The notes under the pieces: model-generated | The model's database searches: none | What the model saw: the letters and a program-made list of their open reading frames with translations, nothing else | What the model was told of the DNA's origin: nothing | In this document: piece by piece, positions 1-64,000 of the stretch | How the letters are laid out: every line of letters begins with the position of its first letter | How positions within the stretch are numbered: the first letter of the stretch is position 1 | Assembly (NCBI GenBank): GCA_963920705.1 | Contig: OY987231.1 | Location: 18,143,024 to 18,207,023 of the forward strand | From: Odiellus spinosus | Taxonomy: Eukaryota; Arthropoda; Arachnida; Opiliones; Phalangiidae | Length of the DNA: 64,000 nt | Direction: 5' to 3' | Program-made: the position numbers and the translations under genes

Positions 1-334
1 TAAACTACGGTCCTAGTAATTATCTCATTTTTTTTAATAATTATCTCTTCGTGTAATATAATTTGGCACGGAGTTTTTTGGGGTTATTTTTAAACGTGAT
101 ATAAGAGACGACTGCGCGTCGAATATAGATTTTTCTACCACACTTCTATACTTATTAAGAATAAATTAAAGACGTAATGAGTTTTTTATCAATCTTAGCT
201 TCGGCTTGTAACAAAATATATAGCAATTTTAGTAGAAAAAATTTCAGTCCAGCCATTTCAGTTTTCATCGTATCTTTCTTACAAATAGCTTGCAAATAAG
301 CTGGTTATATCATTATTATTTGAAAGAAAACTCT

Positions 335-435
335 ATACGAAGTAAGACTAGATGCTGCTCATGATACGTGTCGAAATTATTAATTGCAATTAATAATTTC
401 GACACGTATGAGCAACATCTCGTCATACTTCGTAT
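335..435. repeat. 101-nt near-perfect palindrome
   Basis: Arms run from ATACGAAGTAAGACTAGATG to its partner ending CTTCGTAT and meet at ATTAATTGCAATTAAT with almost no loop. It could be a tiny foldback element or a hairpin-forming sequence. No clear flanking duplication. Confidence 0.8.
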
Positions 436-614
436 ACTGCACCACTTATTTTTTAAATGAATCTATCAGATAGAAAATATTCAGATTGAAATCATTTTAT
501 TGGGAATTAAGACTGTTAATTACTAGGCACCTATTTAAATAGATAAAGATAACAAAGCCTGGCGTTCATAAGCGTACTCTAACGGCAAACCGTGGCAAAA
601 GTATTAACTAACAG

Positions 615-951
615 CAGAAGCCGATGAAACCCTCCTTAGAAGTCTATTACTCCCGGGTCTTGTCTACCCCTCTCTGTATGGGTTATTCTCAAAAGGCGCG
701 ATTCGTACGCCTCCTAACGGTAGATGTTTTCGGAGCGGGAGCTCGTCGAGCGAATATCTCTAGCAGGCTTGGAGTTCGTCCAAAAAACGTCGTCGTATGT
801 GGAGAGAGAGAATTTCCAATTTTCCGTAGACAGGGGGGATGAAGTAGGACCCCTTCTAACTCGTAAAATTGGGAATTTTACCCATATAGAGAGGAGCGCT
901 ATATGGAACATTGGAGTAGTAGACTTCAAAGGAGGGTTTCATCGGCTTCTG
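615..951 (+). mobile_element. CAGAAG family MITE, copy 1 (subfamily A)
   Basis: Inverted ends CAGAAGCCGATGAAACCC and its complement, about 35 bp well matched, with weaker inverted similarity further in. Flanked by perfect 7-bp direct repeats CTAACAG (608-614, 952-958). Subfamily A carries GGTTATTCTCAAAAGGCG and CTTCTAACTCG inside. No transposase. Confidence 0.92.
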
Positions 952-1956
952 CTAACAGATGTATGCCTTCGGTGTTTGCCTATTTAACTTTTAGGGAATT
1001 ATTAAAATTTTAGCTTATGATATCACGCACCTTATGACACACGTGCTTTAAAGATTTAAACGTGGTATTTTGCGTCAGTTTTTATGGAATAGTCGAAAAT
1101 AGCGCGCAATTTGAGTGGCTGTGTCATTGGTCAACACCTTTTATAACTTTTATATTCAGTCCCTTGGGAAATTGGTTCAAAACGAATCGTGTTACGTTTT
1201 AAAGGGGAGTAGGTATCATTGTTCTTTTTCCCACCTCACCCTTCAATTGACTGCTTGGCCTTGGGTAAAAGAAGTCCCTCTCGCATTTAGAAGGGGGCTT
1301 TTGATTCAACGTACTCGAAACGCGCGAGGCGATCTTTGCTGTCAAACGCGGCGGGTGTAGAACCGAGAAGTGGGGTTCTATCTAATATTGTCCGAGATCG
1401 TGGTGGCGTGCTATATACGAGAGTGTCTTTCACTGTTCTCTCTGGCCGCGGCGTTCTTGATTGAATAGGCCTAACCCCATCAGTCTAAGGGTATCTGGGC
1501 AAACCCATCATTCGGCTGACTTCTTCACGGATAGTTCCGATTGCGGACGAGTTTTCGTGCACCGAAGGGGCGTATCCTATAGTTTCGTTGCTATAGAAAC
1601 ACCCGCCGTCAATGACCATTTGCACCGTAATTGGTTTGCAGACTTGAAAAGTAATTTCGAGATACGTAAACGATATGGTTTTGTTTGGAGAATTTTACCC
1701 GTTTTAAGAATGCATCGAAATACGTCTGTTCTTTTCAATCATTGAACAGTATTCACCCTGGCAAATTTTAAAAGATCTCATATTTTATAGAATATAAGAT
1801 GATATCAATTTGATTTAAACCAATAGACCGATAAAAAAACCCGTGCAGAGTGCTGGGTTTTGATAAAGCTTGAATAGGAGTTTGTAGTGGCAACCTTAGA
1901 AGTTTAGCTCTAGAAGCTTTTCCCATTATGTAATCTTTTCTCGAAATTAATGATAG

Positions 1957-2292
1957 CAGAAGCCGATGAAACCCTCCTTTGAAGTCTATTACTCCCGGGT
2001 CTTGTCTACCCCTCTTTGTATGGGTTAGTTTCAAAAAGCGCGATTCTTACGCCTCCTAGCGGTAGATATTTTCGGAACGCGAGTTCGTCGAGCAAATATC
2101 TCTAGCAGCCTTGGAGTTCGTCAAAAAAAACGTCGTCGTTTGTGGAGAGAGAATTTCCAATTTTCCGTAGACAGGGGGCATGAAGTAGGACCCCTCCGAT
2201 CTCGTAAAATTGTGAATTTTACCCATACAGAGAGGAGCGCTATATGGAACATTAGAATAGTAGACTTCAAATGAGGGTTTCATCGGCTTCTG
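1957..2292 (+). mobile_element. CAGAAG family MITE, copy 2 (subfamily B)
   Basis: Same ends as copy 1. 7-bp duplication ATGATAG (1950-1956, 2293-2299). Subfamily B carries GGTTAGTTTCAAAAAGCG and CTCCGATCTCG inside. The right end has one change (AATGAGGG). Confidence 0.92.
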
Positions 2293-3460
2293 ATGATAGC
2301 GAGTATGTGAAAACGGACAGGTATAAAAGTTTACTTTTATTTACTAAAAAAAACAGTAAAAAACTGCATTTTATGTCACAAAGTGGATCAGAATCTTCTC
2401 AAAATAGGATTATATTTAATATACATATTAAATCCGGTAATTCGACATCCATTTTAATAAGCGTATTTTATATTAATTTTCGAGGCGAGTATAATTTAAA
2501 AAAACTGGATACAAAAATAGTCGTGGCTTTTTTTTTATGATCGCTTTGAGGCTCGAAAAGAAATAAAAAACGCGAGGCAGGCGTGTGATAAACATTATAT
2601 TTCCAAATAGATTTTTGTCTCGGCAGTAATTTAATTTCCACATGCCTCGTGGCGTCAAATTATCAAATGACACGGTTGGACAACTTGAAGATAAAAAAAA
2701 AAATGCCGACTTCTATATACCCTTTTTTCGTTTCTCGGCTAGTTAAGATTCTTTTCAATTACTCTTATGTCCCGAATTTCAGTCTTGTTGGGTGATGACG
2801 GGCCCATAGGGATTACGAGATTCTATTTCTCTTCGTATTTCTCTGTAGTTTGGAAATTACAGTCTAATAAACGCTGTACAAACAGCGGAGCTTCGGGGCT
2901 AGTCGATCGATTGGCGGCATGGCTAGAGTGATAACTATTAATTTCTATGATTATAGCTCTCACGTTCTAACGCGCGTTTTTTTGTCTGGCCACTTACCCT
3001 ACGTTATATCTATCGGTTCTATATTCTCCTCGTATTGAATAATATACTTTTTTATTCGTTTCGCACGAATTTTGTTTCAACGAGGTTGGTTTTTTTACTT
3101 TCAAGGAGTGTTGGTTTTATAAATTTTTCGACGAAACTAAATATATATATCGCTTATTACTTATGAGTTATGACTCTAACCGTGACGTACGTGATACTGG
3201 AGATGAAATATTTTACACTATCTATTTAGAGAGACGTTATTTAGTACTTTTCGGATATTTTTAATTTTGGCGGGAGATTTTTTTTCCCCCGAGTTTTCCC
3301 TGGAGCTTTTACAATACTTTTTGCAAGCCATTATTTTCTTATTTTATCATTTTAATACAGTTCGAAAAATAATTTTTGAATGTTCATATTGTCGAATCTA
3401 TGAAATTTTTGATAAATTTTTCTCTGCGGCTATGGTTTAGACTGAATTTTGCTTAGTACA

Positions 3461-3746
3461 ATAGTCCTGGCCGATTTCCAAAACCGGAAGTCTAGAGAAC
3501 CTCGCGAAAATTTTGGCGGGGAAAACCTTTTGTCACGTGATCGTCCGCCATCTTTTTGTAGTGTGAAAATAGCTACAGACTAACCAACGCCTCCTATACT
3601 TTATCATATAGGAAGCGTTGGACTAACAACTTGAATTTGGTTTGTGGGAAATAAAATTAGAAATAGTCTGGCAACCTGTTACTACAAAAAGATGGCGGCG
3701 CGGCTATGAGACAAGGGTCCATTTCCGGCAAATCGACCAGGACTAT
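3461..3746 (+). mobile_element. Palindromic TA-type MITE, copy 1
   Basis: Ends ATAGTCCTGG and CCAGGACTAT; TA next to GTCC fits a Tc1/mariner-like TA duplication but cannot be separated from the repeat itself. Strong inverted symmetry with an inner hairpin (AACGCCTCCTATACTTT and partner). Contains GATGGCGG twice in inverted orientation and a TCACGTGA. Confidence 0.8.
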
Positions 3747-4951
3747 TATAGTTTCAGGCGAGTTTATTCTTCGTTTTAAATTTTAATATCCCTTAAAACA
3801 ACGAACTTTTTAATTTAATTCGTTGACATAATTAAAATATCGTTTGAAAGAACCAAATGTCATATAGGAATTTGGGCAAGAAAGTGTTCAAAACATGTTT
3901 TTGTTGTTGAATGTTTTAAATGCATACTGAAGGTAATCGTGTGTAATATGCGATAACTTAATTTTTAGATTATTACTGTCTGAAGGAAAAATCAAAAGCC
4001 AATCAGATTAATGTTTATGTCGAATAATCTCTTTGAGATACAATTTTTTTTTACTAAATATCATATTTTACTGTGTAAAAAAAATTTAAATTAAGTTACA
4101 GGGTATTACACTCCATTCTTTTCAGGCTCCAATTAAAATCTGTAAAATATTTATTAACAAACGGTATATATAGTTAAGATCAGTTATTCCGACGATGAAA
4201 ATATCGCTACTGTGCTCGAGGCCGACTGGTATCGACCCCGCGAGAAGGTCAGACGAAGTGACCCTCGCAAATGATCGACTTTCTCCATACCGCCCTTTTT
4301 CGGACACCCCGCGGGCTCTCGGGTTGTGGGAGGAGGTCAGTGCCCATAGATTCTCGACAATTATGATGGGGGAGAATTCTGGAACCGTTTACATAGCCGG
4401 TCATCATCATTATCATTTGGGGCCCCGATGGACAATCGGCCAGGGGAAAAAAGAGCCAAAAATCCAGACGCCCCCTTTCTTTCTCGAAATGACCCTAGTG
4501 TACGTCCCCCTTCCTTTTCCCCATAGCGAGTAGTCAGTCTCGATAGACCAGGAAATTACGATTAAGTCCATCCTTTTCTAGTATTCCAAGTACAACCGCA
4601 TCTCTGACAATCGCGAATGACATCGTGATATTCCCCTTTATCAGTGGCCGTAAATTAAAGTCAAAAGCGACCTCACTCGGTCGAAACAAGTACTTTTTTT
4701 GCTATACCAGAGTAATCGCTGTTTGCTTTTTTTGCCGATGAAATATACGAGGCGTTTGAGAATTAAAAGAAATAGAAGATTGGTGCCCCTAATTTAGATG
4801 TTTTATAGTATACGAAAAAAATGATTGACGTTAATGACGTATTCAGGACTATAGGCTTCGATTCAACTATTTCAGCCCCATGCCGAAGAATGACTTGTAT
4901 TGTTTAAATTTATTCTAATCCCAATGAGTTTGGAATTCATATAAGTATACC

Positions 4952-5287
4952 CAGAAGCCGATGAAACCCTCCTTTGAAGTTTATTACTCCCTGGTCTTGT
5001 CTACCCCTCTCTGTATGGGTTAGTTTCAAAAAGCGCGATTCGTACGCCTCCTAACGGTAGATATTTTCGGAGTGGAAGTTCGTCAAGCGAATATCTCTAG
5101 CAGCCTTGGAGTTCGTTTAAAAATCGACGTCGTTTGTGGAGAGAGAGAATTTAAAATTTTCCGTAGACAGGGGTATGAAGTAGGACCCCTCTGATCTTGT
5201 AAAATTGTGAATTTTACCCATACAGAGAGGAGCGCTATATGGAACATTAGAGTAGTAGACTTCAAAGGAGGGTTTCGTCGGCTTCTG
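4952..5287 (+). mobile_element. CAGAAG family MITE, copy 3 (subfamily B)
   Basis: 7-bp duplication GTATACC (4945-4951, 5288-5294). Several point changes make it one of the more diverged copies, including TTTCGTCGGC in the right end. Confidence 0.92.
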
Positions 5288-5294
5288 GTATACC

Positions 5295-7761
5295 CAAAAT
5301 AAAGTGTTGAAAACTAGTTGGAAAGGAATGCCTTAATTGTGTATTAATCCTTCGCAGGAAGTCCACTTAAACGAGCTCCATTAAACGAGGGCTCTGAAGA
5401 GCTAATTCGAACGCTCGTGTAATGGAGCCCATCGACACATTGTAATCATTTTCTAATGGGACCAAATATATATAACTTATTGTAAACTAAAATCACCCGC
5501 TCGTCCGTCGAACATTAAACGATGCTCGTGGTTTTGTTTGGACTTGTACGGTGAATTTTGGCTTAATCTCATGGCTTTATATGACGTCATCCCCAAAATA
5601 AATATTATTATAAAATAATAAATAAATGGTGATTTGGACATCTTGTTGGATAGAAATTTCACGAGCTATGACGTAGAGAACAATATTTTCTAGCTAAGCC
5701 CATCCCATAATTATGAATTTAACACGGATGAGGAATTTATTTTAGCTAACTCACAAGTCAATGAAATAATTGTGGGAAAGAAAGCTCCGCGCGTGTCTCG
5801 ATGTAATAATGAAACTGATGTTCACTGGGAGTTCGTTTAAAACTATAACCGCTTAATATATCTCACGATATTGTAAATACGCACGCACGAAGAAGCTTAG
5901 GAGCGCGATAAACCGAGATATATTAGTTCACGCTTGAACTAGGATTCGCGCGCGCATTCGTGTAATCTAACGTTGGAGAAATAACCTTTTTTCCACTTTT
6001 ATTGGTCCGTAATTCTGTGTCTTTTCTCCACGAAGGGGCGTGGTCGAGAACCGCGCGATAATTTTTTCGCTCTTCATCTTCCGAAGATCGTTGTTTTGGA
6101 AGAGTGAGCAGCTGCGGGAGAAGAAGCCGCGGCAAAAATATTCTTGGGGTGCTGGGAAAGTGTACTTTACTTAGAGAGCGATGGGAAGGGCGAATATGTG
6201 CCCAGGCTCTCGATTGTCGCCCGAGGTTTCTTCGCGCCATCCCTCTTTAGCAGGTGATAAATTACTCTTTCATCTTTTAGGAATAAAAGTGCTTCGCCAA
6301 AAAGCGGGGGCGCCCCCCGATATACCAGCGCGCCTAGCTTTCGCTACTCGGACAGCATTCTATCATCCCGACGTTCCTTTTTCTCCCACGCCCCAAAATC
6401 ACTTCTGAGCTCGTTATTAACTAATATAGACCTGTCAAGCAGTTAACTCTCCTAGCGTTTTTCCTTCGCTCTCTCTCTACGATTTGCGTTTTCAAGCTAC
6501 GTATTATATTAGGGAAAGGGGTATCGCGCCAAAAAGAGTTTAGAGCTTCTATTGTTTGTTATGAGGAATGTTTAGAATTTGGGGACATTTTTTGATGCTC
6601 TTCAGGGATCATGGCTTTCTGATAGACGTAATAATCTCCAATTAATTGAAATTTTTATTGGGATCTGGATTAACGATCGTCTAGGCCTAATTGAATAACA
6701 TGTCTTGACATATTTGGCAGCCAGTTTGTTCATTTTCAGTGTTTTTATATAAGAAATTATATTGAATATATATTTATATAATTGTGAGGTGTTTTAAATT
6801 TAAGTTTTAGATACCAAATACTAATCTTTGATTCCATATTATTTAAATTTATGAAGTTATATTAACGAGCGTATCCTAAGAAATCCAAGAGAAGTGAAAA
6901 TTTTGGGGTGGGCTACAACCTCTCTAAAGAAGGTCTAACGGCATCACTAGCTATGTGAACGTTTGAAATCTGTATGATGTCAAAATGTGATTTTAATTTG
7001 ATTAACCAGTTTCCTCCTTCATTAATAATACAATTAGTTTCCAAAATGTCAAAACAGACATTTGTCGTTGTCAACTCTCATTGCTATTTTGACATTCATG
7101 AAATTAAATAATGAAGCAAGTTACTTCCATTTGATAAAGTATGCTATGATTATTCCAAAATTATATTAAAAATAAGCCAGAGTACTTGAAAGGTTTACTA
7201 ATTACAAGTGACTTTAAAACAAGTATACATATAACAAAGGTTTACAATATATAAACTTATTATTATGGACAATTTACTTAGCCACTTACCATAAAATTGG
7301 TACTTTCAAGTTTTAACCCATTGGATAATTTTTTGTTTAATATATCGCTACTATAATGATTTTTATTGCAAATCAGCGTTCCGATAATCAAATTTCGATA
7401 GCTAATTTTCGATTTATTCATTTATTAATTTTACCCTTACAAGAAGTTAATCACTGTATATAATTTGGGAGTAGCCTCGGGTTGTATAAGGGGTTAGAAA
7501 GAATTGACGCCTTAAATTGGGCAACGATTTGGCGGGGACCCCTGAAAAGAAGGATAGAAAAATAATTATGAATGATTAAAACCCAAAAAATGTCTCCGAT
7601 TTAATGTCTATCAGCTGGTGGCGAAAAATAACGTGGCACAAAAATCAAAGAGCACCGCACCCCTTATATACTGTATATCTTAACCCCTCGCAATGTGTAA
7701 ATGAGTGCCAGACCATAACAAGAAGTCCCGCGACTCGTATGTTACATCCGAAAACTTATTG
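5295..7761. other. Gene-less DNA
   Basis: No coding region recognised. 5923-6408 is locally GC-richer and open on both strands for about 100 codons with no family resemblance. The remainder is AT-rich spacer. Confidence 0.5.
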
Positions 7762-7768
7762 ATTTTTC

Positions 7769-8187
7769 CAGAGGTATATAATAACCCCCTTCGGGGGGAA
7801 GTATGAAAGGTAGGCAAAATCGACGAACAACAAGTGCCCGGCGTAAATCGTGGCGGATCGACACACCGCTTTACTCCCAAAAAATAGTTACACCATTTTG
7901 AACCTCACTAAATTTTCCCTACGCACACTTCCGGAACTCGCGAGCTGAAGTCAACCTTCGACTCCATTTTAACAGACAGCCTGACTCCTGAGACAGGAAG
8001 TTCTAAAACACAATCGAGCCGTCTTGTTTATACAAAGACCATTTACTAGAGTAGCGACATTGAGAAGTCCAGCGCGAGCTAGTGGCCTAGATAGTCAGCA
8101 GCGGGCTCTTGTTGTTCGTGATTTTTAGCATTGGTAGTATAGGGGCTTTCATACTTCCCCCCCGAAGGGGGCTATTATATACCTCTG
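7769..8187. mobile_element. CAGAGG-ended MITE, 419 bp
   Basis: Ends CAGAGGTATATAATA and complement, extending about 39 bp inward through CCCCCTTCGGGGGG to AAGTATGAAAG. Perfect 7-bp duplication ATTTTTC (7762-7768, 8188-8194). The interior is unrelated to the other families. Single copy here. Confidence 0.88.
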
Positions 8188-8603
8188 ATTTTTCCGATAG
8201 TTCAAAACCAAATGATGTTGCTCTAAACTACGCACTATAGCGCAAGTAAATCATCATGCAAGTTTATAAGACGACATACTGCGGGTGACAATGAAGTGAT
8301 TCCATGGTTTCACCCTAAGTATTCCGAAATTTGTACACAAAGGTGGCCAGGCCCAGTATATTCTTTCAAAAGAGTAAATCAGACTCGAAATCGCGACGGC
8401 CGGGCGAGATAAGCTCCTTCGTTTCACGAGAGAGAGTTGCTTTCCGTCGATACATTTTCACCCCCTTAAACGTCAGTTCGGTGTAATATTAGCCCCGCCT
8501 ACTTAGTTCCAATCTCAACCGCTAGAGAGGGCAATTTCGAATTCCTTATCTCGACCGGGCGAAAGCTCTGACGAAAAAATTTTCAGAACCAGATATATAC
8601 CAA

Positions 8604-8941
8604 CAGAAGTAGATGAAACCCTCCTTTGAAGTCTACTACTCTAATGTTCGATATAGCGCTCCTCTCTGTATGGGTAAAATTCTCAATTTTACGAGATCGG
8701 AGGGGTCCTACTTCATACCCCCCTGTCTACGGAAAATTGGAAATTCTCTCTCTCCACAAACGACGACGTTTTTTGGACGAACTTCGAGGCTGCTAGAGAT
8801 ATTCGATCGACGAACTCCCGCTCCGAAAATATCTACCGTTAGGAGGCGTACGAATCGCGCTTTTTGAAACTAACCCATAGAGAGAGGGGTACACAATACC
8901 AGGGAGTAATAGACTTCAAAGGAGGGTTTCATCGGCTTCTG
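8604..8941 (-). mobile_element. CAGAAG family MITE, copy 4 (subfamily B)
   Basis: Reverse orientation. 7-bp duplication ATACCAA (8597-8603, 8942-8948). The left end reads CAGAAGTAGATG, a two-base change from the consensus. Confidence 0.92.
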
Positions 8942-9932
8942 ATACCAATCATAATATGCCTTGTTGTAAACATGAAGCATGATTTACTCGCGACTATAGT
9001 TAATATAGTTATTTTTATTTTGAAGTTTCTTAAAAACGCGTGGGAATCCAATAATTTAAATTTTGAAAATGTGTAAACCTAAATATATTACTCTAATTAA
9101 TCCATGAAATCGGTAATATAATGCCAATAATAACAATATCAGTAGCTACCCGATTAATATCCCTTGCACTAGATATCTGTAGCTTATCGCGGCGTTAGGA
9201 AAAAAAAAAAGATGTACACGTGATCTGCACATTTAGTTGAAAGACAAATCCCCCGAAGAACCCTCTAATCGTTTCGAAAAAAAAAAAAAAAAAAAAACTT
9301 TGTGTCGTTTTGACTAACGATTATAAAAAGAAATTGAGCTAAGAAAAAAATATATTCTATCACCGGGGATAATTAACACACTCGGGTAGAGAGCATTTAA
9401 GAAATCGCAAGGTGTGGACTTAATATTCCGCGGCAATTTAAAAAGATTGATAAAAATATATATACCCGTAGATTCTTAGTTTTAGTCCGCGTTAAAACGT
9501 GGAACGGGAGGGCCTCTGGGCCTGTTGAGTACCGAAAGATAATCAGTCACGGTTTATAATAACTATTTCACACTTCGGAGGTGTATAAAACGTCCATTTA
9601 TTTCAACCATTGTTAGGGCCAACGACGGAACTTAAGCTGCCCGCCGGCTTCTTGTCGTCACCTGGTGGAGTTTCAAAATGATTCTGTTTACGGCGAATAT
9701 ATATATTTATCAAAATGAACTCCCTTCCACCCAACCTATGCTATATAGAACCGCGTGCTATGGCGTACTTCTTTCCTTAGATTGCCCTCGAGACTTTATA
9801 ACGAGCGGTTATTTATTAAAGTTTTCGTTTTTCTTAACGTTGTTAAAGAACAAGTCTCCTCAACAAAACAAAAAACCAACAATGAATTCTAAAACATTTA
9901 AAGGGGACTAGGGAAGCTGACTAAAATATCAG

Positions 9933-10269
9933 CAGAAGCCGATGAAACCCTCCTTTGAAGTCTACTACTCTAATGTTCCATATAGCGCGCCTCTCTGTAT
10001 GGGTAAAATTCACGATTTTACGAGATCGGAGGGGTCCTACTTCATACCCCCTGTCTACGGAAAATTGGAAATTCTCTCTCTCCGCAAATGACGACGTTTT
10101 TTTGACGAACTCCAAGGCTGCTAGAGATATTCGCTCGACGAACTCCCGCTCCGAAAATATCTACCGTTAGGAGGCGTACAAATCGCGCTTTTTGAAACTA
10201 ACCCATACAGAGCGGGGTAGACAAGACCCGGGTGTAATAGACTTCAAAGGAGGGTTTCATCGGCTTCTG
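9933..10269 (-). mobile_element. CAGAAG family MITE, copy 5 (subfamily B)
   Basis: Reverse orientation, both ends intact. 7-bp duplication ATATCAG (9926-9932, 10270-10276). Confidence 0.92.
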
Positions 10270-13232
10270 ATATCAGGAAAATATCAATGTTTTATTTTGT
10301 CTAAAAATCAGGGGAAAGGGCCCCGAGACTCACACATTGTCTAGGGGTGGCCCAGGTGCCTCTACCTGGCTTAATATGCGCGAGAATCTAATTTTCGCTC
10401 AATAGCTACGAAACCATATGACCATTTTCCCAATTTTTCTCAATCTCAAATTTTCTCCATCTCAATTAAATTTCAAAGCGATTCATTAGCCAATGACCAT
10501 TAAAACCTAGTTGGAAGCCAATTAAATATTCTCGCGCATTCGGAACTAAAGCGTAAATTGAACATAACCAAACCAAGACTGCTTTTTGAGAATGTTCCTT
10601 TAACTTGAATTCAAAGCGGCCATGTGTGAAATCTTTCCCTATTGAGGTTTTAATTAGAAGGTACCTTCGCCGTAAACTTTTTTTTTAATATTTATAACCT
10701 TTTTTGAAAGGGATGGATAATTGTTTTGTCCAAAAAAATTAACAATAGAAAGATTTTCCTTCTGTGTTACAGAAGCGGGTATACATGCTTCGCGATTAAA
10801 TGAGATGGGGTGTGAAAAAAATCCTTAAAAAGTAAGGAGAGTCTGATTGTCTAAATCGCAACTCGTGCTGATGTCTTTACTCACAGACTAACCATATCCA
10901 GTCAGAGATTTAAGAACATTTATACCGAAGGCTACCGCTGAATTAATTACATTGTATATTTTAAATCTGCTAGTTGCCATTATTAATGATTCAATAGTCA
11001 TCCATTCGAATTCCATTAAAGATTTTAAAAAAAGAACTTTCGTTAAACTCGTCTGCTTATATGATGTTGGTCCCTTTTGATATTAATTTTTAAATAAGTT
11101 CTGCTAAATCGTTAAAGTGTAGCGCCTGTAGAAGTGTTCGAACCGCTTCCCTTTGGTGTTTACGGTGAAGCCTAACCTGCACCTTCAATCAAAGTTTTCT
11201 TGCTTTTGTTTTCGCTTTTCCAAGATAAACTTATATGAAATTCATTTAGATTTCGACTTCTCTGACAATTAAAGCTTAATAACGTGGGTTAAACTAAAAG
11301 TTTATATGTTCTTTGGCATCAAATAAACCAATGAAATGCAGCATCAAATAAGTAAATGGCGCTGATCAATCAGCACGGAAGAAATCTCTCAAGGGGTTCT
11401 TAGTAAAATGCAAATTTTTTAGTTTCCTAACCATGTTATTAAGAAACTTTTATGGAGAAATGAGTACAATATCGGCCTTATACTTTATTTAAAATTACAT
11501 AATTAGACTATAAATACTTAAAGGGGAGTTTTTTTTATTAGGTACTGATATAATCTAAATATTATTCATGATTCTTCGAAGAATAGTTTTGATGTACCCC
11601 GATAACTTTTTCACCTCCAATTTTCCAAAATTATTTGAAAATGCGTGTATATACACTGCCGTTCCATTTTGAATGCGAAATCTTTCTTTTGCCCGTTTTC
11701 TACCGACATCACGATGAAAAGAACAACTAGTTTGATTGACAAGCTTTACGGCGGCCGCAAAAATTCGTTTAAACGAACGTCAAAGAGTCGGGGTTCTCTC
11801 TCGATCCCTCGTATAGCCGCGTTTAAGAAGCGCTGTTATCGCAGAAACAGCTTTTACAAAAGAAAGAATCAAACGCTGCCAAAAAAGTGACGAGGTAACC
11901 CCCTGAACATCCACGATATCATGATCGTCGGTGGTGCAAAAGAAATTAGGCCTAACACTTTTTAGCCTCAGCCACAATTCGTTTAGGATCGTGTTCTGCA
12001 ATTGAGAATTGTAAAATCAGTTGATGGATCCACAAAGGAGGGCGACACTCTTGAATTGAAAATAGTTAAGACTTGGGTACTTGCGCATAGGTTACGAGTT
12101 AAAACCGTTCTAATTTGTTATATCGTATTACTTGTACACCGATTTCAGAGATTAACGAAATTAGGAACAGATTTATTTCAGTCTGAGCTCAGCTTTTGAT
12201 GTTAGTATTGTTAAACGCCAGTGTTCGTACTGCTTCACTTTTGATGTTCTCACTCTCAGAGAAAGTATCTATCCACAGATCAAGTTGCTTGGAGCTAACG
12301 TAAATCGAGACTCTTGTGTTGGCAGGATTGACGTTGTTGACTTTTTTTAGGCAGTGAACATGATTCAAGTTATCGTTGGTTTTCGTCCCTTGAATCGTTC
12401 CTAGAATCCTAGCTATTGTTGTATTCTAGATCATTCTACTAACGTCCCCTGCTAAATTCTCTCTTTGGAATTTTCTCCTGAGGACATGGTACCGACATGC
12501 AACTTTACTGTAACTTATTTTGCCAGCAAGAATCCAATCCACACGTAGTCAACGAATTGGTGGAAAGATTATACCCATGTCGATCTTGTTTTAAGTTATT
12601 TCGCATAATATCGAGGCCGCCCGCGGTATCTCCACTCGCAAAATGACCGTTTTTGCCGCTTTTGAAAACCCACCGATGTGGAAGGTCAGGGAAAGGTTAG
12701 TGTTTTTTTTTTGACGAGACGCTTTTGGTGTAAAATAGGGTAGGATCGGTTGACAGGAGGAAGAACTCGCGCGAGTTTGAACGCCTCCGTGTTTATTACA
12801 CACTGAAGATTTTAAAGGGAAAATTTGCTTTCGGAGGAGGTGTATAAACTAGTGAAGGCAAAAATATATAGCCGTCCGAAATCTCGCTAAATTTCCTCGC
12901 GCCCCTAGATTTTGACAAGACCACCGTATATACCTTTTTGTGTTTTGACTATTTTTTTTTTCCTCCTATCGGGAACCCTTTTAGTCGCTTTAACCCTGGG
13001 AATAGTGAGGTTGTTTTTGCAATTTAGCGCTGTTCTTTCAATAATACTTTGAGCTCCAGTTGAGGGAATGCGTCGAATCGGCATCTCCTTAACCTAAATC
13101 TAAAATAACTTTTGAACTTGCCACAAAAATTTCCTTCTACTATACTCTTTTAAAAAGAAAATGGTTTGATTCTGCTTAATCGTTTACTTCAAACTACGTG
13201 AGCGACTTATGCACACAGCCTAGCTTTGACTC

Positions 13233-13340
13233 GAGGGGGCCGACACTCTTGAATTCGCTGTACACTCAAGTTCATTGAGATCAGCTGTGACAGTGTATTG
13301 AGTTGGAACTCTTATGAACTCTTGTTCTATGATCAACGGA
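13233..13340. repeat. Partial relative of the 161-bp MITE
   Basis: CGAGGGGGCCGACACTCTTG followed by AATTCGCTGTACACT matches the left half of the element at 14066. The right end is not present. Confidence 0.55.
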
Positions 13341-14065
13341 GCTGCTTAGGTGCTAAAGAAGGAGACTTTAAAGTATCTTAAAAAAATCAGTCTGATTAAA
13401 TATTTGTGAAAAGAAGACAGCCTTATGAACCACTCTTTGACACAGTCTCCTATACTTCATCCAAGATAAAACCCGCTAATATAACCAAGTTTATAAATAT
13501 ATACATAAAAACAACCACCCTTAGGGAAATTGTTGAAAAAATCATTGCCGAGTGGAAATCTTCGATAATACGAGCATTATAATTTCCCATTCATCAGCTT
13601 AGCTATAAAAGCGGGTTCCTCGTTAAGTTTTAATATATGGGGGTTCTAAAGACGCGTCCCGGTGGAAGCTAAAGAAAATTAAAGTAACTGCTCCCGACTA
13701 TATAATTATGACACATTAAGTCTGATCGTCCAACTATATTTTTCGCTTTCCAAATGATCGTGGTAAAAATGCGTTTTATTATAATTACCTTAGCCGGTAA
13801 ATAGCTAGGTATTGGTAAGCGCCCCAAATTACTGTCCTCTTATCTTTTGTCTGATACAAAGGGCGCAAAAAAACTTTGCTTTTTTTTTAATCGTTTCAAA
13901 TTGAGCCGATTTATTTTCTCGGCCAAGATTTCGGGGATGGTTATTGTATGTTTAGATCGAGTCTGTCTCTCTTAAAGCCGCGTTCACACTCACGAATCCC
14001 AATCGATTTTTTCGATAAAATTAAACCGATATTTAAAATCACTCAAAATCGTTCAGGGTTGCCAC

Positions 14066-14226
14066 CGAGGGGTCAGACACTCTTGAATTCGCTGTACACC
14101 TGAGTTCACTGAGTTCCGCTTTGACAGTGCATTGATTCCAAACTCTTATGAACTCTCAGTTCAGCTTTGATAGTACAAAGAGTTGAAACATTTGTACACC
14201 TGAGTTCGCGAGTGTCTGCCCCCTCG
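14066..14226. mobile_element. 161-bp MITE with 8-bp duplication, hAT type
   Basis: Ends CGAGGGGTCAGACACTC and, on the other side, the complement of CGAGGGGGCAGACACTC. Direct repeats GTTGCCAC at 14058-14065 and 14227-14234 (8 bp; a ninth base is ambiguous). A one-ended relative lies at about 13233-13340. Confidence 0.78.
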
Positions 14227-14707
14227 GTTGCCACAGACCTGGAAAACCTGGAAAAGTCAGGGAATTTCAAAATTGGTCTAAAAAGTCAGGGAAAAGTCAG
14301 GGAATTTTAAAATTGTTCAAAGATCAGGGAAAAGTCAGGGAATTTTCATATTATCCATATTGGTATGGATTCAATTAGACCAGAGAAGCATAGAAAATAT
14401 AGTAAATATATATTTTCTATGAGGGAAGCTTCCATAAATATGTATAAAAATTTATAATATGGGATCAGAGCATTCAAAACATTTATGGAAAGTCCCTATT
14501 GAGAAAAGCACGTTTTTTTTTATGAATACTTGTCACAGTATACAGTCTAAACAGAACACCTATTTTTGGGGAGAAGTGATTCACGCAAGGAAGAGCTCCC
14601 ACGCGAATCTAGCAGCCTTGAACTTCCCATACAACACAATAAGGGGTTTATTTGGACAGTTATTGAAGAATAAAAAATGTTTTACACTTGAAATTACATA
14701 TTATTAC

Positions 14708-15032
14708 CAAGAATTCATTCAGGTCCCATAATAATATGGGAGGGCCGCGATTCAATAACCATCCTCCCAAACTTTGTAGCAAAAGTTCGTCTGCTTCGAA
14801 TCGATTTTTCAAGTAAATCGCTCCTGACATTATATTATTAACCCGCGCTACAAACGACCTTGACATAATATTTTGGGTAATAAAAATGGAGCCGACCGTA
14901 AAAAGATCTAAGCGTACAAATGTTGCGAAAATTGCAGACGAACTTTTGTTACAAAGTTTGGGAGGATGGTACCACCGTACCAGAGGCTAAAGCTATGCTC
15001 CCATATTCTTATGGAACCTGAATGGATTCTTG
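14708..15032 (-). mobile_element. CAAGAATCC family MITE, copy 1
   Basis: Inverted ends related to CAAGAATCCATTCAGG, about 35 bp. Perfect 7-bp duplication TTATTAC (14701-14707, 15033-15039). The motif ACAAAGTTTGGGAGGATGG occurs in inverted orientation in both halves. It sits inside a hAT-like remnant. Confidence 0.88.
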
Positions 15033-15540
15033 TTATTACCAATTTAAACCTCTAAATTGGTCCGGGAAAACGGTGAAGATGGTCAGGGACAACCTGGAAA
15101 GGTCAGGGAAAACAAACCCTGGATACCCAAAAATAATAACCTGACCTCACTCCAAAACAATCCCTTTAATTATCTGAAAACAACCCCTAGAATTTACGCC
15201 AAATAAACAGTATAGAATTATCCCAAAAATATATAAATTCTCAAATATTTCTAATAACGAGCTCTATAAAACAAACCACTCTATTTATTCCAAAAATGAC
15301 GATAAATCATGTCTCATTTACCGTATTGTAAAAGTTTATTTTAGAATTGTCACTAAATTCTACATTAAATATATTAAAAAATATTTTATAATCTATGCCT
15401 ACTGAAAAAAAAAAAAAAAAAAACACCGTTTTTATTATTTACACCATGTCCAGCTGTATAGTATTAAAAATTCTATATTTGACGAAAAATCCGTACATTT
15501 TACCAATTGCGATTTAGGCATAGTAGGTATACTACTATAT

Positions 15541-15816
15541 AATTAAATACGTTTTGGGGGGAATTTTAATTAAATACGTTTTGGGGGGAATTTTAATTAA
15601 ATACGTTTTGGGGGGATTTTAATTAAATACGGTTTGGGGGATTTTAATTAAATACGGTTTGGGGGATTTTAATTAAATACGGTTTGGGGGATTTTAATTA
15701 AATACGGTTTGGGGGATTTTAATTAAATACGTTTGGGGGGATTTTAATTAAATACGTTTGGGGAGATTTTAATTAAATACGTTTGGGGGGATTTTAATTA
15801 AATACGTTTTGGGGAT
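15541..15816. repeat. Tandem repeat, about 26 bp x 11
   Basis: Unit of the form ATTAAATACGGTTTGGGGGA plus TTTTA, with the G run varying from 4 to 6 and the base after ATACG from G to T. One strand is G-run rich at regular spacing. Confidence 0.9.
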
Positions 15817-16057
15817 TGTACCTCGCTTTTACCTACATGGTCAGACTCATTCAGGGGTAAGATTACCTCATCGAAATAGATTTTTATTTTCGATTTCAAC
15901 TTTTGCTGCGTTCATACTAGGCCTTGGAATCTATTTAAAACGTTTCGTTAGAGTCGTGTGTGTATATAATCACCAAATCAGTAAAAACAATATTTTAGCT
16001 ACGTTTTGAAATCTTTGAAAAGTCTGACTCGTTCTGAATGGCATGTGATATTATATC

Positions 16058-16438
16058 AACGCGAAATGTAACCTATAACAACAATTTATTTTTTATCGAT
16101 TTCTTATCGTTTAATAAGCCTAATGCACCATTAAAAAAATTACGTACAAAAATTAAACTCGAAATAAATTTAAAACTTACACGAAAAATAGGCTTAGCTG
16201 GATTCATGGAGACCCTGAATTTCTTCTCATTGAAGGGTCATCGACCAATGAGCAAAGGCCCGTCGTTAAGGCGAGATCTCCACGGGACTTCCAATAACAT
16301 TTGATTGGTCGTTGACCCATAAATGCGAAGAAATTCAGGATCTCCATGAATCCATCTAAACCTATTTTCCGGTATAAGTTTTAAATTTATTTGGCCTTAA
16401 ATGATAAGATTGTTATTTGGTTGCATTCTCCCTTTTAA
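16058..16438. mobile_element. TTAA foldback element (GAATGCAACC type), copy 1
   Basis: Long inverted repeat; core AGGCTTAGCTGGATTCATGG and complement. Right edge CATTCTCCCTTTTAA is intact, left edge decayed, so the start is approximate. Confidence 0.7.
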
Positions 16439-17178
16439 CGGCTCTGAAACATTTAATAAATGAAGACACTTTAGGCTATATAGATCATTTCTAAATTAAA
16501 GGAGGCTGCAATTAATACGAATGTGTCTTACTTTAATTTTTTAGTTAAAAAATTCACAGATGTTTTTTGAGAGCAAGCGGTGGTGTTGCAGACGCTTTTC
16601 CGTATTTATATTCAAAATATATTTAAAACTTTTATATACTCGTCATTTTCGGATAGTAATTAGTAAAAATCGAATTTAAGTATCTTTATCTCACCGCCTC
16701 GAAGAACGCGTCAGCTGATATTTTTTTCTTTGACGTGTTTATTTACTAATTGCAATTTAAATATCGGTTTCGGTCACACCAGCTGAATTTAATTACTCCG
16801 TCTATTTTGTTAAAATACGACAATTAAGCTATATACATTTTTTTTAATATTCTCTTAATGATATAGTCGGCGTGACTCATTTAACTTTATTTTTATTATT
16901 ATATATTTTGAATAGCGCCCGGTGAAAATATAATGAATGTTTTTTAATTACACGACCCAAATAATGGCGCGAATTTGAGGTTTGGTCTAAAAATTAGTGG
17001 GAGTGGTTTATAAAGAAAGGATAATTCTCTTATTAAACGTTTCTCTTGCGGGTTCACCTTCTATTATAGAAAATAAAAACAAAATGTTTTATTTTCTATA
17101 ATCTGAATTTATTACTTTCTCATTAATGTCCAGGTTCCCACGCTGTGTATTTTAATTGTACCAGGCTATATATAGGGA

Positions 17179-17515
17179 CAGAAGCCGATGAAACCCTCCT
17201 TTGAAGTCTATTACTCCCGGGTCTTGTCTACCCCTCTCTGTATGGGTTATTCTCAAAAGGCGCGATTCGTACGCCTTCTAACGGTAGATGTTTTCGGAGC
17301 GGTAGATCGTCGAGCGAATATCTCTATCAGCCTTGGAGTTCGTCCAAAAAACGTCGTCGTTTGTGGAGAGAGAGAATTTCCAATTTTCCGTAGACAGGGG
17401 GGATGAAGTAGGACCCCTTCTAACTCGTAAAATTGGGAATTTTACCCATTCAGAGAAGAGCGCTATATGGAACATTGGAGTAGTAGACTTCAAAGGAGGG
17501 TTTCATCGGCTTCTG
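17179..17515 (+). mobile_element. CAGAAG family MITE, copy 6 (subfamily A)
   Basis: Both ends intact. Flanks ATAGGGA and ATAAGGA differ at one base, so the 7-bp duplication has decayed slightly. Confidence 0.9.
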
Positions 17516-18154
17516 ATAAGGATCAGATACTATTCAGAATCTTCTAGTTCATTTTGACTGAATCTTGAGTCGAAATTCGCATTGAAATCCATGGTGATCC
17601 AGAGTTGATAAATTCCAAGTGAAATTGGCCTGATTTGCCATCACACGACTCTATCAAAACATTTTGAAACGGTTGAAATCGACTCCAAGGCTTAGTATGA
17701 ACGCTTCTACAGTGTCGTTGTAGATTACGATAATTTATTCGTTATTATGTTTCTAAATATATTTTGTTTATAGTTTAAAGTGTCCTGGTGATTTCAACCA
17801 CATAGTGACGTAGTGCAGAGAGTATAGATTTAGTGAAGTTCCGAGTTCTCTCCATGTTTTTTTTCCATCAGTCTCTTGTTTCTCCCCTTATATGCTGTCT
17901 CTCTGTGATTTAAATAAGTCGGGGGGGGGGGGCTAAAACGCTAACTTTAAACCTCAATTTTTACGTAATTAACCTAAGTAAAAAATATTTGACTATTCAG
18001 GAATATAGACCTTTTTGATTTTTCTTCGGGTTCCCTTTAAGAGCTCTTTGAATTCCATCCCTGTGGATCGATGAAGAGTGTTCTCTCGAAATGCGCTTTC
18101 CTCTAAAGAGATCCTAGAGCCTCTAATTCTTGGAGTTCATGTATCTAAAACCGT

Positions 18155-18634
18155 TTAAAGGGAGAATGAAAGGCCAAAACAACCTATTTTTAATCGATTA
18201 AGAATGCTAAAATAATGAGAAAAACAATAACTCACCAGAAATATTTCGTTATTTTATAATCAATTTCCAAAGTTTCGAAACTTGCAGATGCTAAGCCTTG
18301 GCTGCCTATCTCGGCGAACTAGGCGAGCACGAGCCGTATTTTTTTTTAATATTCCCGTCTGATCTAGTCGCCAATCACGAGCGAGTACGCGTATTTTTAA
18401 AATACGCGTACTCGCTCGTGATTGGCGACAAGAACAGCCGCGAATATTAAAAAAATATAGGTTGTGCTAGATTAGTTCGCCGACCTAGGCAGCCTAGGCT
18501 TAGCATCGGAACTTTGGAAATTGATTATAAAATAACGAAATATTTTTGGTGAGTTATATTATTGTTTTTCTCATTATTTTAGCATTCTTAATCGATTAAA
18601 AATAGGTTGTTTCGGCCTTTCATTCTCCCTTTAA
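18155..18634. mobile_element. TTAA foldback element (GAATGAAAGGCC type), copy 1
   Basis: TTAA at both edges. Ends TTAAAGGGAGAATGAAAGGC and complement, and almost the whole 480 bp is one long inverted repeat. The centre (18367-18429) is a perfect 63-nt palindrome with 31-nt arms. TTAA points to piggyBac- or Kolobok-type mobilisation; no transposase here. Confidence 0.85.
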
Positions 18635-18858
18635 ATCCTGAGTTCTCAATATAGTTATAAAATATGCTTCGATCACTATTTTTATCCTCTCTCGCGCGTG
18701 GATTTCATCCCCATCACCGTTGCTACTTAATCTTTCAAATATATACGTATGTTCCCATTACCATTTTATGAGCTTTACTTGATTCCCATCTTAACATTTC
18801 TATTGTGATAGAGTAATTTTTAAAATGCCTTTTTTTTTTTTTGTTTTTTACGTATTGC

Positions 18859-19194
18859 CAGAAGCCGATGACACCCTCCTTTGAAGTCTATTACTCCCGG
18901 GTCTTGTCTACCCCTCTCTGTATGGGTTAGTTTCAAAAACCGCGATTCGTACGCCTCCTAACGGTAGATATTTTCGGAGCGGGAGTTCGTCGAGCGAATA
19001 TCTCTAGCAGCCTTGGAGTTCGTCAAAAAACGTCGTCGTTTGTGGAGAGAGAGAATTTCCAATTTTCCGTAGACAGGGGGTATGAAGTAGGACCCCTCCG
19101 ATCTCGTAAAATTGTGAATTTTACCCATTCAGAGAGGAGCGCTATATGGAACATTAGAGTAGTAGACTTCAAAGGAGGGTTTCATCGGCTTCTG
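18859..19194 (+). mobile_element. CAGAAG family MITE, copy 7 (subfamily B)
   Basis: 7-bp duplication GTATTGC (18852-18858, 19195-19201). One change in the left end (GATGACACC). Confidence 0.92.
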
Positions 19195-20004
19195 GTATTG
19201 CTTAACTCTCAGTTTATAAATGTTCGTAGAAAGAGGTTAGAGCGCGGCGAACCTGTTTCCCGTATCGCCAAACGATAAAATTAAAACCCAATCTGTTCGA
19301 GTTAAGTTCTTTTCCTTAACAATCTTTCTCCGAGTGCCTAACACGCGGTAGAAAAACGGAACAAAAGCGGCTAGTTGGGAACCCTATAATCAGGAAAATA
19401 AAAACTGACCAATTTGGGTTTTTTAAAAAGAAAAAGAAATAGCGCTTCGTACTAAACTACGCCTTTTAAAGCTCGTCGTAAAAAGGTGGCGTTATCGGCG
19501 TTAAATCTCCATTCGTTTTAAACAGAGCCCGATCCTTTTGAACTCTCGTTTCCCCTCTCTAAGGGGGGGTTTTAATACCAAAAAACTGCGAAAGAAGAAC
19601 TCGTTTTATCTCCTTTTCTAATCTCTTAAACTCGAATGATGCGAATTTGACACATTGATGACCGGAGACTTTCGCCGCCGCTAATATTAACTCCCTTCGC
19701 GCCCCCTATCTTTCTCCTTCTTACCGATTTAAGACTACAATTATATCGCAACAATTTTTTACCAGAGGCGCTAATAGTCTAGTTAATGCCGAGGGCTACG
19801 TAACAAGCGGGTAATCCTCAACAATATCAGGATTATTATTAGGGAACGAGCTTATAGTAAATGTATCTATAGTCTAGATTTGAAAGAATTTGAGCTTATT
19901 TCTGCATTATACCAGAAACATATTTTAGTGAACGTTAAAGTATTTGTATACCATTAGATTAAATATGACGTTAACGCCCGTAGTTCAACTAATAACTTTT
20001 TACC

Positions 20005-20094
20005 TTTGGGCTGCTCATACTGCTCCCGGAGCAACCAAAATACACTGCATCAATGTATTTTGGAGTTCTCCGGGATCAGTTGGAGCGGCCCAAA
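20005..20094 (-). ncRNA. 90-nt hairpin resembling a microRNA precursor
   Basis: TTTGGGCTGCTC at one end pairs with GAGCGGCCCAAA at the other; CTGCTCCCGGAG pairs with CTCCGGGATCAG; CCAAAATACA pairs with TGTATTTTGG. The loop is small and the stem has scattered mismatches and single-base bulges. Strand is unknown. It could equally be a palindromic transposon relic. Confidence 0.3.
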
Positions 20095-21349
20095 GAACTT
20101 CGTAAATTATTGACCCTAAGGTGACAATAATTATGAACTCCTTCGTAGGAAAGTGATTACACCCCCCCCCCCAAATTGTAAGCTTCTTCAGCCTCGTCGA
20201 GTCACTTAATTTGCATTCCGAAAATAACAAATTAATTGTAAATTACAGTATGGAACTAAGCCAAACAATTAACAGATCCATTCATGAAATGGGCAATACA
20301 GGAACGCACCCATTGTAGATTGAATTTTAGTCGAAACTGGGAATCTTAAAGGATGGCAGCGATGGGTGGAGGGGTGGGAGATAATTCCAGGAAGAGACAT
20401 TCGTGGAGAAGCACCATCTACAGTTTTTCGACTATTACCTTGTGAGCGGCGGAGTTGGGGTTCCTAGGAGATGTTTTCTCTTTAGGGAATATTCGAATCC
20501 TTCTATATTACGATTATTAAACCCTAAATTTTTTTAAATAGTTTTGGCTCATGAAAATCTGTCCGCGACGCTATGCGAAAATGTGTTTAAAAGATGTTAG
20601 GAGTGAAAAGTCGGCGTCATGCAGTCTGGCACGGTCTAGCGCGCAAACGAGGGTGGGGGATACTTTATACGCCTAAATGAAGATATGGCCATATTAGTTA
20701 CCATAGTGTCTTTACAGCGGCGATATCGGTACTAGAGAGGCCCCTATTTAAAAAGCCGCGACGACAATATTGCTTCAAGATATGATGTAGTCGCCTTCCG
20801 GTTAGCGGCGGTGGCCTCAAAGGCTCGAGGTCTTGACATTCCGTAATTCGGTAACAAGCCGCGTATCTTCAATAGTTTGCCGAAAAAAAAAAGCCTCGTT
20901 TTAACGACATCTTCGTTGTTTAGTCACATGTCCACATTTATTATTAATTAAAAACCTATATAGCCCTGGATCCAACCAGCAAGCAGCCACCAACCGCGAG
21001 AAAGAAAAATAATAATTTAACATCTGGTGACGCTTTCGAGAAAAGAATTGAAATTTAACACGGGCCGTTAAAGGCGCTTGTTTTCACATCTGCGTGGGGG
21101 CTTAAAAATAATTTTACAATGAAACTTATAGTTTCAATGTGTTTCATAATCTTAGAGGCTCGTCACTTTAGGAGAGATGAATGTTCCAAAGAATTTTTGA
21201 TAAACCTAATTCAACAATAATGAAACTTTTTTGTGGAATTAGAAAGTTATTAAAACAAGATATGGTTTTATACACATTATGGGCTGTTCCCTGGACGTAG
21301 GTTTTTACCTGACTTGATTTATATAATTTATTATATTTTTACTTGATCA

Positions 21350-21835
21350 ACAAATTAGTCTCCTCATAATTAATCCACGGTATTCTAGTCTCCTCATAAT
21401 TTATCCACGTGCGGTATTCTAGTCTCCTCATAATTTATCCACGTGCGGTATTCTAGTCTCCTCATAATTTATCAGCGTGCGGTATTCTAGTCTCCTAATA
21501 ATTTATCCACGTGCGGTATTCTAGTCTCCTCATAATTTATCAGCGTGCGGTATTCTAGTCTCCTAATAATTTACCCACGTCACGTGCGGTATTCTAGTCT
21601 CCTCATAATTTACCCACGTCACGGGCGGTATTCTAGTCTCCTCATAATTTACCCACGTCACGTGCGGTATTCTAGTCTCCTCATAATTTACCCACGTCAC
21701 GTGCGGTATTCTAGTCTCCTCATAATTTACCCACGTCACGTGCGGTATTCTAGTCTCCTCATAATTTACCCACGTCACGTGCGGTATTCTAGTCTCCTCA
21801 TAATTTACCCACGTCACGTGCGATATTCTATCTCC
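21350..21835. repeat. Tandem repeat, 34-39 bp x 13, with CACGTG in many units
   Basis: Early units are about 34 bp (TCTAGTCTCCTCATAATTTA, then TCCACGTGCGG). Later units are 39 bp, having gained CACGT to give CACGTCACGTGCGG. Because 39 is a multiple of three, both strands are open through the array; this does not imply coding. Degenerate units trail to about 21900. Confidence 0.92.
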
Positions 21836-24443
21836 AAATGTTTTATCCACAGTATTTCTATAGTTTATCCACGTTATGTTATAGTATCATAATATGTCTT
21901 CTCATTATCCAGAGTATTTTACTATCCTTAAAGCTCATCAATATCTGTCTATAGTATTGCTATGGATAACGAGAACTATCCACATTAGATTTAGAGTTTG
22001 ATTTAATGCTGATGATTATAGAACTTTTGGTAAAAGCTATGCACGCGTGTTGGTAACGTTATTAACTGACAAAACGGATATCAACGTTAATTTCGCGTTT
22101 TAAGTTGCATAACGATAAACGAGTTTTTTAGCACCGCACGATCAACGGGGAGAAAAAAAAAAAAAAAAAAACGAAAAGCTATTAGATCGAAAATCGTAGT
22201 CAAATAATCGACACCTATAAGTAACATCAAAATTTGCGCCTCGTGAAATGACCGGCTGTTATATTATTATTATTCGAGCGGCATGGTTTGTACCAACAAG
22301 AACGGAATAATTTTTACCCAAACCCACGTATATCGTGACCGGGCCTCATTAGCTTTGAGCAAAACTAAAAACCCATACCGCTCTCGAGTTTTACGTGGTT
22401 ATAGCCCGGGCTTCAAAAGGAACCGTTCACGAAATATAGGGGTAATGCCGAGGAGGGGGAGTATAAGCCTAAATGCGAGCTCTCATTATATTATATCGCG
22501 CTAGAGATCGGCGTGAAAATTGGAACCGTTTAGCGGGGCAGCGCCTCACGATTTTCCATTGAAATATTTCGTCCTTTTTATTAATCGTAAACTCTAAGGA
22601 GGATTAACCCAGATCATTTTTTTTTCTCCCCGTTCACGATACCCGCCCAGTTTGTTTAGTTTAAAACACTCCATTTTAAATATTTGAATTTATAATCTCT
22701 GACAGGGGTTATTACACCTTTGTTTTACGCTTTATACTTTCGGCGACTGTCAGTGAATGAAATTTAAAAGAACTGGGGATTCGTCGCCGACAAGTACCGC
22801 GTATATATGTTGGTACATAGCAACCCCGTTTAGCGCGCGTGATTACGTGTTTAAAGGACCATCGGCTATTTAGAAAGAATCCTTTAAACGATTCTTCCCT
22901 TCTGGTTGATCAACGTTGTCCGCTTATAGTTGACCTACCCTTCCTTTAATTAGTTTCTTGACCCCGCAAAGACCAAATAGATAACACTTGACCTCAAAAG
23001 ATCAACATCAAGAGGACACTCAATCAATAGAAGATGGTACCTTTAAGTTATGCCAGAAGGAGATAATAGAAGAAGAAAAACACTAATCCTGATAATTGTA
23101 AGAAGCGTCTGACAATGCAACCTGGAAAAAGGCGGGAAATTCGAGCTGGGTTAGAAACTTACAATAAATCTAAACCTTGTATACATTATTAAGAAAGGCG
23201 GGTGGTTGTAGTTTTCAACCATTGTTTCTGAGCCCGTAGCCCTGTACTAAAATGTTCGAGTGCCATAATCCTCTTACACATTGCCAGGAAATTCAACGTA
23301 ACATTGAAATCCCCAAAATTCCGTACACCACAAGTGGCAAGTGCGTGTCCGACTTCTCGCTTGAGTTTCCCTTCTTCTTTTATGTCCTTCTGGTAATGCT
23401 TTTTTAAATTATATATTTGGCGGAGCATCATGGCTTAATATCCCTTAATCTGTTGTCATCCAATAAATAGTGCATTTTTAGCACTTCACATGACGTAATG
23501 TACGCTCTTAAACTGATTATCAAATAGATTGAAAGGGGGTAAAATAAAAAATTGACAAGACGGCCAAGAAATTAGCGTGGCACCTCTCTAAAGACTATAA
23601 ATAAGATCGTCCTATGGCGATAATTTGCTGCTCCATGAGTTTTACTCCCGTGAAGCCTGGTATTCAGTTCCCAATTTCTAATTTATCCTCGCGTGTCAGT
23701 CTGAAACTCGAGGGAAAATTCCGTTTCGGATTGTTGCATTTTTGACGGACGCGAACATCGCCATCTTTTATTATTTTTAACGTTGCTGAAGTAGTAGAAA
23801 TCGCTGTACTCTATATCGAATCCGTGTAAACTAAGCTAACCGCGTCTTTCCCAAAACAAACGCGTGCCCTTTCGAGTGACCTCTTGTGGGACGAAGCCAG
23901 AATACTAGAGGAACAAAAGGAACATCTATTTTTAATGTGCCTAGCTCTCATTTGACTACTACCAATGATGGGTTACTCTTCCGAAAAACTAAATCCCTCT
24001 AAATCGGTTTTTTTCTCGAGATGACGGATGGTCTCATACGAGGGTTTCAATTTCTATTTGAAAGAAGATATTTTTTTTTTTTTTTTTTACTGCATGCCAA
24101 GAGCAACAAATCGTTTAATTTCTTTTGAGATTTATTTATTCGTTTTATCTTTATTATATACATACTCCTTTAATACTGTTGACGTTTATGGGGCGTGTTG
24201 ACTGGCTCAGTGTATCGTGAAATACTGATGATACGTAACGGCATTATTATGCACCGATTTGTCCCGAGTTCCCCTTAATATCCTCCAAACCTCGTGTCGA
24301 ATACATGCATTTATCGACTGAGAAAGACTCAGGGAATTTAGGATTGAAGGAAACAAGTTGGTGGAACAAGCAATTAATATAAGTTCACCGCTAACGCGGA
24401 ACCACAAATTGCCAATGTCTCTGAGTTTTTATATTCGTTACAG

Positions 24444-24880
24444 TTAAAGGGACTATCTGCCCTTTTAAAGTTGTCTTCTTTCTTGCATAAGTCTACTTTG
24501 GCCTAAAACAATTGTCCAAAGCTGAATGTATGCACCAGAGAAGATGATTTTCAAGGGCAGATAGGGTTCAGTTCTTAAAGAAAACTATCTATTTATGAAA
24601 GCTTATTCACTACTGGTGGTCAACGTCGTCTGCTTATATGATAACGCCTTATATTAGTCTATTGTGATCAAACACCCGATTGAAAAATTTAAATCGTCAT
24701 TAATCAGGACGTCGGTAGCGGGGGATAAAGGCCGGTCAGGTTAATTCCCTTTAAAGTCGCCTTCTTTTCTAGCCTAGCAGACGACGTTGTACAAAACAAA
24801 TTGTACAGTCAAAGCTAGGCTGTGTGCGTAAGGGAAGAGCATTTTAAAGGGGCAAGTTTCAGAGCAGATAGGGCCTTTAA
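24444..24880. mobile_element. TTAA element (AAAGGGACTATCTGC type)
   Basis: Left TTAAAGGGACTATCTGC and right complement of TTAAAGGCCCTATCTGC, with TTAA at both edges. Inner motifs GTCAACGTCGTCTGCTTATA and the block around TTGTACAGTCAAAGCTAGGC recur elsewhere (13210, 22905, 11045). Arms are imperfect, so it is older or composite. Confidence 0.55.
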
Positions 24881-25778
24881 ATAAAAAATTTATTCGTTTT
24901 TTAGCCAGTGGAGAAGAAGAATATATTTCAAGTCGCTGTTTCTTTAGATGGTGGTCCCTTTAATCTTTAATTCTGACCTCATGCAAATCGACCAAACCTT
25001 GTCGATTTGTTTGGCCGATTTTTGAAGCAATTAATCGAAAGATATCTAAAATAATAGATTCCAAAATGTATCCACTACAGGGACTTAACCTCAATAGTCA
25101 CCAAACTTTATGGACAACCTAATTCTCTTGTAAATTTTACGAGTCCATCAGTACCGCCGTCTAGTTCCAGACGGCGGAACAATTTACTAAGTAAAATGAC
25201 CATTCAATAGTTGTATTTCCTAAACAACATAACAGTACGCTATCTAAGTACAGCAACCCCGAACTTAAAAATAAGCATTAGACATTAATCTGAAAGCGTA
25301 TTAATTTGTATAAAGAGGGCGGTTTTTAGTTTTATGATCTATCTTTTCGCGGCAGTTTTTATTCAATTTGACTTGTCCCTCGGTTCACCTCCCCGGAAAG
25401 ATCTTACTCGCTTCAATTTCCGAAAGGATGTGATGGTTACGGCACCATCGACCCTCCGAGACTAGAAACGAACTATAGGGGGTATTTGTCATTGATATGA
25501 TAGAACCTCACCCTCTAATGGAATATTTTCATCAATCAGACAGTACTTTGAACTAGAAACGCCCATTTAGAAGCTTTTCTGATTTGAAATATGAACTTAT
25601 AGAGATGATTGCGAATGGTTTCTATCATCATACGAAGCTTATCTAGCTACAACGTACCAGAATGTTATGTTAGGAAGATAGGGTCCGTGGGAAAGGTTTG
25701 GGTTGGAAATCCCTGACCATCTATTGAGATTTTTAAGACGCAATGTATTTTTAACAACACTTGATGGATAAAATTGAT

Positions 25779-25784
25779 TTTATT
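25779..25784 (-). terminator. Candidate polyadenylation signal of CTU2
   Basis: AATAAA on the minus strand, 12 bases past the CTU2 stop codon. This is very close to the stop, so the 3' UTR would be short unless a later site is used. Confidence 0.45.
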
Positions 25785-25796
25785 GAAAATATCGAA

Positions 25797-28465
25797 TTAG
25801 TTTACATCTTCGTCACTATCGCAGAGAAATTCTTGTATTTCCTTTTTCATTACTCGCCTTAATTAAAAAGTGTTAAAATGAATGTAAGGTTTATTAAAAG
25901 GCAATAACACAGAAGTATTTTCGTTTATTAGTAATACCTTCTAGCATTGTTTCCCAACTCCTTCACAATATGAGCTGGCATGAAATGTGATCCATTAGCT
26001 TCCCTTGCTAAACATTGACACGAGTAACATAGTTCTGAACAGATATTTTTCCTGGTTTTAAAGAAAAAAGGGCACTTGAATTAATTATTCGATATTAATG
26101 AAACACTGAGATCAAGTGTAGCCATAACATCTTACCATTCCATACTAGTTAAGTCACTGCAAGTACAATCCCCACCACAGCCTTCGTTGGCCAAAGTTAG
26201 ATTCTGACCTTTGCAAATTTGTTGAGAAAGCAATAAGGCCTCAAGGGCTCCATATTTTTCAATTACGGATGTATCAAGCATAGACTATCAAATATAAATC
26301 AGCGAGATAAGAAAATAAATACCATCAAGAAAGGATAGAAGTTACACTGGAAATTCTTAAGGGTCATGGCGTTCAACTTTGAATTATGGGAAAGGCTTGT
26401 AAACGTTTAGTCAAGTTATCATGAATAACTTAACGGCTTGTAGTCACCAAGGCTTAACGAAAAAAAGTAGATTGAGACAAATAATGCTTATATTTTTGTC
26501 TACTTGTGTTTTTAGACATTTCATTCGTTAATCTTTTATCTAATAATAAAGAGTTATTAGCGCGATGATATCTTTATTTGTCCTCGCTATCGTCGAAAAA
26601 CCACTCCCAAGGTGTCTAAATTCATACTATAATGGGATATGTTAGGTACATAAGAATTCCCACTGTAATTTCTATCAATTCTTGATACCGTGCTAGTTAC
26701 CGAGCATAGAACACATTTTTCTTGTTTATCTTTTGATGTGTTTGAGATTGTGGAACATATTTTATCTCCTGTTCTAAATATCGTGGGGATTGTGGCGGGA
26801 AAATCTTCTTGTAGACCATTAACGAATGTTTCGGTTAATTTTCTAATGCTTCCTTTTACACCAATCTTAAATATATTGTGTGTTAGTAAGCAAAGATTAA
26901 AGGCTTGGCATCTGAAAGGATCACTAACCATTGTACTTATTGATGGCACAATTACACTAGTTATCTTTGAATAGTGATTATATAATGCGATATCCCTTAT
27001 TTGAAATTCCCTAGAATTAATTTAATTTGATACAAAATCTTATACAAGCTATTAAAGCCTTTTTAAGTTAACAAAAATAATATTTTACCTTAAAGGTCTT
27101 AGTATTGAAACCCCATATCGTTTATCCACGAAACCCTGAAAATCGGCATTAGTTTTAAATGTATTTTGGGAAATCATTTAAGTAACTTACAACATAACTG
27201 GGTATTTGGTTGCCTCTGCCTAAGGAAATACCAGTAAGCATTTCAACCGCTAAGTACGACGATGTGTCGCCGACAAATATATGGTTAAAGCTAAGCCTTT
27301 GCCCAATTTCAGATATTAATCTCAATCTCAGTTGCTTAATGTAGTCTTCTTTGGAAGATAGATGAGGTAAATTATTGAGAGCTTGGATTAATTTCTCATT
27401 CCTTTTAAATGTGTCATTAATTTCGAAACTTTCAGAGGTCAACTCCTCGTAAATTGATATTTCATTTGAGGTAATATCTCGAAAATACTAAACCGTATCA
27501 GTTTTAGAATTTATTATTTAACAAATGGTATAATGATATAAATTAGGTACCATATCTAATGAAGAAACATAGCAAGGTAACCCTGACGCTATCATGTTTT
27601 GCACTATTTGCTTGCTTTCCTCTAGATTATTTTCACCATTTTCTAGGAAATGTATAGTTTAAGAATTATTTTAATCTTAATTAAATATAATATGCATTTA
27701 AAGACCATGTATATAAACCAACGACGGATGAAACTTTATTCTTTTATGGGACGAATCAGAAAGACCCTGCAAATAACGGGTTTAAAAAAATTAAATGTAT
27801 ATCCTGCATTCCAGCCAGGCAGCCAGCCATCCAGATAGTATCAATCCATAACTTTACCTGCAATATCATATGCAGCATAGCGGCAGAGGCGACACCTCCC
27901 GAGAACGCCACTAGTATTTTATCTCCATGCCTAACCACATGAGCTTTTCCAATTGTCGAACGAAATTTATGGGAACAATAAATTAGAAAGCAGGGGCTGA
28001 AATTTAAATACACATTAATTTAAAATAATTAAAAAAATATTTAAAATACTAACTGGCATATAAAGTCCTTGCCGTGATATACCAAGGGTCCCCTAACTTG
28101 GCATTTGTTACAAGTACCATCTTTAATTCCACTAAAAATTAATTTTAAATTTAATTTAAAATATATTAAGGTAATAGTTAGTTTTCGATAAAGGGGCAAA
28201 ATAAAATTCTACCCCTCTTTCCTCGTATTGCAGGGTTGCCAGGAGCTTATGAGCGTAGTTCAGAAAGAGTTCTAAAACTGAACTGCTAACCTTTCTCTCT
28301 GCTTCAGTTTGTGCTCACAATAAGCTGGCAACACTAGGGGAACTCAGATTCCCCACTTACTGAAAACTATGTATAAGTTAAATTAACTTACTTTAATCTC
28401 AGCTGCTTAGCCTCCTCACTTTGCTTCAATAATTCGTCACTCGCGTCTTGATCAATAGAGCACAT
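25797..28465 (-). CDS. CTU2: CTU2 (cytosolic thiouridylase subunit 2), 11 coding exons
   Basis: Family role: CTU2/NCS2 pairs with CTU1/NCS6 in the cytosol and, with sulfur from URM1, 2-thiolates wobble uridine 34 of Lys, Glu and Gln tRNAs. Exons read on the minus strand: 28465-28392, 28131-28054, 27996-27858, 27766-27706, 27642-27551, 27487-27191, 27135-27089, 27010-26701, 26284-26136, 26051-25938, 25857-25797. All introns are GT-AG, the phases agree, and the total is 1422 nt (473 aa). Visible: CxxC pairs at residues 32/35 and 50/53, then SHKFR; a degenerate P-loop SGGVASAA at 83-90 in place of SGGxDS, typical of the non-catalytic subunit; GDT at 221-223; LGRG near 237-240; CVLC at 362-365; CGGDCTC at 402-408; CYSC at 424-427; and the acidic tail CDSDEDVN. 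An in-frame TGA lies two codons upstream of the ATG, which fixes the start. The assignment rests on remembered family features along the whole length; the exon joins are inferred from sequence. Confidence 0.93.
26574..26615 (-). other. Possible alternative last exon of CTU2
   Basis: Inside CTU2 intron 8, an AG acceptor after AATTT (AG at 26616-26617) would open a 42-base exon in the same phase as the exon 8 donor. It encodes TPWEWFFDDSEDK and a stop. The stop overlaps AATAAA. If used, the product would lose the C-terminal cysteine region but keep an acidic tail. This is speculative, because the full-length exons 9-11 are clearly intact. Confidence 0.25.
28231..28335. repeat. Small hAT-like inverted-repeat remnant in CTU2 intron 1
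   Basis: CAGGGTTGCCAG at the left and CTGGCAACACT at the right form an inverted repeat of the kind seen at hAT ends. No clear target duplication. It lies wholly within intron 1 and leaves the splice sites intact. Confidence 0.4.
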
Positions 28466-28850
28466 GGTTCAATTCCCAGAGCTCAAATCTCGCGGAAAAA
28501 TGTGACCGTTTGACGGGGGGAAAAATTCACAATTTACGGGCTCGGTCACAAAAGAGGGAGTGGCAACCAAGGAGTGATGACACTTACGTTAGATATTCTA
28601 CTCTTCCAACACCGAATTCAAAAATAATATTCAATTAAAAACGCTTATATAAGCCGGAGTTTGGCCGAAACGACAGCGTTCCAATTTCCATTGATAATAA
28701 CACGACTAAGGCTTAAAAGAGCTAGAGCTTACCAAAATACCAACAGCGCGTGGCGTCACAAGCTGATGAAATTACGTCACTTCCTAGCAAATTGAACTTT
28801 ATCAATGAGGGGTCGATGATAACGTACGTGCCGGCCATAAACAACTGCAG
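28466..28850. promoter_or_regulatory. Shared two-way promoter between CTU2 and FAM210A-like gene
   Basis: The two genes start about 400 bases apart on opposite strands. The interval holds ATTACGTCACTTCCT (28771-28785), a CRE-like TTACGTCA abutting an ETS-like CTTCCT, and a second TGGCGTCAC near 28751. Such CRE/ETS pairs are common in housekeeping promoters. No TATA box is obvious at either edge. The promoter role is inferred from layout and motifs only. Confidence 0.5.
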
Positions 28851-29066
28851 TTCTCTACAAAACTCTACAAAAAAATGAAGATAACATTGATTAATAAATA
28901 AATGTAAGTTATTAGATTCTTTTGACTAATGTTTATCAGCCTACAGGTTATCATTTTTTATATACTCCAAACCTATTTAACGTTTTAAAGGAAGTAGTTT
29001 TGGAGAATTTTAATTTTGGTCCAAGGCTTACTATTAATATTATTACTGTTTATTGTAACTTTTCAG
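28850..29066 (+). other. Likely untranslated first exon and first intron of FAM210A-like gene
   Basis: A consensus acceptor (TTTTCAG, ending 29066) sits 16 bases before the FAM210A-like ATG. A consensus donor GTAAGT begins at 28904. Together they suggest a short noncoding exon ending at 28903 and a 163-base intron. The transcription start is not visible directly; about 28850 is a guess. Confidence 0.5.
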
Positions 29067-29082
29067 ATACAAAGTTGTGATA

Positions 29083-29909
29083 ATGTTGAGCCCTCGATTA
29101 TTGAACCACGTATGGAAGTTAAGAAACACCTGTTATTTAAAATATGCAATCAACTCTAGTTTTGATTGCGGAAGTTGTCACAACTATAATAAATACAATA
29201 GTCATCGACAATATTTGAGCGTATTACAACTCAGGCACGCGACTACAGTGCCAATCATGTTCAAGCAATGCAGTGTTCCTTTTAAAAACCTCTTAACTAC
29301 TATATCAACTCTACCACAAAGGGGACTCGTGACTAACAGCGGGGAAGATACTAAAATCAAGCCTAGTAAAGCGGAAGCGCAGGAGAAAGGCAATGAAAAC
29401 AATGAGGTTTTGCCCGAAGAAGAGGAGAAAAAGTTGACACTTTTTCAGCGATATAAAAAAATGGCAAAGGAATACTGGTATGTTTTGATACCCGTACATC
29501 TGGCTACCTCAACCGTTTGGTTTGGAGCATTTTTCTATGCTTCAAAATGGTAAATTTAAATATAAACTAATTAAAATGCCCAACTTTATATATATGTATA
29601 TTAATGTAAAATTAATTTTAATATTTCAGTGGCTTTGACATAGTACCGTACTTGGAGTATTTTGGCGCTAGTGATACTATAATTCGTCCCTTTAAAAATT
29701 CTAGTTTGGGTCACGTAACAGTAGCATGGGCTTTATACAAAGTTGCAACTCCAGCCCGATATACCGTAACTTTAGCTGGCACAACGATGTCTATAAAATT
29801 CTTAACCAGTCGCGGTCTCATTAAACCAATGCCTTCTAAGGAAAACATAAAAGCTATTTATCAACAGAAGAAAGACGAGTATATTCAGAGAAAATCAAAA
29901 TTGGACTAA
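29083..29909 (+). CDS. FAM210A: FAM210A-like mitochondrial membrane protein (DUF1279), 2 coding exons
   Basis: Coding exons 29083-29549 and 29630-29909 with a GT-AG intron of 80 bases; the junction codon is TG/T (Cys156) and the product has 248 aa. Residues 1-27 are basic with no acidic residue, as in a mitochondrial presequence. An acidic, Lys-rich linker (about 85-116) precedes the DUF1279 domain, which starts near LTLFQRYKKM (118-127). One membrane segment spans about 133-153 (LIPVHLATSTVWFG). The family core KVATPARYTVTLAGT lies at 193-207 and is nearly the vertebrate FAM210A form; FAM210B is less similar there. A Lys/Glu-rich tail follows, as in FAM210A but shorter. Family knowledge: FAM210A is a mitochondrial inner-membrane protein linked to mitochondrial translation and muscle and bone mass. 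The ATG has A at -3. An in-frame GTG six bases upstream is not a likely eukaryotic start. Divergent neighbour: CTU2. Confidence 0.9.
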
Positions 29910-30007
29910 ATTTATATTTTTGAATGTCATTTTATTGTAAAATTTTTAATAGAACTCGTTAAGTTTGTCCTTATTTGTGTAGGTGTTTATTAATGTATGA
30001 TTAACGT

Positions 30008-30013
30008 AATAAA
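30008..30013 (+). terminator. Candidate polyadenylation signal of FAM210A-like gene
   Basis: AATAAA about 100 bases after the stop at 29909, in AT-rich DNA. It is the first canonical hexamer downstream. Confidence 0.5.
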
Positions 30014-30331
30014 TTCTAGCTTGAAAAAGTTAAGTTTACGATTTAATTGTACAGATGGAGACGCTATCTTGAAAAATATATTTAGTTGATATAAACCTAC
30101 AATAGAGGGAAATACTAGTCGGAGAGATGAGCTCTGGGCACTAGATTTAAAAATCGATTTTTTTTCTTTTTTTCTTTTGGAGAAACGATTGAGACCTCTT
30201 ATCAAGCGAGTAGGCGAGCATTTGTGGGATTTAGAACCTAACCTAATTCATACGAAAGTAACACAAGACAGTAAAAGTATGAAAGTGAAATATGAATCTT
30301 ATTTAAAATTCTGTAACAACAAAGTTTCGCC

Positions 30332-30650
30332 GTAAAGGGATAATGCAGCCTAACAAGTGATTTTTTTTAATCTATTCCTTATCAATAAATAGGTCTAATC
30401 CACCAGTAAAAAAGAAACTACAAACAAATATTAAACTAGAAATAAATTTAAAACATACCAGAAAAATAGGCTTAGCAGGATTGATGGAGATCCTGAATTT
30501 CTTAGCGACCAATCGAATCTCATTGATAGCCCCATGTAGATCTAGCCTTCGAACCTGCTAACCTATCAATGGGAAGAAATTTAGGATCTCCGTTAATCCA
30601 GCTAAGCATATTTTCCGGGTAAGTTTTAAATAACATTTAACAAATCGGCG
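30332..30650. mobile_element. TTAA foldback element (GAATGCAACC type), copy 2
   Basis: Left side AAAGGGATAATGCAGCC, core ATAGGCTTAGCAGGATT and its inverted partner near 30585-30612. The right outer edge is lost. Lies about 320 bp past the FAM210A-like polyadenylation signal. Confidence 0.65.
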
Positions 30651-31719
30651 ATAGCTAGGCGCTTCATGTAGCAGGAAGGGCAATGAGTTTCAGATACGTG
30701 TAGTTCAAATCGGTTACACCACAAGCAGCAGGGAAGTGACTTACCTTTTAATTGCCTTGGATTTTTAGTGATATAAGTTTCAAGGTTTATTTTAAAACTT
30801 ATTTCACAATTTTAAACATCATTAAGGTAGGCTTTTTAATCGTGAATATATCTTTAGTAACTCCAAATCTCAAAGCTCCCGCATTAAGGTATAACCTTTT
30901 GCACCGTACGTTATTTTGTAAAGTCATCATTTTGTCGGATAATAATTTGAATTTCAAACTTATACCGGGGAGATTTTCTTAAATCTTTCTTTGCCCAAGG
31001 AGGCCCATTTTTCGCCATCAAGAGTATTCACGCGGTGTCGAAAAAAATAGACCGATTAACTTCAAGCCGAGAAGAGTTGAGCCCTAGAAAGATACATCAC
31101 TCCCCTATATCGATGAAACCTTTTACCTTCTATAGATATTGATCCGAAAATTTCAGATCGTTGTAAAAATATCTAGTTCACGCGTGGCTTACGCGATGTA
31201 GGAATTGTAGTCTGTCTTTTTGCTGAGCAAGCGAATCTTAGGTTCCTATCATGATATGGCGCAATAGTAAGACGGCTATAAGTTGTAAATGGGGCAAGAA
31301 AACCGTACGTCATTTAACCCCCTTACTGAGGGAGGGATTGTGTAGGCGAATACCGTAATTCCCCTACTAAGGGGGATGACACCGAGGTGAGAGATAGAAG
31401 CCTCTGAGGTTTCTAAATTCAGATTGCCCCCTCCCTTTTGTTATACGCCGTAACTCGTTCCCTATGGATAAATCTTTTCCTAGAAGAATATGTGCACCAA
31501 GATAAGTAGGAAGCTTTTCGTTGGCAAATTTCTAGTAACTGGTATTCGTCATTTCCCCCATTGAACGTCAAGTTACACTCTGGCTTTCTTTTTTTTTCTT
31601 CTTCTTCTTCTTTTTGGCCCGAATGTAGAAAATTGCAGTCAGATAGAGAGTATAAAAAGAACATTAAAGGTACGGTAAAAGAAAGGGTTGAGTTTGAAAA
31701 CGTAAAGTATGTCAAAACG

Positions 31720-31830
31720 AATCTTGTTTAAAATGACGTTTTTGGTTAACAAGATATTCTAATACAGTTGAATGAGGGCTTCAAAATGAGGCCAATTGCT
31801 TCGAAATCAGTCCAAAATTTCTCTAACCTC
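31720..31830. repeat. Partial relative of the AAAGGACAG TTAA element
   Basis: ACGTTTTTGGTTAACAAGATATTC and the block AAAATGAGGCCAATT match 58500-58570. Both element ends are missing. Confidence 0.5.
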
Positions 31831-32261
31831 AAAGCTCCCAAAACTATATCGGTGTAATAGATGATTCCAGTATAGATTTTCTTTTCCCGCGCAAATTAAA
31901 AAGCATTCCACAAAAACGATGAGGGCGGACGTCACTTTTATAGGATTTTTTACCTCTCTAATAAAGAGGTCTCAGAGTGCTCTGAACATCACTGAAAACA
32001 TAATTCCACTTGCCCTTGCCCGCTAAAGAACATCGAACCATTGAAAAGTTAAATTTTAAAAATATTGCATCCCTCAATCAAATCAGTGAAAAAAGTTCTC
32101 TCAATCGGTTGCTCTCTCGAAAATGTCAGAGCAACCCATTTAACTACAAAAAAGTTGACCTTCACTGCTCTAATTCGCCCAGTAGAATATAAAACATGCT
32201 CGCAGTGATTTCTCTTGCTCTAGAGCATTTTCAGAACCCTTTACGAGAGCTTAAGATTTAC

Positions 32262-32471
32262 GTAAAATGCTTTCAAATTATAATTAATTTTTACAGTAAA
32301 ATGCTTTCAAATTATAATTAATTTTGACAGTAAAATGCTTTCAAATTATAATTAATTTTGACAGTAAAATGCTTTCAAATTATAATTAATTTTTACAGTA
32401 AAATGCTTTCAAATTATAATTAATTTTGACAGTAAAATGCTTTCAAATTATAATTAATTTTTACAGTAAAA
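32262..32471. repeat. Tandem repeat, 34 bp x 6
   Basis: Unit AAAATGCTTTCAAATTATAA plus TTAATTTTKACAGT, nearly perfect. Only one base (T or G before ACAG) varies, in the order T,G,G,T,G,T, which suggests duplication of multi-unit blocks. Confidence 0.92.
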
Positions 32472-32862
32472 TATATTTTTTTAATTTGCCCATACATGTC
32501 TGCTTTGTTCTCGACACCGATGCGCGTTAGGTAGAACACTTTTACACACGCTCGTAGGAAATACATTACCATTATTACCCTTGTATTCCATCTTCGTATA
32601 TTAACAGCGTAGTCTATGGTTTTTGTAAAACAAATCATTAAACAATGGTACAGTATCGCCCAAATGTTTTATAACGTTTTATTGGAACCATTGAATCGAA
32701 TAAAAATAATATCATTAACTTAAAACCTTGACCTCCAGTTTTCGTTGCTCCATGGTGGCAATGATATTTTCGCCATAATGAAAGTTCATTAAACTCAGTA
32801 TTTTAAAATTTTCAATTTAAACTAAATTTTGCGCCCGTCTTAAGCCAGTAAGTGTGTAACAC

Positions 32863-33138
32863 CAGAAGTCGATGAAACCCACCTTTGAAGTCTATTACGC
32901 CCTGGTCTTGTCTACCCCTCTCTGTATGGGTTAGTTTCAAAAAGCGCCATTCGTACGCCTCCTAACGATAGATATTTTCGGAGCGGGAGTTCGTCGAGCG
33001 AATATCTCTAGCAGCCTTGGAGTTCGTCAAAAAAACGTCGTCGTTTGTGGAGAGAGAGAATTTCCAATTTTCCATAGACAGGGGAGTATGAAGTAGGACC
33101 CCTCCGATCTCGTAAAATTGGGAATTTTACCCATACAT
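32863..33138 (+). mobile_element. CAGAAG family MITE, copy 8, right end missing
   Basis: Left end and body match subfamily B up to TTTTACCCATACA, then similarity stops. The last 60 or so bases and the right inverted end are gone, so no target duplication can be read. It is the only truncated copy. Confidence 0.88.
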
Positions 33139-34283
33139 TAGTGGTAAATTAGTAACCTAGTCCATTTTTCTATTTATTCGTATGAAAATTAAGTTTATTA
33201 TTAACTCAAAGTTGGTTAACTAACTGTAAAATAACAAGAATCTGTTGGTGTGTTTTAACCTCTTATGCAGCATATTTTAATGATTTAAAATAACACGTCC
33301 TTTGTCTTCATTATCGTTTTAAAAACGCAAAAAAAAAAAAAAAAAAAAAATCCGTATTTGAATAATCTAATAATGGGGCTCAGCGCTTTGACCGTCACTT
33401 TAAAAAGGATTTTTTATGTTGGTGATCTATATACGGCGAGAGAATGGCATCGCTTTTTTTCCCGCACCCATCACCCGTGAACATCTTAGAACCGAGCATA
33501 GACGATTTATTTAAAAAAGAAAGATATTCCCGAAGATGCGAAGTTTTTAGTTACGCAAAAACTTGTTTTTAGTTACTATACCGATCATGCTTCTATCCAA
33601 CGCCGCCCCCGCTTCTGTTAAAAGCCTATACCCCAAAATTTCTTTTCCGTTAGTCTTTAAATACGATTTCGTTGGAAAGACACAACATGCTAATTTTAGG
33701 GCACCACCATCCCTACTAGATTTTGTTCATGACCTATTGGTATTCTAACTGTATAGCCACACCATGTTGATTTTTTTGGGTGGTTACTACTACTAAGCAT
33801 ATCCCTAGTTTTTCTATCTAAAACCAGCGAGCTAACTCGATTTTTCGATTTAAATGAGCGTGTGATAACTCGAATGTCTATGGAATGTATTTTTAAGTTT
33901 TATCATACTATTAAAATACCAGATTCAAAATTTTATTCCTCTGGGTTGACGCGTTCTTAAGTAACTTTAAAATTAAAATTTCAAAAATATATAGATTATT
34001 TTATTGCCGATATATGACATTTATTTAACGTAATTAACGATAATTTTCTTACGAAAGGGAAGACTTTCTGGATTAAGTATTTTTACGAAAAAGACCGCGC
34101 GAAAGCGACCTTATCACGTGGCAGAACGCGCGAGAATAATCGGTAGGCTCTAAAATGGCCACGGGATCATAGTGATGACGTAGTATTGGAAGAAATGGCG
34201 ATTATAAAGTATTTTTACTGTTGCTGTAATTTTTTCTATGACATGTGTTTTGGATCGAAAATGCAACTCAGTTTCCCTTCCGA

Positions 34284-34570
34284 ATAGTCCTGGTCGATTT
34301 TGCCGGAAATGGGCCCTTGTCTCGTAGCCGCGCCGCCATCTTTTTGTAGTAACAGGCTGCCAGACTATTTCTAATTTTATTTCCCACAAACCAAATTCAA
34401 GTTGTTAGTCCAACGCTTCCTATATGATAAAGTATAGGAGGCGTTGGTTAGTCTGTAGCTATTTTCACACTACAAAAAGATGGCGGACGATCACGTGACA
34501 AAAAGTTTTCCCCGCCAAAATTTTCGCGAGGTTCTCTAGACTTCTGGTTTTGGAAATCGACCAGGACTAT
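34284..34570 (-). mobile_element. Palindromic TA-type MITE, copy 2
   Basis: Nearly identical to 3461-3746 in the opposite orientation, with the same ends and the same inner hairpin. High similarity of two copies 30 kb apart suggests recent movement. Confidence 0.82.
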
Positions 34571-35181
34571 TCATGAAAATCCGGCTTAACAGCTTCACTT
34601 ACACGCGAAAACCACTTAAATCAAAAAACTTGAAAAACGTAAACTTCTGCCGCGTAACTAGAACACCCTATGGGCCATCTTGTTATTATTCTTTTTTTTT
34701 TACTTTCTTATAGGCATAGTTCGCCTTTTCTGGGTATACTAGGAAACTTTGCGAGTCGCGTTTTTCAATGTCATTTTTCTTTTTCCATTCCCCTCCCTTC
34801 ATTCTGCTCTGATATTGAGGGTATATAGAAAAATCTTTTCTCGAGATTATGTAATACCATTTCTTTTATTTTTTACCTAATTTGTCTTGGGATGGGAACT
34901 TCAAATAGGGTGTGGGTTGGAAGCTTTTGAACAGAAGGCGTAATGTAGTTTTCACTCTTGATAAACTATTCTGGCTGTTTTTAAATAAATTGCGTGGGAT
35001 TGGTTTAATGCCAGAAGCACTGAAGATTTTAAAGCGTAAATATGTAGGGAAATATATACGGCGTATTATAGGTTTGAGAGGGAATTATTATAACCTAAAA
35101 TTCAAATGAAGTTGAAAGTAGATTGAATCCAGATTTGATCGATATCACTTTTAAATAATATGATATTTATATAAATAGAAG

Positions 35182-35499
35182 CAAGAATCCATTCAGGTTC
35201 CATAAGAATATGGGAGCATAGCTTTAGCCTCTGGTACCATCCTCCCAAACTTTGTAACAAAAGTTCGTCTGCAATTTTCGCAATATTTGTACGCTTAGAT
35301 CTTTTTTTCGGTCGGTTCCATTTTTATTACCCAAAATATTATGTCAAGGTCGTTAGTGGCGCGGGTTAATAATATAATGTCAGGAGCGATTTACTTGAAA
35401 AATCTATTCGAAGCAGACGAACTTTTGCTACAAAGTTTGGGAGGATGGTTATTGAATCGCGGCCCTCCCATATTCTTATGGAACCTGAATGGATTCTTG
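35182..35499 (+). mobile_element. CAAGAATCC family MITE, copy 2
   Basis: Same inverted ends. Perfect 7-bp duplication ATAGAAG (35175-35181, 35500-35506). Orientation opposite to the copies at 14708 and 39714. Confidence 0.9.
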
Positions 35500-35519
35500 A
35501 TAGAAGCAATATATAAGTT

Positions 35520-35905
35520 GCTTTCCCGCTATAGAAACTTGAAACCGTTTAGAACCGTTTTGGAAAGGTCAAATTATAAAATTTTGGGGTCATCCGTCTT
35601 GATCTCTAACCATGAAACAAAAATAATTGCCTTGAAAAGACGATATGTATATTTGAAACGATTTGAAAAATGTGAACTTATCTTTTGGTCAAGTTGCTTC
35701 GGTTCAAATCGCTTTGAAAATAACGAGACTTAAGCTACGTTCACACTAGAGACTTTGAAACCGTTTTGAACCGCTTTGGAAAGGTCAAATTATAAAATTT
35801 TGGGGTCACCCGTGTAGATCTTTCATCAAAAAATCCAATTAAGATCTCGAAGAGTCGATTTGAACATTCGAAACGGTTTGAAAGAGTCAAATGTGAACGT
35901 ATAGC
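35520..35905. repeat. Tandem partial duplication of a CGTTCACAC-type repeat
   Basis: GAAACCGTTT...GGAAAGGTCAAATTATAAAA and the following TTTTGGGGTCA block occur at about 35544-35593 and again at 35757-35806. Each is followed by a block ending near GAAACGRTTTGAAA. Both resemble dispersed GTTCACACT repeats seen at 13985, 38877 and 61118. Confidence 0.6.
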
Positions 35906-36538
35906 TCACGAGACTAATTTCCTGATATATAAAATAACACGATTAAAAATATAATTTCTGACAAATACAATTAAATAAGGAGTTACAAACACGATTAACT
36001 AATTGGTTTTGAGATTATTTGTAATTTTTAAATTCTGAGCATTTTTTAAATCAAGATTTAAGCCTTGGCTAATGTAGAACCGGTTTCGGATCCCATTTTG
36101 CCCTTAAGTATATGAACGAGGCTTAGAGTTTTCGGAAGCATTAGAATCTCTCTTAATCTGTACCGAATTCTATTCCTTCCGGACCTAAGACTAAATGATC
36201 AAAGACTACTCCAATATAGTTTCGGCCCCTTCTGTTCACTTAAAGCGTAAGGCGAATCAGTAAAACCTGCAACTACAACTACGAGATGTGGTTTCCCCTC
36301 CTCCCCTCTTTGCTTTTTATTTTTCGGGACCCGGTGAGTTTGAAATCCCCAACCCAATCTAGCGAATCCTTTTTTTGATGATGACTTTTAATCAGAAAGT
36401 CTAAAGTGAGATTGTAAATGAAAGTCAAAATATTTTTAATCAAAATAAAAATCCCCTGCATGATTTGTTAAAAAAATAACCTAAAACTACACCCCCTTTT
36501 CCTCGGTAGAAAACTCAACCGGATGAATACATAATCTT

Positions 36539-36942
36539 TTAAGGGAGAATGCAACTTAACAATATGTATTTTTTATCGTTTAAATAGGCCTAATCCACCA
36601 GTAAAAAAAAAAATTTGCAAACAGATATTAAGCCAGAAATCAAATTAAAACCTACCCTGAAAATAGGCTTAGCTAGATTCATGGAGATTCTGAATCTCTT
36701 CGCATTGAAGTGTCATCGACCAATGAGCAAAGGCGAGATCTTCACGAGGCTTCCAATAACATTCGATTGATCACTGACCCTTAAATGCGAAGATATTCAG
36801 CTAAGCCTATTTTCTGGGTAAGTTTTAAGTTTTATTTCTAGTATAATATTTGTTTTTAAATATTTTCCTTGTGTATTAGGCCTATTTAAACGATAAAAAA
36901 TCGATAAAAAAAAAACACTTATAAGGTTCCATTCTCCCTTTA
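36539..36942. mobile_element. TTAA foldback element (GAATGCAACC type), copy 3
   Basis: Left edge TTAAGGGAGAATGCAAC, right edge CATTCTCCCTTTA with TTAA decayed by one base. Core arms facing at 36664-36820. Nearly complete. Confidence 0.75.
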
Positions 36943-37198
36943 TTCTCGTAAAATAAAAATAGTCCCTGTCAAATTGTTTAAAAAATGAAATGATTCTTCC
37001 AAAAAATAATAACAACCAAGATCGTCAATCTTTATAAAAAAATTTAAAGGGTACGAAGCTGACCATTTCAGTGTCAAGTTTTCAGATCATCTTGTAGTTT
37101 TTTACGCAAGAGTTAGTCTTAGGGAAGATTGAAACACGTCGAATGTCCTTATAGTTAAATACAATCAACGAAATATTAAAAATTCAATTGAATTTACG

Positions 37199-37537
37199 CA
37201 GAAGCCGATGAAACCCTCCTTTGAAGTCTACTACTCTAATGTTCCATATAGCGCTCCTCACTGTATGGGTAAAATTCCCAATTTTACGAGATCAGAGGGG
37301 TCCTACTTCATCCCCCCTGTCTACGCAAAATTCTAAATTCTCTCTCTCTCCACAAACGAGGACGTCTCTTTGACGAACTCCAAGGCTGCTAGAGATATTC
37401 GCTCGACGAACTCCCGCTCCGAAAATATCTACCATTAGGAGGCGTGCGAATCGCGCTTTTTGAAACTAACCCGTACAGAGAGGGGTAGACAAAACCCGGG
37501 AGTAATAGACTTCAAAGGAGGGTTTCATCGGCTTCTG
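37199..37537 (-). mobile_element. CAGAAG family MITE, copy 9 (subfamily B)
   Basis: Reverse orientation. 7-bp duplication ATTTACG (37192-37198, 37538-37544). Internal point changes near 37325-37365. Confidence 0.92.
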
Positions 37538-38151
37538 ATTTACGTTAAAGTATTGCAAAGTTGTGTAATATAATTAAAATTTTTGTATCGGCTACAACTA
37601 GTATCTAATCATAGAAATATTACCCAAATTGGTTAACATTTTAGCCCTCCCTTGAAGAAAAAAGAGAAACACACACAGTACAAGGTATATGAAATATTTT
37701 TTTTATTGTCGGAAGAATGAAAACGGCTTCCCGGTTATCTTTGGTCCAAAACTCGGTATATTTCTAATATTTGTTTCTTACGAGATACGAAGTTTATGAA
37801 ATAATATATCCTTATAGCTCGTTAGCGGTTGAAGCGAGGCGGCAGGCGCTCAAGCTGCGAAGTTTTAACGGTGAGCAAACGTCAAAGTCGATATTTTTGA
37901 TCCAACGGTGCGCGTTATAAAGGCTCAACGAGGACCACCGAAAAACACGTGTTTATTATTATTATTGCATGGTCTCCGTTACGACCCGAACCGAAACTCC
38001 AGAGACCAAAACTTTTACGATTGCTTCCGTATAAAACTAATTCTAAACTATATAACAAGTTGATCACGCCAACTATATTACCGTATCAAGTTTCTACTCT
38101 GAGACGAATCGATAGAATATTTTATCGAATAAATATTTCAATATATCTACG

Positions 38152-38156
<5 letters not shown>

Positions 38157-38192
<36 letters not shown>
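38157..38192. repeat. Long poly-T tract
   Basis: About 36 consecutive T. Other long A or T runs lie at 9279-9297, 22149-22170, 24068-24089, 33331-33350, 40919-40942, 48060-48079, 52568-52587 and 59023-59055. Some may be retroposon tails, but none has a recognisable body. Confidence 0.8.
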
Positions 38193-38363
38193 CATTTGCT
38201 TAGAAGCTTCTTCTTCGGGGTTTAAACCAATTTTTTTTATTATTCTATCTTATTTTATTACCTCGTGGTAATAAAATAACAAAAGTGATTTAGAGTAACA
38301 GAACCTAAATGAGTAGAAAAGTTCTAGCCATTGGTATTTAGTGTTAAAAAAAGTCAATAATGG

Positions 38364-38701
38364 CAGAAGCCGATGAAACCCTCCTTTGAAGTCTATTACT
38401 CCCGGGTCTTGTCTACCCCTCTCTGTATGGGTTAGTTTCAAAAAGCGCGATTCTTACGCCTCCTAACGGTAGATATTTTCGGAGCGGGAGTTCGTCGAGC
38501 GAATATCTCTAGCAGCCTTGGAGTTCGTCAAAAAAACGTCGTCGTTTGTGGAGAGAGAGAGAATTTAGAATTTTCCGTAGACAGGGGGTATGAAGTAGGA
38601 CCCCTCTGATCTCTTAAATTGGGAATTTTACCCATACAGAGAGGAGCGCTATATGGAACATTAGAGTAGTAGACTTCAAAGGAGGGTTTCATCGGCTTCT
38701 G
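38364..38701 (+). mobile_element. CAGAAG family MITE, copy 10 (subfamily B)
   Basis: 7-bp duplication ATAATGG (38357-38363, 38702-38708). Carries an extra GA step in the purine run near 38552. Confidence 0.92.
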
Positions 38702-38872
38702 ATAATGGTTCATACATATAGATATATTTAATAGACAGATTCGGAAATTCCCCACAGAGAAAATAACTCTAAGGAGTTCCCTTATTTTCGAAATTTTTAG
38801 GAACTAATTGGCTTCTATTTTAGAAATTTTATAGTCACTATAATTTAGAAAATAGGAAACATTTAAGCTACG

Positions 38873-39140
38873 GTCACACTAGCATCTCTTAATCGATTTG
38901 AAACGGTAAAGGGAAACCGATATTCGAATCGTCAGGAATCGTTTTAAGCGTCACGTGTTCACGCATTATCTATATAAATCGATTTATTGTAGCTTCATCT
39001 ATCGGTTGTTGAAACCGAATCGGTACGAAACTGGTTCCCGAAGCAGTTTCGAGAAATCGAATCAAATCGATTCGAGAAAAGACGACACTTGCGAAACGTT
39101 TTGAAACGGTTTAAATCGATTCCAACGCATCTCTAGTGAC
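38873..39140. repeat. Inverted-repeat element of the GGTCACACTAG type
   Basis: CACACTAGCATCTCTTAATC near the left faces the complement ending GCATCTCTAGTG at the right; AATCGATTTGAAACGG has an inverted partner GTTTAAATCGATTCC. Flanking copies of an ACTAATTGG...TTTTAG block (38801 and 39172) are direct repeats. Confidence 0.5.
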
Positions 39141-39713
39141 TAAAATTTCAAAAGTAGGAAACAATTAGTAACTAATTGGTTCCTATTTTAGAATTTTTAG
39201 TCACTATTTTCACCTATTGCTTGAATTGAAAGCCTTTTGGGTGTGAACCCTGAGAATATCATTAAGTCTTTACACACAAAATCTACTCTGATTTTTCACG
39301 AGAGGCGATTTCAAAAGACCAACCCCTTACTATATAAGGGGCATCGTTTTTTATGTTCGGTACAACGACGTACATTGTGCGGAATTCCATTAAGCTAAAT
39401 GGGTCCCATCTATCATTGTAAACGACAATTTTTTTTTGTACACGGGATATATATAATTCTGTGTATTTTGGTATTCAGCGCGCAACGAGTCAATCTAGAT
39501 TTTGTCGTAATTTTTCTCAATCACTTGAGTTTATAATTTACCAATTTTTTTATCCATAAACATTATTTTCCAAATATTATTGATCAAGAATACTGACTTT
39601 ATATTCTTTCTGTAGTAGTTAGATAACTTACGTGCAATATTTTGAAAACACCAACAGAAAAAAATAGTCGGCGACTCAAAGAAGAGAGATACAACATCTA
39701 TTATTACTAAAAG

Positions 39714-40030
39714 CAAGAATCCATTCAGGTTCCATAAGAATATGGGAGGGCCGCGATTCAATAACCATCCTCCCAAACTTTGTAGCAAAAGTTCGTCTGC
39801 TTCGAATCGATTTTTCAAGTAAATCGCTCCTGACATCTATATTATTAACCCGCGCCACTAACGACCTAACATAATATTTTGGGCAATAAAAATGGACCCG
39901 ACCGAAAAAAGATCTAAGCGTACAAATGTTGCGAAAATTGCGGACGAACTTTTGTTACAAAGTTTGGGAGGATGGTACCAGAGGCTAAAGCTATGCTCCC
40001 ATATTCTTATGGAACCGGAATGGATTCTTG
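39714..40030 (-). mobile_element. CAAGAATCC family MITE, copy 3
   Basis: Same inverted ends. Flanks CTAAAAG and ATAAAAG differ at one of seven bases. Closely matches the copy at 14708 but lacks a short duplication (ACCGTACC) found there. Confidence 0.87.
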
Positions 40031-41505
40031 ATAAAAGTAAAAAAGCCCTGTCGTTTAATACTACCAGCAAAGTTCGAGGTAAATGTATCGGTAAATTCTG
40101 ATTCGAGACACTCTAGCGGCCGCAGTCGCCTTGTAAATAGTGAAATCGAAAGCGCCACCCTTTGGAGAAATTCCAGAGTTGAGAGGGAAGACAATATAGA
40201 CAAGCGCGGCCCGCCTAAATTTCGTCCCTCTCTCCTGACACAATATATTGAGGAAGAATTCAAATCACTCGAGTCAGACAGGGATGATGACTTTTTTTTT
40301 TTTTTGGCAAGTTTTACGTCTTGAGCTATGACGTAAAAACTGGACCTTTGCTAATGGTATCAAGGAACGGGGCGTTGCTATTACCTAGTATGCGGCGGAG
40401 TGGGAGCTCCTTGGAGATATTTTCCATGCAGGGAATTTTCGAATCCGTCTGTTTTCTTTGGTTGGTGTTAGATATCTTTAACTTTCAGGCATTATTTTTA
40501 AAAACACCCAACCAACAGTATAAATAAAAACATGTAAAACAAAAAGAAAACTGACTTTAAACTCGCGGATAATTTACATTTTAGTATATTTTTGGTGGTC
40601 CTAACACGCTTCTGGGGAGAAATTTGTATTCTAAACGTTGAAATTGTCGCCGGAGAATATCTTTTTCCATTTAAAGTTGAATATTTTTTTCGCTTCCTCT
40701 TTTCTTTTTTTGATACTTTGAATTTCGGGATATTTTTTTTATTTATTTTCATTCAAAGCCCAAAGGAAAAAAGTCAAAACAGTCGGTGGAAAAAAAAATA
40801 AAAAAAAAAGTTACTTTCGAAAAACTTAGCTAGAAGGCTAAGCACGATCGCGTACTAGCAAAAGTTTAGATTTTCTTTCGTTTTTCTAGGGTACCAGCTG
40901 TGACAATTCTTCCCAACAATTTTTTTTTTTTTTTTTTTTTTCTTGGCTCTCTTTTTGTTCTCTTTTCCTACTCTTTACCGAACAGCCGAGCCCAATTCTT
41001 GTTTAGTTTACGGTATCAACTGTTCTTGATAGTTATCGAAAAAAAGTTCCATTTCTTTCACTTAAAAACCGTAGCGCGAAAGATCAGGCCAAGACCTAAG
41101 CTGAAATAAATACTTTTTCCTTCTTCTTGTTTTTGATTCTTTGACACTAAATTCTTGACGTTAAGTTTAGTTTACGCGTCTCGGCCACATTCTTTTGCAT
41201 TTCATTAAAAATCTCCGGTTGAAATGAACAATATTAAATTTAAATTCAGAGCGGATATGTCGAGTTGAAGTATATTGGATTATTTATACAACTAAAGGAA
41301 TAGTACCACGTGATTGTGGGAATATTACTGGGTTTTTTAACGGTAAAGATACTTACAATAAAATGTAAGAGTTCGTGAATTTTTAAATTTTATCCATTTC
41401 ATGGCGTAAAATCATATATTTTTGACGTTTTGAATTAAATTATTCACTAGATCGTGATACTATCCCTTTAAATATGAGATTATATTTAAGAACGTCAGAT
41501 ATGGT

Positions 41506-41843
41506 CAGAAGCCGATGAAACCCTCCTTTGAAGTCTATGACTCCCGGATCTTGTCTACACCTCTCTGTATGGGTTAGTTTCAAAAAGCGCGATTGGTACG
41601 CCTCCTAACGGTAGATATTTTCGGAGCGGGAGTTCGTCGAGCGAATATCTCTAGCAGCCTTGGAGTTCGTCCAAAAAAACCTCGTCGTTTGTGGAGAGAG
41701 AATTTCCAATTTTCCGTAGACAGGGGGGGAATGAAGTAGGACCCCTCCGATCTCGTAAAATTGGGAATTTTACCCATACAGAGAGGAGCGCTATATGGAA
41801 CATTAGAGTAGTAGACTTCAAAGGAGGGTTTCATCGGCTTCTG
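41506..41843 (+). mobile_element. CAGAAG family MITE, copy 11 (subfamily B)
   Basis: 7-bp duplication ATATGGT (41499-41505, 41844-41850). Both ends intact. Confidence 0.92.
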
Positions 41844-43084
41844 ATATGGTCTATAGAAATCTTTAAAATCGGTTTTAATGAATAAGATATTGAAATAACT
41901 TCGTATAGACTGTAATTTCTGGAAATATAAATATTGAATTATATTGTAGCCTTGATTGAAAGTAAATTATTGTTGAAAGATTTATATAAAGAGTTTCAAA
42001 ATATTTCGCAAGAGGTGAGCTTTCAGCTTGCAAACAGTTTTCAATCTGACGCATATTAAAAGATACCAAATTCAATACAAAAAACACACGGTTCCAACTT
42101 TTACTATCTAGTTGGAATAAAATCCTAAAGTGCATCTCCTGAATCCTGCGCAAGGATTTTAATTATATTTTTTGGGTTTTTCCTAACGCTAAGAGTATCA
42201 TCCTTCCAATAATAATTTATTTCACATTCATTGCGAGTGTCTTAATTAAAACTTTACTTACAAGTACACGAGTATACGCAAGTACGCTCTCAGTACGACC
42301 TTACGTCCATCCTTACCTAAACCTTTCCTTACATCACGTTAAAAAACTCTAAATAACTCTCAAATGCTATTTAAAGAATGGTCATTTAGAGGGCATCAGA
42401 ATTTCTACCGAAACCCACGGCTATTGTATACATCCTGACCATTGGGCCCATCCAACCGAACTGAAGAGGGGAAAAAATATATAAATTACTAGTGTACGGT
42501 ATACGCGATTGTTAGTTTTAGGACGTTGGTCCCCACTTATAAGTAACCATTGTCAGCGCGTGGCCAAGTATACGGTCTTATATACATCGTGACCGTGGCG
42601 GCATTCGAAACCTCTCCGCCCAGCCTACGAGGCTTAAAAACCACTCCAGAATGTCTCGTATTTCTCAGAAAGAAGGAAAAAAAAAAACATCTCGGCGTCT
42701 TTTTCGCCCTTCATCGCTTTAACCTTCCTTTTTAAGGCCTTCGTGGATTTTTTCGTAAGATTTTTAATATCACTTTCCGTCGTAAGAAAGACCCTATTAT
42801 TTTCAATTTCCTCTTTTTAGCTCGAGCTTTAGTCGTTATACGGATGTTGGATTTCGCCAGGTTACCAAACGCGCGATTGCAACGGTCGTTATAATTTTTT
42901 GTTTTTCAGGATTTTGTAACCGCAGCTACAAATTAAGGTTATATTTATATACGTACTATATACTTTTGATAGTACTCGTTTATTTTACTTAAATTCCAAC
43001 AAAAGAGCATGGATGGGTTGACAGTGGGATGTTGACAAACTTTTTATTGTTAGATTTAAACTATTGATCAGCTCGATCAGCTCT

Positions 43085-43550
43085 CGTCCTGTTTGCAATG
43101 ATCACCTATAGATCTTAATAGATAAAAACGAACATTTAACACTGATCACTTCTAAAGATCTTAATAGATAAAGAACATTTAACGATGATCATCTTGATCT
43201 TAATGAATAAAGACGAACATTTAACTATGATCACTTAGATCTTAATAGATAATGAACATTTAACGATGATCATCTTGATCTTAATGAATAAAGAGACAAA
43301 TTTAACAATGAGCACTTAGATCTTAATAGATAAAGACGAATATTTAACTATGATCACTTAGATCTTAATAGACAAAGAACATTTAACGATGATCAACTTG
43401 ATCTTAATGAATAAAGAGAAAAATTTAACAATGAGCACTTAGATCTTCATAGTTAAATGTTCGTCTTTATCTATTATCACTTAGATCTTAATAGATAAAG
43501 ACGACCGTTTAACAATGATCACTTAGATCTTAATAGATAAAGACGATCAC
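43085..43550. repeat. Tandem repeat, about 40 bp, imperfect, with one inverted unit
   Basis: Units of the form GATCTTAATAGATAAAGACG plus AACATTTAACTATGATCACT, about 10-11 of them. At 43447-43477 one unit is on the other strand (ATAGTTAAATGTTCGTCTTT). Confidence 0.85.
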
Positions 43551-45142
43551 GGATTAAAATCATTTTGGCGGGGGGGAGGGGGGCGAGCTGTACGCCCCAA
43601 ATTTGTGTTTGGTTATTGTTCATCAAGGGAAAAAACTTTAAACTCAACACCCCCATTTGACTTAAAACAAGAGTGTTTCTTTATAGCCACGAGGATAAAG
43701 TTTCAAAACTGAGGCAATTTCATTTGGCTGCAGTTCTTGATCCTATGCCCTCCGCATGTGGCCCAGTATATTTCAAAATATTTTCACCAAAATGCGGATT
43801 ATATTAGATAATAGTTCCCCTCAAAGTTGAATTTGTTTCCTCAAGAGTGTAATTTTTGGAATTTCTAACACTTTGTTTCTCTTTTCCGCCGAATGGAAAT
43901 AGGCTATAATATCTCTTATTTATTTTTATATCGTAGTAAAAGTTGGCTAGTTTCGTTTACGACTATAATACCGGGTTGGTTTTTGGCTATATAACTATAT
44001 ATTCTTGTTGTTATTGCGTTTTCCCTTTTTATCCACTCTGGCGTTCAGTTTTTCCACAGATGGGTGATCGACTTAATTGGGAGTCTCGTTGTAAGCCTTA
44101 TTCTTCGGCGTTATGGGTCGACTTCCAAATCCCCTCGGATCATTTATGGTGGCTCCTTACATTCTCGCGGGCCTACTTATACCAGGCTAAAAGAGAAAAC
44201 ACGAGCTTTTTCGTATACCCGATATTGCACCCTGGCGCCCAAGCCTCTAAACATAATCCAGTTGGCCCTATTTTTTTCCCAGAGCCACGAGGAAACCTTC
44301 CCGCGCGAGCCTATCGTATTCTATCTATACAAATTCTATTTTCTCTTAACAAACACCGCGCCAGAGATTTGGGAATGGTCCTGCTGGTGCCTTATCCAGC
44401 TGAGCACTTTCAGCCAGGGTTATTAAAAATTTGGTTTTGCCAGTAGGACGATGACGTCACTGCGAAAAATCAACACTGACGTTAAACAGTGAATGCGAAT
44501 TTTCAAATTGCACGGAATTTAAATATCGCGTCACTTCAGAATAACTTTAACCACCAAAATCTGATTCAAGATTCCTTGTTTAATTTTTTGATTCCTTTAA
44601 AGAAACTTTTCAAATCCATCATAATATATAAATATTTTCTTAATCTTAAAGCGCCCTTTGGATAATGTTAGATGTGGAATAGAACGTAGAGCTTTAGAAG
44701 GTACTTTTTACTTATTGGAGCGGTCTTGTTTCTGAATTTATTTTTTTATTTTTCTGTGTTCGGTGGGAATCCGGCAAGGTGTTCGATAGACGATGTCTAA
44801 AGAGGCGATTTTCTTCGTCAGATTTTTCTTTCGTGTTTCGGAGAGGACGATTTAGTTTTTTAGTTTTTTTCGATTTCTTTCTAGTGCCCAAAGGCTTTAC
44901 CCCCATTTTTTTGGCTCAAACTGACATCCTTGTCCGAGATTTCTTCGTTCAAATCCCCGGGATTTCACTCCGAAATCGATTCCTCGAGAATTGAAAAGCT
45001 GTTTATTCTCGGTAAGGATTTCAACTAAGATGAGGAGGAGCAAAAACTCTCGAAAAACTTGAATCAATTTCGAGACACTCGACATTTTTCCAACCCTCCT
45101 GATATTGTTATACAAATTTAAACATTTCAACAAGAGAAAAAA

Positions 45143-45213
45143 ACAAGGTTTCTTTGCGCAGGCGTAGTTTGGTAATACGATGTATATCTGCACATGCGCG
45201 GAGAAGACCTTGT
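45143..45213. repeat. 71-nt hairpin, weaker candidate
   Basis: ACAAGGTTTCTTTGCGCA faces TGCGCGGAGAAGACCTTGT across a 34-base loop. About 16 of 19 stem positions pair. No further support. Confidence 0.3.
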
Positions 45214-48200
45214 ATCATCCTAATTTGCATACCCCGATATGGAAGGTCTTCAGAACTGTTTATTGAAGAGCATTCGCAAGAACCAAATTTTACCCCCAAC
45301 TCAATTTACCTATAGTAATTAGTTCTTGTAAAATTGAAATCGCTCCTGCCCCTACAGACCTGGTTTTATATCAAAACGACATTGAGTACAAAGACCTATT
45401 TGATTTTTTTTTCCTATCATTTTTCTTCATTAATTGAGTAGGTATACGTAAGAATGGGTTGCAAGGGAGATTTTGGGCCAAAGATGGAAATTGTAAACGT
45501 GATAGTTCGAGAGTCAAACTCCTAGTTCGTGTTACGCGCCGTATAATTCGTCTTTTTTTCGTCGAAGCACGTCTCACGGCGTTTTGCTAAATCCGAAAAC
45601 GTTCGTTTAATGCTTTCTAGGTAGTCCTGTAATGGTGCGGAAATGAAATGAAACCAAAAAAATACGTAAGGCGGCTCGAAATGAGGCATTTTTCATTTTG
45701 ACACCCCCAAAATAAAATGGCTAATTGTTTCTGAGAAGAAAAAAAGCTGATTAAGCCTATTTCTTTAGTAAATTCCTCTTTTTTTATTGATTTTTAAAAA
45801 CGCCTCTTTCTCTCTTGTTTCTTCTTTTAAACGCCTTAAAAGTTCTTTTGAGTAAGAAATTAGAAAAGCAAAAAACCGTGACTAAAACCATAAATTTTTT
45901 TAAGCGTAATTTTTTTTTTTCGTGGTAAAATATATTCCGAACTAATGCGCGTAACGCGTGAAAACTTAATTATTCAAAAAGATGGCCTAGAACATAATTT
46001 TTTCGTTACATTTTTGCAATATTTCTTATCTCTGGTTTCACGTGAAATATTTCGGATTATTTTAGTTTTTAGAACAATGGGAAACCAAGAAGAGTTTAAG
46101 AAGGGATAGGAAAATTACTTAAAGTTCTTTTAACGTATATTTAATTAAATTAATTAAGATTATAACTTTTGCTCGTTATTTTGTTGTTAATTAACAAAGT
46201 TTCGATTTTGAGCCCGCTAAGCCTAACTCCATAATAAAGGGAAGCTCGTGCCGCGTGGTCGCGTGTCAAAATGTTAATCAAACTTAAAATTAGGCTTAGC
46301 TGAAATTTAGACATTTCTTTAAACTTTTATGGAATTTTCTACAATTTCGCCGTTTTATTTACAAAATTAGCTAAGTACAGTCCGTTAATTCGCAAACCAA
46401 GGTTGATAATTTTTTTATGTATGAAAAAGGAGTTAGCTTATCAGCTTCAAATTGCAAGTTTGTTAATTAACTGTAAATTAACGCTTAAAGTTTGGTGAAT
46501 ATTTTGATATTCAAAATCGATTAAAAATTACATTTTACTCGTTGATTTGGAGGTATATATCCGCGTGCTTAAACACTTCCAATTTCCCAATACTCCTTGG
46601 TTAAAGTTACAGCAAAGTATTCAGATTCCTTATTTTATTCTTAGCGTGCCCGAAATATTTTTTTTCTTATATCAAATGGGCCACTTTAACACCTTTTTTG
46701 CCCTCCCCCATCCCTTCTCTCTCTCTCTTTCTCTTCTTCGTTTTTTTCTTAAAGCGTTTCTCCATTGAGAGGCTAGTTAAGCCTTTTGCATATTCCTGAT
46801 GATTTTGTTTAGAAACGCAATTTTTCACCATCGACCTTTTCCTCCCCACACTTCACCGTGCGGCAAGAGGGATAAAAAAATCCTGGGTAAGAATTGTTAG
46901 ATGTTTGGGGCTTATGTTGGTCCCTTTCAATGTCGCGTGTGCTCAGGTGCGCGCTTTTCCTTACGCCTAAGATAGGTTCTGGTATTCGAGCATCCTCGAC
47001 TCTCTAGTTCAGGGTCTGAAGCGGCAACTTATTCGTTTGGATGAAACTCAAAATGGTTTCTGATTTTTTTTTTCGACCTTCCTTCCTTATACTCATACTG
47101 GATAGCCTTCAACCTTTGCTCGAACGAGTCGTCGCGTCAATGGCTGGTTTAGTTACGTAAATTCAAGGCTCGCGAGCATTCAAGGGTAAAATAATGACTA
47201 AATTGAGTTAAATTGTACTTAAAACTGAGCCCAGACAATTATTTAACATATTTACATACATATTTTATAATCGCCATTTTCGAAATATTTGAAATTAAAA
47301 TTCCCCGCAATACTACATCATCACACTATGGTCGCGTGGTTATTGTAGAGTCTACAGTTGATTCTCCCGGATTATGGCACGTGATAAGGTCGCTTTCGCG
47401 CCGTCTTTTTTGTAAAAGTACTTAATCCAGAAAGCCCTTCCTTTCGTGTGAAAATTATGATTCATTTCGTTGTAGAAATAGGAAAAAAAAATCATTATGA
47501 AGTTTCTTAAGAACGTGTCAACCCAGAGGTATAAAATTTTGAATATAGTGTTATAATATTATAATAAAACTAAAAATATAATCCATGGGCATTCGAAAAG
47601 GTTACTGTAGAAGACAGACACTTTAGAAAACTTGATAATGCTTCTGAAATTTGGAAAAAATAACTTTATCTATATAGGAAAAGAATATATATAGCTGAAT
47701 AGCTGGTTCCTCCGGATTATTTTCAAGCGTAGCATTTTTTTTTTTCTTTTTTTACCTTTGCTAAGCGATAAAAATGAACATACGTTAGGCTTAGCGGAAA
47801 AAAGCTTTTAAATAAATTATGTCAAGGGATCATACCCCCAGAAACCTCCTACATATATTTATAGTGTCTATATCCTACCTGCAGGAATCCCTAACAAGTT
47901 TTAAGCGGTTAGAAGTTTTTTGTAATTTTTTTTATTTTTTATCTCGTTTTTTAAATTATTGATTAAAAGCAGTCGCCACTAATATTTAGCACGTGACTCT
48001 AGCTCATTAGGCGGTCTTAAGCTCGTGTAATTAATTAAGCGTCAGTACGATGAAGTATTCTTTTTTTTTTTTTTTTTTTCACGCATCTCTTACCCGGTCG
48101 GGTCTGGTTGGGATAATTAAGATTTATATCATAGTGAAATAATGGCTTACGCGCTGGAATTTTGTTTTTGATATTTAGAAATTACATTAAATGAGATATC

Positions 48201-48364
48201 TTGGTTAATCATGGAGAAATATTCCAACATACCGCGTACTAAATTACTCGTGTAATTAGAGAGAAATGAAAGAGTGAAAAAGAAATAAGTTAAAAAAAAT
48301 GTAATACAAAATAGTTTGTGGTTTTTATTATTTAAATCAAGAACTCTTTTATGTACCTAAATTG

Positions 48365-48890
48365 TTAAAGGGAGAATGCAACCTAACGACAAGTGAATTT
48401 TTTATCGATTTAAATAACCCTAATCCACCAGTAACAAAAATTACAAACAAATATTTAACTAGAAATGAATTAAAAAAAAATTACCCGCAAAATAGGCTTA
48501 GCTGGATTTATAGTGATACTTAAATCTTTCGCATTGAAGGGTCAGCGACCAATCGAATCTGATTGGAAGTCTCGCCGTAACGACGGGCCTTTACTCATAG
48601 TTCGCTGACCCATCAATGCGAAGAAATTCAAGCTCTCCATGAATCCAGCTAAGCCTATTTTTTAGGCTTAGCATGAAGATCCTGATTTCCCCATATACCT
48701 GCCATTAATCAATGCCATTGGTCGCTAGTCTTTATATGGGGAGTTCAGGATCGCCATGAATCCAGCTAAGCCTATTTTTTATTTATTTTTGTTTTAATTT
48801 TTGTTTTAATATTTGTTTGTAAATATTTTTACGGGATTAGGCCTAGTTAAACGATAAGGAATAGATAAAAAATGTGCATTCTCACTCCTA
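48365..48890. mobile_element. TTAA foldback element (GAATGCAACC type), copy 4, double centre
   Basis: Left edge TTAAAGGGAGAATGCAACC; right edge GTGCATTCTCACTCC decayed. A second short foldback at 48661-48780 (TAGGCTTAGCATGAAGATCC to GGATCGCCATGAATCC) follows the first core in tandem, so the element holds two hairpin centres. Confidence 0.7.
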
Positions 48891-51800
48891 ATAATAAAAC
48901 ATATTTGTGTGTTTCTGAGTTATGCCAAAAATTGGAGAAGATTTAGATTTTGAGATTCCCTGTTAAAACATGTCTCAAGGATAGTCCAAATTAATACGCT
49001 GTCTTTAAATATAATTGTATATTTGCCCTACCCTTCGCTTTATCTTTGACGAGGGAGCTACGGTTTAATTGAAAGATCTATTGTCTTAATTTGATCCGCG
49101 CCTAAAAATATACTAACACCAATAAAGCTAACTGGTTCGTCACCCATAACTGAATACATATTAGTTGGAAAAGTCAACCGTTTCATCCGCTTGCTTTTCT
49201 TAATATTTGGCAGCTGCGGGTTGGCCATCATAAAATTCCGTTAACCACGGACGCCGCGCCCCGACTCTTTTGAGACGTCGAGAAGATTATTCAGAAATTT
49301 TTCCGAACTTATTAATAAGATGGGAGGCGAGGTACCAAGTTTTCCTCGCCATTTATATGCAAATGACGATTAGTCACGTTTTAGCCCACAGCGTCCCCAA
49401 AAACTGCTAATTAAGCCCTCGCTAATATTGGAAGTCTTCGCCTCTATGCTGGTATATATAAATATATGTGTTATTATACGGTTTCTTCACTGCCTGCCCA
49501 TTTTTCAGTCTTAAGGGTGTATTTCTTCCTCCTTGTTTTTCTTGTGTTTAAAGTTTTGGTTTGAAGATTTTAAAAATCATAGTCTTTTCAAATTAAAAGT
49601 TTTATAATTAAAACAAGTTTTGTTTACCTTTGTTTTTACGCAAAAGGAAAAGAAAAGTTTTAATAATATTTAATATTTAATAGTAATATACATTTATCAT
49701 TGTTATTTGACAAAATCCCGTAATCTTACGTTGAGGTTTCTACTAACGTTTGTATGACTACCTCTTTGCACCAGAAACTAGCTCGATTGATCGCGTTAGT
49801 GTTGGATACTCCAAAGGTTTATCATAGTCCACATAACAGCACGTAATCTCGCATCCACGCGTGACCTTGAATACCAAATTGGCTTTTATTTTTTATGCTT
49901 CTAATCTATTACTAGAACTTTACGAGACCAAACACCTTGTAAATATTAGAAAAAGACAAAAATAATAATTTAAATCCAAACTGGCTTCCGCCGCGGAAAA
50001 ACTAATTCGTCTTATATCTTTCAACGAGATAGGGCCCGTCCATAAATTTTATCTTTCGCGGTAACTCGAGCTTCGTACTATTCAATCGTTAAATAAAAAT
50101 CTTTAGGAATTGACCCTGTTTTTAATAAAACCACTCGAGGAAGTTGGCAGTTTCGAATTACTTTTTAGCTTTCATTTGTTGCCTAGTTTCCTTTTCGCCC
50201 AAACTCGCTTCCTTTACTTCGCCACCATTTGACTTATCTGAGGCAATGAAATTACGTTTATGGGAAAAACAAAAAGGAGAGCCTAAACTCCAGTTCAAGA
50301 AAAGTTTGCAAAAGAGTCAAAACGAAGTAATTTAAAGGATGACTCTAATGGAAATTTATCTTTATTTTGAATCACAATAGATTGGATTAAAACTTTAAAA
50401 ATAACTTCAATTACATTAAAATCGTATAAGTCTTACGAAACATCTGGCTGTATTAGATTAAAGTGTATTGAAATTAACAAACCAATGATTAATTTAATTA
50501 ATTTCAAAGATAAGTATACTATCACCACTAATATAATTCTAATTTCCTAGATTAGGAACTATAATTATTATATTAATTCAATTCAGTTCGATTCATAGCT
50601 GTTATATACAAACAAATATTATATATCATCGTAACACACGTCGATAAACGTCACGAAGACGTCAATTTAGGAGAGCCAATAAGATACAGGGTCGATTTGA
50701 GCCGAAAGTTTTAGGACTAAGGAGAGATGGACATTCTTATTGTGTAGTTATCTAGATCATATTCTTGATTTTTTCTTTGCATGTCTGATATAGTTTTATC
50801 AAGTTTATTTTTATTTTAAGCAAAGCTATAGTGATTTTTTTTTTCTTCTGTTGGTGAAACTTATAAATCATGGATAAATGTACTAGGCGTAGAGGTGGAA
50901 TGGAAGAAAGGATAAAAACCTCCTTATACTTAATATGAGGGATTTTGCTCATGCGCAATAACATCGAGGGTTCTTTAACTGAAATGCCTATCTCTTTTTA
51001 CGGTTAAAATGTTTTAGTTTGTGCCAATATTCGTATACAAAGCTGAAAATAAAGTTAATTTTCACGAGACTTTTACTTTAAGAATCGCTAGCCCCTTCGG
51101 CTTCTTACTCATTGCTTCAAAATTCTATTGAACTGGGATTTCACCACGTACAATACTGAGATGCTTAAAGTTCAATTTAATTTCTTATATACACGTATAC
51201 AGTGGTGATTGAACATTGTAGACGTTATGAAATCTCCGATTGTTTTTGACAACGGGAATGTGAAGGAAGCGAAGAAATCTTGCAGCCGAGTATGAGGAGA
51301 AGGGGTGTCGGGGTATATAGTGGTTTTAGAAAAGCGTGGGCCGAAGAAGTAAGCGGCCTTGTTTGTCTTGGACCCTCCCTCGAGTCTCCCCCTCTCTAGT
51401 CAAAAGGACGAGCCGCTGGCTTACTAATTAAACGGACTTTTAATCCGAGCAGTCAAAAGCTAAACGTCCTACTCTATCTCTTGGCTTTCTTCTTTTAAGG
51501 ATGCCAAAACCCTTTAAATTGGAAGCTCTCCTTTATCAACGGTTCGTTACCAGATTTTTTTTTTCGATTCCCAGTCACCGATGATATTATCTGTTTAATG
51601 AACCTTTTTTAGAGTTATTTTTTTATCTTTTCAAAGGAAAAGATTTCGTTGTTTTTACGCTTTTTTTTAGCAACACCGATTACGTCACGCTTCTATTTTT
51701 CATTAATAAATATCAAGGATAATTATCCTTACAAATATTATAGTCATAATGTTTGACAGATTTTAAATTGGCATACAGCAAGGAATCATTTAGGCTTAGG

Positions 51801-52181
51801 AGCAAAGATATTCTAAACCATTAATACTTGAAATTGATTCGAGAAAATTTTAAATCAAATTGTGCAGTAAAATATTATAGGCGCGTAACAACTAGGTAAT
51901 TAACTTAAGTAGAAAATTTAATTACCAGAGCTCGTTTGTTGTAAGTACATTAAAAGAAGAGAAATTTTGGTTACTAAGTATGCAATGATTTGATGTATAT
52001 ACCAATGTTCTTAGGTACATAAATAACTTCTTGTTGGTTGTGAATTTTTTGTTATTTAGTATCTGCAGAGTAATTTGTAATTTTTGTTATTGTTGGGAAA
52101 GTTTTGGTGTCATAGTAATAACTCAATTATAATAAACCACTTCTAATTACCTTTAAACCATAGTAATTTGTTAAATAATAT

Positions 52182-52517
52182 CAGAAGCCGATGAAACCAT
52201 CCTTTGAAGTCTACTACTCCAATGTTTCATATAGCGCTCCTCTCTGTATGGGTAAAATTCCCAATTTTACGAGTTAGAAGGGGTCCTACTTCATCCCCCT
52301 GTCTACGGAAAATTGGAAATTCTCTCTCTCCACAAACGACGACGTTTTTTGGACGAACTCCAAGGCTACTGGAGATATTCGCTCGACGAGCTCCCGCTCC
52401 GAAAACATCTACTGTTAGGAGGCGTACGAATCGCGCCTTTTGAGAATAACCCACACAGAGAGGGGTAGACAAGACCCGGGAGTAATAGACTTCAAAGGAG
52501 GGTTTCATCGGCTTCTG
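52182..52517 (-). mobile_element. CAGAAG family MITE, copy 12 (subfamily A)
   Basis: Reverse orientation. 7-bp duplication ATAATAT (52175-52181, 52518-52524). Confidence 0.92.
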
Positions 52518-53586
52518 ATAATATCTTGTAGACCTGAAATTCCATTGACTAAGATATTGTTTTAAGTGTTTTTTTTTTTTTTTTTTTGAAAAAATGCCCT
52601 GCCACTCGATTAGTTTTATTTTTCTATTGCTGACGAGTGTCCAAAACACCTATGACGTTCCAGCGCTTCGTGTAATTGTACTCCCGCCTTTATAGCGTTA
52701 TATTATTGCCTATATAAATATATATACCGAAGAATAATCGCACTTCGGGGCGTTTTTCTACATTTCGTGTCTATAATCTCCTGGGACATTTCTGTTTTTA
52801 AATTAGGAATGTATAGGCAGTTGACAAGTCTATATTTCGTCCGGTTTTTTCTTCGATCTATTCTTACTCAGGGGAATAAAACAAACCCCTAAGTAATTTA
52901 TCATCGCCGTTATAGGGAAACTTCAGCCAGTTTACCTTCCCGCCCAAAAAAAATAATAATAAAAAAAAACTATAAGAAAAAACATTGAAGATATATAAAA
53001 CTGGTATAAAAAATCTAAATATCGATTTGGTTCATCTTTTTGATTTTGAATGTTCAGTGCTATGAAAGGTTTTTGTGTTTCGTGGAAATGATGGCAAAGT
53101 TTGGTATGTGTGTATTATATATGATAAATAATTAGACTACGTATACATACAACAGCAGAACCTTTTTTATATGAATTAACCAGTTTAGGGATACGTCACT
53201 CCACATTAGAGATCGAGGTTTTGACAAAATAATCCACAACTATCAGTTAATCAGTTTATCATAAAAATAATCGGAAAATTATTCGCGATTACATTGGATT
53301 TATCATAGACTTTCCTCGAAAAATTTTAAGTTATGAATAAAGATAAAATAATCAGAAATTTCTTGTCCAAACCCCAATCTCTACTCCACATGGATTAGGC
53401 AGTTCACTAGAGAATGAGAAAGTGGAAAAAATGAAGCTGCAAAGTCTATAGTAGATTCTGATTTAAAAAACCAATATTTCGCACACTTCGAGCTAATTTT
53501 CGCGAGCGAGAAGACATTCCTATTCTTGATTCTTCTAAGACATGTTTATCAAGTTTAGTTTTTTTATTTTTTTCTGTTGGTGAAAC

Positions 53587-53922
53587 CAGAAGCCGATGAA
53601 ACCCTTCTTTGAAGTCTACTACTCCAATGTTCCATATAGCGCTCCTCTCTGTAGGGTAAAATTCCCAATTTTACGAGTTAGAAGGGGTCCTACTTCATCC
53701 CCCCTGTCTACGGAAAATTGGAAATTCTCTCTCTCCACAAACGACGTCGTTTTTTGGACGAACTCCAAGGCTACTGGAGATATTCGCTCGACGAGCTCCC
53801 GCTCCGAAAACATCTACTGTTAGGAGGCGTACGAATCGCGCCTTTTGAGAATAACCCATACAGAGAGGGGTAGACACGACCCGGGAGTAATAGACTTCAA
53901 AGGAGGGTTTCATCGGCTTCTG
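53587..53922 (-). mobile_element. CAGAAG family MITE, copy 13 (subfamily A)
   Basis: Reverse orientation. 7-bp duplication GTGAAAC (53580-53586, 53923-53929). The left flank resembles unfilled DNA near 50848. Confidence 0.92.
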
Positions 53923-55599
53923 GTGAAACTCATTTCAAATGGTAGCGTTGATGTTTGACTTTATTTCGTTAAAAAGCACCCATTTCGAGATTTCGTTATT
54001 AATTTTCTCTTTTTCGCTTACCCTTTATCATTTGCTCGTTTTAATATCATTTGCCCAATGGAAAGTCATTATACGTTGTGGGTGGGCCTTCTCTTTGCCT
54101 TCAGTCCACTTTTCGATTCTCCCTTTGTGTTTGATATTTTCCCGCGCTTTAAACTGAGTCGTTATAATTTTGTTCGTTATAAATTTGAATTCTTTCGTTT
54201 TTAATTAGATTTCGCCCCGAAGACATTTTTGTCAAATTACTGCGCTTTTTAGCCTACTATTTCCAAAATTAAATACAGTCTAAAACTACACATTTTGTTT
54301 AAATTTGTCCTCTATAAGAGTCTGTTTCGGTAAAGAATGTGGGCGCACCCAATTGAAGTGAAATGGAGTAGCCGTCGAATTTGAAAAGCTGCACTGGCAT
54401 TGGTTATAAACAACAAGGCGTAGTAATGTTTTCAGGCCAGTATATGAGAGCCCCTATATTATATTTGGGCGCTTCCAACCAGTTTCAGAATTGGCAAGCT
54501 ATTACGTCACTGGCGCAGCCTCCCAAAAAGGTTTTGTTCGCTGGATACGCGGCTGAACGTTTTGGCAATTGTATTGGGTTGGAGGAACTTCATGAATTGT
54601 TCAGAGTCATAATTTCACGGGTGAAATTTTCCCTCCCATGTAATCTCGGTTACTAAGCTCGAGTAGTAAAAGGCATAAAAGAGTATAACTATTTTTATTT
54701 TAAAAATTTCTTTACATTTTTAAAATATCTCAGGGTCTTGCACTTTCGTCTTTTTACGATGTTGCATACGTAAAGGTTTACATAAATATACATGGCGACT
54801 AGAAAATATTTTCTTTTAAGCTACTCTAAAACCCGTTTTTAAGTCCTATTGCGTTTTTCTGTCCACCGCCGCCATTGTCAAAAGCAGTAGATGCTTACTG
54901 GAAAATGACAGAGATATTCTTTACTGTCAGAAACGTGCGTAATTACCGTGGCTCTACGAACCATCTTGTTTATTTATATATATTTTTATCTTACACGTAG
55001 TTCCGAATACATCCCTGGAACATGTTCTACAAATAGCCTATTGTTTCCAGAAGTGTTGCTCGACCATGCCGTTGCGTAGTACACGCGTTCTTGATCCCTT
55101 ATTTTTGTTCTTTCTCTCGCGCTTCTCGTCCCCAGAGCGAGCAACGCGTCATGCATAATTTATTCTACACCTGTTATACGATATACGCGAATGCGACTAT
55201 GTGGCCCGTGTCAGGCAGTCGGATGGCAAAGCCAACACTTTTACTTCTTTTCATTTCCCTCTAACGCAGTTTTCTTTCCGTTTATATACGTCTTTTTATT
55301 CTTTTTATATATTTTATTTTTCCATTTTTCCATTTTTCTATCTCACCTACTTTTTTTTCCCACACATACCCTGGTTTTTCTTGTTTAAATTCAAATTTTG
55401 TTTGAATAGTATTAAATATATTTGAGAACAAAAATTGCTACAACTTTTTATACGCGATTTTAACTTTTCTTTATTTAGTTTTTAAAGAGAAGCTACAGTA
55501 TAGTATCTAAAAACTGAAAAATTAATAAAACATAATAAACAGAATATACGTTACTCTCTACCGGAAGTAACTTTCTCTCTGTATAATCGGAATTTTTCC

Positions 55600-55855
55600 A
55601 AAGAATGGTCATCGACCAATGAGCAAAGGCCCATCGTTATGGCGAGATCTCCATTAGGCTTCCAATAACATTCGATTGCTCGATGACCCTTCAATGCGAA
55701 TAAATTCAAGATCTCCATGAATCTAGCTAGCTAAGCCTATTTTCATTTTATTTCTAGTTAAATATTTGTAATTACTGTTGGATTAGGCCCATTTAAACGA
55801 TAAGGAGTCGATAAAAAAACGCATGTTGTTAAGTTGCATTGCATTCTTCCTTTAA
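55600..55855. mobile_element. TTAA foldback element (GAATGCAACC type), copy 5, left-truncated
   Basis: Begins within the core (GGTCATCGACCAATGAGC) and runs to the right edge, with TTAA at 55852-55855. The left outer arm is absent. Confidence 0.65.
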
Positions 55856-56405
55856 ATTATGATCGCATTTATTCCTTTAAACAATGGGATGTTTTTGGTG
55901 TCGAGACGAAGGCGATAATTTTGGATAGATCTTTCTTTAGTCTATCTCCTCTCTGGGGCCCCGAGAGTCAGTATTTTTACTTTATATTATTTTACCGGAT
56001 GTCTAGGTTGTGTCTGACCTACTTTTTGTTTGTTATAAAAAACGCCTAGTATATATTATCAATAGCTCGATTACAGGGGCAATTTATCTAATGTATTTCC
56101 CATGAGCGCCTATAAAAGTGTTCTACCTGTCGAACATCAATGTCCACGGAAAAGAAGTCATTTAGGAGCTTAGTAAAATATTTTTATTATTTAGGCATAG
56201 TCTTCGTAATTTTTTTATTTCTTAAAATATATAATCAAGATATAAAAAAAGGAGCGAACCTTATCGTAGTATATGCAAACCCTCCTTAAGTGTATCAATT
56301 TATAATGCTCTATTCGTGACAGATCAACGCGACTAGGGGGAGGGGCTATCGGTGGAAGCATAAGAAAATTGTAACCTCAAAGTAGCCAATTTTAATGGGA
56401 TCTAT

Positions 56406-56742
56406 CAGAAGCCGATGAAACCCTCCCTTGAAGTCTATTACTCCCGGGTCTTGTCTACCCCTCTCTGTATGGGTTATTCTCAAAAGGCGCGATTCGTACG
56501 CCTCCTAACGGTAGATGTTTTCGGAGCGGGAGCTCGTCGAGCGAATGTCTCCAGTAGCCTTGGAGTTCGTCCAAAAAACGTCGTCGTTTGTGGAGAGAGA
56601 GAATTTCCAATTTTCCGTAGACAGGGGGGATGAAGTAGGACCCCTTCTAACTCGTAAAATTGGGAATTTTACCCATACAGAGAGGAGCGCTATATGGAAC
56701 ATTGGAGTAGTAGACTTCAAAGGAGGGTTTCATCGGCTTCTG
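56406..56742 (+). mobile_element. CAGAAG family MITE, copy 14 (subfamily A)
   Basis: 7-bp duplication GATCTAT (56399-56405, 56743-56749). Very close to copy 1 over its whole length. Confidence 0.92.
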
Positions 56743-56837
56743 GATCTATGCATATGAGGAAAGGGAGAGGTTTCTATCTCTCTTTACAGTGTATGCCCTT
56801 ACAAGCGCTTCCCCAGTAAGGGGCTCTATGACGTCAT

Positions 56838-56962
56838 CGTTTAAATAGGCCTAATCCAGCAGGAAAAAAATATTACAAACAACTATTAAACTAGAAATAA
56901 ATTTAAAACTAACCCTGAAAATAGGCTTAGCTATATTCATGGAGATCCTACATTCCCCATGG
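56838..56962. mobile_element. TTAA foldback element (GAATGCAACC type), copy 6, fragment
   Basis: Left arm only: TTTAAATAGGCCTAATCCAG through ATAGGCTTAGCTATATTC to GGAGATCC. About 90 bp after the CAGAAG MITE at 56406. Confidence 0.6.
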
Positions 56963-57662
56963 GTGGCCTACACCTTTAATACTTTAACCTTTAAACCTTT
57001 TTATCCTTAAAAATACTTTTTCAACTATCGACGTGGCCAGTTTCTGCCCTTAAGGTCAAGAATTTTCGTTGATAAAACTCTAAACTTCCACAGATCGGTC
57101 TAAATCCTATACGTGTACATATACACGTACACTCTCTTTAAAAACAACAAATGAGCTTTTTGGTCAAGCAACGCTATGTTTTTTTTATTCTTGCGCGGTA
57201 CTATATATGACCCTTATCGGGTCACGGAGTGTCCAATTCAGTATCATCGGTCAAAGAAAGAAAGAAATAAATAAAAACCCAACAGTATTGGTTAAAAACA
57301 ATAGAAAATAACTTATTGTTCGTTTTTATTTTATTTCGTTTTATTTTTACTTCACTATATATGATATAGTTCTTTGGTTTTTAGTCTCACCCTAATATAA
57401 TTTATAATAGTGGTTCTCAAGTCTTCTTATATTTATTGAAGATGTTGTTGTGTCTGTACGAACCAGGAGACGCGCTCAAAAATATATAAAAAAAAGTTAT
57501 ACTTTGCATATTTTGTAGGAAAATTGACTGTTCTTCCATATATTCTGGAAAATGCAATCTTATGGTCCAGTAGAATTAGGGGAAAGGGTGTGAACAAAGG
57601 TTTTTCCAACCAATCCGATGGCCCAAATATTATGAAGTAGCTGCAAACAATCTTCGTTTTAT

Positions 57663-57949
57663 CAAGAAGGATCAGACAAGGAGAGGAAAAGTGGGGCTGC
57701 GTTGAGTTAGAGAGAGAAGACCCAACCTCCCACTCGGATGGAAAGGGGGGATAGGAAATTCTCGAGGTAAACTGTTGTCACGTGGTCGCTACGCGTCTCA
57801 TATAGGATCCGTTTTACCCACGTGACAACAATTTACCACGAAGCATCTCTACCCCCGTCTGTCCCCCGTTCTCCCAGAGTGGGAGTTTAGGCCGACGCAG
57901 TAGGCACCGCGCCTTTCCCACTTTTCCTCTCCTTATCTGATCCTTCTTG
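57663..57949. mobile_element. CAAGAAGGATC-ended MITE, 287 bp
   Basis: Ends CAAGAAGGATCAGA and complement, continuing into GGAGAGGAAAAGTGGG and its complement. Perfect 7-bp duplication GTTTTAT (57656-57662, 57950-57956). The centre holds facing TTGTCACGTGG and CCACGTGACAA blocks. Single copy here. Confidence 0.88.
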
Positions 57950-58472
57950 GTTTTATCACCTGCTAAATTTCTTTGTCTCTGTAAATTCAGTTCAAATGTA
58001 CTCAAATGAGCGATGAATAATGAACTTTTAATTTGACCATGAATTAAATTAAATTTATTTAAAAACTGTGATGTAATTGATGGTGTGATTTATGAATTTT
58101 AAAAATCATAAATTTGACGCCAACTCGAGATGAAATAGTTTCAATACTCCCTTCCTGTATTAGTTTAGATGTATTAGGTACTACGAAGCGTGACTATTAT
58201 TGCAAAAAGTTAACCATCTTGTTTCTTTTTTATTTATTTCTTTCCTCCAAAACTATCGTTTGTCTTTTTATCGCCGCTTTATGACGTATCTCTCCTCTTC
58301 AAGACGCTCTAAGCGACGACTTTGTATAGCCTCTGTAAAGAATTTTGGTGGTGCGTGGGTCAGAAAAGGAGTAGGGTGACGTAAGCCTTTTAATAGAGCT
58401 TTTCGAGCGAAAAATTCCATGTGGGTATGAGAGCTAGGCTCATATACCCATGCCCTTCTTATAAGTTAAAGC

Positions 58473-59020
58473 TTAAAGGACAGGTCTCAGTGAGAATTTC
58501 GTTTTTTGGTAAACTAGATATTCTTGTAAATATTAACAAGAGCTTTAAAATGAGGCCAATTACAATAAAATCGGCCAGAAAATAAAATGGTTATTGTAAA
58601 AATAATGTTTTTAACAAAGAAAACGAGACGTTTCGAGACGAGTACCTTCTTCAGTAGATCGTTAGTGTTATTTTAAATTGAAATTATATCTTACGCCATA
58701 TTCAAATTCAAAAATCACGTGAATAATAAGTCAACGTGTTAAAGGGAGAATGAAAGGCCGAAACAACCTAATTTTAATCGATTAAGAATGCTAAAATAAT
58801 GAGAAAAACAATAATATAACTCACCAAAAATATTTCGTTATTTTATAATCAATTTCCAAAGTTCCGATGCTAAGCCTAGGCTGCCTAGCTCGGTGAACTA
58901 GGCTAGCACGACCTGTATTTTTTTAATATTCGCGGCTGTTCTTGTCGCCAATCACGAGCGAGTACGCCTATTTTTAAAATACGCGTACTCGCTCGTGATT
59001 GGAGACTAGATCAGACGGGA

Positions 59021-59057
<37 letters not shown>

Positions 59058-59362
59058 AGGCTCGTGCTTAGCATCTGCAAATTTCGGAACTTTGGAAATT
59101 TATTATAAAATAACGAAAAAATTTTGCTGAGTTATATTATTGTTTTTCTCATTATTTTAGCATCCTTAATCGATTAAAAATATTTTGTTTCGGCCTTTCA
59201 TTCCCCCTTTAAATAATTTACAAAATATTTATTTGAATTATGTTTGATAATTCTCAACTTTTTTATTTAGTTGTCCACGGTCTCATATTGTTGATCTCAT
59301 TGAGTCGTATTTCAATATCTTGTAACCTAAAAACGAAATTTTAAATTAGATCTGTCCTTTAA
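58473..59362. mobile_element. TTAA element (AAAGGACAG type), interrupted by another
   Basis: Ends TTAAAGGACAGGTCT and the complement of TTAAAGGACAGATCT, with further inverted similarity (TTTCGTTTTT). Removing the inner element 58739-59212 rejoins a host of about 416-420 bp at one TTAA. A partial relative lies at 31720-31830. Confidence 0.75.
58739..59212. mobile_element. TTAA foldback element (GAATGAAAGGCC type), copy 2, nested
   Basis: Same family as 18155-18634, with TTAA at both edges (58739-58742, 59209-59212). Right arm carries a poly-A expansion at about 59023-59055. Inserted into the TTAA element at 58473-59362. Confidence 0.85.
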
Positions 59363-59598
59363 ACCTTATTTCGGGATAGAGTTTAACTTTTTTAACCCGC
59401 TATAAACTTTATTTCAAAAAGCTTAAACGCAAATTTTTGCGGCAAATGTTTTCTAGCCAAAATACTGTCAGTTTTAGTTGGCATGTTGACAGTCTTGTCA
59501 TTTTTTTAATTTCACGCCAACCTAAACTTAGTTATGGTTTTCCAGGAATAGAATGTTGCGCTTCGTATTGAGCCATTGATGTTACGTAGTCCCTATCT

Positions 59599-59815
59599 TT
59601 AAAGGGATAATGCAACCTAATAATTAGCGAAAAATTACAAACTAATATTAATCTAGAAATAAATTTAAAACTTACCCGGAAAATAGGCTAAACTGAGTTC
59701 ATGGAGATCCTAAATTTCTTCGCATTGAAGAGTCAGCAACCAATGAGCAAAGGGAAGTCGTTAAGGCGTTATCTCCATGAGACTTCCAATAACATTTTAT
59801 TGGTCGCTGATTACG
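59599..59815. mobile_element. TTAA foldback element (GAATGCAACC type), copy 7, right-truncated
   Basis: Left edge TTAAAGGGATAATGCAACC, then core; similarity stops after TTTTATTGGTCGCTGA. The right arm is missing. Confidence 0.65.
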
Positions 59816-62800
59816 CCACCTAACCAATTAATAATAAATAGTAAAAAACAACCATTATTTGATATCTTATTTTAAAGTCTGTCATTTCTGACGGGTATTA
59901 TACAATATAGTATGTATCTTTGACGATTCCATCGTTTAGGCGCTTCTAAATTAGCAATTAAAATACAATTTTAAATGGAAAGTTTTGTTAAATTATCAGA
60001 TAGTTCGATATTGGAAATCGGGGAAACTTTTTTATTTTATTTTTTTTTTTTTTTTCATCATTCGATTCTCGTATTTATCAAAACAAACTTTCTAAAACAG
60101 GATTAGAAGGCCGTTGTAATTAGAAACGTCGAGCCCATAGCTGGAAATTGGAAAGATAGCGCGTTTCCTCTCTCTCGCTCGATCCCTAACAATTTTCTGA
60201 TTGGTTTCAGAGATAACGGACGAATAAACTACTATGTCGAGAAAACGAAATTTTTCCCTCCCGCAGTTTTGGAATGAGAGAGACAAGTGCGTACGTGTCT
60301 TTCTATTTTCGCCTGGCTTCAACTCCAATTAGCATATTTGGCGCCCCCTGACTAATTAGGACGGTGTTTATAGTCGCGGTAATTTAGATTTTTAAGAGAT
60401 TCGAAATGTGTATAACCTTTGCAAAATGTTTCAGCATTTACTCATTTTACAAAGGTTAAAAATTAATGCCAAAATTAAATCAAATCTGGCGTACCTTCTT
60501 ACGAAATAATTAACTTTAAACCACTTCGTTTAAGACTTTTACGTTGTAAATTAATTAAAATTTCAAATACTACTTTAGAATATTAATTTCATAGTTAAAT
60601 GAAAACCTCTTACGAAACAATTAAGTTTAAGTTTAATCGTTTTTAAGCTAGTTTCGTCCAACATAACCTTTCAGCCCGGGCATTTTTAATAACGCCTTCG
60701 ATTTTTATCGAAAACATTCTTTTTAACTCACGGCAGACAAGCACGGTGTGGTTTGTTAGTTACACAATTTAGTCACTGTTTACCACTAGATAATTACGCT
60801 GTTGATTTTGCCTCCCTTTGAGTTTGGTTACCGTGTTTTCTACTCTGTATCAATTGATGTCAAAGTCCGCAGGAAACCAAAATTTAATATTTAACAATAT
60901 ATTGAAAATACTCTCGTTCCAAACCAGTTTGGAAAAACAACCTTAACCCATATGAGATTGCACTTTGTGTATTAATCCGCAACAAGTTTCGCTCTCATGG
61001 AAACTGTTCTTGAACAAACATTGAAGCATGATTTACATAGCGTATTAAGTTTATTACTCGTGGGTGATATATTTACACTGTTATATAATATTTTTAACTT
61101 TTATTATTTTAGCTACCTTCACACTAGACACAATTGTGTAGAGTCAAATATTGGGCTCCCTTACTTGTGGTAATGTCCCCCCTTACTTGTGGTAATGTCC
61201 CCCCTTACTTGTGGTAATGTCCCCCCTTACTTGTGGTAATGTCCCCCCTTACTTGTGGTAATGTCCCCCCTTACTTGTGGTAATGTCCCCCCTTACTTGT
61301 GGTAATGTCCCCCCTTACTTGTGGTAATGTTCCCCCCCCCCCGCTCATAGGTATTCCCAACGATAGGTTTAAGAAAAATTCCTAAAAAAACTAAAACCCA
61401 AAATGAAATGGGCCCATTTAGGACGAAGTCCCCCCTCAGTTCACGATCCCCAAATGGAGAGCCAATGAGAAAAGAGTGGTGCAAAGGTTGAGCAAGAACG
61501 TTTATCAAAAACTACCGAATATCTATTGGGGGTCTTCTTATAGAACCTTTAGATCTCTCGTAGTTATTGCTCCACGTTCGCTGCATCTGAAACATTTTTT
61601 TAGTCTGTATCACTGTGGCTGCCTGCATGCATTCTTTTTTGTGCGAACCAAAATATTTTATTATTAACAACATATCATTTAAATAATGTCCAAAAGTAAA
61701 ATAATATTATCAGCCCTGCTACATTTCTTGTAGCAGACGATGTTTTCAACGGTATTATGCCAAACGACAGTTAGACGGTGATGCGTAGCGCGATAATTAA
61801 TACGTTCCCCGTAGTAAGAGTTCGAAAAAAAATACCGAAGGCAACGTTTAGTTTATTTTAAAGCGGACTTCATTAATCTACAAACAAACTTTACAAGTTT
61901 GAGTGGCAAACACTGAGGAGAAGGTTATGTTAGTGAAACTGAAAGAGGCGGCTCCCATGAAAGGTAATTAAATTGATTTTAATTGACTTCTAAGCCGAAA
62001 TTAAATATATTATCGGCTTTTCTAAGCAATTGCAAGAAATATTTTCAAAATAATGTTTTTTTACAAGCTGGTTTAAAGTCTTTAATGCGAACGCGGCTAT
62101 TGACACAACGTATTCCGTGAGAGATCTTAGAAATATTGCGTAGGAATTTCCTCGCTTAGTTCATGGACGGTCGTACCATTAAAAATTTAGCTGGCATACA
62201 TAATCAGGGCTTTAAATTTAAAATCGGGGCTTCTGGCCTCATCGGGTCAATCCTCAGGTTTGTTCCGGTCTATTTAACGTCTCGCGCGCGTAATTCGTTG
62301 GTTTTCCTTAATGACCACCGATACGAAGAATTCGAAACTAAATAGTGGGTGTAAAAGGGTTGGCCATTGCCATTTTAAACCCAAGAGAGCTCAATTTTCG
62401 GCAGCGATGGATTTTGGGCTCGTAAACGCTTTTAATTTACAAATGTCTAAACCGACGAGAGTTCGATATATGCAAACTAGTAGAGGCGAAAATCCGTTGG
62501 AAACTTCTAAAAGACCACTACCTTGTTGTTTCGATTCGTGAAGCTTACACCAAAGTGATGATGAAATGATTCTAATTTCGAAGTAAAATTAGTAAATTAA
62601 AGGTACAGACCGGGATAAAAAAAGTGTGTCTTAAATTATAGAGCGTATATTAAAACGACTAATATCATATCGCAAAAAATTTAATAGTTAGTAGATATTA
62701 AGATATTTGCGTTTATTATAAGCAAAAAGTGATCTCTAGTGAACGCCATTTTAGTTTTTTCATACCCTTTCGATGCCTGCTGAGGATCGGCTTCGCCGAT

Positions 62801-64000
62801 TGGTTTATTTCTCACCTAAAGTCACTTGACTCTAGCTGAAAATAGATATGGGTATTAGCGCGCTCAATTTCTTTAGAGTCAAAAAAGATATGCCGGGCCG
62901 AAACATAGGCTCCAAAACCTAGCCCGAAGGATCCCGAACACTAACCCGAAGGTCGGTCGGCCAGCTGAGCTAGTAGTAGTCAGTACTAGGTATTAACCGA
63001 GTCTTAAGTTGATTTGAAGAATTAGAAGGTAAGAACTAAACTGCATTCATTAATTTTGCAATTAGGCATGTTTTCGTAGAAAGTTAGAAATCACAATCAC
63101 AAAATTACGGGTCTTCTTACGAAGTTACGAACAGACGATCCGACTGCAGCCGACTCGAATGGCCTTCGTTTAGCGAATCTTTATTGGGTCACTTAAAGGC
63201 CAATCATTGAAGCGGATCCTTATTTTTAAAACTTGAAATGCCGGGAAGCAAATATGGCGTTCTTCTAGGAACGTCAATTTCGGTTTTAAAATGATATTTA
63301 TAAATTAACCAAGACTTAAATCACTATAATGTGTTTTGATTTGTAGGTTTTTAAGCATGCTCTTTCCAATGGAAGTACTTTTAAAGTTGGGTTGCCTTTC
63401 CCTTTAATATCCTGTCGTTGTTTTTATGAATAATTAGGGTTGTTTTGAGTGGGGAAGAGAGCTTTCGCGGTTTGACATGATGATAATTGAATTAATTTTA
63501 TCATGCATTGAAAATCTATTGATCATGGTGAATATAATATTATTTATTATTAATCTATTTCAATTAATAATAAATATAATTCATTTTATACTCTCAGCCA
63601 TGGCTAGTAAATCATTCAATATTTATTTCAATATTTGTGAATTCTTGCTAAACAAGCTCTTGCTTAGAATTTTATCAATTTAGGAGACTGCATTCTACTG
63701 CATGGTGAATAAAAATTTAATATAAACGTGTTTGGAGACCTTCCGATCCTTCTAGGACTTCCCATTTCAGTTATGAAATTCACCAATAAGTCAATAAATT
63801 TGGTGTAGAAGCTCTAGTTTCCTTGTTACATGCACATTTTTAATTTATATTCCTACACCTATAACACAGGGTACAAAGGTAGATCAAATTTACATCAAAT
63901 AGATCAATTCATTGTAGAGGCGCAAACAAAACGTATATTATAATTTTTTGTGATTTGGTCAACGGTTAAACACGTAAATTTAAAAAAATACAAAGCAAAA
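59816..64000. other. Gene-less DNA with 22-bp tandem array
   Basis: No gene recognised. 62163-62541 has two overlapping short frames without family motifs. A short hairpin GATCGGCTTCGCCGATT lies at about 62785. Confidence 0.5.
61161..61342. repeat. Tandem repeat, 22 bp x 8
   Basis: TTACTTGTGGTAATGTCCCC plus CC, eight units in exact 22-bp register with almost no variation, ending in a run of C. Near identity implies recent expansion. Confidence 0.93.

Follow-up and report, generated by a model that had tools for sequence, protein, structure and literature searches.

Origin of a MITE family with 7-bp target duplications

The 64,000-nucleotide stretch analysed here, referred to as the window, contains repeated copies of a short element flanked by direct duplications of 7 bp. 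The locus raises the question of which transposon superfamily such a MITE family belongs to, and which transposase might have mobilised it.

Copies in the window

The 18-base end of the MITE is matched 27 times in the window with at most three mismatches, 22 of these matches being exact, against a mean of 0.02 matches in the shuffled window. Thirteen complete copies of 336–339 bp and one truncated copy are present, nine in one orientation and five in the other. On the plus strand, complete copies with perfect duplications are located at 615..951 (337 bp, CTAACAG), 1957..2292 (336 bp, ATGATAG), 4952..5287 (336 bp, GTATACC), 18859..19194 (336 bp, GTATTGC), 38364..38701 (338 bp, ATAATGG), 41506..41843 (338 bp, ATATGGT) and 56406..56742 (337 bp, GATCTAT). 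A further plus-strand copy at 17179..17515 (337 bp) is flanked by ATAGGGA and ATAAGGA, which differ by one mismatch. The minus-strand copies are found at 8604..8941 (338 bp, ATACCAA), 9933..10269 (337 bp, ATATCAG), 37199..37537 (339 bp, ATTTACG), 52182..52517 (336 bp, ATAATAT) and 53587..53922 (336 bp, GTGAAAC). The truncated copy (32863..33137, plus strand) aligns over approximately 275 bp and then stops, without a right end. When the copy at 38364..38701 was folded as single-stranded DNA, its two ends paired with each other (z −10.2). The first-pass annotation had reported fourteen copies with common ends, twelve perfect 7-bp duplications and one with a single mismatch; the copies were confirmed by end search and copy alignment, and the same duplications were found on re-check.

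Genome-wide abundance, structure and age

A search of the MITE's own 443-Mb genome with the element end yielded 19,543 exact 18-base matches (9,730 forward and 9,813 reverse), and none in the reversed control. Extrapolation from this end count gives a copy number of approximately 10,000 to 12,000, and the existence of a MITE family is well supported. Seven paired copies outside the window are 169 to 346 bp long, so the narrow range of 336–339 bp, proposed earlier as the size of the element, applies to the window copies and not to the family as a whole.

The terminal inverted repeats of the MITE span about 32–38 bp and begin with CAGAAG. An inverted motif, CTCTCTGTATGGGT, is situated about 55–72 bp from each end. 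Over 20 copies, the terminal 32 bases show 1.25% mismatch versus 4.64% in the middle of the element, which counts in favour of an assignment to the P superfamily. The right-hand subterminal motif is no better kept than the adjoining spacer (3.33% versus 3.39% mismatch), which counts against the role that this assignment would give the motif. Pairwise identity among 13 copies is 91–98%, and 20 copies diverge from their consensus by 1.5–5.9%. Together with three differing bases among 147 duplicated positions, these values lend only moderate support to the recent activity suggested by the first-pass annotation.

The MITE end, queried as 18 and 15 bases on both strands, did not occur in the literature texts searched. 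Scanning bacterial genomes with the 18-mer returned 44 stretches with one match each. As a second end was present in none of them, these matches were taken to be unrelated to the MITE.

Duplication length

Flanks were compared for 21 paired copies, comprising the 13 complete copies of the window and eight elsewhere (L001, L002, two in L003, L005, L006, L007 and L113). Copies whose stretch has no right end (the truncated one of the window and those of L008 and L119) were set aside, as was L004, which contains the same copies as L003. The 7-bp duplication is exact in 18 of the 21 copies and carries one mismatch in each of the other three, whereas an exact duplication of 3, 4, 5, 6, 8, 9, 10 or 11 bp occurs in none. 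By chance, a seven-of-seven match was obtained for 33 of 200,000 random pairs of window positions 337 bp apart. The strict 7-bp duplication holds within the window and beyond it, where alignment of the flanks of the eight copies gave 7 bp again and no 8-bp duplication.

These lengths bear on the best surviving alternative, namely that the element is a MITE of hAT, Merlin or Mutator type with an atypical duplication length. A CAG start is common among the ends of hAT elements, and this was counted in its favour. The alternative also gains from a worked example in the Repbase paper, in which hAT families annotated "7-bp TSD" are extracted (PMC4455052). Against it stand the absence of any 8-, 9-, 10- or 11-bp duplication among the 21 copies, the modal 8 bp of the hAT element hobo (1,196 of 1,198 insertions; PMC3276498) and a target, RTAWTAY, that is nearer to those of Galileo and 1360. 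This explanation is improbable, and membership of the hAT superfamily in particular is considered unlikely.

Target site

Insertions of the MITE loosely prefer the AT-rich palindrome T-NN-RTAWTAY-NN-A, as seen in 20 sites and in 100 listed left flanks. In the latter, base −3 is T in 76 cases (G being barred there by the search pattern), position 2 of the duplication is T in 66, and position 6 is A in 77. An RTA start is present in 25 flanks and a TAY end in 25; both halves, giving the full RTANTAY, coincide in just three, which counts against the P assignment. Most window copies have RTA on the left, and a strand bias of the target was considered; it was rejected in view of the equal numbers of RTA starts and TAY ends in the 100 flanks. 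The preference is thus loose, but it is of the RT...AY kind and reaches past the duplication, in agreement with the targets described for 1360 and Galileo.

P transposases of the same genome

The genome that harbours the MITE contains at least 150 matches to PF21787 (P-transposase), scored among 386 candidates, while none of 14 control genomes contains any. Inverted ends accompanied by duplications were looked for in 20 P stretches, of which 17 included both flanks and three included only part of the flanks. Ten could be resolved to element ends, and the other ten gave no end pair. Six of the resolved stretches (F19, F24, F28, F32, F35 and F37) carry 7-bp duplications and four carry 8-bp duplications, each length being read from one copy; their inverted ends are alike at 23–24 of 24 bases. 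F09 and F12 also satisfied the scan with a one-base shift and a repeat of 6 bp; of the two readings, the longer one, at 8 bp, was adopted. The inverted ends begin with CA in eight of the ten stretches and with CG in two. The MITE likewise begins with CA, a weak feature in favour of the P assignment. Proteins of eight resolved stretches were scanned, revealing PF21787 in all eight, PF21788 in five and THAP in three. The six stretches with 7-bp duplications resemble the MITE in duplication length and inverted ends, four of them beginning with CA, but they are coding, 3.8–5.7 kb long and otherwise different in end sequence.

In a 19-row transposase tree, the six 7-bp rows and the four 8-bp rows fall on either side of one branch, which is weak (support 76/84; present in 88% of 200 bootstrap trees). 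The length of the duplication may mark lineages within the P superfamily; the case for this tentative proposal is almost, but not quite, evenly balanced. Under it, a deep 7-bp branch, apart from the canonical 8-bp P branch, would have expanded in this genome and given rise to at least four MITE families: A, the MITE described here, and three others of the window, C, G and H. Exact ends of the four families total more than 28,000. With coding P elements of 7-bp and of 8-bp duplication in one genome, sequence and structure can be used to ask which part of the transposase determines how far the target cut is staggered.

Search for a coding partner

The first-pass annotation had suggested looking for a longer element that shares the MITE ends and encodes a transposase. 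The search covered part of the surroundings of 79 of the 150 listed P matches and revealed no coding element bounded by CAGAAGCCGATGAAACCC ends. The only ends with up to four mismatches around these 79 matches belong to L113 and to the truncated MITE L119. In L113, on contig 18, a MITE end lies 2.5 kb from the P match; it was rejected as a partner's end because it belongs to an ordinary 335-bp MITE with the duplication GTATTAG. Ends with five mismatches around P matches were at chance level. Likewise, 30 P loci scanned with up to five mismatches returned solely 5-mismatch matches, in about the number expected by chance. None of the ten resolved P stretches has MITE ends, and no partner end was detected on the 5' side of 39 additional P matches or in the parts scanned around ten more. 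In BLAST comparisons, the internal sequence of the MITE showed no significant match to the P stretches apart from the insertions L113 and L119.

Genome-wide, 80 ends have the first 18 bases of the MITE intact while departing from it at seven chosen positions within 28–35. On visual inspection, almost all of these were judged to be MITE copies with indels, and two resemble tiny end-to-end hairpins. As an unrelated continuation would be retained by such a filter with a probability of only about 13% (0.75 to the seventh power), a partner could have escaped it. A family-H-like end beside the P match L063 on contig 9 was considered as a sign of a coding parent and dropped, as the P stretch has other inverted arms. 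These arms begin with TAGAG; ATTGGGAC, which is accompanied by similar words, is a candidate 8-bp repeat. The H-like end falls beyond the arms, and L063 is not counted among the ten resolved stretches.

That no partner was met around the P matches examined would suit a superfamily not described before, with a coding element still to be recognised. Against it speak the duplication length and target palindrome, which fit a known P branch, and the presence in this genome of coding P stretches that duplicate 7 bp; such a superfamily is highly improbable. Least credible of all is a MITE of the Dada superfamily, named as a near candidate by the first-pass annotation and here rejected: only the duplication length, given there as 6–7 bp, is similar. 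The Dada-U6/U1 elements described in PMC3706591 lie within U6/U1 genes, duplicate 6 bp (8 bp being possible for U1) and lack terminal inverted repeats, whereas the MITE has repeats of 32–38 bp, 7-bp duplications and dispersed AT-rich targets in a window without tRNA genes or Rfam matches at the gathering threshold.

Assignment and proposed mechanism

The MITE is very probably a non-autonomous P-superfamily family of the 7-bp-duplication type represented by 1360 and Galileo. This assignment is made because the duplication is 7 bp and of no other length, because this length and the palindromic target resemble those described for 1360 and Galileo, and because coding P stretches with 7-bp duplications occur in the same genome. 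A P-type transposase, supplied in trans, would recognise the terminal inverted repeat and possibly also the inverted subterminal motif, a putative binding site. The MITE would then be inserted into a 7-bp-staggered cut at the loosely palindromic target, and repair of the stagger would produce the duplication. The transposase could stem from one 7-bp P lineage of this genome, or from an extinct or unexamined relative. On this assignment, the family documented here represents a very successful 7-bp P-type MITE with about ten thousand copies.

Comparison with known P-superfamily elements

The first-pass annotation had called a 7-bp duplication rare and had named P, alongside Dada, as nearest. For P this stands; as to rarity, 7 bp is already documented for 1360 and Galileo, and six P stretches that are coding and belong to this genome show it as well. 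The MITE is best read as a further member of a kind known already.

According to PMC3276498, the P-element duplicates 8 bp, while 1360 (Hoppel), a member of the P superfamily in Drosophila melanogaster, has a modal duplication of 7 bp (274 of 279 insertions) and the target motif GTTNAAC; target motifs of such elements are described as palindromes extending past the duplication. Compared by description, 1360 shares with the MITE both the modal length and this kind of target. The motifs differ, RTAWTAY in the MITE versus GTTNAAC, and the MITE has T at −3, where the fly P group favours A (ANAGT; PMC3276498), which counts against the assignment.

Galileo, with Newton and Kepler, is another P-superfamily element of Drosophila. 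Most of its copies have 7-bp duplications, and its target is GTANTAC/GTATTAC within a 15-bp palindrome; many copies are without transposase (PMC4168063, PMC2775673). By description, not by sequence, it thus resembles the MITE in its mostly 7-bp duplications, palindromic target and transposase-less copies, but its terminal repeats are long and internally repetitive, and three D. willistoni copies have 8-bp duplications. The P-related MITE families described in Anopheles gambiae derive from P elements, are likewise short, and show both terminal inverted repeats and duplications of P type (PMC1562414); the duplications are 8 bp long and the parent P elements are known, whereas the family described here duplicates 7 bp and no parent was found around the P matches examined.

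Copies and target site duplications

The window contains 13 complete elements of family A, MITEs of 336-339 bp with CAGAAG ends, and one truncated copy, which bears out both the count and the coordinates of the first-pass annotation. The 18-base end CAGAAGCCGATGAAACCC has 27 matches in the window at up to three mismatches, 22 of them exact, compared with a mean of 0.02 in shuffled sequences. Perfect 7-bp duplications flank 12 of the 13 complete copies and the thirteenth shows a single mismatch, as had been claimed. Alignment of the flanks, suggested earlier as a check on duplication length, was extended by eight paired copies from elsewhere in the genome. The resulting set of 21 leaves out the truncated copy and two copies lacking a right end, one in L119, a stretch near a P-transposase match, and one in another stretch, L008. 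The 7-bp flanks are exact in 18 of these copies and differ by one base in three (three mismatches in 147 positions), and none of the 21 is exact at 3-6 or 8-11 bp. Pairs of random window places 337 bp apart matched at all seven positions in 33 of 200,000 trials.

Anatomy and age

Pairwise identity among the 13 window copies, once oriented alike, is 91-98%. Distances from the consensus range from 1.5 to 5.9% over 20 copies, a set that leaves out a 169-bp copy, and a subgroup of five window copies lies on average 1.4% from its own consensus. Taken together, the similarity of the copies, these distances and the few mismatches in the duplications suggest fairly recent insertion. Across the 20 copies, mismatch is 1.25% in the terminal 32 bases of each side versus 4.64% in the middle. 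The motif CTCTCTGTATGGGT is present at both ends, approximately 55-72 bp inward, and is possibly a transposase-binding site. Its left occurrence is better conserved than the adjoining spacer (1.79% versus 4.35% mismatch), whereas the right one is not (3.33% versus 3.39%). Folding one copy as single-stranded DNA joins its two ends in base pairing (z-score -10.2).

Abundance and target site

The host assembly comprises 443 Mb in 286 contigs, with the window forming part of contig 7. The proposed genome-wide search with the element ends yielded 9,730 forward and 9,813 reverse exact 18-mers, and none for the reversed control. By extrapolation, halving this count gives about 9,800 copies, and a correction for the share of window ends that are exact (22 of 27) raises the estimate to 12,000 or so, equivalent to 0.8-0.9% of the genome. 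Ends are several times as frequent in the window as on average, with 22 exact ones in 64 kb versus about 2.8 from the genome count. Seven paired copies from elsewhere measure 169 to 346 bp. At contig 2:30539862 and contig 13:12229384, an end abuts the opposite end, by eye resembling a hairpin remnant of about 31-36 bp. The end sequence did not occur in the literature text searched.

The joined flanks of 20 copies form a loose palindrome, T-NN-RTAWTAY-NN-A. Among 100 left flanks taken from the genome-wide listing, which all lie in the first 1.96 Mb of contig 1, position -3 is T in 76 (the pattern barred G), and duplication positions 2 and 6 are T in 66 and A in 77, respectively. RTA starts the duplication in 25, TAY ends it in 25, and both occur in three.

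Other repeats of the window

The 7-bp duplication is common to family A and three further MITE families, C, G and H, whose duplications are known from window copies. Family C (14708-15032, 35182-35499 and 39714-40030; ends CAAGAATCCATTCAGG) is flanked by TTATTAC, ATAGAAG and CTAAAAG/ATAAAAG. Family G (7769-8187, 419 bp; ends CAGAGGTATATAATA) is flanked by ATTTTTC, and family H (57663-57949, 287 bp; ends CAAGAAGGATCAGA) by GTTTTAT. Genome-wide, exact 18-mer ends number 3,956 in family C and 1,717 in family H; for G, a 21-mer end occurs 3,387 times. On contig 1, 33 of 36 listed P-transposase matches lie within 3-12 Mb. Counts by eye among the first 100 listed ends of each family put two of G, 21 of C and 18 of H in this stretch, the listings reaching 18.9, 18.4 and 28.2 Mb, respectively. 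G thus seems to avoid this stretch rich in coding P elements, C and H much less so.

The window also contains a FAM210A/B-like exon (PF06916), which points to an animal as the likely host. A long foldback repeat occurs twice (18154-18636 and 58739-59214; ends TTTAAAGGGAGAATGAAAGGCC), and an inverted pair, 98% alike, lies at 3460-3747 and 34283-34571 (ends AATAGTCCTGG). An older, degenerate foldback family of about 300 bp is found at 16065-16418, 30333-30631, 36538-36915, 48365-48873, 55590-55840, 56836-56960 and 59630-59810. Tandem arrays occupy 15540-15814 (25-bp unit), 21378-21835 (39 bp), 32257-32472 (34 bp), 43096-43546 (42 bp) and 61158-61337 (22 bp).

Coding P transposases of the host genome

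The host genome is rich in P transposases: all 150 candidates scored, out of 386, match the Pfam domain PF21787, compared with 0 of 14 control genomes. Twenty P stretches were scanned for inverted ends framed by duplications; the scan covered both flanks in 17 and part of the flanks in three. Ends were resolved in ten, each from one copy. Six have 7-bp duplications, namely F19 (5,670 bp, GTCTGTC), F24 (4,581 bp, GTTTATA), F28 (4,609 bp, GTTAAAC), F32 (4,140 bp, ATCCGAC), F35 (5,343 bp, CCCTGCT) and F37 (3,777 bp, TTTGAAG). Four have 8-bp duplications: F09 (GTTATACC), F10 (GTTATAAC), F12 (GATGTGAC) and F15 (CGCCAACC). Proteins of eight of the ten were scanned against Pfam, with PF21787 above cut-off in 8/8, PF21788 in 5/8 and THAP in 3/8; F09 and F10 were assigned to P by the genome-wide PF21787 search alone.

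In a 19-row domain tree, ten rows of which have a known duplication length, each from one copy, a single branch with weak support (76/84) separates the six 7-bp from the four 8-bp rows. This branch recurs in 88% of 200 bootstrap trees, and shuffled labels gave an equally good split in 5 and 1 of 500. A side result, and a more interesting lead than the assignment of family A itself, is that duplication length within the P superfamily may track the lineage of the transposase.

The longer transposase-coding element with family A ends envisaged by the first-pass annotation was not found around 79 of the 150 listed P matches, each inspected in part (30 loci, the 5' sides of another 39, and 10 more; P matches only). 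The MITE itself had no significant match in the searched P stretches except stray insertions in L113 and L119. The parent may be extinct, may belong to the P candidates outside the search (71 listed, 236 unscored), or may share only very short ends.

Comparison with the P superfamily

According to PMC3276498, the fruit fly P-element makes 8-bp duplications, and 1360, of the same superfamily, has a modal duplication of 7 bp (274 of 279 insertions) with the motif GTTNAAC. Galileo, also of the P superfamily, is described in PMC4168063 and PMC2775673 with mostly 7-bp duplications and the consensus GTANTAC/GTATTAC within a palindrome. Family A resembles both in its 7-bp duplication and RTA...TAY target, but differs at position -3, where it favours T and the fly P group tends towards A (PMC3276498). 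Because of the duplications and motifs of 1360 and Galileo, these features fit a described branch of the superfamily. Family A is thus very probably a non-autonomous member of the P superfamily, of the 1360/Galileo-like type with 7-bp duplications; its kind is ordinary and its copy number large.
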